From: SAR324 cluster bacterium
GTDB taxonomy: Bacteria; SAR324; NAC60-12
Direction of reading: 5' to 3'
DNA length: 44,118 nt
NCBI GenBank assembly: GCA_029245725.1
Contig: JAQWOT010000150.1
Coordinates: forward strand, 1-44,118
Shown here: piece after piece, positions 1-44,118 of the stretch
Position numbering within the stretch: position 1 is the first letter of the stretch
Layout of the letters: the number at the start of each line of letters is the position of its first letter
Made by a program: the position numbers and the translations under genes
The notes under the pieces: model-generated
Databases searched by the model: none
The model's input: the letters and a program-made list of their open reading frames with translations, nothing else
What the model was told of the DNA's origin: nothing

Positions 1-282
1 CCAAAGGACCCGAGGAAGAAGCTGGACCACACGAGTGTAGCTGGGGGCATCGGAAAACTCACGATGCCAGCGCCCAAGGACCTGTTCGGTGTAGTAGCCC
101 TTGAAGTTGCGGTAGCCTTGAGATTGATGGAACAGGACGAGAAGGGTCATGAGTTCACTCGGGCTCAGGCTTGTGGAACGTTGGCGAACACGACGAGGCC
201 CAAGTAACAGATCTTGTGGCCCCTCAAAACTGAAATTGCAGTAGAAATCGTCAAGATTGCAATAGATGGTCGTCAAATCCAT
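1..282 (-). CDS. IS982-family transposase, N-terminal 94 residues (cut by window edge)
   Basis: The minus strand reads an open frame from an ATG at 282 to the window edge. It is preceded by an ideal AAGGAGG ribosome binding site five bases upstream. The protein begins MDLTTIYCNLDDFYCNF and continues with an MTLLVLFHQS...YRNFKGYY segment, a pattern typical of the N-terminal part of IS982-family DDE transposases. The catalytic DDE residues would lie beyond the edge, so whether the gene is intact cannot be judged. It faces away from the PhyH gene at 588. Confidence 0.7.
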   Translation of the reverse strand, partial: MDLTTIYCNLDDFYCNFSFEGPQDLLLGPRRVRQRSTSLSPSELMTLLVLFHQSQGYRNFKGYYTEQVLGRWHREFSDAPSYTRVVQLLPRVLW

Positions 283-360
283 GGGAGCCTCCTTGGTCGG
301 GGATGATGCCTGGAAATATCAATCCCTCAGACTATCAGGTGGCTCCCGCTTATCCAAAAC
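1..360 (-). mobile_element. IS982-like insertion sequence, 5' end only
   Basis: The left edge of the window holds the start of a transposase gene on the minus strand plus its upstream end, so the rest of the element lies outside the window. The coding part looks GC-richer than the AT-rich spacer that follows from about 360, which fits an acquired element. The outer boundary is not defined: the change in composition falls at about 345-375, but the other terminal repeat and the target duplication are not visible. The family is assigned from the transposase N-terminus. Confidence 0.6.
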
Positions 361-587
361 TCACGTTAAATAAGAACACTACTAGTAGTTTTTATATGAT
401 CTAACTCGGTATCCAAGTAATTTTAAAAAAATTCAGAATCCTCTAAAAGCAAACTGTCTATTGAAGCTTATGCAGAGTGTCATATAATTTATCAAAAAAT
501 TTATTTCAACTAACAAATAGAAATCTTTGTTTTAGATCAAATTTACGTATTACCTTTCCAATCTAAAATGTTCAAAGAGTATTTCCC
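283..587. other. Spacer between IS end and PhyH gene
   Basis: This AT-rich spacer starts inside the insertion sequence end (to about 345-375) and then becomes strongly A/T biased. No open frame with a plausible start is seen on either strand. The promoter of the PhyH gene must lie here, but no convincing -35/-10 pair stands out. Confidence 0.4.
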
Positions 588-1352
588 ATGGATGAAAATT
601 ACCAAGGGTTATCCAAATACGAAGTACAGCAATATCATGAAAACGGATGGATCGGGCCATTAACACTTATTTCAGAATTAGAAATGGGTCAGTTCAGAAA
701 CAGGCTTGATATTGAAATTTTTGAACCAGCCCTTGCATCTAAAATAGATGAAAAATATTTCTGTCATAATCGGCATTTAGACAATTCAACGGTGTATCAG
801 TTACTAACTCATCCAAATTTGGCAAAAAAGGCAGAAAGTATATTAGGACCTGATATTGTTCTCTGGAGAAGCAATTTTCAGCTCAAATTGCCCTTAAGCC
901 AACAAGATGAGTGGGATACTGGTGTTCCCTGGCATCAAGATTGTGCATATTTTCAACCTTCACCCAATGTTATATTATCTGCTTGGATAGCTATTGATCG
1001 TGTAGAAAAATCAAATGGATGTATGCAAATCTTGTCTGGTAGCCATAAAAAGCTATATCCACATATTCAGACTGACGGTTTAAAGATGTTTGAGAAAACT
1101 GCGGATATTGATGCTTTTGAGCCCAATGATGCTACATTCATAGAATTGAATCCCGGAGAATTTATATTTTTTAATGAAAGTACACTTCATTCATCGCTAC
1201 CTAATAAATCCGAAACCAGAAGACTTGGGATCTCCCCAAGGCTGACCGTGCCTTTCGTAAATTTGAGCGAAAGCTTGAGCAATAGTGCTCTTATGCTTAC
1301 TGGAAAAGACTACATGGGAAATTTTGATATCATGCTTCCTCCTTCTAAATGA
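588..1352 (+). CDS. Phytanoyl-CoA dioxygenase (PhyH) family protein
   Basis: This 254-residue protein looks like a non-haem Fe(II)/2-oxoglutarate-dependent oxygenase of the PhyH family. The iron-binding facial triad is visible as H116-x-D118 in the segment WHQDCAYF and H201 in STLHSSLPN. An arginine pair at 211-212 sits where the family binds the 2-oxoglutarate carboxylate. The central LSAWIAID...NGCMQ..GSHK block (about 130-154) is also typical. The length is normal for bacterial PhyH proteins. The ribosome binding site is weak (AAAGAG). The gene stands alone, so its substrate cannot be inferred. PhyH proteins act on small molecules from lipids to osmolytes and phosphonates. Confidence 0.85.
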   Translation: MDENYQGLSKYEVQQYHENGWIGPLTLISELEMGQFRNRLDIEIFEPALASKIDEKYFCHNRHLDNSTVYQLLTHPNLAKKAESILGPDIVLWRSNFQLKLPLSQQDEWDTGVPWHQDCAYFQPSPNVILSAWIAIDRVEKSNGCMQILSGSHKKLYPHIQTDGLKMFEKTADIDAFEPNDATFIELNPGEFIFFNESTLHSSLPNKSETRRLGISPRLTVPFVNLSESLSNSALMLTGKDYMGNFDIMLPPSK

Positions 1353-1630
1353 GTTGATTTTCGTTTCATTATTTATCAACTCTCATATCCAATTTAACTA
1401 ACTCGTACAAGGTGGCCCCCATCAATTCGGCAAACTGACAGAATTTCTTGGATTTTTTCACTCATACTTACCCAATAAAGTAGACTTATCGATTTTATAA
1501 TGTATATAAAATGAATGCGAACATATTTTGAGTTCGTGGGCTCTGCTTCATTGTTACGGGTGAAGTTGGGGTTAACATTTCTCCTATTTAGTAACCACGC
1601 GGCATTGCCCGCTATTGTCCAGGAGTTAGA
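1353..1630 (+). promoter_or_regulatory. Promoter and possibly structured leader of the 1631 operon
   Basis: A perfect TATAAT hexamer lies at 1496-1501 without a good -35 box. From the expected start near 1508 the leader would be about 120 nt and holds four short, non-overlapping stem-loops in a row: 1517-1522/1532-1537, 1546-1550/1561-1565, 1570-1574/1592-1596 and 1599-1602/1609-1612. The ribosome binding site AGGAG (1621-1625) follows. A separate dyad at 1351-1358/1375-1382 overlaps the PhyH stop codon and could act in its termination. The leader does not match the TPP riboswitch core that sometimes precedes NMT1/THI5-type transporters. Confidence 0.4.
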
Positions 1631-2620
1631 ATGAAGAAAATTATCTCTATCTTGAGCTTAGTCTTACTAGCAACTGTAGCGACTGTGCAGGCTGCTGATG
1701 AGGTTAGATTGCGACTGAACTGGATGTATTATGGTTCCCATGCAGGTTTTGCATATGGCAAGGATAAGGGCTTGTACAAAGCAGCCGGGATTGATCTCGA
1801 TATTCGCTCTGGCAACGGTTCATCCTCAGCACACCGACTTGTAGCGAATAAAGATAGCCATTTTGCTTACGGATCTTGTGCAGCAATGGTAAATTTAGCT
1901 GCCAAGGGAGCTCCAATTGTTTCTGTCGCAGTAATTGATGCAACCGGTACAGAAGCGATTCTCGTTAGACCGGATAGTGGAGTGAAAACTGTTCAAGATC
2001 TAAAAGGAAAGAAAATTTTGACGACAGCCAATGCAGGAGTGAATACCTTCTTCCCGCTCGTTCTTCAGAACAACGGCATGTCAGTCAGTGATGTCAACTT
2101 GACCAATGTGCCTGATGGTGCCTTGGTTTCAAGCTACCTCCAAGGTTCAGGGGGATCTGTAGCTATCCTCGGGGGATTGGATGACAAGCCAGCTGAAATC
2201 AAAGCCAATGGTGGTGATGATCCTGTTGCCTTTGCCTATTCCGATTATGGTGTGAATCAGGTTGGATATTGTATTTCCACACATCAGGACACTCTCGAAA
2301 ACAATCCTGGATTAGTCGAGCGCTTTGTCCGTGCCTCTGTGATTGCCTACAAGGAAACCGAGAAAAATCCAGATATGGCAGTTCAGTCAATGGCTGACAT
2401 TGTAGGTGGTACCATGGCAGAAGAGGCAGGCGTTGCCCAAGCTCGATCGGTCTTGGATGTGACCTTAGGCATCCTTTATTCAAAGGAGAACACCAGCCGA
2501 AAGCTTGGTTATCATGTTGCTTCTGACTGGGAAGACATGATTTCATTGATGAAAGAATTTAATGATTTAAAGACTAGCGATCCATCCTCCGCCTTCTACA
2601 CAAATCAGTTCATTCCATAA
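1631..2620 (+). CDS. NMT1/THI5-like ABC transporter substrate-binding protein
   Basis: This 329-residue protein is the periplasmic receptor of the transporter encoded by the next two genes. It starts with a clear Sec signal peptide (MKKIISILSLVLLATVATVQA, cleaved near residue 21-22). The mature protein opens with RLRLNWMYYGSHAGFAYGKDKGLY, the layout seen in NMT1/THI5, SsuA, TauA and pyrimidine-precursor receptors, where an aromatic residue and H/A contacts line the ligand site. An AGGAG ribosome binding site supports the start. Known ligands of this family include sulfonates, nitrate, thiamine precursors and aromatic acids; the sequence alone does not choose between them. The downstream enzymes suggest a nitrogen-containing or acidic substrate. 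A stem-loop follows the gene. Confidence 0.85.
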   Translation: MKKIISILSLVLLATVATVQAADEVRLRLNWMYYGSHAGFAYGKDKGLYKAAGIDLDIRSGNGSSSAHRLVANKDSHFAYGSCAAMVNLAAKGAPIVSVAVIDATGTEAILVRPDSGVKTVQDLKGKKILTTANAGVNTFFPLVLQNNGMSVSDVNLTNVPDGALVSSYLQGSGGSVAILGGLDDKPAEIKANGGDDPVAFAYSDYGVNQVGYCISTHQDTLENNPGLVERFVRASVIAYKETEKNPDMAVQSMADIVGGTMAEEAGVAQARSVLDVTLGILYSKENTSRKLGYHVASDWEDMISLMKEFNDLKTSDPSSAFYTNQFIP

Positions 2621-2636
2621 TAACTTTCAATAATAT

Positions 2637-2658
2637 TGGGAGGCATTCAAACCTCCCA
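2637..2658 (+). other. Intercistronic stem-loop after the binding-protein gene
   Basis: TGGGAGG and CCTCCCA pair in a perfect 7-bp stem around an 8-base loop, 16 bases after the binding-protein stop codon. No T-run follows, so a simple Rho-independent terminator is unlikely. It may protect the 3' end of a processed mRNA so that the receptor is made in excess over the membrane parts. It also overlaps the farthest possible start (TTG at 2636) of the ATPase gene, which argues against that start. Confidence 0.55.
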
Positions 2659-2677
2659 TCATCCTCCTAAGTTCCTT

Positions 2678-3445
2678 TTGAACACGGCGATTCAAATTCA
2701 GGGAGTTTCAAAAGTCTTTACGACTGATGATGGCCCCCTTGTCGCTTTTGGCCCCGCTGACCTAGACATCCAAGAAGGTGAGTTTGTTTCACTGCTTGGT
2801 CCCTCCGGTTGCGGAAAATCCACATTGCTAATGATGCTAGCTGGTTTGGAAAAACCATCATCAGGGAAAATCTCTTTGAACCAGACCCCAGTCCGTTCTC
2901 CGAGAAATGACATCGGGGTCATGTTCCAAGAAAGCACGCTTGTGCCCTGGCGGACCGTATTGGGGAATATCGAATTACAGTTAGAATTGAGAGGGGAGAG
3001 ACCAGAAAATTTTCGTGAGAAAATCGATTCTTTGCTGAATTCCGTCTCTCTGAAGGGTATGGAGCAGAGGATGCCCCATGAACTTTCTGGCGGGATGCAG
3101 CAAAGAGCTGCACTATGCCAAGCTTTGATTCATCAACCTCAGACACTTTTACTGGATGAACCCCTTGGCAAGTTGGATGCGATGACTCGTGAAAATATTC
3201 GAGGAGATTTGCAGAAGCTATGGCTCGACAAAAAACCAACTGTCGTGATGGTAACGCATAGCATTGAAGAAGCTGTGCAGATGTCAACTCGGGTCTATCT
3301 GATCAGCCCGCGTCCTGGAAAAATCGATAAAGTTGTTGATATTGAAATGGACTACCCAAGGAACCTGGCAGTCAAACAGGATCCAAGATTTATTCAGTAT
3401 ATTGGGGACATACACTCTGTCTTTCACGGATACGGGGTGCTATGA
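2678..3445 (+). CDS. ABC transporter ATP-binding protein, SsuB/TauB type
   Basis: This is the ATPase of the NMT1-type uptake system, 255 residues from the TTG at 2678. Walker A is GPSGCGKS (41-48), the Q-loop glutamine is Q84, the signature is LSGGM (136-140), Walker B is LLLDE (157-161) and the switch histidine is H194, so all catalytic elements are intact. The start is uncertain: the open frame extends to a TTG at 2636, but that lies in a stem-loop. Starting at 2678 gives the normal family N-terminus (IQIQGVSKVF) but no good ribosome binding site. It shares a 4-base ATGA overlap with the permease gene. Confidence 0.88.
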   Translation: MNTAIQIQGVSKVFTTDDGPLVAFGPADLDIQEGEFVSLLGPSGCGKSTLLMMLAGLEKPSSGKISLNQTPVRSPRNDIGVMFQESTLVPWRTVLGNIELQLELRGERPENFREKIDSLLNSVSLKGMEQRMPHELSGGMQQRAALCQALIHQPQTLLLDEPLGKLDAMTRENIRGDLQKLWLDKKPTVVMVTHSIEEAVQMSTRVYLISPRPGKIDKVVDIEMDYPRNLAVKQDPRFIQYIGDIHSVFHGYGVL

Positions 3446-4230
3446 GTGAAAAAGCATTGAATCGCCTGGTTCGATGGATCTCTGAATCCTGGATGATGTT
3501 TGCCTTCTTCGCATGCTTCTTCCTATTGTGGGAGTGGTCGATAGATTGGTTTGAGGTCCCCAAATATATTCTCAACAAGCCCTCTGAAATCATCACAAAT
3601 TCCGCTGCAGACCTGCCGCGCTTGATGCAGTACACCTACATCACTGGATTAGAAACTGTTCTGGGGTTTGTGGTTGCAATCTGCCTAGCAATTCCCATTG
3701 GAGTGGCGATTACCTTTTCGAACATCCTGCGGAAAACTTTATATCCATTCCTAGTCAGCGTGGAAATGGTCCCCAAGATTGCTTTTGCCCCTCTATTCAT
3801 TTCCTGGCTGGGTTTTGGCCTGCTTCCCAAAGTGATTATTGTCTTTTTGGTCTGTTTCTTCCCAATTGTTTTGAATGCGATTCTTGCCTTTGGCTCATTG
3901 AGTCAGGAACTGGATCGGTTTTCCCAAATCACTGGTTCCTCTAAAATCAAAATTTTCCTTAAGATTCGCATCCCCTTTGCTCTACCCCAATGTTTTGTGG
4001 GCATCAAGTATGCTGCCATCAATGCGACTGTTGGGGCCGCCATTGCAGAATTCATAGGTAGTGACCAAGGCCTCGGCTTCTACATTCAAATTGTCACTGG
4101 GAACATGAGACCTGATTTAGCTTTCGCTGGAATATTTCTTTTGACTCTTTTGGGACTTGGCCTTTTTGGGATTGTTACTCTTGTGGAGCGGCTGATGATT
4201 CCTTGGCATATTTCACAAAGAAGAGGCTAA
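3442..4230 (+). CDS. ABC transporter permease, SsuC/TauC type
   Basis: This 262-residue inner-membrane protein forms the transport channel with the preceding ATPase. Several hydrophobic segments are visible, the first at about 18-35. The conserved cytoplasmic coupling loop appears around ELDRFSQITGSS...RIPFALPQ (about 150-178), the BPD_transp_1 layout of SsuC/TauC/ThiX permeases. The length is typical of that family. Its start overlaps the ATPase stop, a sign of translational coupling. The next gene begins after a 3-base gap. Confidence 0.88.
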   Translation: MSEKALNRLVRWISESWMMFAFFACFFLLWEWSIDWFEVPKYILNKPSEIITNSAADLPRLMQYTYITGLETVLGFVVAICLAIPIGVAITFSNILRKTLYPFLVSVEMVPKIAFAPLFISWLGFGLLPKVIIVFLVCFFPIVLNAILAFGSLSQELDRFSQITGSSKIKIFLKIRIPFALPQCFVGIKYAAINATVGAAIAEFIGSDQGLGFYIQIVTGNMRPDLAFAGIFLLTLLGLGLFGIVTLVERLMIPWHISQRRG

Positions 4231-4233
4231 CAC

Positions 4234-5517
4234 ATGAGCTTTCCGGAAGACTTCTTACACATCTGCCAAGATGACTTCTCAGGAATTTTAAGGGGGAAAA
4301 CCCTTTGTCATCCCACGGAAAAACCGATTCAAGACTGCAAAACAGGTTGGATTCCAAGCAACGCACTGATTACTTTTTTTGGCGCCCTTACCCCTTTACC
4401 AGACGTGGAGGTCGGTGATCTACAATTTGTTCCAGCTCTAGAAAAACCAATTAGCATTAAAAGTGAGGATGGGCTGATAAATAGCCGATTGCTCTTTGGT
4501 AAATTTCTTAACCTTGATGGTTCACCGTGGGGTTCTTGTACACGAAGCATTTTGGAGGATGCCCTTCATCAACTTCGAACAAAATATGAACTGGAACTCG
4601 AAATCGGTATCGAGTTGGAATTTTATCTATTGGACAACTCGCGCAGCTATTTAAATGCTTACTCTCTTGAATCCTTTATTGAGGAAGAAAAATTTCTTGC
4701 TGAGTACGCAGAATTACTGATTAGTTCTGGTGTGGGATTGAAGTCCATTCACTCTGAGAATGGTACTTCTCAATACGAATTGGCGATCAATCGCAATTCT
4801 CCAATGGAAGCAGCAGATCAAATGGTGCTGACTAAAGCAATTGGTCAGATTCTCGCCACCAAGCGGAAGCGGCATCTATCATTTTCACCTATTGTTGATC
4901 AGGCCAAGGTAGGCAGCGGACTGCACATTCATTTTTCGTTACGCAAGTTGAATGGACAACCCTGTAATCTCGGAGCTAACGGGAAGGTTTCTGAACTGGC
5001 AGGAGCTTTCCTAAATGGATTGCTTGGTCATCTTGGAGGCCTGCTCGCTTTCACATCACCCAGTGTGATCTCACCGATGCGCTATAAACCACCCCGTTGG
5101 ACAGCCTACTACAACAATTTTGCAGTAGCTGACCGAAAGGCCGCGATTAGAATGACACAGATCGGGGAGGGTGATCAGGCAACTCATTTCGAAATGAGAA
5201 CAGCAGATGCCAGTGCAAATGCCTATCTCATGCTTGCCGGGATGATTCACGCTGGCATGCTGGGATTGGCAAAAAACATCACAGAAGTCCCGATTGTACC
5301 CACATCCAGTGCTCAAAAGAGCCAGCATCCTAATATTCAACGTTTGCCTGAAACGCTAGAGGATTGTCTTCACCAACTTGAGCACGATGTAGACTTCATC
5401 AAGAAATTCGACCAAGAATTCTTGCGTAGCTATCTGGCTGTCAAGCACTATGAAATTCGTCTTCTTCATGAAAGAAGTGAGGCAGAGTTGATTCAACTTC
5501 ACACCAAACACTATTGA
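4234..5517 (+). CDS. Glutamine-synthetase-family ligase (gamma-glutamyl-amine ligase-like)
   Basis: This 427-residue protein has the glutamine synthetase catalytic fold: E127 and E129 in GIELEF, E175 and E182 around HSENGTSQYELAI, H231/H233 in SGLHIHFS, R283 in the PMRYKPPRW loop, and E320/R322 in THFEMRTADASANAYL. These match metal, ATP and glutamate binding positions of the family. The short, divergent N-terminal domain and its place in a catabolic operon favour a PuuA-like enzyme that joins glutamate to an amine, or a related ligase, over housekeeping GlnA. The ribosome binding site is AAGAAGAGG. The substrate is unknown; it may act on the compound brought in by the adjacent transporter. 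Confidence 0.8.
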   Translation: MSFPEDFLHICQDDFSGILRGKTLCHPTEKPIQDCKTGWIPSNALITFFGALTPLPDVEVGDLQFVPALEKPISIKSEDGLINSRLLFGKFLNLDGSPWGSCTRSILEDALHQLRTKYELELEIGIELEFYLLDNSRSYLNAYSLESFIEEEKFLAEYAELLISSGVGLKSIHSENGTSQYELAINRNSPMEAADQMVLTKAIGQILATKRKRHLSFSPIVDQAKVGSGLHIHFSLRKLNGQPCNLGANGKVSELAGAFLNGLLGHLGGLLAFTSPSVISPMRYKPPRWTAYYNNFAVADRKAAIRMTQIGEGDQATHFEMRTADASANAYLMLAGMIHAGMLGLAKNITEVPIVPTSSAQKSQHPNIQRLPETLEDCLHQLEHDVDFIKKFDQEFLRSYLAVKHYEIRLLHERSEAELIQLHTKHY

Positions 5518-5520
5518 ACT

Positions 5521-6468
5521 ATGGATTACACCCAATTAAAAAAAGACCTTGAGGGTCTGTACATCACAATTCCGACATTGTTCAACGATCCCGACATGAC
5601 CATCAATCAAGACGGAATCAGGCAACATATTACTTTCTTGAGAAATAACGGGATCAATCGAAAAAATGCGGTGCTGCTGGCCGGAGGTGCAGCAGGGGAT
5701 TTTTCTACAATGAGTTTTGAGGAGCGAGTTCAAGTTGCCAGAATTGTCAAAGATGCTGCTGGAGACATCCCTGTCGCAGTGGGAGCTCAGACAACCAGCA
5801 CATTTGAACTTGTACGACTAGCCCAGGTGGCTGAGGAAATTGGAGCTTCATTTATCCAGGTTTCCTGCCCGTTCTACTTTAACCATACTCAGGATGATTT
5901 TTATGAGCACATCTTGGCTGTCAGCCGCTCAGCGAAGATTGGTCTGATCATCTACAACACCTTCTGGACAAGTGCTGAAGTGTCTTTTGGGATGGTGGAG
6001 AGGCTGATTGAAATTCCCCAACTCGTTGGTCTCAAATGGGCTACAAAAAGGTCCGTTGCGATGGAATTTGAAGATGTTGTCCAGACCTTCTCATCCAAGT
6101 TGACAGTCATTGACAATGACCTCCTGTTCCCCATCAGTCATATGCTGGGCGCAAAGGCTTTCGAAGTTCACCTTTGCAATCACTGGCCAGAGTGGGGTGT
6201 CAAGTTGTTGGCTACCTTGGAAGCCGGTGACTATAAGCAAGTGGAACTGGACATGATTAAAGAGGCTTTGCCATACTATCGACTATGGAAAAAAATTGAA
6301 CAGACATACACAGTCGGAGATGGCTTTGTCGATAAACTTTGTATGGAGCTGATCGGGCTCCCATCGAGCCGTTGCCGTCCACCCACAAGGGACATTCGGG
6401 AACAATACCGTGAAGAAGCACGCCAAATGTTGATTCAATGTGGGACCCCAAGAGTGGTTACTGCATGA
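5521..6468 (+). CDS. DapA/NanA (DHDPS) superfamily lyase
   Basis: This 315-residue TIM-barrel protein belongs to the dihydrodipicolinate synthase / N-acetylneuraminate lyase superfamily. The family signature GGAAGDFSTMSFEER lies at 55-69, the catalytic tyrosine is Y145 (LIIYNTFW) and the Schiff-base lysine is K172 (GLKWATK). Members cleave or join 2-oxo acids such as pyruvate with an aldehyde, or dehydrate keto-deoxy sugar acids. It lies in a catabolic operon beside an enolase-superfamily enzyme, a pairing common in sugar-acid breakdown, so a 2-keto-3-deoxy acid aldolase or dehydratase is more likely than lysine biosynthesis. It starts 3 bases after the ligase gene and overlaps the next gene by ATGA. 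Confidence 0.85.
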   Translation: MDYTQLKKDLEGLYITIPTLFNDPDMTINQDGIRQHITFLRNNGINRKNAVLLAGGAAGDFSTMSFEERVQVARIVKDAAGDIPVAVGAQTTSTFELVRLAQVAEEIGASFIQVSCPFYFNHTQDDFYEHILAVSRSAKIGLIIYNTFWTSAEVSFGMVERLIEIPQLVGLKWATKRSVAMEFEDVVQTFSSKLTVIDNDLLFPISHMLGAKAFEVHLCNHWPEWGVKLLATLEAGDYKQVELDMIKEALPYYRLWKKIEQTYTVGDGFVDKLCMELIGLPSSRCRPPTRDIREQYREEARQMLIQCGTPRVVTA

Positions 6469-7397
6469 AAGTTTACTCTTATCAAAAGCTTGATGAACAA
6501 CAGCAAGAGCGATTGCAAAGAATTCAGGGGGTGCAGCAAGCCTGTTTTTACCAAGGAAATGGAAACGAGACTGATCCTCCTGTAGATTTTATCGAATCTT
6601 CTATTTGCTTTGGGAATCCCCCAGCAGATTGGTTGCCGCATGCCAATCAAATGAAGTGGATTCAATTGATCTCAGTAGGTTTTGGAGAGTACTTGCCGTA
6701 TGCCCAACTTATTCAGCAAAAGGATCTGACGATCACAAATCTCAAGGGTTTCTTTAGAGTCCCTGTAGCTGAATCCATCCTGGGTGGGATTTTTTCGCTT
6801 TATCGCCAGTTGAATCAACTTAGACAGCTACAAACGGAAAGGAAATGGGCTGGGGATGACTTGCGTGAATCACTGAGAACATTGATGGGAAGAAAGGTCG
6901 TTCTAATCGGTAGAGGGGCGATCCATCAGCAATTAATTGCCTACCTGGCACCTTTCAAGTGCGAGATTTCCGTGTTTGGCAGTGACTACAACTCAGTTCA
7001 ATTAGACCAAGCACTAAACCAAGCTGACATCCTGGTCTGTGCGGTACCTGCTACTCCAAAGACCAACCATATTTTACACTCTGAACGCCTAGCTCTACTT
7101 CCCAAAAATGCGATTTTTTTGAATTTTGGTCGTAGCAATATTGTTGATACACCTGCGTTGATCCAGATGCTGGAGACAGAACAGTTGGCTGGGGCTGTGC
7201 TAGATGTCACTGATGATGAGCCTTTAGGTCCGAAGGATCCACTTTGGACTACCCCTAATCTCCTCTTGACTCAACATACCTCTGGAGGGATGCCCCAAGA
7301 AACTGACAGAAAATTGGATTTCTTCGATAATAATCTTCAGCGACACCGAAAAGGGGAAGAGTTGATTAACGAAATTGACCTTAGTAAGGGGTACTGA
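6465..7397 (+). CDS. D-2-hydroxyacid dehydrogenase family protein, atypical nucleotide loop
   Basis: This 310-residue protein has the D-isomer-specific 2-hydroxyacid dehydrogenase layout. The catalytic trio is present: R223 (NFGRSNIVD), E252 (DVTDDEPLG) and H271 (LLTQHTSGG). The usual NAD(P)-binding GxGxxG reads GRGAIH at 149-154, so the third glycine is histidine, which may weaken or change cofactor binding. I chose the ATG at 6465, which overlaps the previous stop as ATGA. An in-frame ATG at 6438 would add nine residues from inside the upstream gene. It may reduce or oxidise a 2-oxo/2-hydroxy acid intermediate of this pathway. Confidence 0.82.
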   Translation: MKVYSYQKLDEQQQERLQRIQGVQQACFYQGNGNETDPPVDFIESSICFGNPPADWLPHANQMKWIQLISVGFGEYLPYAQLIQQKDLTITNLKGFFRVPVAESILGGIFSLYRQLNQLRQLQTERKWAGDDLRESLRTLMGRKVVLIGRGAIHQQLIAYLAPFKCEISVFGSDYNSVQLDQALNQADILVCAVPATPKTNHILHSERLALLPKNAIFLNFGRSNIVDTPALIQMLETEQLAGAVLDVTDDEPLGPKDPLWTTPNLLLTQHTSGGMPQETDRKLDFFDNNLQRHRKGEELINEIDLSKGY

Positions 7398-7398
7398 G

Positions 7399-8598
7399 AT
7401 GCCACTGATCAGTCAAATAAAAACCTTATTACTGAGTTCTCCATACGCCCACGCAGATCATCCAGAAATTCTTGAGTGCTTCCCGAATGGTCCTAAACGT
7501 ACGGTAGGGATGGTGGAAATTACTCTAGACAATGGAGTGAAAGGGGTTGGAGAAGGTTACCTCGCCGTGTTTGCTCCTGAAGTTTTCAGAGCCATTGTGG
7601 ACTTGTGCAGACCCTATCTGGAAGGTACGGAGGCATTCGATCGCAAGGAGCGAGTTCGTGACTTGTGTAGAATCTGCGATTATTGGTCCCTGCAAGGGGC
7701 TGCCAGACATGTAATCAGTGCCTTCGAAATTGCCTTGGTAGATGCTCATTCAAAAAGTATGGGAAAGCCAGCTTGGCAGCTCTTTACAGATTCTCCAGAC
7801 AAGAGCATCCGAGCATATGGGAGTGGTGGCATCTGTGATACCAAAGAGCATTTTACTCAAGAGATGGACATGCTCTCAAAATTAGGCATTGATCTCTTTA
7901 AAATACGTTCGGTCAAATCTGATATTTATCGCACCGCTTGGGTCTTAAATGATGCAAACAACAGAGGAATGAAGGTAGGCGTAGACATGTGCCAAAATTT
8001 GGCAAATCCTCCTCAAGCAGTCAATGATGTTGTTCAGTTCATTGAAAAAACTCAGAATCTTTCAGGACAGGAAATGGCCTTTGTTGAGGAAGCAATTGGG
8101 CCACATGATACCGGAGGATTCAAAGAACTTAGAAAAAAGACTCTTGTTCCAGTCTGTGGGGGAGAAATCATTACTACTCCATGGGACATGATCAGCCGAA
8201 TGAGAGATCAGGTGTACGAATTCGTTCAGCCTGATGCCTCAGTGATTGGGGGTTTTTCAGCGTTGGAAGAGATTTTTGAAGCATCTGCGGAGACCAAAAC
8301 AGCTGCAGTGGTTCATGCTTGGGGGGGACCTGTCGCAATGATGGCCAATTACCACGCTGCATTCGGGCTCGGAGGGAAATTGGTTGAGTATCCTATGTTA
8401 GCTTTCCCTCTTGGGGATGTGTTGCTCGCAGATAGTTTACGAATTGAGAATGGGCACATAACCTGTCCAACTACCCCTGGAATTGGGATTGAGATCACTC
8501 CTGAAGTTGAAGCAGAATTCCCTTTTGATCCAGAAGCAGTTTACTCCTGCAAACTGCTAAATCGTGGAGCCCCTAGTGATGAATCTTGGAAAGACTGA
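7399..8598 (+). CDS. Mandelate racemase/muconate lactonizing enzyme family protein
   Basis: This 399-residue enolase-superfamily protein probably dehydrates or racemises a carboxylic acid, often an aldonic acid. The metal ligands are visible as D196 (VGVDMCQN), E230 (FVEEAIGP) and E256 (CGGEIITT). The D279/H306 pair (QPDASVIGG, VVHAWGG) is the mandelate-racemase-type acid/base dyad. On the other face of the barrel the usual KxK motif reads K168-I-R170. The ATG at 7399 has a good AAGGGG site seven bases upstream; a TTG at 7375 is a poorer alternative. The gene starts one base after the dehydrogenase stop, and its last 20 bases overlap the regulator gene. Confidence 0.85.
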   Translation: MPLISQIKTLLLSSPYAHADHPEILECFPNGPKRTVGMVEITLDNGVKGVGEGYLAVFAPEVFRAIVDLCRPYLEGTEAFDRKERVRDLCRICDYWSLQGAARHVISAFEIALVDAHSKSMGKPAWQLFTDSPDKSIRAYGSGGICDTKEHFTQEMDMLSKLGIDLFKIRSVKSDIYRTAWVLNDANNRGMKVGVDMCQNLANPPQAVNDVVQFIEKTQNLSGQEMAFVEEAIGPHDTGGFKELRKKTLVPVCGGEIITTPWDMISRMRDQVYEFVQPDASVIGGFSALEEIFEASAETKTAAVVHAWGGPVAMMANYHAAFGLGGKLVEYPMLAFPLGDVLLADSLRIENGHITCPTTPGIGIEITPEVEAEFPFDPEAVYSCKLLNRGAPSDESWKD

Positions 8599-9328
8599 AA
8601 GGTCAGAAAGTAATTCTCTGTTGAGCAACATACGACTTCTAGAAAAAATTGATCGTTCCAGCCTCCGGGATCAAGTGCTTACTTCGATCAGAAATGCAAT
8701 TATCACCGGAAAATTGAGAGCCTCCGATAAAATCTCAGAAGTTGAATTGAGCAAACAGTTTGGGGTCAGCCGGACTCCCGTGCGTGAAGCGATTCGTACT
8801 TTGGAATTACATGGCTTCATTGAAGTCCATCCGAAAAATGGGACCTATATCGCCAGTTTTGACTCAGAGGAGTTACAGGATGGCCTTCATGTCCGTGTTG
8901 CTTTGGAGGAATTAGCACTCAAACAGGCACTGGAGAGAATGAATTCCAGAGATTGGCAAAGGCACTGTGATCATCTTGAATGCTTGATTCAATCCATGTT
9001 TTCAGCTGCTGATGAACTGGACCCTGTCTCAGACATTGAACTCGATATGGAATTTCATACGTTGATGATGGATGCTGCGCAAAATCGGATTCTCAGCCGA
9101 AGTTGGAAGCTGTCAGGAGCTTCTAACATCATTTGGTCTTTGGAGCATGTACTTTACCCACATACCAAAAATGAACTAAACGAACATGCCAAGCGCCATG
9201 TCTCATTGTTGGAAGTCTTAAGGGGCAGAAATTTGGAAGCCTGCTTGGATGCAATCCGGCATCACATTCTTCGCAAAATCAATGACATCCAAACTGTTGG
9301 GACTGAACACGCTCTTCAAAAAGCTTAG
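8579..9328 (+). CDS. GntR-family transcriptional regulator, FCD (FadR-like) type
   Basis: This 249-residue DNA-binding regulator has a winged helix at about 30-92, including VELSKQFGVSRTPVREAIRTLE, followed by an all-helical FCD ligand domain at about 100-235. Histidines H160, H207 and H229 lie where FCD domains bind a metal that contacts carboxylate effectors. The ATG at 8579 has a GGAG site nine bases upstream; a GTG at 8564 is also in frame. It is the last gene of the 1631-9328 operon and most likely controls it in response to an acid intermediate. It ends only 18 bases from the convergent MFS gene. Confidence 0.88.
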   Translation: MNLGKTERSESNSLLSNIRLLEKIDRSSLRDQVLTSIRNAIITGKLRASDKISEVELSKQFGVSRTPVREAIRTLELHGFIEVHPKNGTYIASFDSEELQDGLHVRVALEELALKQALERMNSRDWQRHCDHLECLIQSMFSAADELDPVSDIELDMEFHTLMMDAAQNRILSRSWKLSGASNIIWSLEHVLYPHTKNELNEHAKRHVSLLEVLRGRNLEACLDAIRHHILRKINDIQTVGTEHALQKA

Positions 9329-9346
9329 CAGGGTGAGGATTCGTTA

Positions 9347-10513
9347 TTAGTTCTTTGTTACCTTGTTTTCACTGAGCATTCCTGGGCCAAAAACTCCGAG
9401 GATCAAACAAAATACAACGATCAACCCCAAAGCACCTTGAAGCCCAATTAATTCAGCCAAAAATCCTATTATCGGTGGTCCTAACAAAAACCCACAGTAA
9501 CCCAAAGTCGCAACTCCGGCGATTCCAGTACCAGCAGAGACACCAGGAAGGCGGCTCGCCTCTCCAAACATGATCGGGACAATGTTTGCCAAACCGAATC
9601 CCAAGCAAGCAAAACCGAGCCATGCTGAAAAAGTTGTTCCCCAGAAAAGCCCAAGACCTAGTCCAAGTGCACCAAGTGCCGCTGTATACCTGACGAGTTG
9701 AACTCTACCCAGCTTAAGGATCACCCAATCACCGGTTAGTCTTCCGATCATCATTGTCATCGTAAAGATCGTGAAGGTAAGCGCAGCTTGGCTGGGGGAA
9801 GCACCAAGGACTGAGCTTGAATAGATTGCCGACCAGTCCACAGCAGTACCCTCCGAAACCATTCCTAGCAAACACAAAAGACCAAGCGAAAGCACTTTGC
9901 CAGAGGGTCTCACCAGTAATGGAGTTTTTTCACCCTTTTCCTCCTGTGGGGAGGGAATCATCGAGAAGGATGAAGCTCCAAGGATTATCGTCAAAATCAA
10001 AGATGAAAATGCTACGTGTTGGAGAGGTGTAAAATTCATAGTCAGGGCAACCGTTGCAGTCGCTCCTCCGGTCATTGCTCCCAGGCTCCAGAGTCCATGG
10101 AAGGATGACATGATGGGTTTCTCCAAGCCATTTTCAACCATCACAGCTTGAGCGTTCATTGCTACGTCCATGGTTCCAATCCCTGCTCCAGCAATGATCA
10201 GAACAAGGATGATTATCGTAATCTGATCCAACCAAAAAACTAAAGGAAGCAATAAAATAAGCAGGCACCCTCCCATAATCACCGGAAGACGGCTGCCGAA
10301 TGAGTGGATCACCCTCCCAGCAACAAGCATCATCGTGACTGCACCGATGGCATGACACAACAACATCAACCCCATTTCTGATTCAGTAAGCTGGAACTTA
10401 TTTTGAAGCCAAGGCAGGTGTGGTGCAATGGAGGCAAACCCCATCCCGTTTGTGAAGAAAATAAACGAAATAGCGAGGCGTGCCTTGCGGAAAGACACCG
10501 CAGAATTATTCAA
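9347..10513 (-). CDS. MFS transporter (YbjJ-like)
   Basis: This 388-residue integral membrane protein has about twelve hydrophobic segments. It starts ARLAISFIFFTNGMGFASIAPHLPWLQ and has the loop AGRVIHSFGSRLPV between segments 2 and 3, the major facilitator superfamily pattern. It resembles the uncharacterised YbjJ branch more than known sugar porters. The start is a TTG at 10513 with only a weak ribosome binding site, so the N-terminus is tentative, although the first segment begins right after it. It is the last gene of the minus-strand block, 117 bases after the FucA-like gene, and could export or import a sugar or intermediate. Confidence 0.82.
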   Translation of the reverse strand: MNNSAVSFRKARLAISFIFFTNGMGFASIAPHLPWLQNKFQLTESEMGLMLLCHAIGAVTMMLVAGRVIHSFGSRLPVIMGGCLLILLLPLVFWLDQITIIILVLIIAGAGIGTMDVAMNAQAVMVENGLEKPIMSSFHGLWSLGAMTGGATATVALTMNFTPLQHVAFSSLILTIILGASSFSMIPSPQEEKGEKTPLLVRPSGKVLSLGLLCLLGMVSEGTAVDWSAIYSSSVLGASPSQAALTFTIFTMTMMIGRLTGDWVILKLGRVQLVRYTAALGALGLGLGLFWGTTFSAWLGFACLGFGLANIVPIMFGEASRLPGVSAGTGIAGVATLGYCGFLLGPPIIGFLAELIGLQGALGLIVVFCLILGVFGPGMLSENKVTKN

Positions 10514-10556
10514 AGTTTCTTATGCTCTTGAGGGAGGAATGTAGAGAAGGATAAGC

Positions 10557-10607
10557 GCAACAAATTTTTTACGTAGTTCTGAATTCAAGAACAAATTTTT
10601 TTGTTGC
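10557..10607. promoter_or_regulatory. Nested dyad between FucA-like and MFS genes
   Basis: Outer arms GCAACAAA (10557-10564) and TTTGTTGC (10600-10607) are exact inverted copies. Inside them GTTCT (10576-10580) and AGAAC (10588-10592) flank a GAATTC palindrome. The nested dyad sits between the stop of the FucA-like gene and the start of the MFS gene. No typical terminator T-run follows on the minus strand, so an operator for the MFS gene is about as likely as a 3'-end structure. Confidence 0.35.
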
Positions 10608-10630
10608 ACTTACTACGGGGAGGGTGAAAA

Positions 10631-11290
10631 TTATTTTGGATCTTGCAGTCCGTAGGTTGAGAAACCTTTCATAGTTTCATCAATCTGAGCATCTGTCAGA
10701 ATGTTTGGTCCTCCAATCAACAGGCTGTGGTAGTACTGCTTCGAGATGGTTTCCAGTTCAACTGCCAGCCACATTGCTTTGTCCAACGAAGTTCCTGTTG
10801 CAATCATCCCATGATTCGCAAGTAAGCAGCAATTTCTGTCCTCCAAAGCCTCCAAAGCATATTGGGACAGCGCTTCTGTACCGTACCGGGCATACGGAGC
10901 ACAACGAATCGTTGGTCCTCCTGCAGCTGCAATCATGTAGTGGCAGGCTGGTATTCCCCGACCTGTGATTGCAATTGTGGTCGCATAGGTTGAGTGAGTG
11001 TGAACAACGCCATTCACTTGGGGGCGTGACTTGATGATGTCCAAGTGAAAACGCCATTCTGTAGAAGGCTTGAGTAGCCCTTCCCAACTTCCATATTCTC
11101 CCTCTAAGGGCATGGAAGTAATCATTTCTGGTTTCAATTGCTCGTAGGGAATCCCGCTTGGAGTGATCAACATCTGGTTCTTGTATCTAGCAGAGATATT
11201 CCCAGAAGTACCTTGGTTGAGTCCTGATGCGTTCATCCAAAGACACTTATCAATGATTGCTTGTCGTAATTCTTTCTCAGCCTTGGTCAT
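10631..11290 (-). CDS. Class II aldolase, L-fuculose-phosphate-aldolase-like
   Basis: This 219-residue protein resembles E. coli FucA along its whole length. The zinc ligands H97, H99 (VVHTHSTY) and H160 (LANHGM) and the acid E78 (STEWRFH) match FucA H92, H94, H155 and E73 with a constant offset of five. The phosphate-binding NQGTSGNIS (25-33), ITPSGIPYE and HYMIAAAGG blocks are also conserved. The expected reaction is aldol cleavage of a ketose 1-phosphate to DHAP and an aldehyde. Real substrates in this fold vary (fuculose, ribulose or methylthioribulose phosphates). It shares the minus-strand block with a second, fused class II aldolase. Confidence 0.88.
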   Translation of the reverse strand: MTKAEKELRQAIIDKCLWMNASGLNQGTSGNISARYKNQMLITPSGIPYEQLKPEMITSMPLEGEYGSWEGLLKPSTEWRFHLDIIKSRPQVNGVVHTHSTYATTIAITGRGIPACHYMIAAAGGPTIRCAPYARYGTEALSQYALEALEDRNCCLLANHGMIATGTSLDKAMWLAVELETISKQYYHSLLIGGPNILTDAQIDETMKGFSTYGLQDPK

Positions 11291-11357
11291 GGAAATGGTG
11301 CTCCAAATTGGGGTTTATTGATTCTTAACTCAGTGTTTGAGTCAAAGAGAATTACAA

Positions 11358-11383
11358 TTTTTGAAAAAGTATTTTTTCAAAAA
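11358..11383 (-). terminator. AT-rich hairpin just after the HAD gene
   Basis: TTTTTGAAAAA and TTTTTCAAAAA form a perfect 11-bp inverted repeat with a 4-base loop, three bases beyond the HAD stop codon. All but one pair are A:T, so the RNA hairpin is weak. It could be a terminator, or a DNA operator for the FucA-like gene that starts 68 bases further on. Confidence 0.35.
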
Positions 11384-11386
11384 TGT

Positions 11387-12184
11387 CTAAATTCTATTTT
11401 TCAACAGATGGTCAACTAGCTCAACAAATCCCGCTCCACTTTCTTGGCAGGTCACCCACGTTGGAGGGTGTCGAAGTTGATCTTTGAAATTTTGCACATT
11501 GGCAACGCCAACAGCATTTGGGAAGTACTGAAACATGGGTTCGTCATTCGGGCTATCACCAACATAAATAAACTTCTCTCGTTGTTCACTCAATTCGAAA
11601 CCCAATTTTGAACTAACAAACAACTGGCATGTCGAGAGCTTGTCATAATCCCCAAACCAACCGTTGACGTGAATTGATGAGATTTTGGCAACAGCACCTG
11701 CGACTTCAAATATTTTTTTAATCTTCAGTACTGATTCGTTTGGAAGAGGGACTACATCTTCACAAAAGTCAACAGCCAAATCTGCTTCCCGGTAGGCCTG
11801 ATCTGCACTGATTGCTGAACCAGAAACCTTTTGGAGAATTTCCTTTTCGAGTGTGGAAAGTTTTGTCTGGTCTTCGAGTCGTTGTGCCTCACTCCTTACA
11901 TAACATCTGCGCATCTTCGCAGCATTTCGATCGTAAGCAAAATAGAACGCGCCGTTTTCTCCCACAACTCCATCAACTGGCCAGAAGCGCGCAATCATAT
12001 CACACCAGCCAGCTGGTCTACCTGTGATGGGTATGGTGACTAAGCCAGCTTGTTGAAGCTTTTCAATGGCAAGGTATGCTGCTCCTTCTAAGCGGCCATC
12101 GGTGGTCACTGTGTCATCAATGTCGAAGAAAACTCCCCGAAGATTTTGACAAACTTCTGTTGGAATATGATTGATCAGGCGCAA
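11387..12184 (-). CDS. HAD superfamily phosphatase, Cof/sucrose-phosphatase-like (IIB)
   Basis: This 265-residue protein has the HAD motifs: nucleophile D21 and acid D23 (FFDIDDTV), motif II T54 (PITGRP), K182 in the GDYDKL segment, and D210/D214 (YVGDSPND). The large cap between motifs II and III fits type IIB sugar-phosphate phosphatases. The start is a TTG at 12184 with AGAGGA six bases upstream, lying inside the last codons of the preceding gene, so the two are probably translated together. The coupling suggests that it removes phosphate from a product of the glycerol-1-phosphate-dehydrogenase-like partner or a related sugar phosphate. No substrate can be read from the sequence. Confidence 0.82.
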   Translation of the reverse strand: MRLINHIPTEVCQNLRGVFFDIDDTVTTDGRLEGAAYLAIEKLQQAGLVTIPITGRPAGWCDMIARFWPVDGVVGENGAFYFAYDRNAAKMRRCYVRSEAQRLEDQTKLSTLEKEILQKVSGSAISADQAYREADLAVDFCEDVVPLPNESVLKIKKIFEVAGAVAKISSIHVNGWFGDYDKLSTCQLFVSSKLGFELSEQREKFIYVGDSPNDEPMFQYFPNAVGVANVQNFKDQLRHPPTWVTCQESGAGFVELVDHLLKNRI

Positions 12185-13497
12185 TTCATTTCCTCTGAGG
12201 CGAAATCTTCCAATAAGCCAGCATCAGCAGCGATGTCTAGGAAAGAGAAGCGGTTCCGCATCTCTCGGCAATGGACAATCGCATCGCGATATAGTTCAGC
12301 ATCTACTCCAAGCTCCTTATAGTTGACAGCCCCACCAGAGGACTTCAGCATCTCTTCCATTTCATCGACTGAAATCAAAAACGGCTGTACTTCTTCTTTC
12401 AGTTCTGTCCATATCTCCTGCAATCTCTCATTAGCCTGCTCCAAGAACGCACCTTCAAAAGACTTCTTGGAAAACTCATCTCTACATTGTTTGGCTATTT
12501 CTTTACCCATTCGCCTTTCCATATCCGGCAAATCAATGATGGTTTCCTTCAGCGTTGGTGGTTTATCGGAACTGAGTAACTGACTTTGAAGTCTGGCCAT
12601 CGTTAAAGAAGCAACTCCAACCTGTTGACCATGCAAGGTCCCTGGGTGTCGATCTCCAGCGAAGCAATCTATGTAATGAGAAATTTGGTGTTCGCCCATT
12701 GAGCCTGCATTGGAAACCCCAGAGAATGAAACACCCAAGCCCCCAAGTGTGAGCACTCGGTGTAGATACCCCGTAGCTTCAATATCACCTGTCGGTAATT
12801 GCCCGGCACGGGAATTCAGTTCAGGTTCATCTTTCTCTTGAATAATGTAGGGAGATTGGAGGTAGAGCGTTCCCAACAAACGGTGAGAAAGCCACCAGTC
12901 AACTTGGGCGACAGACCGACATAAACAATCTCCAAAACCAGAGGCTGCCAGGTAGGATGGTGCAGAAGCTGACACACTTAGATCGACAAAAAAACCAGCT
13001 GGTGCATGTGATGGTAATGAGATTTTCAGTCCCGAATCTAAACGCATTGAGGCTGTAGCAGAAGTGTAGCCATTCATTGAACCGGAGGTCGCAAAAACCG
13101 CATACCGCTGGCCATTCAGCATTGTTGAATGTTTACAAATGTCATTCACTGTTCCTGAACCACAAGCAACAACACCGTCAAATGAGCTCAATTTTGGCCT
13201 CAACTCCTCAACAAAACTAAGGTCAGCATGAGGATGATCAAGAATTATCACCTGCATTTCACCTGATGAACTGAAAGCGTTCTTTATTCTTTTTCCAAGA
13301 ACTTTGTAGGTAGTCCCATCACAGACGAGCAATAAATTTTTGCTCAAGCCAACTTGCTTGAGGAGTTCAACCTCTTGTCCTTCCAGGTTCTCTTTGATTA
13401 CGATCGATTCAAAAGGTACCGAAGCTAACTCCTGTGTCTCGGGATTCATCCATCTACCGTCAACCAGGTCGTCAATTAATTCTGTCCAGTTATCCAT
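12175..13497 (-). CDS. Glycerol-1-phosphate dehydrogenase-like protein (AraM/EgsA family)
   Basis: This 440-residue protein belongs to the iron-alcohol-dehydrogenase / dehydroquinate-synthase superfamily, in the branch of sn-glycerol-1-phosphate dehydrogenase and B. subtilis AraM. NAD-binding GSGTVND is at 113-119, followed by SGSMNGYTS (138-146). Metal ligands are likely D190 (GFGD), H270 (MGEHQISH) and H289 (LHGQQVG). Known members interconvert DHAP and sn-glycerol 1-phosphate with NAD(P)H. AraM is found in sugar operons, as here. Its last ten bases overlap the HAD phosphatase gene. An alternative is a dehydrogenase for a related phosphorylated polyol, given the surrounding kinases and aldolases. 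Confidence 0.82.
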   Translation of the reverse strand: MDNWTELIDDLVDGRWMNPETQELASVPFESIVIKENLEGQEVELLKQVGLSKNLLLVCDGTTYKVLGKRIKNAFSSSGEMQVIILDHPHADLSFVEELRPKLSSFDGVVACGSGTVNDICKHSTMLNGQRYAVFATSGSMNGYTSATASMRLDSGLKISLPSHAPAGFFVDLSVSASAPSYLAASGFGDCLCRSVAQVDWWLSHRLLGTLYLQSPYIIQEKDEPELNSRAGQLPTGDIEATGYLHRVLTLGGLGVSFSGVSNAGSMGEHQISHYIDCFAGDRHPGTLHGQQVGVASLTMARLQSQLLSSDKPPTLKETIIDLPDMERRMGKEIAKQCRDEFSKKSFEGAFLEQANERLQEIWTELKEEVQPFLISVDEMEEMLKSSGGAVNYKELGVDAELYRDAIVHCREMRNRFSFLDIAADAGLLEDFASEEMNCA

Positions 13498-13632
13498 ACT
13501 TTACAATTTTCAATCTGTTAGTTTTTTTAAATATTTCTCATTCAAGAGATGGATCATTTTAGAACTATCTGATTTTTGTTGGAGACTAAAGCCTGAGTTG
13601 TTCATGTCACACTATCAGTAGAGCAAACACCT

Positions 13633-15834
13633 TTAGCGAACAAATGCTTCATGGAGGCCTCCATCCACGTTCAGCAATTGTCCTGTTGTTCTGGAAAGTC
13701 GCTCTGAGGCCATTAAAAACAGAGCTTCTGCCTGATGATCAGCGGAAATTTCTGTTTTCAGCAGAGTCCGCTGCGCATAAAAAGTTGCCAGACGATTTCT
13801 CAAAGCTTCTGTATCTTCTTCTTCGTTGAACGGTAATTGATACTTCGCAAGAGAAGATAAAACTCGGTCCCTGGGGAACATACTGCTACCGGCGACTACA
13901 GTTGCTGGAGCCAAGGCATTCACACGTACAAATGGAGCTAGTTGAATGGCTAATTCCCGCACAAGATGATTCAGGGCAGCTTTGGAACTGTCATAAGCCA
14001 AGCTTCCGACTTTACTAACAGTCGCATTTACTGAAGAAGTTAGGATCAGATTTGCGGGAAGCTCCTGTCTTATCCAAACTTGGTGTGCCTCCTCTGCAAC
14101 CATTGCAGGACCAATCACATTGACATCATAGGTCTGACGCCATTGGCTATCGGAAATTCGACCAGAGTCATCCGGAGGAAAGAAAATTCCAGCAGTGACG
14201 ATGAGTGTATCCATTCCGCCATAGGCCATGAGGACATCATCAAACAAGTTACGAACACTTTCTCTATCAGTCATATTTGCTGTTCGGGCGAGGGTGGGGC
14301 CACATGAACTCAAGCCAGTCCCAGAGACTCCAATTCCCAAACCAACTTTCTGTACCAATTCATCTGCGGTTCTTGCCGAACTGGAGGAGTCGAAGTCAGC
14401 ACAAACTACATGTGCACCTTCTTTGAGGAGTCGATGGCAGGTAGCTTTTCCAATTCCAGAGCCTGCCCCTATAACAACAGCCACCTGTCTGGACATTTCC
14501 TGTTCTGGGGGCATTCGTCTAAGTTTAGCTTCTTCCAAAAGCCAATACTCGATATCAAAAGCCTCTTGCTGATCAATTGCTACATACTCATCCACAGCCT
14601 CTGCACCGCGCATAACCTCAAGTGCACAATTGTAGAATTCCGCGGTGACGCGGCTCTCACTTTTGTTTTTACCCCAGGCGATCATGCCAAGGCCGGGAAT
14701 TAGTACAATACTTGGGTTGGTATTTCTTATGGCAGGCGAATCGTTACGCTTACATCGATCATAATAAGAAGTGTAATCCTCACGATATTTCTCCAGACCT
14801 ATTTTAATCAAACTCTTCAGTTGATCTAAATTCTGGTTGTGAGGATCCCATGGAACATACATTGGCTTAATTTTGGTTCTCAGAAAATGATCTGGGCAAC
14901 TAGTTCCAAGCTCTGCCAAGCGAACTACGTCCTTGGAATTGACGAAGTAGCGCATCATGTCATCATCCTGAACTGTGGCAATCAATCGTTTATCTGAAGC
15001 TACCTGTCCACGCAACCAAGGGAGAATTTCCACAATTGCTGTTCTTCGCTGCTCTTGCGAGAGATCGGGATATTGATTTCCCCCAAATGTGAGTTCCCCT
15101 TTGTCGTGCTTTGAGAGATAGGCATCAGCTTTTTGAATAATCTCTACTGTCCATTCATAACATTCCTGATCACTATCTGCCCAATTGATTACTCCATGGC
15201 CCCCAAGAAGAACTCCCCTCGCCTTTGGATGATCCTCGCAAATTTTCTGAAGTTGTAATCCAAGATCAAAACCTGGCCTTTGCCAAGGGAACCATATCAA
15301 ATCTTCACCCCAAATTTCTTTTGTCAGATCTTGGGACCTTTTGGACGCTGCAATTGAGATTACTGAATTGGGATGCATGTGATCCACATGCTTGTGTGGT
15401 ATGAAAGCATGCAGGGGTGTATCAATGGAGGCCGCACGGGAGTTAAGATTGAAAGTACAGTGGGGGTACATCCCCACCATCTCATCTTCAATATTAGTCT
15501 TATAACCTTTCACAGGTGCGGATTTATATTTTGGGATGAGATTAAGTAGTTTCTGTTGATATAGAGAAGAGAAATTTTCACGCTTCGATGTGCGTAGATC
15601 GCCTCCGGAACCCTTTACCCACAACACTTCTGTTTGCTGACCAGTAAGAGGATCGATTTCGAGAATCTTCGCAGAGGTATTCCCTCCCCCAGTATTTGTA
15701 ATACGTTGATCTGATCCAAGTAGATTAGAGCGATAGATAAGTTTACTAACCAGATCGAGTGAATCAGCGTAAGATTCGTCCCAGTTAGGGTATGAGCGGT
15801 CCAGTGCCTTAGGATATTTCATGGTGTTATCCAA
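13633..15834 (-). CDS. Bifunctional class II aldolase / short-chain dehydrogenase (RhaD-type fusion)
   Basis: This 733-residue fusion has an N-terminal class II aldolase domain (1 to about 430) and a C-terminal Rossmann short-chain dehydrogenase (about 448-733). In the aldolase part, TNTGGGNTSAK lies at about 46-56 and metal histidines at H152, H154 and H213. In the dehydrogenase part, GAGSGIG is at 456-462 and the catalytic set is N572, S601, Y614 and K618. This matches bacterial rhamnulose-1-phosphate aldolase / lactaldehyde dehydrogenase fusions, which cleave the sugar phosphate to DHAP and lactaldehyde and then oxidise the aldehyde. Both active sites look intact. The sugar may be rhamnose-like but could be another deoxy or short ketose. 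Confidence 0.88.
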   Translation of the reverse strand: MDNTMKYPKALDRSYPNWDESYADSLDLVSKLIYRSNLLGSDQRITNTGGGNTSAKILEIDPLTGQQTEVLWVKGSGGDLRTSKRENFSSLYQQKLLNLIPKYKSAPVKGYKTNIEDEMVGMYPHCTFNLNSRAASIDTPLHAFIPHKHVDHMHPNSVISIAASKRSQDLTKEIWGEDLIWFPWQRPGFDLGLQLQKICEDHPKARGVLLGGHGVINWADSDQECYEWTVEIIQKADAYLSKHDKGELTFGGNQYPDLSQEQRRTAIVEILPWLRGQVASDKRLIATVQDDDMMRYFVNSKDVVRLAELGTSCPDHFLRTKIKPMYVPWDPHNQNLDQLKSLIKIGLEKYREDYTSYYDRCKRNDSPAIRNTNPSIVLIPGLGMIAWGKNKSESRVTAEFYNCALEVMRGAEAVDEYVAIDQQEAFDIEYWLLEEAKLRRMPPEQEMSRQVAVVIGAGSGIGKATCHRLLKEGAHVVCADFDSSSSARTADELVQKVGLGIGVSGTGLSSCGPTLARTANMTDRESVRNLFDDVLMAYGGMDTLIVTAGIFFPPDDSGRISDSQWRQTYDVNVIGPAMVAEEAHQVWIRQELPANLILTSSVNATVSKVGSLAYDSSKAALNHLVRELAIQLAPFVRVNALAPATVVAGSSMFPRDRVLSSLAKYQLPFNEEEDTEALRNRLATFYAQRTLLKTEISADHQAEALFLMASERLSRTTGQLLNVDGGLHEAFVR

Positions 15835-16009
15835 TAAATTTTGTAAAAAAATATTGATTCTGATCTGGTATATTTACAGCAATCTTTTTTTAATTAGTAT
15901 TCAGAAATTTTGAAGCAAAGGAGGCAGATTGAAATGACAACAAAAACTGGATTAAATTTATTAAAGTAGATTTAAGTTCACAGCCAAATCAAAATTAGAA
16001 TGAAATTAT
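15835..16009. other. AT-rich spacer with a tiny SD-led frame on the plus strand
   Basis: The spacer separates the fusion aldolase from the DUF2160-like gene. The promoter of the aldolase, if separate, would be here. On the plus strand a perfect AAAGGAGG (15918-15925) precedes an 11-codon frame, MTTKTGLNLLK, at 15935-15970. Nothing on the plus strand follows until 19920, so it has no obvious leader-peptide role. Confidence 0.3.
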
Positions 16010-16186
16010 TTAACCTCTGATTATAATGTAAATTCCAAGTATAAAACCCAAAGTCATCGAAACTTCAATAGCAGCAAGTTCCTCTACAAATCGCATCCAA
16101 AGAAATTGAATTCCAATAAAAGTGATGACAGCGATAAACAGCCTATCAAACCAGTTATTTTTTATAGGGAGAAACCCTTTTTTCAT
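16010..16186 (-). CDS. Small DUF2160-like membrane protein of an ABC uptake operon
   Basis: This 58-residue protein begins MKKGFLPIKNNWFDRLFIAVI and has two hydrophobic stretches (about 16-31 and 44-56) ending in IIIRG. The KKGFLPI...DRLFI block and the two-helix layout resemble the C-terminal half of DUF2160 proteins, which sit beside the permease genes of glycerol-type ABC transporters (the GlpSTPQV family). The start lies three bases after the stop of the second permease gene, so it is almost certainly co-translated. DUF2160 proteins are usually longer; this is a short form. The function is unknown; a role as an accessory subunit of the permease is an inference. The match is from memory of family sequences. 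Confidence 0.6.
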   Translation of the reverse strand: MKKGFLPIKNNWFDRLFIAVITFIGIQFLWMRFVEELAAIEVSMTLGFILGIYIIIRG

Positions 16187-16189
16187 AAG

Positions 16190-17038
16190 TTATCCTTTCA
16201 CTGCCCCGAAGGTTAAACCAGATACGATATGACGCTGCACAAGACTAATAAAGACCAAAGCAGGGAGCATTGAAACAAAACCTACTGCAGCCATGGCACC
16301 CCAATTCGTACCAGTAGTGGTGACAAACTCAGCCAGCCCTGTAGGTATTGTGCGGGCATATACACTAGTCAAGGTTGCAGCCAATAAGTATTCATTCCAG
16401 GCAAAAATCCAGCTCAATAATGCTGTAATTGCAATTCCTGGTGCTGCTTGGGGAATAATGATTCTAAATATGATTGTAAAATAATTACCACCATCGATTA
16501 AAACAGCCTCATCTAATTCTCTTGGTATTCCGTCAAATATACCTTTCAGTAACCAGATAGCAAAAGGGAGATTGAAAACACAATAAAGTAGAATCAATCC
16601 TAATTTTGTATCAAATAAACTCACATCATCATAACGAAAAACAATAGAGAACAGCAGAAAAAGAGGTAGCAGGAAAGCGGCAGGAGGTGCCATCCTATTT
16701 GTCATCGTCCAGAAGAAAATATTCTCTGAGGCTGCCAACTTCCATCTCGATAGTGCATATGTCGCCATAATGGCTAGAATGGTAACCAGTATAGCATTAC
16801 AAGATGCAACTATGATTGAGTTCCACAAGTATTCTGCATAGACTCCATCAACAAAAGGCTTTGTGAAATTTTTCCAATAAATTTTTTCAAAAAAAGTTGG
16901 TGAAAAATCTGGTTTTCCAAATAGTTCAACAGGACTTCTAGTTGAAACAACGAACATCCAATAAATTGGAATTATCGTAATCATCGAAAGAATGCTCCAA
17001 ATGATAAATTTTACTAACTTTTTCAAATTTTTAATCAT
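16190..17038 (-). CDS. Carbohydrate ABC transporter permease, MalG type
   Basis: This 282-residue inner-membrane permease has about six hydrophobic segments. The coupling loop [15 protein letters not shown]...IIIPQAAPG (about 181-211) is the EAA motif of MalG-like permeases, and the C-terminus [17 protein letters not shown] is the family ending. It overlaps its partner permease gene by 8 bases and is followed after three bases by the small DUF2160-like gene. No ATPase gene is present in this minus-strand set. The gene order receptor, MalF type, MalG type, small DUF2160 protein mirrors glycerol-type uptake operons. Confidence 0.88.
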
Positions 17039-17906
17039 TATTCTGTTTTGAAGTCATAACTACGTAAAGTAACCAACAAATCACAATTGTTATATAAAGT
17101 AGAAATATCGACATTGCAGAACCATAGCCATAGAATCGACTTTCAAACACTGACCTCCAGATATGAATTCCAGCTAGTCGAGTTTCTACACCAGGACCTC
17201 CACTCGTTAACATCCAGATCTCATCAACTGCCTTCAGAGAATCCATTAACCTGATGAAGACTACAACGAGTAGCACGGGTACCATCATAGGAAGAGTGAG
17301 ATGAAAGAAAATTTGAATTCCATTAGCCCCATCCATTTTAGCTGATTCATATGGGTCTTTTGGCAAAGCACTCAATCCTGCTAATAGCGTCAAAGTAACA
17401 AACGGTGTCCAATGCCATATGTCCATAAACACAATCATCCAGAATGCCTGATCCGCGTCTCTCCCATAATTAAAAGAGTACCCGAACCATTCTTTCAAGA
17501 AATGAGGGAATGGGCCGAAGCCTGAAACTGTAAACAGCTTGAAGATCGATCCAACAACGATGGGAGCTACTACTAAGGGGAGGGTATGAACGATTCTAAA
17601 TAAAGGTCTGAACGGGAAACTTTCTCTCAAAGATAAGGCTAATAAAAATCCAATTATGAATTCAAAAAAAAGTGTGGTGAAGGCGTATTTAATTGATCGC
17701 CAGACACTCAACAAAAAATCTTCATCGAAAACTAATTTTCTAAAATTATCCCCTGCAATAAAAGTCATTTCATCTGACTTTCCTAAGGGATTCCAATTAT
17801 AGAAACTTACGATTAAAACATAAATAAATGGTAGTAACCCAACAATCAGTAGAATGACGATTGTGGGTGAAAGGAGATACCAAGGAATTCTTTTAGAACC
17901 AACCAC
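17031..17906 (-). CDS. Carbohydrate ABC transporter permease, MalF type
   Basis: This 291-residue permease has about six hydrophobic segments and the EAA loop [14 protein letters not shown]...LTLPMMVP (about 187-215). It also has the MLTSGGPG turn seen in MalF-type sugar permeases. The start is a GTG at 17906 without a clear ribosome binding site, so coupling with the upstream receptor gene or a short leader is possible. A strong stem-loop lies between it and the receptor gene. It pairs with the MalG-type protein encoded next. Confidence 0.86.
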
Positions 17907-17938
17907 GATTTAGTGAGTTTACATTGTTTGTTTTAAAT

Positions 17939-17961
17939 GGGGCTGATTGGTAATCAGCCCC
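17939..17961 (-). other. Strong intercistronic stem-loop after a binding-protein gene
   Basis: GGGGCTGATT and AATCAGCCCC form a perfect 10-bp stem with a 3-base loop, eight bases past the receptor stop codon and 33 bases before the permease start. The minus strand after it reads ATTTAAAAC, not a T-run. It is best explained as an mRNA-stabilising or partial attenuation structure that keeps receptor levels above those of the permeases. Confidence 0.65.
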
Positions 17962-17968
17962 AGAAAAG

Positions 17969-19393
17969 TTACTCCGCGTATTCCAATTCTTTCATAAGCT
18001 CGTCCACTGCTGCTGCTGCTTGATCCAGAGCCTCTTCTGGAGTCAACTCACCGGCAAGTGCTTTGAAAATGAATGGATCAATTGCGGCTCGACCTGCTCC
18101 ATGAAATGGATAGGGAGGAGCACCTGCGAAAAGATAACCAGTATCTCTCATCAAAGTGAAATAAGCATCTGCCTTTGCATCAACTGCTACAACTTTTGGA
18201 TCAGAATATGTTGCTTTATGGGTAATTCTACCTCCAGCAATTGCCCAATCAGCTTGCACTTCATTTTGCCCAAGATATTGCAGCCAAAGCATAGTTGCTT
18301 CTTTGTTCTTAGAAGAATGCGGAATTCCAAAAGCTCCACCATCGAAATAACCGATGTAGCCATTCCCGGAAGCAGCTTGCATCATTACACCCTCAGCAGT
18401 TGGTGGAAGGGCAACCCCAACATTACCTACGACACGAGATCTCTCTTCATCTGTCGCAATCCAGGCAGCATTTTCGCCATATACCCATCCTTGTGCAGCT
18501 CGTCCTGCAGCGAAAGATGCGCCCACTTCACTCCATGTACTTTGAAGCGCTTCTGGTGGAGCAAAATCAAGCAATCCAGTCCAGAATCTTAGAGCAGCTT
18601 TTGCTCGTCCACCGTTCAATTGGCCACCATTTTCAACAGACGCCTGGTAGTTGTCCATGTTGATTCCCCAATTGTAAACTCCAAAGCTTGGGAAGATGGT
18701 TTCCAACAGTTCATAGGTTGAGGCAGGGTGTCCAGTATGACCCTGAACAGTGGTTCCCCAGCAGTCCATACCTTGATCAGCGCAGAACTTTGTAAAAAAT
18801 TCAGCATTGTCTCGGTATTGACCAAAAGTTTTAGCTGGTTCTAAGCCATATCCATAGCGAGCTCGGAAGGCTGCCCTGGCTTCTGCATTCTCGAAAAGGT
18901 CTTTTCTGTAAAGATAAACCTTGATGAAGGCTTCCATCGGTACCCCAAAAACATCTCCCTTTCCGTTTTTGAAGTAATTGATAAATGTTGTGAAATCATC
19001 AAAGTCTACATTTGGCGCTTGCAGCTTCGGGTTTGCCGCTAAACCTTCAGAAATATTTACCAAGAAATCCCGATCCAAGTAGGAATAAATGATGTCTTGT
19101 TCAATATATACGAAATCATAGATACCTGTATTGGCCTCCATATCTTTGATGGCCTTATCATACATTTGATCCCATGATGTTGTTTCAAGCCTTACTTTGA
19201 TACCGGTCAATTTCTCGAAATCCTTGGCCAGGACCTCTGAAACAAATTGCCCAGGAGGAGTATTTTCAGTAACACCTTGAAGAGTTACACCTTTATAGGG
19301 TTGGCCAGCAGATTTCCAAAATGCATCATGGCCACCTGCAACTGCAGTAAGCGCTGTGACCGATGCAAATACTGATAGAAACAGCTTTTTCAT
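17969..19393 (-). CDS. Carbohydrate ABC transporter substrate-binding protein (family 1)
   Basis: This 474-residue periplasmic receptor has a Sec signal peptide ([21 protein letters not shown]). The mature protein shows the family 1 solute-binding layout: a first lobe with [21 protein letters not shown] (about 51-71), a YDFVYIEQD strand, and a long second lobe with the hinge segment [13 protein letters not shown]. The AGGAG site six bases from the ATG supports the start. It heads the minus-strand transporter operon and faces the large regulatory region. The DUF2160-like partner hints at glycerol or another small polyol, but the receptor is shorter than typical glycerol receptors (about 570 residues), so the ligand is open. 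Confidence 0.87.
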
Positions 19394-19919
19394 CTAAATC
19401 TCCTGATGAAAATCATCATTAATAACAGAGTTATTCTCTGTTTGGTTTGTTTAAGATAGGAATCAAGAACACCAACTGGTGTTCAATTCTGTCAGGGTGT
19501 CCATTCCCTTTACAAGGGGACCTCAAATCAAAAACATATCCCCCACATGCATTCTCCACTGCAGACAGAAGAAGTGCTACTTTGGTCAAGTCTACCAAAG
19601 CAGGCATATCGAGTTTCTAACCTAATTAATTTTAGGTTTCCAACAATTCTTAGGTACTCATATGAAAGATTAATCTCAAAAATCATCAAATAATTACTTT
19701 AAGGCGCTTTTAATAATTATTCACCACTGGAATTGTTTTTTATAAACTAAAGATGAATAACAGCTTAAAATGTTTTTTAATTGTCAAATGTCAACTAATT
19801 CTGAATATTGTCAATTACAACTTGACTGTCAGTAAGATTAAATGTCAAATCCAAAAAAAAGTAAGAAACTTCTTCTCAAAAATCTGAATCTGAGCAGTAC
19901 TTAGCAGTTCCTCACAAAT
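19394..19919. promoter_or_regulatory. Large divergent control region with multiple dyads
   Basis: This 526-bp region separates the two divergent sugar operons and holds no gene. Near the minus-strand receptor are AACAGAG-TTATT-CTCTGTT (19424-19442), GAACACCA-AC-TGGTGTTC (19467-19484) and CTTTGGT-N7-ACCAAAG (19580-19600). A small GATGA/TCATC hairpin (19405-19417) sits next to the receptor's ribosome binding site. Near the SorC gene is the TGTCA repeat array listed separately. Several independent sites suggest control by more than one regulator. No clear promoter boxes were identified. Confidence 0.5.
19782..19848 (+). promoter_or_regulatory. TGTCAA repeat array upstream of the SorC gene
   Basis: Exact TGTCAA hexamers start at 19782, 19789, 19809 and 19843, and TGTCAG starts at 19827. 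The last is part of the dyad TGAC-T-GTCA (19823-19831). Five TGTCA cores within 67 bases, all on the same strand, 70-140 bases before the regulator start, are a plausible operator array for the adjacent SorC-type protein. It could serve both autoregulation and control of the divergent operon. Confidence 0.5.
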
Positions 19920-20879
19920 ATGAATGTAAAATTGCGCAGAAAGGATAGTCCTCCAGAATTCCAAGATGTAGTTACTTGGGCTGCTTGGCTTTATTACATT
20001 GATCAAATGACACAGATTGATGTTGCCAAGGTTCTAGGGGTTTCCAGGGCTTCGGTTGTAAATTATCTTCAAGAAGCTCGTGACCGAGGTCTCGTATCAA
20101 TCCAGTTCGATCAAAAGTCGATCTCAGAAACTGTCATTTCCAAATCGCTCCAAGCGAAATACGGTCTTGCTGGCTGTGTAGTTATTCCAAAGACCGTCGA
20201 GGAATCGAAATTATCCGAAAGACTGGGAGTAGCGGCTGCAAGGGTCTTATTCAGCATGTTGAATTCCAACGATGTAATCTCTGTAGCTTGGGGAAAGACT
20301 GTTCTCGCAGCGGCCCAAGCTATTCCCCGAAGCCAATTGGATAACCTCACAGTAGTTCAAGTCGTTGGTAGTTTTCATTCGACAGTCGAATTCTCCCCAG
20401 AATTTTGTACATCTGTGCTTGCCAACCGGCTTAACGCCCTCTGTATGAATTTTCTAGCTCCAGCAATTCTTTCCTCGAAACACCTTAAAGATGAATTATT
20501 GAAAGAAGAGGTTCTTGTTAACCAGTTCAAGACTATCAAATCTTCACGAATTATCATTTTCGGAATTGGAGAGCTAGATCCCCAAAGCACAGTCGTTAGA
20601 ACAGGCTTTCTGAAGGCAACTGAGCGTGAAAAATATCTTGCGCAGGGAGCAATTGGGACAATTCTCGGTAGAATGCTCAACGAGCAGGGCCAGCAGATTT
20701 ACACAGAAATAGATGATCGGATGATCGGAGTATCACTCGATGAAATCAAAAACATTCCTTGTCGATTAGCTGTGGCAGGAGGTTCCCAAAAAGTGGAGGT
20801 TGTGCGAGCAACTCTGAAAGGACAATATCCAACCCACTTGGTCACAGACTATGAAACTGCAAATGCACTACTTAGTTGA
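19920..20879 (+). CDS. SorC-family sugar-responsive transcriptional regulator
   Basis: This 319-residue regulator has an N-terminal helix-turn-helix (about 17-58, TQIDVAKVLGVSRASVVNYL) and a C-terminal sugar-phosphate-binding domain of the SorC/DeoR fold (about 60-319). The latter includes VISVAWGKT and the IGELDPQST...GAIGTI region. Length and layout match SorC/DeoR-type regulators, which form tetramers and respond to phosphorylated sugars. It has no strong ribosome binding site. It is the first gene of the plus-strand operon, just before an FGGY kinase, so its effector may be that kinase's product. Confidence 0.87.
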   Translation: MNVKLRRKDSPPEFQDVVTWAAWLYYIDQMTQIDVAKVLGVSRASVVNYLQEARDRGLVSIQFDQKSISETVISKSLQAKYGLAGCVVIPKTVEESKLSERLGVAAARVLFSMLNSNDVISVAWGKTVLAAAQAIPRSQLDNLTVVQVVGSFHSTVEFSPEFCTSVLANRLNALCMNFLAPAILSSKHLKDELLKEEVLVNQFKTIKSSRIIIFGIGELDPQSTVVRTGFLKATEREKYLAQGAIGTILGRMLNEQGQQIYTEIDDRMIGVSLDEIKNIPCRLAVAGGSQKVEVVRATLKGQYPTHLVTDYETANALLS

Positions 20880-20906
20880 TTCAAAGTCACGGGATGGGGA
20901 ATGAAC

Positions 20907-22385
20907 ATGACGGAGAGATTTGTCATTGGGATTGACAGTTCTACTCAATCGACAAAAGCGATCGTTTGGAATGAGACGGGCCAGCCAATCTCTGAGGGTA
21001 GGGCACCGATCAGTATGAAAATGCCTCAACCAGGTCACGCTGAGCAGGATCCTCATGAATGGTGGGATTCTTTTAAAATTGCTTTGCGGCAAGCACTTGA
21101 AAATATTGACCCAAAGAGAGTAGAAGGTCTCTCTATTTCTAATCAAAGAGAAACCGTAGCTTTTCTGGATCAGGATGGAACTAGTTTACATGACGCAATG
21201 GTTTGGCTGGATGAAAGGGCTGCTAACGAGGTTAGTGGTTTGTGTGAGGTTCTTGGAGGAGAACAAATTCACAAAATTTCAGGTAAACCAATTGACCCCA
21301 CCCCTGTGTTGTATCGGCTGAAGTGGTTGAGCAAAAACAAACCTGAAGTTCTTGCGAAGACACATCGAATCCTTGATGTGCAAGGTTACCTTGTATTTCG
21401 TTTGACAGGAACCGCCAAAACTAGTTGGACAAGCGCCGATCCTTTTGGAACTTTCGACATCCATAAAAAAGGCTGGTCCAGCACTTTGCTTGATCAGGTT
21501 GGTGTAAGCGCAGATCAGTTTCCCGAAGCACTCTGCCCTGGTGCAGAGATTGGGAAGATCTCAGAAAAAATCGCCTCAGAATTCAACTTACCAAAGAACC
21601 TAAAAGTATTTGCAGGTGGAGGAGATGGTCAATGTGCAGGGCTTGGTGTAAATGCCATTGCAGGGGGGCGTGCTTACCTGAATCTTGGGACAGCTATTAT
21701 CGTGGGAGCTTCATCTAAGGATCTGCGCTTAAGTAATTTCTGGCGAACTCACATTTCCCCTACCGGTGAGGGCTATTTCTTGGAATCTGTTCAGAGGGCT
21801 GGCGCTTTTTTTGTCAACTGGTTTTTAGAATGCCTTGGGACCGGGGAGCGCACTGGAGAAATTTTCTCTAGGCTTGAAGGACAAGCCTCTAAAATTGACA
21901 TTGGTTCTGAAGGAGTTCTCGTTCAGACTCACCTCTCTGGATGCATGGATCCTCATTGGGATCCCTCTTCAACCGGGGCATTTTTGGGTCTAAGAACTCA
22001 TCACACACAAGCACATCTGTATCGAGCTTCCCTCGAAGCGCTAACACTAGAATCAGCCCGTGCCATTCAGAAAATGGCTGGTGAGGGGGTTGAACTAAAA
22101 AAGATCAATGGGATTGGGGGTGGGGCCCAAAGTCCTCTGTGGATTAAGATGATCGCCGATGCAACCCAACTCCCTGTTCAAAGAAGCCTTTCCAATGAAG
22201 CTTCCGCCTTGGGGGCTGGAATTTCAGCTGCTGTGGGTGCAGGTTGGTTTGCAAATTTTGAAGAGGCTGCAGCTGCAATGACAAATGAGGCAGAGCAGAT
22301 CGAGCCTGATCAAAATGTTGCTGATAAATGGCAAGAGTTGTCAATGAGACAGTCCCAAATCTATATGATGACAAAAACATTTTAG
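20907..22385 (+). CDS. FGGY carbohydrate kinase (XylB-like), first of three
   Basis: This 492-residue FGGY-family kinase phosphorylates a sugar or polyol with ATP. The N-terminal phosphate-binding segment reads IGIDSSTQSTKAIVW (about 7-21), the substrate region includes SISNQRET and MVWLDERAA, the GGGDGQCAGLG segment contains the likely catalytic aspartate (about 235), and GIGGGAQSPLWIKMIAD is the C-terminal adenosine motif. The ATG at 20907 has GGGGA six bases upstream; the ATG at 20901 is too close to it. It resembles xylulokinases most, but FGGY substrates cannot be assigned by such likeness. Two further FGGY kinases follow in the same operon. Confidence 0.87.
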   Translation: MTERFVIGIDSSTQSTKAIVWNETGQPISEGRAPISMKMPQPGHAEQDPHEWWDSFKIALRQALENIDPKRVEGLSISNQRETVAFLDQDGTSLHDAMVWLDERAANEVSGLCEVLGGEQIHKISGKPIDPTPVLYRLKWLSKNKPEVLAKTHRILDVQGYLVFRLTGTAKTSWTSADPFGTFDIHKKGWSSTLLDQVGVSADQFPEALCPGAEIGKISEKIASEFNLPKNLKVFAGGGDGQCAGLGVNAIAGGRAYLNLGTAIIVGASSKDLRLSNFWRTHISPTGEGYFLESVQRAGAFFVNWFLECLGTGERTGEIFSRLEGQASKIDIGSEGVLVQTHLSGCMDPHWDPSSTGAFLGLRTHHTQAHLYRASLEALTLESARAIQKMAGEGVELKKINGIGGGAQSPLWIKMIADATQLPVQRSLSNEASALGAGISAAVGAGWFANFEEAAAAMTNEAEQIEPDQNVADKWQELSMRQSQIYMMTKTF

Positions 22386-22444
22386 ACTTAATATGCAGTA
22401 AGTCTAAATAATCTTTGTGTGGATTGAGATGTCTACACATTGCG

Positions 22445-22468
22445 CCAAAGAATCAGAGGATTCTTTGG
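22445..22468 (+). other. Perfect 10-bp hairpin ahead of the Tat-type receptor gene
   Basis: CCAAAGAATC and GATTCTTTGG pair perfectly around an AGAG loop, 59 bases after the kinase stop and 37 bases before the receptor start. No T-run follows. It may be a processing or attenuation site that separates receptor mRNA from the kinase message, or an operator for an internal promoter. Confidence 0.55.
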
Positions 22469-22505
22469 ATTCCTATGTCCCAAAACCACTTCGTGGAGAT
22501 TAATT

Positions 22506-23945
22506 ATGAGTGACAAAGCAAAGACCCTGTTCGAAGCCTACGCCACTGGCAAAATGAGTCGGCGTGAATTGTTGACCAAGATCGCACAATTGGGTGTAGC
22601 CTTTGGCGCAGCAAACCTCATGTTGAACAAAGCTTCCACAGACCTGCTTGCTGCAGATTTCAATTGGAAAGCTCACCAAGGGAAAAGCTTGAAGCTCCTT
22701 TTGAACAAGCACCCTTACGTAGATGCGATGATTGCAAACCTGGAAAATTTCAAAAGTTTGACAGGGATGAACATCACATATGATGTGTTTCCAGAAGACG
22801 TTTATTTCGACAAGGTAACAGCCGCTCTATCTTCCAGATCAAGTGAGTATGACGCCTTCATGACAGGTGCTTACATGACATGGACATACGGTCCAGCTGG
22901 TTGGATTGAGGATCTAAATGCTTGGATCAAGGATTCATCTAAGACGGCGCCAAACTATAACTGGGAAGACATGCTTCCAGGCTTGAGAGCATCAACTGCT
23001 TGGAATGGAGTCCCTGGAGGTGAGTTAGGTTCAGCAGATGCCAAACAATGGTGTTTGCCTTGGGGATACGAATTGAACAACGTTGCCTACAACCGCAACA
23101 TGTTCAAAAAAGCCGGGGTTGAGCCGCCCAAGAACATGGAAGACATGGTGAACGTGGCAGCGAAACTTCAAAGAGACCTAGGTGGGCCCTACGGAATTGG
23201 GGTTCGTGGTTCACGTTCTTGGGCAACCATTCACCCAGGTTTCCTCTCCGCTTACGCAAACTTCGGCCAGAAAGACTTCACTTTCAGTGGTGGCAAGCTG
23301 AAAGCGGCGATGAATACCAAGGCTTCCAAAGATTTCCATGAACTTTGGGTCAAGATGATTCAGGATTCTGGAGCGAAAAACTGGTCAACGCATACATGGT
23401 ATCAAGTTGGAACAGATCTTGGTGCTGGTGCTTCGGCCATGATCTTTGACGCTGATATTCTCGGATATTTCATGAATGGAGGTGACAACAAGGAAGCTGG
23501 CAATATTGGTTACGCTCCCTTTGCTGCTAATCCAAATGCTTCTGCTCCAACTCCAAACGTATGGATTTGGTCTTTGGCAATGTCTAGTTTCTCAAAACAG
23601 AAAGATGCCGCCTGGTACTTCATTCAGTGGGCCTCTTCTGCAGATCATGGAATGTTTGGTGCGAGAAAGATGGACTTCGTGAACCCTGTGCGTCAGTCCG
23701 TTTGGGATGATTCTGACTTCAGAAGCCGCATCAACGAGTCTTACCCTGGTTATCTCAACCAACATGACTTGTCAGCTCCTGGGGCAAAAATCTACTTCAC
23801 AGCTCAACCACTGTTCTTTGACCTTACAACACAATGGGCAGAGACTCTCCAAAAGATGGTCGCCAAATCTGTTCCAGTCGATGAAGGTCTGGATCAACTA
23901 GCTTCCGGCATTGATCGTCAGCTGAGAGATGCAGGTCTAGGTTAA
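22506..23945 (+). CDS. Tat-exported carbohydrate-binding protein of ABC transporter
   Basis: This 479-residue family 1 solute-binding protein starts MSDKAKTLFEAYATGKMSRR. The twin-arginine segment SRRELLTK (R19, R20) followed by AQLGVAFGAANLML marks a Tat signal, so the receptor is probably exported folded. The mature part has sugar-receptor features such as GMNITYDVFPEDVYFDKVTAAL and VWIWSLAMSSFSKQKDAAWYFIQW. GGAG seven bases before the ATG at 22506 fixes the start; the open frame reaches back to 22440 without a ribosome binding site. Hairpins flank the gene on both sides. It heads a complete transporter with two permeases and two ATPases. Confidence 0.87.
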   Translation: MSDKAKTLFEAYATGKMSRRELLTKIAQLGVAFGAANLMLNKASTDLLAADFNWKAHQGKSLKLLLNKHPYVDAMIANLENFKSLTGMNITYDVFPEDVYFDKVTAALSSRSSEYDAFMTGAYMTWTYGPAGWIEDLNAWIKDSSKTAPNYNWEDMLPGLRASTAWNGVPGGELGSADAKQWCLPWGYELNNVAYNRNMFKKAGVEPPKNMEDMVNVAAKLQRDLGGPYGIGVRGSRSWATIHPGFLSAYANFGQKDFTFSGGKLKAAMNTKASKDFHELWVKMIQDSGAKNWSTHTWYQVGTDLGAGASAMIFDADILGYFMNGGDNKEAGNIGYAPFAANPNASAPTPNVWIWSLAMSSFSKQKDAAWYFIQWASSADHGMFGARKMDFVNPVRQSVWDDSDFRSRINESYPGYLNQHDLSAPGAKIYFTAQPLFFDLTTQWAETLQKMVAKSVPVDEGLDQLASGIDRQLRDAGLG

Positions 23946-23987
23946 TTCGATTAGGAGCTTATTGCTTAATAGCTTCAATTGAATCGG

Positions 23988-24011
23988 TGGTGCTCTGGTA
24001 ACAGGGCACCA
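23988..24011 (+). other. Intercistronic stem-loop after the Tat-type receptor gene
   Basis: TGGTGCTCTG and CAGGGCACCA pair in a 10-bp stem (one G:U pair) around a GTAA tetraloop of the GNRA type, 42 bases past the receptor stop. AATTTTAAC follows, a weak T-run, so partial termination is possible. It matches the position of stem-loops after the other receptor genes in the window. Confidence 0.6.
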
Positions 24012-24046
24012 AATTTTAACTCTATTGGTCCTCGTCGAAGGGAAAC

Positions 24047-24970
24047 ATGTCCTCGACAAGTTCAGCGCTTGTTGCTCCAAAAAGTGGGCGCTTACGGAAA
24101 AAAATTTTACCTTATCTGCTCAGTTTACCGGCACTATTGGTCTGCATAGGGATTTTGATCCCATTTTTTACTGCAGTCTATTATTCAATGATGCGATTCC
24201 GGCTGAACCTACCTTACCTGAAGGGGTTCATCTGGTTTGACAACTACATCAATTTTCTTTCAGACCCAGCGTTCTGGAACACTGTCCAGATTTCTCTCTT
24301 ATATGCCTTCCTAACTGTTGGCTTAGAATTACTCCTCGGACTTGGTATAGCGGTTCTGCTTCAACAGCCTAGTAAATTTAATAACATTGTCTCCGTTCTT
24401 CTACTTCTTCCATTGATGACTGCACCAGCTTTAGCGTCATTAATGTGGAAACTGATGACCAATCCAAATTTTGGGATACTAAGCTATCTCGTTAGTTTAC
24501 TTGGATTTAGTGATTTTAAATGGGCCTCAGATCCCTCTACAGCGTTACTGACCGTTGTGTTGGTGGATATTTGGGTTTACACCCCATTCATCATGATTCT
24601 TTTGCTTGCTGGCTTACGTTCCCTGCCAAAACAGCCATTTGAGGCTGCAGCATTGGATGGAGTCCCACAAAGCTTCATCTTCTTCCGCATTACCTTGCCA
24701 ATGCTGATGCCATATCTATTGACAGCGACACTGTTTCGATTACTCGAATCCATTCAACAGTTTGATATTATCTATTCGATGACTCAGGGTGGACCTGGGG
24801 ATCAACTGATGGTTTTTCAAGTACAAGCATACCTAGAATTCTTCCAGTACACTAATGTTGGTCGTTCGACAGCTCTATTGATGGTCTTGTGGGCTATCAC
24901 GTTTGCACTTTCAAATGTTTTCATTAAACATTGGCTCCGCCTGCGAGAGCGAACCCATGGAAATGGATAG
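24047..24970 (+). CDS. Carbohydrate ABC transporter permease, MalF type
   Basis: This 307-residue inner-membrane permease has about six hydrophobic segments; the first is near 24-45 (LLSLPALLVCIGILIPFF). The EAA loop LPKQPFEAAALDGV...ITLPMLMP is at about 192-220, and MTQGGPGDQ is the usual MalF-type turn. AAGGG lies four bases before the ATG. It works with the MalG-type permease encoded 9 bases downstream and with the ATPase pair that follows. Confidence 0.88.
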   Translation: MSSTSSALVAPKSGRLRKKILPYLLSLPALLVCIGILIPFFTAVYYSMMRFRLNLPYLKGFIWFDNYINFLSDPAFWNTVQISLLYAFLTVGLELLLGLGIAVLLQQPSKFNNIVSVLLLLPLMTAPALASLMWKLMTNPNFGILSYLVSLLGFSDFKWASDPSTALLTVVLVDIWVYTPFIMILLLAGLRSLPKQPFEAAALDGVPQSFIFFRITLPMLMPYLLTATLFRLLESIQQFDIIYSMTQGGPGDQLMVFQVQAYLEFFQYTNVGRSTALLMVLWAITFALSNVFIKHWLRLRERTHGNG

Positions 24971-24979
24971 GAGTCGAAA

Positions 24980-25837
24980 ATGAACCAACTTTCTAAATCT
25001 CAGAGAGTCTTCCGAGGCATCCTCCTAGGTCTTGTGATCCTCTTTTTCATGTTCCCAATATTCTGGATCTTCTTGATGTCATTTCAGACTAATGAACAGA
25101 TCCTGAGAATTCCTCCGTCAATTTTCTTTGAACCAACGCTTATCAATTACCAAGCGCTGATCACCGGGAGACTTGAAACACAGGCAGGTAATCTTGACAT
25201 CGCTTTCATGGAAAATCTTTGGAACAGTGTATTTTTATCGTCATCAGCGGTTTTACTTTCACTTGTCCTCGGAGTTCCAGCAGCATATGCATTTGCACGC
25301 TACCGCTTTAGACTAGGTGAAGACATCGCATTCACGATTCTCTCTTTTCGTTTTGCCCCTCCGTTGTTGGTTTTGCTACCACTAACGCTGTATTTCGAGG
25401 ATATTGGTTTATCCAATACCTATACAGGACTGATCTGGGTCTATCAGTTGATCTCGTTACCACTTATTCTTTGGATTGTACGTGGATATTTTGAGGATAT
25501 TAGCCCAGATATTGAGAGCGCATACAGGTTAGCAGGTCATTCTTGGTTACAGACATTTTTGAAAATTTCGATTCCCTTGGCTCGTCCTGGAATTGCTGCT
25601 GCGGGATTATTGTCCTTCATTTTTGCGTGGAACAATTTTGTATTCGCTCTCGTTTTAGCTTCTGCTGATAAACAGCCCGTAACGGTGGGAGCATTGGCCT
25701 TCGTGACGGCTTCGGGAATTCAGTACGGACAGATCGCTGCAGGGATTGTGTTATCGGTAACTCCCACTTTGTTGTTGGCCTTGTACGCTCAAAGATACTT
25801 GGTAGAGGGCCTATCTCTGGGGGCGGTAAAAGGTTAA
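24980..25837 (+). CDS. Carbohydrate ABC transporter permease, MalG type
   Basis: This 285-residue permease has about six hydrophobic segments, an EAA loop ISPDIESAYRLAGH...ISIPLARPG (about 174-203) and the family C-terminus LVEGLSLGAVKG. That ending is nearly the same as that of the minus-strand MalG-type permease ([11 protein letters not shown]). AGGAG precedes the start. The first ATPase gene begins 2 bases after its stop. Confidence 0.88.
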   Translation: MNQLSKSQRVFRGILLGLVILFFMFPIFWIFLMSFQTNEQILRIPPSIFFEPTLINYQALITGRLETQAGNLDIAFMENLWNSVFLSSSAVLLSLVLGVPAAYAFARYRFRLGEDIAFTILSFRFAPPLLVLLPLTLYFEDIGLSNTYTGLIWVYQLISLPLILWIVRGYFEDISPDIESAYRLAGHSWLQTFLKISIPLARPGIAAAGLLSFIFAWNNFVFALVLASADKQPVTVGALAFVTASGIQYGQIAAGIVLSVTPTLLLALYAQRYLVEGLSLGAVKG

Positions 25838-25839
25838 TC

Positions 25840-26928
25840 ATGGCAACATTGCAATTAGATCGAGTTACTAAGAAATTCAAAACGGATGTAGTTCTTGATC
25901 AAGTTTCTTTTGAAGCTGAATCAGGAGAGACTCTTGTAATTTTTGGTCCCTCTGGAAGCGGCAAAACTGTCTTATTGAGAGTCATTGCTGGAGTTTACGA
26001 GCCTGAGGAAGGCAAAGTCGTACTACAAGGTCATGATATGACGGATGTTGCTCCTGAGCATCGTGAAGTTGGGATGGCGTTCCAAAATTTTGCACTCTTT
26101 CCCCACTTTTCTGCCCGAGAGAATATCGCTAGCCCCCTAACAGCCCTTGGAAAAAGCGACACCCAAATTGAAGAGCAAGTACAATCAATTGCAAAACTTC
26201 TCAAAATTGAACACGTTCTTGAACACTTACCAAGAGCACTTTCAAACGGGCAAAAGCAAAGGACTGCTCTAGCAAGGGCATTGGTTGCAGCACCCAAGAC
26301 TGTACTCTTGGATGATCCGCTCAGAAACGTGGATGCTAAGCTACGGTTTGAGATGCGTTTGGAGCTGCCTCGTCTGCTTCGAAGATTTGGTTCAACCGTT
26401 CTTTACGTGACTCAGGATTATCGGGAGGCGATGGCACTTGCTGACAGAATTGCCGTGCTTGTTGGAGGAAAAATCGCTCAATTTGATACACCCGAATCAA
26501 TTTATCTTCGACCATCTTCAATTGAGGTTGCAAAGCTCTTTGGAGAACCAGCCATCAACATTTTACGTGGTCAAGTCAATGAACAGGCCAATAGAGTATC
26601 TGTCAACCAAAACCAGTTCATCCTTCCAAAAGGGTTTCATGACAAGGCTGGAAAAATCTGTGATATCAGTATCCGACCTGAATCCATAAAATTATTTCGA
26701 GAAAAGCGTGTTGGAACAACTTCTTACGAGGTGATCACCATCACCCCACTCAATGAACGATCAGTTGTCCTTTTAAGAAGTCAGGAAGGCTTGGAACTAT
26801 TAGCCACCTACCCAGCAGAAGAACAGACAGCGAAGATAGGTGATGCCTTCTGGGGAATGGTAGTCCCTGAGGATCTGTTGCTCTTCGAAACAGAAACTGG
26901 TCAAAGATGTTTACCCGAGCAAAATTAA
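25840..26928 (+). CDS. ABC ATP-binding protein with degenerate catalytic residues
   Basis: This 362-residue sugar-type ATPase has an N-terminal nucleotide-binding domain and a C-terminal regulatory (TOBE-like) domain from about 240. Walker A is GPSGSGKT (36-43) and the Q-loop is normal (Q82), but Walker B reads VLLDD, so the catalytic glutamate is D159. The switch histidine is Q192 (YVTQDYREA) and the signature is LSNGQ (134-138) instead of LSGGQ. This subunit probably binds ATP but hydrolyses it poorly. It would pair with the next ATPase as a heterodimer, as in transporters with two different NBD genes such as the glycerol GlpS/GlpT system. Confidence 0.87.
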   Translation: MATLQLDRVTKKFKTDVVLDQVSFEAESGETLVIFGPSGSGKTVLLRVIAGVYEPEEGKVVLQGHDMTDVAPEHREVGMAFQNFALFPHFSARENIASPLTALGKSDTQIEEQVQSIAKLLKIEHVLEHLPRALSNGQKQRTALARALVAAPKTVLLDDPLRNVDAKLRFEMRLELPRLLRRFGSTVLYVTQDYREAMALADRIAVLVGGKIAQFDTPESIYLRPSSIEVAKLFGEPAINILRGQVNEQANRVSVNQNQFILPKGFHDKAGKICDISIRPESIKLFREKRVGTTSYEVITITPLNERSVVLLRSQEGLELLATYPAEEQTAKIGDAFWGMVVPEDLLLFETETGQRCLPEQN

Positions 26929-26958
26929 AAATTTTATTCCATTTAGTTGGAGATTTTC

Positions 26959-28089
26959 GTGCCTGAAGTCCAGTTGAGTCTGAACTCCGTTGACAAGACT
27001 TATTACAGTAAGAAGATTGAGGCAGCAGTTCGAGCTGTGAAAAATCTTTCACTACAGATTAGCAAAGGTGAAATCGTTGCCCTCCTAGGTTCATCTGGAT
27101 GTGGGAAGACATCAACATTGCGAATGATTGCAGGATTCGAGGATGTTACAGGGGGAACAATTGAACTCTCTAATCGTGAAATCCACCAGTTGCCACCTGC
27201 TAAACGAAACGTAGCAATGGCGTTTGAGGGTTACTCTTTATACCCTCCACTGACTGTGAGAGACAACATAGCTTTCGCCCTTAAAGCCGAGCGTATCTCG
27301 CGGTTAGAATCAGATGCTAAGGTCATGGAGATGGCGAAATTTCTAGAGATCGAAGAAATTTTGGAAAGATACCCCTCCTCGATTTCTGCAGGCCAGCAAC
27401 AGCGCGCTAGTCTGGCCAGAGCTTTGGTTCGTAAAGCAGATTTGTATCTACTGGATGAACCTATGGGGCAACTCGAACCACAGCTTCGTTCAGTTTTGCG
27501 GGTTCGTCTGAAGCAGTACCTACAAGCACATCAGATGACTACCGTACTCGTTACTCATGATCAAACCGAGGCTAATGCCCTTGCTGACCGCATTGCTGTA
27601 ATGGAAGATGGCGAACTGCAACAGTTTGAAACACCAACAAAGCTCAAGCATAGGCCCGCGAACATTTATGTTGGAACTTTCATCGGGGAACCACCGATGA
27701 ACACATTTGCCGCTGAGGTGAATCCGGTCGGTAAGGGTTTTCAGTTTCAATTGGAAGAGACAGGGGAACTCCTTGATTATCAAGCTGTTGATTTTCAGCA
27801 GAATTTGCGTGACCAATTGATTCAACATAAAAGAGTCATGCTCGGTCTTAGACCACATGCTGTCAAATTGGGAAAGGGAGCTTTGAAGGCACAGGTAATT
27901 TCCAATCAATGGCTTGGAGACCAATCACACATTGCAGCAGAATTTGCAAATAGGATCATAGTTGCCGTTTCTCACCAAAGAGAAGAATTCCAATTGGATG
28001 AGAATGTTCCTTTTCACCTGGAGGCTTCAGATCTTCACTTCTTTAATGCAGAAAACGGAAACACTATAGCCCACAGTCTGGAGATGTAA
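26959..28089 (+). CDS. ABC ATP-binding protein, second NBD, altered Q-loop
   Basis: This is the partner ATPase, 376 residues from a GTG at 26959 that has GGAG six bases upstream (a TTG at 26947 overlaps that site). Walker A is GSSGCGKT (44-51), Walker B LLDE with E167 and the switch histidine H200 are intact. The Q-loop glutamine is replaced by E90 (AFEGYSLYPPLT), the signature is ISAGQ (142-146) and the D-loop reads GQLEP. The C-terminal part from about 235 is a TOBE-type domain. With the preceding protein it would form one degenerate and one more competent ATP site. It is followed after 2 bases by an FGGY kinase gene. Confidence 0.87.
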   Translation: MPEVQLSLNSVDKTYYSKKIEAAVRAVKNLSLQISKGEIVALLGSSGCGKTSTLRMIAGFEDVTGGTIELSNREIHQLPPAKRNVAMAFEGYSLYPPLTVRDNIAFALKAERISRLESDAKVMEMAKFLEIEEILERYPSSISAGQQQRASLARALVRKADLYLLDEPMGQLEPQLRSVLRVRLKQYLQAHQMTTVLVTHDQTEANALADRIAVMEDGELQQFETPTKLKHRPANIYVGTFIGEPPMNTFAAEVNPVGKGFQFQLEETGELLDYQAVDFQQNLRDQLIQHKRVMLGLRPHAVKLGKGALKAQVISNQWLGDQSHIAAEFANRIIVAVSHQREEFQLDENVPFHLEASDLHFFNAENGNTIAHSLEM

Positions 28090-28091
28090 TT

Positions 28092-29624
28092 ATGGATCTT
28101 CTTCTGGGAATTGACGCAGGTACTTCTGTGATTAAGGTTGTTGCCTTTGATCTAAAGGGTAATCAAATTGCGGTAGCAGCCAAAGCAAATCACTATGAAA
28201 TGCTCTCAAACGGAGGGGTTGAGCAGGAACTTGATCGAACTTGGAAAGACACCCTTGAAGTCATTCGCCAGATCCTAGAAAAACTAGATGGGCATCAAAT
28301 CGTTGGTATTGCAGTAACAGGTCAGGGTTCTGGAACTTGGTTAATTGATGAGAATGGAAGCCCTGTTGGACGAGGTTGGTTATGGCTAGATGCAAGGGCT
28401 GCAGACCTGGTCGAGAGCTACAGTGAGTCCTCCAACGCTAGAAGACGTTTTGAGTTGACAGGTACTGGGCTAGCTGCCTGTGATCAGGGGCCTCAATTAC
28501 TGTGGATAAAAAAACACCAACCAGAGATTCTTCAAGAGAGCACGACAGTATTCCATTGCAAGGATTGGCTTTATTTTAATCTGACTGGTGTCAGAGCTAC
28601 CGATCCCTCAGAGAGCGTCTTCAGTTGTGGCAATTTTCGAAATCGAGATTTTTCCGATGAAGTCATCGAACTGCTGGGACTGACTGAACAGAAAGCTTTG
28701 TTTCCCAACGTAGTTGACGGAACCAAAAACTCCCACCCACTTTCAGAAAATGTAGCTAAACTTTGCGGTCTGCAATCCGGTATCCCAGTTGTGTTGGGAT
28801 ATGTAGATGTAATCTGTACAGCTCTTGGCTCTGGCCTCTACGACCCAGGCTATCAAACAGGATGTACGATCATCGGTTCAACTGGTATGCACATGCGCTA
28901 TGTTGATTCCGTAGATGAGATCAAACTCAATCAGGATTCAACCGGCTACACGATGGTTTTTCCTGTTGACGGGACTTACAGTCAAATGCAGTCGAACATG
29001 GCTGCGACGCTCAACATTGATTGGATGTTGGACCTCGCAATTGATGTTTTGAAATTTCAGGGCATTCAAAAAAATCGCTCGGATCTTCTCAAAGATTTGG
29101 ATCAACACATCCTTGATGCCTCTCCGGCAGAATTTCTTTACCATCCCTACATATCACAAGCTGGTGAAAGAGGACCTTTTATCAATGCGAACGCAAGAGC
29201 CAGCTTCATTGGACTTTCATCGAAGCACGGCTATTTTGATATGTTGCGAGGGGTCTATGAAGGACTTTCTTTCGCAGCAAGGGACTGTTACGAGGCAGCA
29301 GGGGGAGTACCCGCCGAAGTTAGACTCTCAGGCGGGGCCGCTCGCAGCAAAGCCCTAAGAAAGATCATGGGATCAGTCTTGAAGACTCGTTTTCGTACAG
29401 CTGAAAGAGGAGAAGCAGGTGCTTCAGGTGTAGCAATGATGGCTGCAGTATGTTTAGGAATTTACCCTGACATGGCCGCATGCGTAAGAGATTGGGTTCA
29501 TCCATATCTGAGCGAAGCTGAAGAATATGATGCCTCACAAGGGCAAATTTATGATTCACTTTATCCTATTTACGTTGAAGCACGCCAAGCTTATCTTCCG
29601 CTTTGGAAATCATTAAAAAATTAA
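28092..29624 (+). CDS. FGGY carbohydrate kinase, second of three
   Basis: This 510-residue FGGY kinase has LLLGIDAGTSVIKVVAFD (about 3-20) as the N-terminal phosphate loop, VTGQGSGTWLID, WLWLDARAADLV, a GYVDVICTALGSG segment with the likely catalytic aspartate, and RLSGGAARSKALRKIMGSVL as the C-terminal motif. It is closer to the carbohydrate/polyol kinase branch than to glycerol kinase. The gene starts 2 bases after the ATPase gene, so transport and phosphorylation are probably coupled in expression. The substrate is not readable from sequence. Confidence 0.87.
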   Translation: MDLLLGIDAGTSVIKVVAFDLKGNQIAVAAKANHYEMLSNGGVEQELDRTWKDTLEVIRQILEKLDGHQIVGIAVTGQGSGTWLIDENGSPVGRGWLWLDARAADLVESYSESSNARRRFELTGTGLAACDQGPQLLWIKKHQPEILQESTTVFHCKDWLYFNLTGVRATDPSESVFSCGNFRNRDFSDEVIELLGLTEQKALFPNVVDGTKNSHPLSENVAKLCGLQSGIPVVLGYVDVICTALGSGLYDPGYQTGCTIIGSTGMHMRYVDSVDEIKLNQDSTGYTMVFPVDGTYSQMQSNMAATLNIDWMLDLAIDVLKFQGIQKNRSDLLKDLDQHILDASPAEFLYHPYISQAGERGPFINANARASFIGLSSKHGYFDMLRGVYEGLSFAARDCYEAAGGVPAEVRLSGGAARSKALRKIMGSVLKTRFRTAERGEAGASGVAMMAAVCLGIYPDMAACVRDWVHPYLSEAEEYDASQGQIYDSLYPIYVEARQAYLPLWKSLKN

Positions 29625-29634
29625 GGAGAATTCC

Positions 29635-30678
29635 TTGGAACCAAAAAAAATTGCCATCATCGGTGATCGGTTCATGAAGACAGAAATCTTTAGGGAACAC
29701 CTCGAAAAAACTTGTGGAAACAATCATCTTTTTAAGGAACTTGAGTTGCCTTGGCCCGATGAGCCGATGGAGCACGGTTACGAAAAACCAGGAATGGCAG
29801 GCCTTAAAGAATATATGGGTAATCCCGATGAAATCGTCAGCTTCATTGGTGATTCGGAAATTGTTGTGGACCATCTTGCTCCTTTCTCAGCAGAGATGTT
29901 TGACAGATTGAAGACCCTTCGTCTCATTGCTGTCTCACGTGGGGGTCCAGTAAATATTGATATGGAAGCCGCTCACAAGTCCAACGTCAAAGTGGTCAAT
30001 GTTCCAGGCAGGAATGCGAGCGCTGTTGCAGAGTTCACGATTGGTGCAATCTTAGCCGAAACAAGGCTGATCCGCTTGGGCCATGAATCTCTTAGAAAAG
30101 GAACCTGGCGCGGTGATCTTTATCGGGCTGACGTCACTGGCAGAGAACTCTCACAGATGACCGTTGGATTGATTGGCTATGGTCATATCGGAACAAAGGT
30201 TGTGAAACTTCTTCAGCCCTTTGGATGCCAAATCCTGGTCTGTGATCCATATGTCGAGTTGAGTTCGGACGACAAAGAGAATGGTGTGCAACAGGTCGAT
30301 TTAGATACTTTACTTAAGAAATCGGATGTCATCAGTTTGCACTCGAGAGTGACAAAGGAAACAACTGGTTTCATCAATCGAGAAGTATTCCAGAAGATGA
30401 AGAAAGATGCTTACTTCATCAACACAGCTCGTGGACCGATGGTGGATTACCAGGCTTTAACTGATGCACTCACCAGCGGTCATCTCCGGGGAGCTATGCT
30501 AGAAACTTTTGGAGTAGAGCCAGTTCCTCTAGATTGGCCATTGCTAAAACTTGATAACGTAACACTGACACCTCATATCGCTGGCGCTTCCCTACGGACA
30601 GTAGAGTATGCCGCTGAACAGGCTGCACAAGAAGTTCAACGGTTTCTTTCCGGTGAATCCCCTCTAAATCCTTGTTAA
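29635..30678 (+). CDS. D-2-hydroxyacid dehydrogenase (SerA-like)
   Basis: This 347-residue NAD-dependent dehydrogenase starts at a TTG at 29635, which has an ideal AAGGAG six bases upstream. The dinucleotide motif is canonical (GYGHIG, 181-186). The catalytic residues are R266 (NTARGPMVD), E295 (FGVEPVP) and H314 (TPHIAGAS). It resembles phosphoglycerate and hydroxypyruvate dehydrogenases. In this operon it may act on an acid intermediate of sugar breakdown, such as glycerate or a tetronate. Unlike the family protein at 6465-7397, its nucleotide loop is intact, so the two are not recent copies. Confidence 0.87.
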   Translation: MEPKKIAIIGDRFMKTEIFREHLEKTCGNNHLFKELELPWPDEPMEHGYEKPGMAGLKEYMGNPDEIVSFIGDSEIVVDHLAPFSAEMFDRLKTLRLIAVSRGGPVNIDMEAAHKSNVKVVNVPGRNASAVAEFTIGAILAETRLIRLGHESLRKGTWRGDLYRADVTGRELSQMTVGLIGYGHIGTKVVKLLQPFGCQILVCDPYVELSSDDKENGVQQVDLDTLLKKSDVISLHSRVTKETTGFINREVFQKMKKDAYFINTARGPMVDYQALTDALTSGHLRGAMLETFGVEPVPLDWPLLKLDNVTLTPHIAGASLRTVEYAAEQAAQEVQRFLSGESPLNPC

Positions 30679-30705
30679 AATCTCCAATAAATAGTTATTA
30701 TTTTC

Positions 30706-31755
30706 ATGAATGATTCAACATTTAATTTTTCAAAAAGTTTAGAATTTCAGCAATTTTGTGAACTCTCCGCTGAGATCGGAAGAAATCCATTATTGGTACA
30801 GGGAGCAGGAGGAAATACATCTATTAAAGAAGACGGACTACTTTGGGTGAAAGCATCCGGGACCTGGTTATCAGAAGCGACAGAAAAAAAGACCATGGTT
30901 GCTGTAGATCTTGTCAAGTTACAGCAAGCAATGGCGCAGAATGACGAGCGGGTGGAAAAGCCTCAATATTTTAAAGCAGACCCCACAGAATCCCTTCGTC
31001 CATCAATTGAGACGGTAGTTCACGCCTCATTAAATCACCGGGTTGTGCTCCATGTTCACTGTGTGGAAACAATCTCTTGGGCTGTCCTTGAAAATGCTGA
31101 AAAGCTCTTAGTTACTCCCTTGGAAGGCCTCGACTGGGTTTTCATTCCTTACAGAAGGCCCGGATTACCACTGGCTCGTGAGATACAATCAAAGATCACG
31201 GAGAAGACGAATGTTTTGATTCTTGGAAATCATGGGCTGGTCGTAGCTGCCGATTCAATTAAAGAGGCGCATGCCCTTTTGTTGGAAGTACACCAAAGGC
31301 TTAGGCGCGCTAGAAGAGAAGTTACCATTCCAAAGTCTAATTTTGCTCTTCCAGCAGAATCCAACTATCGAGATGCTGAATTCTTTGCCCAAGGAATAGC
31401 CCACGACAATATTTCTCTGGAAAAGGTAGAAAAGGGTTCGCTTTACCCTGATCACGTCATTTTTCTGGGCTCAGGTGTACAACTTCTGAATTCGAGTTCA
31501 ACTCTAGACCAGTTTGAGCAGAATCAACATGAAAGCCTTCCCAAAGCCTTGATCGTCCCTGATCAAACCGTGTTGGTAAACAAGCAAGCCCCTCGTGGCA
31601 CCGATGAAATGTTATTGTCTCTGACAGAAGTTGCAGCTCGGTTACAACCCAACGATAGAGTTCAAAAATTGACTTTCAATGATGAAGCAGCACTTCTGAA
31701 TTGGGATGCTGAGAAGTATCGACAGGAACTGGCTCGACGAAATGCCTCGGCTTGA
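30706..31755 (+). CDS. Class II aldolase family protein, RhaD-like without dehydrogenase domain
   Basis: This 349-residue protein matches the aldolase half of the RhaD-type fusion but lacks a dehydrogenase domain. Phosphate-binding VQGAGGNTSIK is at 31-41, LWVKASGTWL at 46-55, the probable acid is E102 (RPSIETVVH), and metal histidines are H116, H118 (LHVHCV) and H176 (GNHGL). It is expected to cleave a ketose phosphate to DHAP and an aldehyde, or act as an epimerase. The C-terminal third (about 230-349) has no recognised domain. With FucA-like and fused forms on the other strand, it is the third class II aldolase of the locus. Confidence 0.82.
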   Translation: MNDSTFNFSKSLEFQQFCELSAEIGRNPLLVQGAGGNTSIKEDGLLWVKASGTWLSEATEKKTMVAVDLVKLQQAMAQNDERVEKPQYFKADPTESLRPSIETVVHASLNHRVVLHVHCVETISWAVLENAEKLLVTPLEGLDWVFIPYRRPGLPLAREIQSKITEKTNVLILGNHGLVVAADSIKEAHALLLEVHQRLRRARREVTIPKSNFALPAESNYRDAEFFAQGIAHDNISLEKVEKGSLYPDHVIFLGSGVQLLNSSSTLDQFEQNQHESLPKALIVPDQTVLVNKQAPRGTDEMLLSLTEVAARLQPNDRVQKLTFNDEAALLNWDAEKYRQELARRNASA

Positions 31756-31779
31756 TCTCATTCAACAAATCTAACTTAG

Positions 31780-33066
31780 ATGACATTCTCACAAGAATCT
31801 GTCCTGGTCCTCGGAATTGACATCGGCACTTCAGGAGTGCGAGCAGTTTTGATGAATTCAACATTTGATGTGGTGGCTCAACGTTCCAGCCTTATGTCAG
31901 ATTTCGGTTCTAATCACCGAAACCCTACTGTTTGGTGGAAGTCCTTGGAATCTGCTCTAGAGCACTTGCGGATAGAAGCACATGAACAATGGAGTCAGGT
32001 TGCTGGAATATCTGTCGATGGGACATCTGGGACGATGTTGGCGCTCAACAATAAGCTGGAACCCATTGGCGATGCTCTGATGTATAACGACCCCGTCAAA
32101 GATCCTGATGTTCTTGAGCAGATTCGTCAGTATGCTCCAAGGGAAAGTGCTGCACATGGTGCCACTTCTGGATTGGCAAAGTTGATGAAGCTTCAAGAAC
32201 TTAATGGATGTCACCGAGTGCTTCACCAAGCGGACTGGGTACTTGGAAAATTTATTGGCGAATACCGATGGAGTGATGAGAACAACTCTTTAAAAACAGG
32301 GTATGATCCCATCCATAGAGAATGGCCAAATTGGATCTCCCACACAAAAGCGCAGCGTGAGTTACTTCCAGATCCACAAGAACCTGGTCAAGTCACGGGT
32401 GAGATTGACCAAAAGATTGCGGAACGCTTTGGGCTTTCGAAAGACCTCAAAATCATTTCAGGGACTACGGATGGTTGTGCTGCTTTCTTAGCAACAGGTG
32501 CATCCGAAATTGGGGATGGAGTCACTTCACTTGGTTCGACTTTAGTTGTGAAAATTCTAAGTGATCAACCAGTGTTTGCACCTGAATATGGCATCTACAG
32601 TCATCGAATTGGGGATCAGTGGTTACCCGGTGGAGCCTCAAATACGGGTGGCAACGTGCTCACTCATTTTTTTTCAGATGAGGAACTACTTAAACTTTCC
32701 AAAAATATTGACCCTGAGACAACAGTTGATCTTGATTACTATCCCTTGCTTAAACCCGGAGAGAGATTTCCAATCAATGATCCCACCTTCCCACCCCGCT
32801 TAGAGCCAAGGCATCCCAATGACCAAACTTTCCTCCATGGTCTGTTATTAGGAATGAGCGCAGTGGAAGCGTTGGCCTACAATTGTTTAAATGAACTAGG
32901 AGGCCCAGTCTTGAAGTCACTTCGTACAGTTGGAGGTGGTTCAAAGAATTCCGTTTGGACGGCTCTTCGCCAAAAACAAATCCCCATTCCAATGCGGAAT
33001 GTTGCCTCTGATCAAGCTGCTGCAGGAGCCGCTCGACTTGCCTTGAAGGGCTTACTTAGTATCTAA
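31780..33066 (+). CDS. FGGY carbohydrate kinase, third of three (D-ribulokinase-like)
   Basis: This 428-residue FGGY kinase is shorter than the other two. Its features (LGIDIGTSGVRAVLM at about 11-25, SVDGTSGTMLAL, DALMYND, SGTTDGCAAFLATGA and VGGGSKNSVW) resemble the cyanobacterial and plant D-ribulose/xylulose kinase group (SePSK and XK-1, about 425 residues). A D-ribulose-like ketose is therefore a reasonable candidate substrate, though unproven. The gene ends 3 bases before the HAD-IIA gene. Three FGGY kinases in one operon imply either several substrates or successive phosphorylation steps. Confidence 0.85.
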   Translation: MTFSQESVLVLGIDIGTSGVRAVLMNSTFDVVAQRSSLMSDFGSNHRNPTVWWKSLESALEHLRIEAHEQWSQVAGISVDGTSGTMLALNNKLEPIGDALMYNDPVKDPDVLEQIRQYAPRESAAHGATSGLAKLMKLQELNGCHRVLHQADWVLGKFIGEYRWSDENNSLKTGYDPIHREWPNWISHTKAQRELLPDPQEPGQVTGEIDQKIAERFGLSKDLKIISGTTDGCAAFLATGASEIGDGVTSLGSTLVVKILSDQPVFAPEYGIYSHRIGDQWLPGGASNTGGNVLTHFFSDEELLKLSKNIDPETTVDLDYYPLLKPGERFPINDPTFPPRLEPRHPNDQTFLHGLLLGMSAVEALAYNCLNELGGPVLKSLRTVGGGSKNSVWTALRQKQIPIPMRNVASDQAAAGAARLALKGLLSI

Positions 33067-33069
33067 GCC

Positions 33070-33912
33070 ATGCTGAATATCCCCTTCACCCAACTCGAAG
33101 AGCTTTCCCACAGATATGAAACCTTCCTGCTGGATCAATATGGAGTGCTACACGATGGCAAATCTGTTTTTAAAGGAGTCATCGAAGCTCTTCAGAACCT
33201 CCAAGCAGCTCAAAAAACAGTAATTCTTCTCTCCAATTCAGCGAAAAGAGCGGAGAAAAATTATCAGCGCATGGAACAGCTAGGGCTACATAGAGAGTTC
33301 TTTCAGGGTGTCGTTACTTCTGGGGAGGTAGGACACTATCTATTTACCAGAGGATTGTCTGAGCTTGGGCTCGAAGATGGATCAAGATGTTGGGTGTTAG
33401 CTCGAGATGAAGACCGATCTCCTCTTTTAGGTTCAACGCTCACGGAAGTAGCTGCTCCGGAAGATGCAGACGTGTTGATTCTAAGTGGTAGTCGTGGAGA
33501 GGTAGAATCTTGGGAGAAAGCCATCAAGAAATTGGAGATTCCTCTGTCCAAAAATCTACCATGTGTTTGCCTGAATCCTGACAAGTGGATGCTCACGCCA
33601 CAAGGTCTAGCCTATGGAGCTGGCAAAATTGCAGAATACTACGAATCAGCAGGTGGTAAAGTCATCTGGATCGGTAAGCCGTACAAGGAAATGTATAGAT
33701 TTGCTGAGAGAGAGTATTCGTTTGAAAAGATGCAAGCTGTCGCCATAGGGGATTCAATCGAGCACGATATCCAGGGTGCAAAAAAATTTGGAATTGCTGG
33801 AGCCTGGGTACGTGATGGAATTCTGAGGGATGCAGCTGATCAGGAAATCAACGCTGAGATTCAAAAACATGAAGCCCAGCCTGATTTCCAGATGAATAGT
33901 TTTAGTTGGTAA
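33070..33912 (+). CDS. HAD-IIA hydrolase (TIGR01459/NagD-like)
   Basis: This 280-residue HAD protein has nucleophile D22 (LLDQYGVLHDG), motif II S235-N236 type LLSNSAKRA at about 54-62, a large IIA cap and motif IV IGDSIEHDIQGA (about 227-238). The usual acid two residues after the nucleophile is Y24 instead of Asp, as in the related group that reads DVWGV. Phosphatase activity may therefore be weak or of altered type. As the last gene of the operon it may dephosphorylate a dead-end sugar phosphate. A 211-bp spacer without genes follows before the convergent flavoprotein gene. Confidence 0.82.
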   Translation: MLNIPFTQLEELSHRYETFLLDQYGVLHDGKSVFKGVIEALQNLQAAQKTVILLSNSAKRAEKNYQRMEQLGLHREFFQGVVTSGEVGHYLFTRGLSELGLEDGSRCWVLARDEDRSPLLGSTLTEVAAPEDADVLILSGSRGEVESWEKAIKKLEIPLSKNLPCVCLNPDKWMLTPQGLAYGAGKIAEYYESAGGKVIWIGKPYKEMYRFAEREYSFEKMQAVAIGDSIEHDIQGAKKFGIAGAWVRDGILRDAADQEINAEIQKHEAQPDFQMNSFSW

Positions 33913-34123
33913 TAAAAACTGCTTTTAACCTTTTACTGACTTATCAACAAATTTGCATTGAAGTAAAGTGATAGCAGGAATTCAGCTGTTATTTCCCTTC
34001 CAACTCAGAAATTTTATGATTTTTAAATATATTTTTTCAAAGAAAACATCAGTATAAAAATACTATTCAGTAACTGATTAGCCAATGCAGAGCAATTTGA
34101 AAATCAAGAAACTCCAAAACTCT

Positions 34124-35254
34124 TCAGTTTCGGAATCTTGTTGGAGAAAAAAGGCTAATTGGATGTTCTGTTGACTGCTGAATTGCCAGATCTGACATAA
34201 CCTCTCCAATCACGCTCGCAAACTTGAATCCATGTCCTGAAAAACCAGCTGCAAAGGACACCTGAGGATATTCCGGATGCAACCCAATCACGAAGTGTTC
34301 ATCTGGAGTGTTTGTGTAAAGACAGGTAGCTGTTCTCAAAGGAGTGCTGGTCAACTTATTTAGTCTGACTGTCGCTTGTCTAATCTGCTCGATCTCTTCA
34401 GGTCTTACGGTTCTGTCAACTCGGTCTGGATCGCACTCAGGGCCCACCCTAAAGTATGCCACCTTTGCCCCACCATCAGGTCCATCAATCGCTGGAAATC
34501 CATAAAACTGCTCAATAACACTTGGTTCCCAAATATAGATTGGCATTCTCCCTAACTGCCACTGATCCATATTTTCAACATCAAACCAAAATAAAGTGAG
34601 ACGTTTGACTTCCATGGGGATTTCCAATTCTGCCAACAGCTTTGGATTCCAGGAACCCCCCGAGATAACTAATCTATTTGCCCGATAAGTCCCTTTATCT
34701 GTGACGACTTGAACCCCATCTCCATCTGGCCTCCATGACAAGAACTGTTCTCCAAAACGCATATCTCCACCAGATTGCTCTGCCAGTTTGTTATGGGTCG
34801 CACAGCTTCTTTCAGGCCTGACAAAACCAGCTCTCTCTTCAAACAGAGCAATTTCATCTTCTTTTAAGATGAACTGTGGGAAGCGTTCTCTCATGTCCTG
34901 ATAACTGAGAATTTGATGGCCAAGATTCCATTTCTGGGCAGATCTGAGGGCTCCAGCCACCGTCTTCGAGTCACTTGGACCAATCATCAATCCTCCAGTC
35001 TCAGTGAAAAGATCCTCGTCTGAAGCCATTTCAGCTTCTTTCCATAATTCATAAGCCCTTTTCAAAAGTGGTACATAGGCAGGATCCTCAAAATAAGCCA
35101 AACGAATAATCCGACTATCTCCATGACTGGACCCCTGATCATGGGAGGGTGAAAAACGCTCAATACCTAGTACTGAGTGCCCTTTCTTAGCCAATTGCCA
35201 GGCAGTGGCGCTGCCCATTCCACCTAAACCAGTAACAATGACATCATAGACCAT
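34124..35254 (-). CDS. Monomeric-sarcosine-oxidase-like flavoprotein
   Basis: This 376-residue FAD-dependent amine oxidase starts YDVIVTGLGGMGSATAWQLAKKGHSV, with FAD-binding glycines at G9, G11 and G14. The ERFSPSHDQGSSHGDSRI segment and C311 in the motif CLYTNTPDEHF match monomeric sarcosine oxidase, where this cysteine binds FAD covalently. The expected reaction is oxidative demethylation of an N-methyl amino acid, such as sarcosine, to the amine, formaldehyde and peroxide. The ATG at 35254 has GAAAGG upstream; an upstream frame to 35326 would add an unlikely 24-residue tail. It diverges from a Liv-type receptor gene, which may bring in its substrate. Confidence 0.87.
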   Translation of the reverse strand: MVYDVIVTGLGGMGSATAWQLAKKGHSVLGIERFSPSHDQGSSHGDSRIIRLAYFEDPAYVPLLKRAYELWKEAEMASDEDLFTETGGLMIGPSDSKTVAGALRSAQKWNLGHQILSYQDMRERFPQFILKEDEIALFEERAGFVRPERSCATHNKLAEQSGGDMRFGEQFLSWRPDGDGVQVVTDKGTYRANRLVISGGSWNPKLLAELEIPMEVKRLTLFWFDVENMDQWQLGRMPIYIWEPSVIEQFYGFPAIDGPDGGAKVAYFRVGPECDPDRVDRTVRPEEIEQIRQATVRLNKLTSTPLRTATCLYTNTPDEHFVIGLHPEYPQVSFAAGFSGHGFKFASVIGEVMSDLAIQQSTEHPISLFSPTRFRN

Positions 35255-35573
35255 AGGAACCTTTCTCAAATTTTTAAGAGGGAATTCAAAATGGAAATTC
35301 AAATAAATTGATTCTGTTGCGCACACCGATAGAAGGCTGCATTCGAAACATCAAAATAATTCTTTGACTTGATGAATTCTTGTTCCCACGCTGCTAGGCT
35401 TCTGACTTGGATAAAAGCAATAAAACGTACTTTATAGACCTTTTCAGTAAATCCGTGTAATAAAGGTGATTCACAAGTGACTTGTAGGCAGCAAGTTGGG
35501 AACTAATAATTAGTTTTGAACAGATCCTTCAGGTTCTTGAATTCTCAATATGTCGGCTTTTCAAGAGGGAAAA
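35255..35573. promoter_or_regulatory. Divergent control region of flavoprotein and Liv-type receptor
   Basis: This 319-bp region holds no gene. Two dyads face the receptor side: ACAAGT-G-ACTTGT (35473-35485) and AACTAAT-A-ATTAGTT (35501-35515), which has perfect 7-bp arms and ends 58 bases before the receptor start. Either may be an operator. The receptor's ribosome binding site is AAGAGG (35563-35568). Confidence 0.45.
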
Positions 35574-36773
35574 ATGAAGAGAACGAATTTTTTCAAGAAA
35601 GTTGCGTTGATGATGGCGGGAAGCTTAATCCTTCCAGCTGTTGCATTTGCAGACATCAAGATGGGAATCATTCTTGGCTTTACAGGTCCCATTGAATCAT
35701 TGACACCTGACATGGCTGGCTCAGCAGAAGTTGCCTTCAAAGAGGCCTCTGATTCCGGCAATCTGCTAGGTGGTGAAAAAATTGTGGTTGTGAGAGCTGA
35801 TTCTACTTGCATAGATAATGCTGCTGCTACTGCAGCGGCTGAGAGACTGGTGACTTCTGAAAAAGTTGCAGCAATTATGGGTGCAGATTGTTCGGGTGTT
35901 ACGACAGCAATCGCGAACAATGTTGCCGTTCCAAACGGTGTTCCGATGATCTCCCCTTCGGCCACTTCTCCTGCTCTGACAACCATTGAAGACAACGGTT
36001 ACTTCTTCAGGACGGCTCCCTCTGATGCCCGGCAAGGTCAACTTTTAGCAGAAATAACTATGGCCCGTGGTATTAAGCAACTTGCTGTAACGTACGTAAA
36101 CAGTGACTATGGTAAAGGTCTTTCTGACTCCTTTGGAAATGCTTACAAAGCTCTTGGTGGAGAAATTACAATCAGCGTACCTCACGAAACTGGAAAGGCA
36201 GATTACTCAGCTGAGGTTGCCTCTATGGATTCCGCAGGTGGTGATGCTATGGCAGTCTTCGGTTATGTTGACCAAGGAGGACCCGGAATAATGCAAGCCT
36301 CTCTTGATAGTGGCTCCTTCGATCGATTTATTCTTGCAGACGGCATGTATGGAGATGCTCTACATACCAACGTAGATGGAGATCTGACAGGATCTTTTGG
36401 AACAGTACCAGGGACTTCTTCAAATGGTGCAGATATTTTCAAGAAGATTGCGGCTGATGCGGGCTTGAATGCGGGTGGACCCTACACCGGTGAATCATAC
36501 GATGCAGCAGCACTCCTTGTTTTAGCAATGCAGAGAGCCAGATCAACAAACGGTGAATCCATTGCGGATAATTTGTTGGCAGTTGCGAATGCTCCTGGGA
36601 CAAAGATTCTCCCAGGTGAATTAGCAAAAGGGCTGAGTATTCTGAATAGTGGCGGGCCAATTGATTATGTTGGGGCTACAAACGTAGAATTGGATGGTGT
36701 AGGTGAGACATTCGGTTCGTTCCGCGAATTCGAAATTGCTGACAAAGCATTCAAAACCGTTCGATTCCGCTGA
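35574..36773 (+). CDS. Branched-chain amino acid-type ABC substrate-binding protein (LivJ-like)
   Basis: This 399-residue periplasmic receptor has a signal peptide (MKRTNFFKKVALMMAGSLI..., cleaved near A26). The mature protein reads DIKMGIILGFTGPIES with a type I periplasmic fold, MGADCSGVTTAIANNV...GVPMISPSATSP and the YVNSDYGKGL hinge region, as in LivJ-like proteins. The ATG at 35574 with AAGAGG upstream is preferred over 35550. Its permeases and ATPases are probably those of the convergent livGFHM set. The liganded family ranges from branched-chain amino acids to amides and N-methyl compounds. Proximity to the sarcosine-oxidase-like gene favours an N-methylated amino acid, as inference only. 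Confidence 0.86.
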   Translation: MKRTNFFKKVALMMAGSLILPAVAFADIKMGIILGFTGPIESLTPDMAGSAEVAFKEASDSGNLLGGEKIVVVRADSTCIDNAAATAAAERLVTSEKVAAIMGADCSGVTTAIANNVAVPNGVPMISPSATSPALTTIEDNGYFFRTAPSDARQGQLLAEITMARGIKQLAVTYVNSDYGKGLSDSFGNAYKALGGEITISVPHETGKADYSAEVASMDSAGGDAMAVFGYVDQGGPGIMQASLDSGSFDRFILADGMYGDALHTNVDGDLTGSFGTVPGTSSNGADIFKKIAADAGLNAGGPYTGESYDAAALLVLAMQRARSTNGESIADNLLAVANAPGTKILPGELAKGLSILNSGGPIDYVGATNVELDGVGETFGSFREFEIADKAFKTVRFR

Positions 36774-36786
36774 TTCATTTCAAAAA

Positions 36787-36809
36787 GACTGGCCCCAAGT
36801 GGGCTGGTC
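36787..36809. terminator. Stem-loop between convergent Liv genes
   Basis: GACTGGCCC and GGGCTGGTC form a 9-bp stem with two G:U pairs and a 5-base loop, 14 bases past the receptor stop and 19 bases beyond the convergent livM stop. Its position suggests a bidirectional transcription end. No long T-run is visible on either side, so its strength is doubtful. Confidence 0.5.
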
Positions 36810-36827
36810 CCCATTAATTCCCTCCGA

Positions 36828-38186
36828 TTAGTTTCTACTGGTGTTTCTCTCAGGCAATATTCCCTCAGGGCGAAACCTGAGCACGAGAATCAACATGAGG
36901 CCCATGACGACCATCCTCAAATGAGGGGCAACATCAATAAAATGTTGACGCAGAGGATTTTCCTCACTGAGTAATGAGTTCAAGTTTCCCACCGCCCAAA
37001 GTGCAATCGGTTCCGCTTCAATCCAAGTAAACCAAGTAATAAAAGCTCCAAGCACTGCCCCAAGGTTATTACCACTTCCTCCGATGATGACCATTACCCA
37101 AATTAGAAATGTAAAGCGTAAAGGGATATAGGTTCCTGGCGTAAACTGACCGTCCAATGTGGTAAGCATTGCTCCCGCAACACCGATGACGGCAGACCCC
37201 AAAATGAATACCTGCCGATGACGGTTCGTCACGTCCTTTCCCATTGCAGCAGCGGCAATTTCGTTATCACGAATCGCACGCATCATTCTGCCCCAAGGAG
37301 AATTCAAGGCTAGTGCAGCTAAACCAAGAATTAATAGGAGGACTGTGAGGAAGAGCCCTGAGTAGCAAAGCTTGACGAAGACGCCTGAAGCAGACATCAC
37401 CATCTCTTGGAGAGCTTCTTCTCCGACTTGGTTCCGATCAGCTGAATGTAATCTGATGACCAAATCTATGAACCACCGGCTTTGTTGAAGGTCTACTTCG
37501 TAAGGGACAGGTCGCTCCAAGCCAGTAACATTTTTAACACCTCTCGTCAACCAATCCTCATTCTTAAGAATAGAGATCATGATCTCTGAGATCCCAAGCG
37601 TAGCGATCGCAAAGTAGTCTGAACGTAACCCAAGCGCAACTCGCCCCACTACCCAAGCTAATCCAGCTGCAGCAGCTCCACCAGCTATCCAAGAAATTAA
37701 GATTGGGAGACCAAGTCCTCCAAGAAAACCTGTTTGCGCAGGATCGACTGCTTCTATATTGAGCGAGGCTTGCTCATAAAAATGGCGTAGCAACGCGTAT
37801 CCCCCGAGTAGCCAGGCCAAGAACATGAACCTTCGGAGAGGGCCTGCTAGTACTTTTTTTCTAATCCACCAGGCTCCCAAGGCAGTCAAAACCAAAGTAA
37901 TGAAAGCTAATCCGGTGTCCACTCCACCAACAGCCCATGCCTCACCAACTGGAGAGTAAGAGACTAAGACCGCCGCCAGTCCTCCTAAGGCTGTTGAAGC
38001 CATTACTCCAGCATTGAACAAACCCGCATAGCCCCACTGAATATTCAGTCCGAGAGACATGACCGCTGAGATCAAGCAAAGGTTCAGGATAGCTAGGCTC
38101 ACATTCCAAGACTGTGTGGCACCTACTATACCCAGCAGGAGAGCCATGATTGCAAAGCTGATGATCGCTCTTTGTGAATTGCTCAA
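36828..38186 (-). CDS. livM: Branched-chain amino acid-type ABC permease LivM
   Basis: This 452-residue inner-membrane permease shows LivM features: LNIQWGYAGLFNAGVMA near the N-terminus, SDYFAIATLGISEI in the middle and SPWGRMMRAIRDNEIAAAAMGKDV as the cytoplasmic coupling region. It is slightly longer than typical LivM (about 425), with a polar insert near 240-265 before VKLCYSGLF. The start is a TTG at 38186 that overlaps the livH stop (TTGA) and has GGGAGG upstream. It pairs with LivH. Confidence 0.88.
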   Translation of the reverse strand: MSNSQRAIISFAIMALLLGIVGATQSWNVSLAILNLCLISAVMSLGLNIQWGYAGLFNAGVMASTALGGLAAVLVSYSPVGEAWAVGGVDTGLAFITLVLTALGAWWIRKKVLAGPLRRFMFLAWLLGGYALLRHFYEQASLNIEAVDPAQTGFLGGLGLPILISWIAGGAAAAGLAWVVGRVALGLRSDYFAIATLGISEIMISILKNEDWLTRGVKNVTGLERPVPYEVDLQQSRWFIDLVIRLHSADRNQVGEEALQEMVMSASGVFVKLCYSGLFLTVLLLILGLAALALNSPWGRMMRAIRDNEIAAAAMGKDVTNRHRQVFILGSAVIGVAGAMLTTLDGQFTPGTYIPLRFTFLIWVMVIIGGSGNNLGAVLGAFITWFTWIEAEPIALWAVGNLNSLLSEENPLRQHFIDVAPHLRMVVMGLMLILVLRFRPEGILPERNTSRN

Positions 38187-39193
38187 AGCACCCTCCCTTT
38201 GAAAAGACCAGTAGGCCGAATCAAAAGGACTAGGACCAGAATCAAAAAAGAAACTGCAAACTTGTATTCTGTACTAAGCAACTGGACCAAACCTTCAGGA
38301 GACCAACCTTCAGGACCAAGATATCTGAGGAATTTTTTGAATGCGTAGGTAGCCACCACCTCTGAAAAAGCGACAATGTAGCCTCCTAGAATAGCCCCAA
38401 GGGGTTGGCCAATCCCACCAACAATGGCAGCAGCAAAAATAGGTAGGAGCAGATGGAAATAGATCAGTGGTTTGTAGCTTTTATCAAGACCATAGAGGAC
38501 ACCCGCGAGAGTAATCAGGACGGCGCTGATAAACCAGGTTGCTCGCACCACCTTTTCAGGGTCAATGCCTGAGAGTAATGCCAGCTCTTCATTATCTGAA
38601 AAGGCTCGCATCGCTTTGCCCATCTTGGTTTTTTGTAGGAACCAAAACAACCAGGCGACTGCCAGAATCGCTAATAAAACGGTTAAAACCTGAGTTTGCT
38701 TGAGTGCCAAGCCTTCTTTAAGGCCGGACCACTTTTTAAATTCTCCAGCTTTGATGAGAAATTTTAGACCGTCCATGAAAATGATTTCATCTGTTCCAAT
38801 GAACAACCTGACGACTCCATTCAGCATGAACATCACCCCAACGGAGGCGATCACAAAGATGACAGGCTTACTCTTCCTTTGACGATAGTAACTAAACACA
38901 CTACGTTCAGTACCCCAGACCAGTAAGCCTGTGATCAGAATTCCAAACGGAAGGGCAAGGAGAGCTGTGGGCAGGATTCCTGCTTTAAAACCAATTGACT
39001 GGAACCACCAGGTGATAAAGATCGTGCTGACAGTTGCAAAAGACATCATTTCACCATGCGCAAAATTCGCGAAGCGCATGATGCCAAAGACAATGGTTAC
39101 CCCAAGGGCACCAATAGCGAGTTGAGACCCATAAACCAAAGAAGGGACGAGTACGAAATTAGAGAGCAGAACAATCGCGTTCAGAAAATCCAT
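38183..39193 (-). CDS. livH: Branched-chain amino acid-type ABC permease LivH
   Basis: This 336-residue permease begins with VYGSQLAIGALGVTIVFGIM, then FANFAHGEMM, the usual LivH pattern. The coupling segment reads TKMGKAMRAFSDNEELALLSGIDPEKV. About eight hydrophobic segments are visible. The ATG at 39193 lies two bases after the livF stop, and its own end overlaps livM. Together with LivM it forms the channel for the Liv-type receptor. Confidence 0.88.
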   Translation of the reverse strand: MDFLNAIVLLSNFVLVPSLVYGSQLAIGALGVTIVFGIMRFANFAHGEMMSFATVSTIFITWWFQSIGFKAGILPTALLALPFGILITGLLVWGTERSVFSYYRQRKSKPVIFVIASVGVMFMLNGVVRLFIGTDEIIFMDGLKFLIKAGEFKKWSGLKEGLALKQTQVLTVLLAILAVAWLFWFLQKTKMGKAMRAFSDNEELALLSGIDPEKVVRATWFISAVLITLAGVLYGLDKSYKPLIYFHLLLPIFAAAIVGGIGQPLGAILGGYIVAFSEVVATYAFKKFLRYLGPEGWSPEGLVQLLSTEYKFAVSFLILVLVLLIRPTGLFKGRVL

Positions 39194-39195
39194 CG

Positions 39196-39912
39196 CTATC
39201 CACCGAGAAAGGATCGACGAACTTCTTCATTGGCGAGGAGTACTTGGCCAGAATCTGTAAAACGATTCTGACCTGTCACCAATACAAATCCCTTGTCAGC
39301 GATTGTAAGTGCCTGTCGAGCGTTTTGTTCCACCATTAAAATCGCAATTCCTGTTTTTTTTATCTCAATGATGCGCTCAAAAAGCTCATCCATGACAATT
39401 GGAGAGACACCTGCTGTTGGTTCGTCGAGCATCAATACGCTCGGTTTCGTCATCAATGCTCGCCCCACAGCAACTTGTTGTCGCTGTCCTCCAGAAAGTT
39501 CTCCTGCTGGTTGGAGACGCTTTTCTTTCAGCACCGGAAACAATTCATAGACCTGACCCATCGTATCTGAATAGTCTTCGGTGCGAACATACGCACCGAG
39601 CTCAAGATTTTCTTCAACGGTCATGCTACTGAAGACATTATTGGTTTGCGGAACGAAGGCCATGCCTAGTTGAACCCTTTGTTGTGGGGACATGTTCGTG
39701 ATGTCCTGCCCCGCAAGCATGATTTTTCCTTCAAGGACCTTCAGCATACCCAAAAGCGCCTTCATAGCGGTTGATTTACCTGCTCCATTTGGTCCAACAA
39801 CAACAGCGATTTCTCCGCGAGCTGCAGAGATTGTGCAGCCTTTGAGAATATCTCCAGTTCCATAACCACCAATCAAATTTTCACCAAGGAGATAACTCAT
39901 TGCCTGTTTCAC
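39196..39912 (-). CDS. livF: Branched-chain amino acid-type ABC ATPase LivF
   Basis: This 238-residue ATPase has Walker A GPNGAGKS (40-47), Q89, signature LSGGQ (139-143) and Walker B LDE (162-164). The switch position is Q rather than H in LMVEQNARQ, which is normal for LivF. It starts at a GTG at 39912 with AGAGGG five bases upstream; an ATG at 39900 is an alternative. It forms the NBD dimer with LivG, whose gene ends 10 bases before it. Confidence 0.9.
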   Translation of the reverse strand: MKQAMSYLLGENLIGGYGTGDILKGCTISAARGEIAVVVGPNGAGKSTAMKALLGMLKVLEGKIMLAGQDITNMSPQQRVQLGMAFVPQTNNVFSSMTVEENLELGAYVRTEDYSDTMGQVYELFPVLKEKRLQPAGELSGGQRQQVAVGRALMTKPSVLMLDEPTAGVSPIVMDELFERIIEIKKTGIAILMVEQNARQALTIADKGFVLVTGQNRFTDSGQVLLANEEVRRSFLGG

Positions 39913-39922
39913 AAAAACCCTC

Positions 39923-40696
39923 TTAGCTCAGTCCCGATGAAGCTCCACGACCAAGATAAGCTTCTATCACCATTTCATTTGATTTCACTTCTTCTGCTGT
40001 GCCTTCAGTCAGCAGCTTTCCTTCTGCCATCACGATCACTGGATTACAGAGCCGACTGATGAAATCCATATCGTGTTCGATCATGCAGAAGGTGTATCCT
40101 TTCTCCTGATTCATTAACTCGATTGCTTCTCCAATTTCTTTCAGCAAAGTCCGGTTTACCCCTGCACCGACTTCATCCAAAATAACCACCTTGGCATCAA
40201 CCATCATGGTTCGACCCAATTCCAGCAACTTCTTCTGTCCACCCGACAAATTTCCAGCAAGTTCATCAGCGACATGTCGAATATTGAGAAATTCCATGAC
40301 TTCATCTGCTTTCATGGTAATTTTTCTCTCTTGCTGATGAAGAGTTGTGCGCTGAAACCACGCACCTATCAGGCTTTCACCCAATTGATTCGGGGCAACC
40401 ATCATCAAATTCTCACGTGCTGTCAAACTGTTAAATTCGTGAGGAATTTGAAAGGTTCGTAGGAGTCCTTTGGAAAAAAGTTGGTGTGGTTTTAATCTAG
40501 TTACATCCTCTCCATCAAGTAGGATTTGTCCTTGATCAGGTGGAAAGGTACCTGCAATCAGATTGAATAGGGTTGTTTTTCCAGCTCCATTGGGACCTAT
40601 TAATCCTGTAATCAACCCTTTCTGAATTTCTAGACTTATTCCGTTTACTGCCTGGACTCCGCCAAAATGTTTATAAAGGTTTCGAACAGAGATCAC
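39923..40696 (-). CDS. livG: Branched-chain amino acid-type ABC ATPase LivG
   Basis: This 257-residue ATPase starts ISVRNLYKHFGGVQAVNGIS. Walker A is GPNGAGKT (34-41), Q83, signature LSGGQ (150-154), Walker B ILDE (172-175) and the switch histidine H208. The layout and the C-terminal MVIEAYLGRG are typical of LivG. The start is a GTG at 40696 with a weak ribosome binding site. It is the first gene of the minus-strand livGFHM operon, next to the regulatory region at 40697-41041. Confidence 0.9.
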   Translation of the reverse strand: MISVRNLYKHFGGVQAVNGISLEIQKGLITGLIGPNGAGKTTLFNLIAGTFPPDQGQILLDGEDVTRLKPHQLFSKGLLRTFQIPHEFNSLTARENLMMVAPNQLGESLIGAWFQRTTLHQQERKITMKADEVMEFLNIRHVADELAGNLSGGQKKLLELGRTMMVDAKVVILDEVGAGVNRTLLKEIGEAIELMNQEKGYTFCMIEHDMDFISRLCNPVIVMAEGKLLTEGTAEEVKSNEMVIEAYLGRGASSGLS

Positions 40697-41041
40697 GTAG
40701 GGGATTTCTCAATGATGAGTTTTAAGACTTGGGGGGTAAGTAGGACTCAGGTGACCTAGTTCAACAAACCAAATTCAAGCTTCGCTGAACAAATACCATC
40801 AATAGTTAGTAAATGCACATTTCAGAATATATATAAAATCAAAAATAGTTGTAGTTTCCATCTTTTCAGTAATGAAATAATGTTAAATTTGAGGGAAGAT
40901 GCTTGTTTAGCTTCATCAGAAAGTCAAGCGCACTTGGTTTTACAAATTTCCCTGATCAGGTTTTAGCTTCCATTGGTGAGATTATTTCCTGTCTAGTTAA
41001 ATTTAAAGATTGTTGATAAATGAATATCTTAAAGAAGAACT
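40697..41041. promoter_or_regulatory. Divergent spacer between livG and the metallophosphoesterase
   Basis: This 345-bp spacer holds no gene. It contains a dyad AGGT-G-ACCT with further paired flanks (40745-40760), 49-64 bases before livG, and a perfect palindrome CCTGATCAGG (40951-40960), about 80 bases before the metallophosphoesterase start. Long AT-rich tracts lie between them. No firm promoter boxes were identified. Confidence 0.4.
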
Positions 41042-41836
41042 ATGAAAATCATACAATTAACTGATCTTCACCTCGTTCCTAAAGGTCAGAAAATCCATGA
41101 GTTAGACCCCGGTCAACGTCTTGAACAGGCGTTGGCGAACATCAAGCTTAGGCATCCTGACTTGGATCTGCTTGTAATTACTGGTGATCTTTGCAATGAA
41201 GGGGATACGCTCTCTTATCGCCTTCTCAGAGCATTACTAGAAAAATATGAACTAAATTATCAGCTTGTGCTTGGAAATCACGACCAACGAGAACCATTCA
41301 GAGGTGTTTTTCCAGAAACAGCAATAGACCCGCATGGTTTCATTCAATCCAAACTGCAATCCGATGGGGATGTCTATCTCTTTTTGGATACTTTGCAGGA
41401 AGGTAAAGTTGCAGGTAGTTATTGTGAAAAAAGACAAGACTGGTTGCGGAACGAATTGAAGAGTCACTCAAATAATCCTGTTTACGTCTTTCTTCACCAT
41501 CCTCCCTTCAAGGTGGGCATGAAGGAAATGGACAACTGCAATCTAGCTGATGGCGAGCTCTTAGGGGAGATCCTGAATTCTCACGCCAACATAAAACACT
41601 TATTCTGCGGGCATTTGCATAGACCACTTCATGGCGTTTGGCGAGGGATACCTTTTACATGTCAGCCTTCGACCGTCCACCAATTTACTTTCACAACCGA
41701 GAATTTGCACTTTCAACTGATCAAGGAACCACCAATTTACTCAGTTATTACTTTGTCGGATTGGGGAATGGTTGTGCATCAACATCAATATCTGGAAGAT
41801 GCAGAAAGCGGCAGGTTCGAGGAGATGGAACATTGA
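41042..41836 (+). CDS. Metallophosphoesterase, CpdA/class III phosphodiesterase-like
   Basis: This 264-residue protein has all calcineurin-like phosphoesterase motifs: D8-x-H10 (QLTDLHL), G48-D49 (VITGDLCNEG), G78-N79-H80-D81, the HHPPF histidines at 152-153 and G190-H191-x-H193 (FCGHLHRP). These bind two metals. It matches the CpdA/Icc group, which includes cyclic-AMP phosphodiesterases and glycerophosphodiesterases. Size fits that group. The neighbours do not point clearly to a substrate. Confidence 0.85.
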   Translation: MKIIQLTDLHLVPKGQKIHELDPGQRLEQALANIKLRHPDLDLLVITGDLCNEGDTLSYRLLRALLEKYELNYQLVLGNHDQREPFRGVFPETAIDPHGFIQSKLQSDGDVYLFLDTLQEGKVAGSYCEKRQDWLRNELKSHSNNPVYVFLHHPPFKVGMKEMDNCNLADGELLGEILNSHANIKHLFCGHLHRPLHGVWRGIPFTCQPSTVHQFTFTTENLHFQLIKEPPIYSVITLSDWGMVVHQHQYLEDAESGRFEEMEH

Positions 41837-41904
41837 ATCCATTTCTGAGTGAATTGCCCTTACTCCCTTACAGTACTTCTGAATTAAGCCTTTGGTATTT
41901 CTGA

Positions 41905-42885
41905 ATGCAAGAAACCGAAAATAGTTCCAACCTATTGACACTGAAAGACTATGATCTCAGCCTAAATTCTGAGAAAGGGCCTGTCCAGGTTCTTAACAAG
42001 GTCAACATCACACTGAATGCGCAGGAGACCGTTGGTCTTGTCGGAGAATCTGGCTGCGGAAAATCGATGACAGCATTGTCAATGATGGGTTTGCTTTCGA
42101 ACAAAATAATAGCTGAAAATCAGGGAGAGCTCTTATGGAGAGGCGAAAATCTTTCAAATGCTTGCAATAAACGATGGCGCGAGTTGCGCGGAAAAGAAAT
42201 GGCGATGATCTTTCAGGAACCGATGACTGCCTTGAATCCTGTACTGACGATTTATGAGCAACTTGATGAAGTACTGAAGGAACATTCTTCTTTAGGAAAT
42301 CAAGACCGTAGAAAGAAAATTTCTGATCTTTTGAGGCAAGTAGGGCTTCGAGATGTTGACAGCAAGCTAGAGTGGTATCCGCATCAATTCTCTGGAGGCA
42401 TGAGGCAGAGAGTGATGATAGCTATGGCCCTCGTCTGTGAGCCAGATTTATTGATCGCTGATGAGCCAACAACCGCTTTGGATGTGACTACACAAGCACA
42501 GATTCTCAGGCTAATCAAAAATCTTCAAAGAGAACGCAAGATGGCCTTGCTTTTCATCTCACATGATTTGGATGTCGTAGGCTTTCTAGCAGACCGAATT
42601 GTGATCATGTATGCTGGAGAAGTAGTTGAAGATCTACCGGTTGAACAATTGGAGAGCCCTGCACATCCTTACACCATCGCACTTCAGCAAGCTCGGCCAC
42701 GACCTGGAAAATCCAATTTTGGTTTTGAACCAATCCCTGGGACCCTGCCGCAACCTGGGTCGATCTTGAATGGATGTCGATTCAGGGATCGATGCGCAAA
42801 AGCGAATAAACAATGTGAAATAAACCCTCCTTGGCAATTCCAAAACAACCAACATCGGATTCGTTGTTGGCATCCAAAAATTTAG
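41905..42885 (+). CDS. Dipeptide/oligopeptide ABC ATP-binding protein (DppD-like), lone
   Basis: This 326-residue ATPase has Walker A GESGCGKS (47-54), Q104 in [11 protein letters not shown], signature FSGGM (163-167), Walker B LIADE (183-187) and H220, all intact. The C-terminal oligo_HPY region has SPAHPYT and four cysteines (291, 297, 304, 321), as in DppD/OppD. The expected DppF partner, permeases and receptor are absent from the window: the next gene is a pirin. It lacks a clear ribosome binding site. It may supply an ATPase to a transporter elsewhere, or be the remnant of a larger operon. Confidence 0.85.
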
Positions 42886-42898
42886 AAGAGAGAAGTGA

Positions 42899-43918
42899 AT
42901 GGCTACAATGACAATCGAAAATCTTGGTTTTCCTTGGGCTACCAGAGATCCATTTTTATTTTGTGTTCATCATCTGGACTTTTATCCCAAAGGGAATGGC
43001 AAAGGAGGGCCTGCAGCAACACTCCGGGGACGTCAGATCGGAAATGATTTTATCATCAAAGATGGTTGGCGAATGTACCATGGAGATAAGATTCCTGGGT
43101 TTCCAGCGCACCCACATCGTGGTTTTGAAACAGTGACTGTTGTTCAGAGAGGAATGGTGGACCATGCTGACTCGATGGGAGCTGCGGGTCGTTACGGTGG
43201 CGGTGATGTTCAGTGGATGACAGCTGGATCTGGGGTTCAGCACTCAGAAATGTTTCCGCTCCTTGAAGAGAATCAAGGTAATACTTTGGAATTATTCCAA
43301 ATCTGGCTCAATCTACCTAAGCATCGAAAAATGGTTGATCCCAACTTTAAAATGCTCTGGGCGGAGACAATTCCAACAAGTACTTTTGAAGATGAAGCAG
43401 GGCGCAGCATTCAGGTTATTCAATACTGTAAGGGTTTTGGAACCAAAAAAGGGCCAGTGCCAACTCATGACTCATGGGCCAGTGAAGCAATCAATGATGT
43501 GGCAATTTGGGTAATTTCACTTGATGAACAAACTAGATGGGAATTACCAGAGGTTCTGAAGGGAGTGAACCGAAGCTTGTATCTTTACGAAGGAAAATCT
43601 GTTGAAGTTGCAGGTGAGCAGTTAAAACTTAATCAAGTGGGCCACATTAATCAGGCAGAGAGCTTGAAGATTATAAATGGTGAAAGTGCTTCGAAGCTTC
43701 TTCTCCTGCAGGGGAGACCCATTGACGAACCAGTTGTGCAATATGGGCCCTTTGTAATGAATTCACGACAAGAAATTGTTGATACTTTCGAGGAATATCG
43801 GCGAACCCAATTCGGAGGATGGCCTTGGAAAAGTCCTGATCAAATTCATGGACTCCTAAGTGGAAGATTTGCAAGGCATGCTAATGGGGTAGAAGAAAAA
43901 CCAACTATCCCCAATTGA
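42899..43918 (+). CDS. Pirin family protein
   Basis: This 339-residue bicupin protein carries the pirin signature PAHPHRGFETVTVV, with probable metal ligands H71, H73, H115 and E117 (SGVQHSEMFP). GMVDHADSMGAAGRYGGGDVQWMTAGSG is also characteristic. Pirins act as redox-sensitive regulators or quercetin dioxygenases; the role here is unknown. It is somewhat longer than common bacterial pirins (about 230-300). It begins 13 bases after the DppD-like gene, so the two may be co-transcribed. Confidence 0.87.
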   Translation: MATMTIENLGFPWATRDPFLFCVHHLDFYPKGNGKGGPAATLRGRQIGNDFIIKDGWRMYHGDKIPGFPAHPHRGFETVTVVQRGMVDHADSMGAAGRYGGGDVQWMTAGSGVQHSEMFPLLEENQGNTLELFQIWLNLPKHRKMVDPNFKMLWAETIPTSTFEDEAGRSIQVIQYCKGFGTKKGPVPTHDSWASEAINDVAIWVISLDEQTRWELPEVLKGVNRSLYLYEGKSVEVAGEQLKLNQVGHINQAESLKIINGESASKLLLLQGRPIDEPVVQYGPFVMNSRQEIVDTFEEYRRTQFGGWPWKSPDQIHGLLSGRFARHANGVEEKPTIPN

Positions 43919-43932
43919 TTGGAGCTAACTCT

Positions 43933-43951
43933 TTTCTCAAATGTTGAGAAA
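43933..43951. terminator. Short dyad between convergent gene ends
   Basis: TTTCTCAA-ATG-TTGAGAAA forms a perfect 8-bp stem with a 3-base loop between the pirin stop (43918) and the stop of the convergent partial gene (43955). The stem is AT-rich and lacks a clean T-run, but its place between two gene ends fits a bidirectional terminator. Confidence 0.4.
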
Positions 43952-43954
43952 TAT

Positions 43955-44118
43955 TTAATCAAGCAAGGCTGGACCAGCAATCCATCCCACTGAAAAAAGA
44001 AGTGACTGAAGTAGAAGTATTTTTCCAGTAGTCCCCAAAACAACATTCAACTCCCTACCTTTTGTACCAGAAAGAACCATCTTTATCACACCAAGAATGG
44101 GCCACAACGCCAACAAAC
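43955..44118 (-). CDS. 3' end of a membrane protein, possibly UbiA-type prenyltransferase
   Basis: The minus strand reads an open frame of 53 codons from the window edge to a TAA at 43955. The peptide runs LLALWPILGVIKMV...GRELNVVLGTTGKILLLQSLLF...GPALLD. Two hydrophobic stretches separated by a charged LSGTKGRELN loop resemble the C-terminus of UbiA/MenA-like prenyltransferases (LN-VL-TA pattern). It is convergent with the pirin gene. With only the last third or less visible, the family call is tentative; the coding status is more secure than the family. Confidence 0.45.
   Translation of the reverse strand, partial: LLALWPILGVIKMVLSGTKGRELNVVLGTTGKILLLQSLLFSVGWIAGPALLD

Follow-up and report, generated by a model that had tools for sequence, protein, structure and literature searches.

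What would a bacterium break down with three FGGY kinases and three class II aldolase domains, divided between two operons that diverge from one control region? This gene complement lies in a 44,118-nucleotide contig of a SAR324 cluster bacterium (JAQWOT010000150.1; hereafter the window). Our analysis indicates that it is probably a horizontally acquired sugar-alcohol degradation locus with its source in Alphaproteobacteria. It looks like a rhizobial polyol gene set that has been joined by another module of kinase, dehydrogenase and aldolase genes, which suggests a putative second breakdown route for sugar alcohols.

Gene content of the locus

The initial annotation described two operons facing away from a 526-bp region, and the gap proved to be exactly that long (Table 1). 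All genes that it named are open reading frames where it placed them. Family profiles recovered the three FGGY kinases (with FGGY_C matches above the profile cut-off in 3 of 3), the three Aldolase_II domains (in FucA, in the N-terminal part of the RhaD-SDR fusion and in the free RhaD-like aldolase), the G1PDH-like and SerA-like dehydrogenases and both HAD phosphatases. Two ABC import sets are present as described, but the left one consists of a binding protein and two permeases without an ATPase, both ATPases lying in the right set; the DUF2160 protein is there too, with a match that falls just short of its cut-off. In loci L189–L192, DUF2160-annotated genes likewise follow a pair of permeases. 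An MFS permease that the annotation left unnamed lies within the same interval and adjoins FucA in three congeners (G001, G002 and G005), and a SorC/DeoR-type regulator at the head of the right arm is added here as a correction. Where assembled, the locus genes are 86–99% identical to those of congeners among the matches listed (all above 80%), with FucA the highest at 97.7–98.6%. Since gene order is also kept across phyla, the set is not a product of chance.

Table 1. Features of the divergent locus, in window coordinates
Position	Strand	Feature	Evidence
9347-10513	-	MFS permease, last left-arm gene	PF07690, 81 bits
10631-11290	-	FucA/FucA1-like class II aldolase (ketose-1-phosphate aldolase family)	PF00596, 180 bits
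11387-12184	-	HAD-IIB phosphatase	TIGR01484, 57.5 bits (cut-off 41.8)
12175-13497	-	AraM-like dehydrogenase (glycerol-1-phosphate dehydrogenase family, Fe-ADH_2)	PF13685, 112 bits
13633-15834	-	Rhamnulose-1-phosphate aldolase/short-chain dehydrogenase (RhaD-SDR) fusion	TIGR02632, 956 bits (cut-off 568)
16010-16186	-	DUF2160 small membrane protein, 58 aa	Marginal: 27.7 bits (cut-off 28)
16190-17038	-	CUT1 permease (MalG-like)	Profile match
17031-17906	-	CUT1 permease (UgpA-like)	Profile match
17969-19393	-	Solute-binding protein, left ABC set	Profile match; best PDB 5iai, 63 bits
19394-19919		Divergent control region, 526 bp	TGTCAA at 19782, 19789, 19809 and 19843
19920-20879	+	SorC/LsrR/DeoR-type regulator, module A type, heads right arm	PF04198, 209 bits
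20901-22385	+	FGGY1 kinase, module A	FGGY profile match
22440-23945	+	MptA-like solute-binding protein (SBPR)	72% to S. fredii NGR234
24047-25837	+	Two permeases (TMDc, TMDd), MptABCDE-like importer	72% and 79% to NGR234
25840-28089	+	Two ATPases (NBD1, NBD2), MptABCDE-like importer	53% and 58% to NGR234
28092-29624	+	FGGY2 kinase, EryA-like	57% to NGR234
29635-30678	+	SerA-like 2-hydroxyacid dehydrogenase family protein (RbtA by gene order)	67% to NGR234
30706-31755	+	Free RhaD-like class II aldolase (LalA by gene order)	45% to NGR234
31780-33066	+	FGGY3 kinase, SePSK/AtXK-1 clade (RbtB by gene order)	53% to NGR234
33070-33912	+	HAD-IIA phosphatase (RbtC by gene order)	TIGR01459, 208 bits (cut-off 104); 39% to NGR234

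The right arm resembles rhizobial polyol loci

The gene set had been described as matching no known operon, those for erythritol included. For the right arm this is wrong: each of its genes, taken in order (importer, FGGY2, SerA-like, RhaD-like, FGGY3, HAD-IIA), has its homologue in the erythritol/adonitol/L-arabitol locus of the Sinorhizobium fredii NGR234/S. meliloti type, the importer genes themselves keeping the NGR234 order. In the NGR234 stretch 16 genes match, whereas FucA has no counterpart there; PMC3599248 describes that strain as carrying the whole Sinorhizobium set bar fucA1. We took the identity cut-offs for EryA, EryD, RbtA, LalA, RbtB and RbtC from the same paper. FGGY2 exceeds the EryA cut-off of 46% against both NGR234 and the annotated EryA of Marinovum algicola (47% over 509 aa, 464 bits), indicating that an EryA-type kinase is present. 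The RbtA-, LalA-, RbtB- and RbtC-type genes, at 67, 45, 53 and 39% to NGR234, compare with cut-offs of 50, 49, 51 and 40% that were set for S. meliloti queries, so that two exceed their cut-off and two fall slightly below it; their names follow gene order. FGGY3 scores 304–310 bits against 5htn/5htr, can be aligned over its whole length with SePSK, a D-ribulose kinase, and keeps all of the SePSK catalytic positions D8, T11, S72, K163 and D221 described in PMC4880283. Residues E102, H116, H118 and H176 of the RhaD-like aldolase are invariant in an alignment of eight sequences (A1).

Missing genes set the arm apart. No eryD, eryB, eryC, eryR, tpiB or rpiB was found beside the right-arm genes, and EryR, TpiB and RpiB are not among the locus genes; L051, which has an isomerase, TpiB and RpiB, matches M. 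algicola EryC, EryH and EryI at 68, 69 and 61% (EryH and EryI being our labels for its triosephosphate isomerase and RpiB). EryC gave no match in G000–G005, with the positive control G063 found. A search of the window's own 99%-complete draft genome (G000) at E 1e-5 returned no EryB/GlpD relative, whereas five congeners gave matches, among them an extra open reading frame in G002 that is 62% identical to EryB. AraM is therefore the sole glycerol-phosphate-type dehydrogenase of the locus and, if EryB must oxidise the product of EryA, the EryA-type branch lacks a proven oxidase. By homology and synteny, the right arm appears as a Sinorhizobium-type pentitol/tetritol set (MptABCDE, EryA, RbtA, LalA, RbtB and RbtC) without EryD, EryB and EryC.

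We considered EryD as an identity for the regulator and rejected it: the protein is only 29% identical to the NGR234 regulator and to M. algicola EryD, under the 44% cut-off. It shares 28–30% with EryD-type regulators and 48–50% with the regulator beside AraM in L053–L055.

A second module with an AraM-like dehydrogenase

The core of the second module, module A, is SorC, FGGY1, AraM, HAD-IIB and FucA, the last three making up the left-arm core together with the MFS permease; the left arm also has two accessories, its own polyol-type importer and a copy of RhaD-SDR. FGGY1, SorC, AraM and HAD-IIB recur together in rhizobia and Acidiphilium, where FGGY1 is 49–52% identical to the kinase beside SorC and AraM; our literature search found no paper on that set, and the accessible portion of PMC3599248 holds no mention of an AraM–FGGY1 module that we could find. 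The SorC–FGGY1 pair diverges from AraM–HAD-IIB, with AraM and SorC directly adjacent in G002 (L062) and SorC and FGGY1 in G003 (L032); in the window, the second importer and RhaD-SDR intervene between AraM and SorC. TGTCA/TGACA operator-like words of the control region recur in other AraM–SorC gaps, although they are not enriched in 2 of 15 regions (L056 and L181); TTGACA is also the −35 hexamer consensus.

HAD-IIB lies at most 100 bp from AraM in 9 of the 19 AraM loci compared. FucA has E. coli FucA (1fua, 208 bits) as its best PDB match and is 64% identical to FucA of the S. meliloti Ak57 locus; FucA-type aldolases occur at most 2 kb from AraM in L182, L186, L187, L193, L194 and L208, and 6–13 kb away in L055, L178, L179 and L216. 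In rhizobial module A, AraM is instead adjoined by GlpD, an SDR and another RhaD-SDR, with no FucA beside it. The RhaD-SDR fusion, which the initial annotation took as a signature gene, is an accessory: G002 lacks it between AraM and SorC, and in G001 just a remnant is left.

AraM is closest among solved structures to a G1PDH (9h4x, 103 bits). In an alignment with 9h4x and 4rgq, its segments GFGD, GEHQISH and LHGQQVG put D/H/H at the metal-ligand positions of G1PDHs. This match would fit a locus that imports glycerol-phosphate compounds for AraM to turn sn-glycerol-1-phosphate into DHAP, the kinases and phosphatases being side activities, and uptake of this archaeal-lipid component is reported for marine bacteria (PMC12718374). 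We consider such a role very unlikely. The window's AraM nests in an alphaproteobacterial clade whose members also come from root-nodule and sludge bacteria. An FGGY kinase, and in many cases FucA, accompanies this clade, and sn-glycerol-1-phosphate would need neither. Furthermore, the best PDB matches of both binding proteins, at low scores, are polyol binders: 5iai is a structure with ribitol (PMC8468352), and 4rya, matched by SBPR at 74 bits, is described as binding D-mannitol/hexitol (PMC12718374). We predict polyol substrates for FGGY1 and for this AraM clade, the AraM of the window scoring only about 100 bits against the nearest solved G1PDH.

The two modules are linked in other genomes

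Six loci outside the window's genus cluster AraM/FGGY1 with lalA/rbtB/rbtC-type genes (L193 with L209, L194, L178, L179, L138/L215 and L197 with L216), L194 having the RhaD-like gene alone of the right-arm genes. One of these genomes, G134, has a layout nearly identical to that of the window, and in both G134 and the window's genus the SorC–FGGY1 pair precedes eryA-type genes. The six do not amount to six independent mergers, because L193/L194 and L178/L179 are sister pairs in the AraM tree and L215 and L197 group weakly.

The initial annotation had inferred a joint pathway and named unrelated genomic partners in relatives as evidence against it. It is plausible that both arms act on the same type of substrate, a polyol, as the linked loci and shared operator-like words suggest, but the counter-evidence is half borne out, since the partners are often apart. 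FGGY3 was not found in the fetched stretch of 16 of the 19 AraM loci compared, nor in the stretches fetched around AraM in 12 of the 15 genomes with both AraM and RhaD-like genes, and the modules of S. meliloti Ak57 lie about 620 kb apart. Such separation would suit two independent pathways that have merely merged, the right arm acting on pentitols and the left on a rhamnose-like deoxy sugar or glycerol-type compound. Consistent with this, RhaD-SDR scores above the cut-off for rhamnulose-1-phosphate aldolases and has a paralogue on C133 with 82% identity, and sets related to the left ABC set form separate clusters elsewhere: the binding protein's relatives (56–62% identity among the best 25 plasmid matches) sit beside ADH/SDR dehydrogenases in 3 of the 4 loci read (L189–L192). 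The recurrent linkage, the SorC–FGGY1 pair ahead of eryA-type genes and the dispensability of RhaD-SDR all argue against separate substrates, which we regard as unlikely.

A proposed two-route scheme for polyol breakdown

We favour, with moderate confidence, a composite polyol-catabolism locus in which a Sinorhizobium-type right arm stands behind the regulator and kinase of module A, and two routes act on what is probably a pentitol. In this scheme, ribitol, an arabitol or a similar polyol would enter through either importer, the left one borrowing both right-arm ATPases. The EryA-like FGGY2 would feed the known branch, while FGGY1 would phosphorylate a terminal hydroxyl to yield a polyol-1-phosphate. 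Enzymes related to AraM work at C2 of sn-glycerol-1-phosphate; here AraM may oxidise C2 of the polyol-1-phosphate to give a ketose-1-phosphate, the type of substrate that FucA uses. Cleavage by FucA would yield DHAP plus an aldehyde, which would be glycolaldehyde if the substrate is a pentulose-1-phosphate. A deoxy variant could be accepted by the RhaD-SDR fusion, which could also oxidise the aldehyde. Free pentulose would be handled by the LalA-, RbtB- and RbtC-type genes: RbtC may remove the C1 phosphate, the SePSK-like RbtB would phosphorylate D-ribulose for the pentose phosphate pathway, and LalA may be an alternative aldolase. The two arms would be under the control of SorC, acting at the gap between them, with a phosphorylated intermediate releasing the regulator.

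The number of kinases and aldolase domains (three each), together with the two importers, could also point to a larger or branched compound, such as a polyol glycoside or a deoxy-hexitol, with fragments feeding both arms; the best PDB match of SBPR binds a hexitol, and RhaD-SDR enzymes normally make L-lactaldehyde. Profile searches found no glycosidase family among the locus genes scanned, and the right arm has the genes of a free-polyol locus, making such a substrate improbable.

What had been taken for an unknown pathway becomes a recognisable polyol locus, leaving the FGGY1–AraM–FucA–HAD-IIB module as the unexplained part. A more tentative proposal is that an AraM/G1PDH-family enzyme, an FGGY kinase and FucA form an undescribed polyol-1-phosphate route that explains fucA1 and was combined on more than one occasion with the known EryA/RbtABC route. 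If the proposed chemistry is true, 'sn-glycerol-1-phosphate dehydrogenase' annotations in such operons name the wrong substrate, and a role is gained for fucA1, a gene so far regarded as heading for loss; the S. meliloti gene is reported as unnecessary for erythritol, adonitol or L-arabitol (PMC3599248). Rhizobia, G134 and the window's genus together suggest steps of operon merging, from separate modules, through modules side by side with both regulators, to a single regulator.

Comparison with known systems

The rhamnose operon has RhaD-SDR in common with the window; neither a RhaI isomerase nor a RhaSTPQ-type ABC importer was present among the locus genes scanned, and we rejected this identity. 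AraM/G1PDH of the Bacillus subtilis ara operon is, as in the window, an Fe-ADH_2 family enzyme inside a sugar operon, whereas the window's AraM goes together with an FGGY kinase and with FucA. In the SePSK/AtXK-1 family, FGGY3 shares its alignment and named residues with SePSK but sits in an operon with an aldolase and HAD-IIA; its D-ribulose activity is predicted, and AtXK-1 itself responded little to D-ribulose (PMC4880283). Module A of rhizobia and Acidiphilium shares the divergent layout and operator-like words (SorC 48–50%, FGGY1 49–52%, AraM 57–61% and HAD-IIB 54–57% identity) but comes with a separate importer, SDR and ATPase and, in many cases, with GlpD or GpsA. The group 3 polyol loci of PMC3599248 (Bradyrhizobium BTAi1/ORS278, Acidiphilium and Verminephrobacter) resemble the window in having MptABCDE with LalA–RbtABC but no EryC, EryR or TpiB; EryB and EryD, called ubiquitous in that data set, are absent from the window. 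The S. meliloti/NGR234 locus has the importer and, in matching order, EryA-, RbtA-, LalA-, RbtB- and RbtC-type genes, with EryD where the window has another SorC regulator. The FucA1 homologue of the S. meliloti-type locus lies in the left arm here, and the window adds FGGY1, AraM, HAD-IIB, a second importer and RhaD-SDR.

Two divergent arms around one control region

All genes named in the initial annotation proved to be open frames of the stated families (window ORFs, profile searches), and its 526-bp divergent gap is exact, with an operon leaving each side. On the minus strand, the left arm encodes an ABC binding protein (SBP), two permeases (TMDs), a DUF2160 protein, a RhaD–SDR fusion, an AraM-like protein, a HAD-IIB protein, a FucA-like protein and an MFS protein. 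The right arm, on the plus strand, encodes a SorC-type regulator, the kinase FGGY1, an SBP, two TMDs, two ABC ATPases (NBDs), FGGY2, SerA-like and RhaD-like proteins, FGGY3 and HAD-IIA, with intergenic gaps of 2–101 bp from FGGY1 onward. Both claimed ABC import sets are present, the left one lacking an ATPase. SorC, FGGY1, AraM and HAD-IIB, with FucA in the window, are referred to below as module A.

Features of the locus and its surroundings
Sequence	Position	Strand	Feature
Window	588–9328	plus	PhyH dioxygenase, NMT1/TauA-type ABC importer, glutamine-synthetase-like enzyme, DHDPS-family enzyme, 2-hydroxyacid dehydrogenase, mandelate-racemase-family enzyme, GntR/FCD regulator
Window	9347–33912		Locus, both arms
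Window	13633–15834	minus	RhaD–SDR fusion
Window	16001–18000		Left permease stretch, GC 0.37 (0.41–0.46 in remaining 2-kb windows of the locus)
Window	19394–19919		Divergent gap
Window	20901–22385	plus	FGGY1
Window	23988–24011		10-pair hairpin, then AATTTTAACT, between right SBP and first right permease
Window	28092–29624	plus	FGGY2
Window	31780–33066	plus	FGGY3
Window	34124–35326	minus	N-methyl-tryptophan/sarcosine oxidase family gene, downstream of right arm
L060 (congener G001)	about 512–760		RhaD–SDR remnant

Relatives of the genes at 588–9328 adjoin the MFS–FucA end in congener G005 and partly in G002. A branched-chain-amino-acid-type ABC set follows the oxidase gene, in an order identical in G004. 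Hairpins 3′ of binding-protein genes, such as that of the right SBP, are a common sight. Scans of the window returned 28 promoters against a shuffle mean of 30.9, which is no excess, and 19 terminators against 16.7, a count not above shuffles.

The control region was compared across 15 regions: the gaps of the window and of G002, and those of 13 loci in which no more than 400 bp separate SorC from AraM, their ends set by BLAST match ends so that some include coding bases. TGTCAA or its complement occurs in 15/15. Together the 15 regions contain 60 half-sites (TGTCA/TGACA), whereas 2000 shuffles averaged 5.7 and never exceeded 17. Taken singly, 13 regions are enriched (shuffle fraction reaching the count ≤0.0085), and L056 and L181 are not. 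Because several rhizobial regions are mutually related and TTGACA coincides with the −35 consensus, this is good support but not proof for a putative shared operator cluster.

A persistent core and variable accessories

The window genome (completeness 99.3%, contamination 2.3%, 407 contigs) was searched together with 57 others, five of them congeners; the genus is represented by drafts only, and congener gene order was assembled from separate contigs. The RhaD-like protein is 88–95% identical in 4/5 congeners (G002–G005, the G003 match being cut by a contig end) and outside the genus reaches 41% in G035 alone among the 58 genomes; weaker matches elsewhere (25–35%) lie mostly in frames of 650–760 aa, as expected for RhaD–SDR fusions. 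Full-length AraM is found at 86–93% in three of the five (G001, G002, G005), the next best match among the 58 genomes being 30–31%. FucA, at 97.7–98.6% in three congeners, has the top identity among the proteins listed (matches >80% only).

AraM and SorC are directly divergent in G002, with no left importer or RhaD–SDR in between, and a GlpD/EryB-type gene is retained between SerA-like and RhaD-like. The G003 order is SorC–FGGY1–FGGY2–SerA–RhaD-like, the right importer not in between, and that of G001 is DUF2160, RhaD–SDR remnant, AraM. These arrangements indicate that the importers and RhaD–SDR come and go while the core persists. RhaD–SDR, part of the conserved signature first proposed, was accordingly rejected as a core gene, since in two congeners this position holds no copy or only a remnant. 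In the G001 remnant a 27-aa match near the start is closely followed, on a reading of the DNA, by the gene's end, ahead of AraM. The window genome holds a second RhaD–SDR copy, 82% identical, on contig C133 (L037), and relatives at 84% in G001 and G002 adjoin rhamnose-type ABC genes.

Candidate chemistry of the encoded enzymes

AraM keeps the G1PDH metal positions in alignment, and the nearest structure to FucA is E. coli FucA. E102, H116, H118 and H176 of the RhaD-like protein, presumably its catalytic and zinc residues, are invariant columns among eight aligned sequences. The alignment of FGGY3 with SePSK and AtXK-1 spans the full length (304–310 bits), and FGGY3 keeps the SePSK residues that PMC4880283 ties to activity or D-ribulose binding; the same paper describes little response of AtXK-1 to D-ribulose. 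The left SBP is nearest to 5iai at 63 bits only, a structure with ribitol according to PMC8468352, and the right SBP to 4rya at 74 bits only, called a D-mannitol/hexitol-binding protein in PMC12718374.

At E 1e-5 the window genome yielded no EryB/GlpD relative, leaving AraM as the sole glycerol-phosphate-type dehydrogenase seen in the locus; each of the five congeners has at least one match at that threshold, that of G004 very weak. By family logic, AraM-type oxidation would turn a polyol-1-phosphate into a ketose-1-phosphate of the type cleaved by FucA, and module A may carry out this proposed chemistry. That the locus is simply a rhamnose, fucose, xylose or glycerol operon was rejected, no isomerase and no RhaSTPQ being among the genes scanned; apiose, threonate/erythronate and AI-2 pathways were set aside on general grounds. 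A literature search for the pathway found no paper on it, judged by title and abstract.

Module A in other genomes and the origin of the locus

In rhizobia and Acidiphilium, SorC–FGGY1 (48–52%) is divergent from AraM–HAD-IIB (54–61%); GlpD, an SDR, a UgpC ATPase and a further RhaD–SDR are frequent companions. The S. meliloti Ak57 module lies ~620 kb from the ery/rbt locus. Linkage was counted in two samples, within fetched stretches of which some end at contig ends; L185 is in both. For the first, with 50 of 76 non-congener RhaD-like loci as input, 49 RhaD-like-bearing genomes were searched at E 1e-20: AraM occurs in 15, at 19 loci (not counted as own loci: G067:C19, a G071:C331 fragment and a 30% match in G098:C40). 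In 17/19, no more than 5 kb separate AraM from an FGGY with FGGY1 as best match, and FGGY3 shares the stretch in three (L178, L179, L215). For the second, 385 genomes were drawn from the class to which L073's genome belongs, and 15 of them supplied 17 loci. Of these loci, 6 have FGGY1 no more than 2 kb from AraM, 4 have FucA in the fetched stretch and 3 have RhaD-like at up to 12 kb (L193, L194 and, via extension L216, L197); our own arithmetic gives a chance expectation of ~0.1 in 17 if each 4-Mb genome held a single randomly placed RhaD-like gene. In L186–L188, L196 and L208 the neighbour counted as FGGY1 shows no more than 26–30% identity.

A GpsA-like dehydrogenase is often found in AraM loci of other genomes (L171, L176–L179, L182–L185, L197, L215), and sometimes a GlpD-like one, so that enzymes related to opposite glycerol-phosphate enantiomers occur in one cluster.

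Genome G134 (L193, L209) has a layout almost that of the window. One side reads HAD-IIA, FGGY3, RhaD-like, UgpC, SDR, SBP, TMD, TMD, FucA, AraM; the other reads SorC, FGGY1, an EryD-type second SorC, right-type SBP, TMDc, TMDd, NBD1, NBD2, FGGY2, SerA, GlpD. Neither HAD-IIB nor RhaD–SDR was seen in these stretches. The window appears to be a more advanced stage of a G134-like locus, now without EryD and EryB.

The AraM tree (FastTree, midpoint root) pairs L193 with L194 and L178 with L179 as sisters, so the six linked loci (L193+L209, L194, L178, L179, L138/L215, L197+L216) are not all independent; in L194, RhaD-like is the sole right-arm gene. The window genus falls inside the alphaproteobacterial module A clade at successive nodes of 0.978, 0.985, 0.959 and 0.974, its pairing with Acidiphilium reaching only 0.563. 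Far outside that clade lie L063–L066, from the window's own class, and a 28% relative in G003 (L067). This nesting, with the patchy presence of RhaD-like and AraM among the 58 genomes, supports probable acquisition of the locus by horizontal transfer.

The right arm is a known type of polyol locus

FGGY2 is 47% identical to the annotated EryA of M. algicola, the extra G002 ORF 62% to its EryB and the isomerase of L051 (S. meliloti Ak57) 68% to its EryC (annotations as deposited). PMC3599248 places a 'lalA, rbtB, rbtC suboperon' in the S. meliloti-type locus, and by this suboperon and gene order SerA-like, RhaD-like, FGGY3 and HAD-IIA are taken to correspond to RbtA, LalA, RbtB and RbtC.

Relatives of the RhaD-like protein were tallied in the best 80 of 541, not an unbiased sample, of which 63 loci span at least 19 kb. 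FGGY2 and SerA are present in 49/63, accompanied by FGGY3 in 35, HAD-IIA in 34 and GlpD in 48. FGGY3 is missing from 14 of the 49: 13 Mesorhizobium, a genus for which PMC3599248 reports a separate location of lalA and rbtBC, and one Taklimakanibacter, with FGGY3 and HAD-IIA at another site (L179). The other 14 loci (five rhamnose operons, seven adjoining a ribose-type ABC set, two other) all hold FGGY3 and HAD-IIA. Viral contigs scanned for FGGY3 contained no relative.

In Aminobacter, Mesorhizobium and Aquamicrobium, L-rhamnose operons (L052, L118, L126, L131, L135, L137) include the RhaD-like/FGGY3/HAD-IIA trio, yet rhamnose breakdown should need no D-ribulose-type kinase. In L134 (Mesorhizobium), left-importer relatives (SBP 61%, permeases 56%) and a UgpC-type ATPase adjoin the trio; this is a second link between left-arm and right-arm parts.

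The undescribed pathway originally proposed thus extends at most to module A and its merger, since the right arm is a known locus type. It is well supported that the locus comprises this polyol-locus type merged with module A. In S. fredii NGR234 (L220), 16 genes of the known type encode, in this order, a SorC-type regulator, right-type SBP, TMDc, TMDd, NBD1, NBD2, FGGY2, SerA, GlpD, RhaD-like, FGGY3, HAD-IIA, EryC, DeoR, TpiB and RpiB; S. meliloti Ak57 has this set plus FucA, 17 genes in all, with TMDd and HAD-IIA each matched in two frames.

Follow-up and report, generated by a model that had tools for sequence, protein, structure and literature searches.

The window analysed here (the whole stretch of DNA, 44,118 nucleotides from a SAR324 cluster bacterium) contains an importer operon with two adjoining ATPase genes, which we call A and B (Table 1). 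The operon consists of a SorC-type regulator, an FGGY kinase, a solute-binding protein (SBP), two MalF/MalG-like permeases, A, B, another FGGY kinase, a 2-hydroxyacid dehydrogenase, and a class II aldolase, in this order. Annotated orthologous loci show this order too, from the regulator to the class II aldolase, except that the first FGGY kinase, which lies in the window in the interval between the regulator and the SBP, is absent there. The SBP and the two permeases accompany the ATPases as in a MalK/UgpC-type (CUT1) importer, but the two adjoining NBD genes with unlike catalytic residues make this operon a variant, not an ordinary member of that type.

Table 1. Features of the A/B importer operon in the window (positions are those of the window).
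Feature	Position	Strand	Remarks
SorC/DeoR-type sugar-binding transcriptional regulator	19920..20879	+	annotated alphaproteobacterial loci have a counterpart 5′ of the transporter genes
Extracellular solute-binding protein of the importer	22440..23945	+	SBP_bac_1
Transmembrane subunit 1	24047..24970	+	UgpA/MalF-like, BPD_transp_1
Transmembrane subunit 2	24980..25837	+	MalG/UgpE-like, BPD_transp_1
ATPase A	25840..26928	+	MalK/UgpC-type NBD with C-terminal regulatory-like domain
A D159 codon GAT (Walker B Glu position)	26314..26316	+	
A Q192 codon CAG (switch His position)	26413..26415	+	
ATPase B	26959..28089	+	MalK/UgpC-type NBD with TOBE domain; GTG start, GGAG upstream
B E90 codon GAG (Q-loop Gln position)	27226..27228	+	
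B E173 codon GAA (D-loop Asp position)	27475..27477	+	
FGGY carbohydrate kinase	28092..29624	+	directly 3′ of B; conserved order
2-hydroxyacid dehydrogenase	29635..30678	+	conserved order
Class II aldolase/adducin family protein	30706..31755	+	same-class gene at the equivalent place in other loci

Three FGGY-type carbohydrate kinases are clustered in the window (20901-22385, 28092-29624, and 31780-33066), accompanied by class II aldolases and HAD phosphatases; the third encodes 428 amino acids and has weak FGGY_N/C scores. Downstream in the orthologous operons of S. meliloti Ak57 (L031) and Gemmobacter fulvus (L033) are two further genes, one glycerol-3-phosphate-dehydrogenase-like and the other for a second class II aldolase; the window has no such dehydrogenase gene at the equivalent place. 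A second CUT1-type importer lies at 16190-19393 (reverse strand), divergently oriented, with an SBP (17969-19393) and two permeases (17031-17906 and 16190-17038). Within the window no ATPase gene was found in its operon, and this importer may rely on an NBD encoded at another place, perhaps A/B.

The products of A and B are about 31% identical to each other. UgpC and MalK are among their top NCBIfam matches, the UgpC scores (299 and 313 bits for A and B, respectively) lying below the cut-off of 432, and the Pfam domain TOBE_2 was matched in B only, not in A. The AF2 models, for which the alignment input comprised sequences from the window and the genome contigs, are confident MalK folds (pLDDT 92.8 for A and 89.7 for B), and the closest PDB structures found by Foldseek are MalK-type for both. 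In the ORF translation, A has the Walker A motif GPSGSGKT (residues 36-43, including K42), a canonical Q-loop (Q82), the signature LSNGQ (134-138, including N136), and a canonical D-loop (NVD, D165); in its Walker B motif, however, Asp158 is followed by D159 in place of Glu (LLD-D159-PLRNVDAKLR), and Gln replaces the switch His (VTQ192D). B has the Walker A motif GSSGCGKT, keeps the catalytic Glu of Walker B (D166-E167, in LLDE167PMGQLE173PQLR) and the switch His (VTH200D), and reads ISAGQ (142-146) at the signature in the window; its Q-loop Gln is replaced by Glu (AFE90GYSLYP) and its D-loop Asp by Glu (E173), followed by Pro (GQLEP). Residues of B are numbered from the GTG at 26959; the mechanical ORF begins at the TTG at 26947, from which E90, E167, and H200 are residues 94, 171, and 204. 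The translations thus bear out the preliminary description, which had reported two asymmetric NBDs in a Type I sugar importer (which is MalK/UgpC-type by our comparisons), with D159 and Q192 in A, and E167 and H200 kept and E90 in the Q-loop in B; the D-loop change E173 goes beyond the changes listed there.

We searched for orthologues in plasmids and in genome contigs. Using tblastn of A and B against plasmids, we found orthologues that form a separate group (the A orthologues 52-54% and the B orthologues 56-59% identical, in Sinorhizobium, Shinella, and Gemmobacter), all other matches having at most 40% identity; S. meliloti 1021 pSymB was not one of the closely matching records. The genome-contig scan used peptide patterns that exclude positions 159 and 192 (GMAFQNF and AKLLKI[DE]H) and yielded 359 relatives; the best 80 of the 359, all with at least 50% identity, were read. 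Orthologous pairs in the same gene order occur across many alphaproteobacterial families and in a few Gammaproteobacteria, at about 50-59% identity. LSNGQ, LLDDPLRNVDAK, and VTQD are constant in the A-type ORFs read, as are AFE, QLEPQ, DE, and THD in the B-type ORFs (one locus is masked in Walker B), and the B signature among the orthologues is [I/V/L]S[G/A]GQ, with ISGGQ in most. According to the codon counts, D159 is invariant in 93 of 93 A ORFs (GAT in 67 and GAC in 26), as are Q192 (CAG in 87, CAA in 6) and N136 (AAC in 78, AAT in 15). The 90 B ORFs are likewise invariant at E90 (GAG in 61, GAA in 28, and one unaligned there), at E173 (GAG in 69, GAA in 21), and at H200, and E167 is present in every readable one. 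Since the codon changes at the unusual residues are synonymous only, these residues are under purifying selection. The genes for A and B are adjacent in all 90 loci that have both on the contig, with a median gap of 12 bases; two A loci are cut by contig ends, with B present as a partial ORF or on another piece.

Because the 80 loci were chosen as best matches and are biased in this respect, we also searched evenly drawn whole-genome samples from two classes. A member of the clade was found in 5 of the 385 alphaproteobacterial and 2 of the 369 gammaproteobacterial genomes (the centre genome being included in both counts), and the clade members are clearly separated by score from the next NBDs (431 vs. 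318 bits and 566 vs. 325 bits in the two class samples). All the clade members read in these samples have the same states, and the next-scoring NBDs are canonical. As a background we pooled 95 other MalK/UgpC-type NBDs: position 159 (A numbering) is Glu in all 95, position 192 is His in 94 (and Thr in GlpS, see below), the D-loop position 165 is Asp in all 95, and the Q-loop position 82 is Gln in 86 and Glu in nine.

In a tree of 69 NBDs, A groups with an NBD that we call X1 (94/62, which is not strong) and B with another, X2 (98/98). In relatives of the window genome (L006, L023/L187, and L024/L186), the genes for X1 and X2 lie next to each other, and both proteins keep the catalytic Glu, the His, and the D-loop Asp; both also have Glu in the Q-loop, as in B. 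X1 is 65-71% identical among the three genomes, and no close plasmid match to X1/X2 was found. Since X1/X2 have Glu and His together with the D-loop Asp, D159, Q192, and E173 are derived, and it is likely, judging from the tree and the motifs, that A/B and X1/X2 descend from an ancestor with two NBDs. The X1/X2 pair differs from A/B in its gene neighbours: the X1/X2 importer, seen in three genomes that belong to the same family as the window genome, has DhaK/DhaL-like genes and permeases alongside (for example, L186 5390-7588, reverse strand). X2 reads DEVMSHLD, with Val for the Walker B Pro.

The window genome also encodes a complete single-NBD sugar importer, whose ATPase (L185 4511-5602) has Glu in the Q-loop (VFENYALYP) and is canonical in all other motifs; its orthologues (L121, L123, and L142) are like it in this. 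The Q-loop Glu is older than D159, Q192, and E173, and is not tied to the loss of catalysis. The preliminary description had counted E90 as a sign of degeneracy, a claim that we reject, since the Q-loop Glu occurs both in X1/X2 and in this otherwise canonical importer of the same genome. It had also pointed to the signatures LSNGQ and ISAGQ as deviating. Both are indeed present, but they are weak signs of degeneracy: the Ser and the fourth-position Gly are kept, the variation is confined to position 3 (plus position 1 in B), and B has [I/V/L]SGGQ in most orthologues.

NBD dimers are arranged head-to-tail (PMC7756269), and the D-loop reaches the opposite ATP site (PMC4242082). In a dimer of A and B, site I would be built from the Walker A, Walker B, and switch motifs of A with the signature and D-loop of B, and would carry D159, Q192, and E173; site II would be built from the Walker A, Walker B, and switch motifs of B with the signature and D-loop of A, and would have E167, H200, and the canonical D165, plus E90 and N136. 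E173 of B would thus fall in the same composite site as D159 and Q192 of A, placing three derived changes on site I. As in a degenerate NBS, the catalytic Walker B Glu is replaced in one NBD (D159 in A) and kept in the other (E167 in B), and the deviations are conserved among orthologues. In human exporters, the degenerate site as a rule has an altered signature of the opposing NBD (PMC7756269); we did not find this in A/B, where most B orthologues have ISGGQ at the signature (the window has ISAGQ) and the D-loop is changed instead (E173).

The explanation that we favour, and consider probable, is that A and B form a MalK-type heterodimer of a CUT1 importer in which site I is non-hydrolysing or slowly hydrolysing and site II is the working site. 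The preliminary description had suggested a fixed ATP-binding site plus one hydrolytic site, a reading that may be right. We infer the heterodimer from two observations, the adjacency of the genes and their complementary conservation, and, likewise from the sequences, the assignment of the sites and the consequences of D159, Q192, and E173 for ATPase activity. The importer would take up a putative sugar or polyol. Site I would bind ATP, since the Walker A Lys, the Walker B Asp158, and the signature Ser and Gly are kept, with slow hydrolysis or none; site II would perform the hydrolysis that resets the transporter, so that about one ATP would be used per turn, at site II, and the ATP in site I could act as a clamp that lasts longer, a role that has been proposed for degenerate sites in exporters. 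Against this explanation, site II departs from the canonical pattern at E90 and N136, and a Walker B Asp can still sustain slow hydrolysis (PMC7756269, PMC12038006). We put forward a stricter version only tentatively, and it may well be wrong: one ATP would be hydrolysed per cycle, the ATP in site I would be held for several turnovers with the NBDs never fully apart, E173 would be part of the switch, and the whole would be a convergent re-invention of the degenerate-site cycle of exporters. MalK-type importers are modelled with NBDs that open after hydrolysis, which counts against a clamped site.

Both sites might instead hydrolyse ATP, with D159, Q192, and E173 as conserved tuning that leaves site I slower but needed in every cycle. 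Asp can serve as a weaker base, residual hydrolysis at Asp sites has been reported (PMC12038006, PMC7756269), and the Walker A Lys and Thr, Asp158, and the Ser and Gly of the B signature are retained; but site I also has replacements for the switch His and for the D-loop Asp, and in exporters such a combination is too slow to sustain transport (PMC7756269, PMC12038006), so that we think this unlikely. We give still less weight to a transporter powered by a B homodimer (or by B with some other NBD), in which A and B would not pair and A would be a regulatory or accessory ATPase. Here the strict conservation of the Walker A, signature, and D-loop motifs of A and the invariable side-by-side position of the two genes are hard to accommodate, and a B homodimer would carry E173 in both sites, whereas it is A that has the canonical D-loop; on the other hand, the catalytic Glu and His occur in B alone, the operon of the second importer (16190-19393) lacks an NBD gene within the window, and multitask NBDs are known among type I importers (PMC7658222).

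The reverse assignment, in which site II (with E90 and LSNGQ) would be impaired and site I would work with Asp159, is very improbable: E90 and N136 are likewise invariant, but the Q-loop Glu coexists with canonical catalytic residues in X1/X2 and in the single-NBD importer that the window genome encodes, LSNGQ retains the Ser and the second Gly, and the catalytic Glu and His are in site II. Sporadic substitution, decay, or sequencing error would have been suggested by ordinary residues in the orthologues, as the preliminary description had pointed out; instead, each orthologous pair that we examined has D159/Q192 along with E90. The window assembly is fragmented (407 contigs), but we found no support for this explanation and regard it as ruled out by the orthologues, given that dozens of genomes, sequenced independently, agree at these positions, and given the exclusively synonymous changes and the intact ORFs. 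Identical changes in about 90 related sequences look like built-in design.

The A/B operon shares with MalFGK2 and UgpABCE the SBP, two BPD_transp_1 permeases, and the MalK-type NBD and fold, but MalK and UgpC each form a homodimer in which both sites are canonical, whereas the A/B operon has two unlike NBDs, one of which carries the Asp/Gln pair. GlpS/GlpT likewise combine two unlike MalK-type NBDs in a single type I importer; we assign them, from the glpD/glpK neighbourhood, to the glycerol importer operon glpSTPQV of Rhizobium johnstonii 3841 pRL9 (L117 5779-7935). GlpS has Thr for the switch His (ATTEP) and keeps the Walker B Glu, where A has D159 and Q192; GlpT has the signature LTADQ and a modified D-loop region (VIDP), where B has E173. 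Given the missing switch His of GlpS and the modified signature and D-loop of GlpT, site I again looks impaired in GlpS/GlpT. The combination of D159/Q192 and E90 is nevertheless not common to GlpS/GlpT, with which the preliminary description had proposed a comparison. We also rejected GlpS/GlpT as orthologues of A/B, since they fall in other clades of the 69-NBD tree, on very long separate branches, with 26-29% identity to A and B and different changes; their asymmetry would have arisen independently or very early. None of the papers that we found discusses the asymmetric site of this glycerol importer.

Similar to A/B, the degenerate-site heterodimeric exporters (TAP1/2, TM287/288, BmrCD, TmrAB, and MsRv1273c/72c) have a Walker B Glu-to-Asp change and a switch His change in one NBD, and consensus residues in the second. 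For example, MsRv1273c has Asp497 and Gln528, the same pair as D159 and Q192, and mutants showed that hydrolysis at its Asp site is very low (PMC12038006). The Glu-to-Asp change with an H-loop change is a recurrent pattern, conserved in sequence, and a lasting ATP clamp has been proposed for degenerate sites (PMC7756269). These exporters, however, have fused TMD-NBD chains and the exporter fold, whereas A/B belong to a binding-protein-dependent importer with MalK-type NBDs. By its MalK fold, the A/B importer belongs to a different branch of the superfamily, so that the likeness is convergent, and the lopsided design of A/B looks as if it had evolved separately from the similar one of drug exporters. 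One degenerate ATP site is also known in the fused ATPases of CUT2 sugar and nucleoside importers, RbsA and NupO (PMC11466899), but there the NBDs are fused in one chain, the second Walker A/B motifs are lost, the permeases are of another type (BPD_transp_2), and the ATPases are not of the MalK family; with its separate NBD genes and BPD_transp_1 permeases, the A/B importer does not belong to CUT2. In the open-access literature that we searched, no paper describes one-site degeneracy in MalK-type importers.

The role of the silent site, and whether one hydrolysing site is sufficient, have so far been debated chiefly from exporters. A/B represent a binding-protein-dependent importer family near MalFGK2, with separate NBD subunits, in which the Asp/Gln degeneracy has become fixed throughout a bacterial class. 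Since the SBP, permeases, and NBDs are all separate and intact sister pairs exist (X1/X2), the role of the silent site could be tested by subunit exchange and reversal mutants.

The A gene of the pair is present in only 4 of the 52 genomes of the window's class, all from one genus. In the 69-NBD tree, the window A is nested among alphaproteobacterial A sequences, in a subset with support of 97/96, and the window B is nested in a subset of the B sequences with support of 100/93. Horizontal transfer from Alphaproteobacteria into the window lineage seems the simplest reading of this distribution and of the tree.
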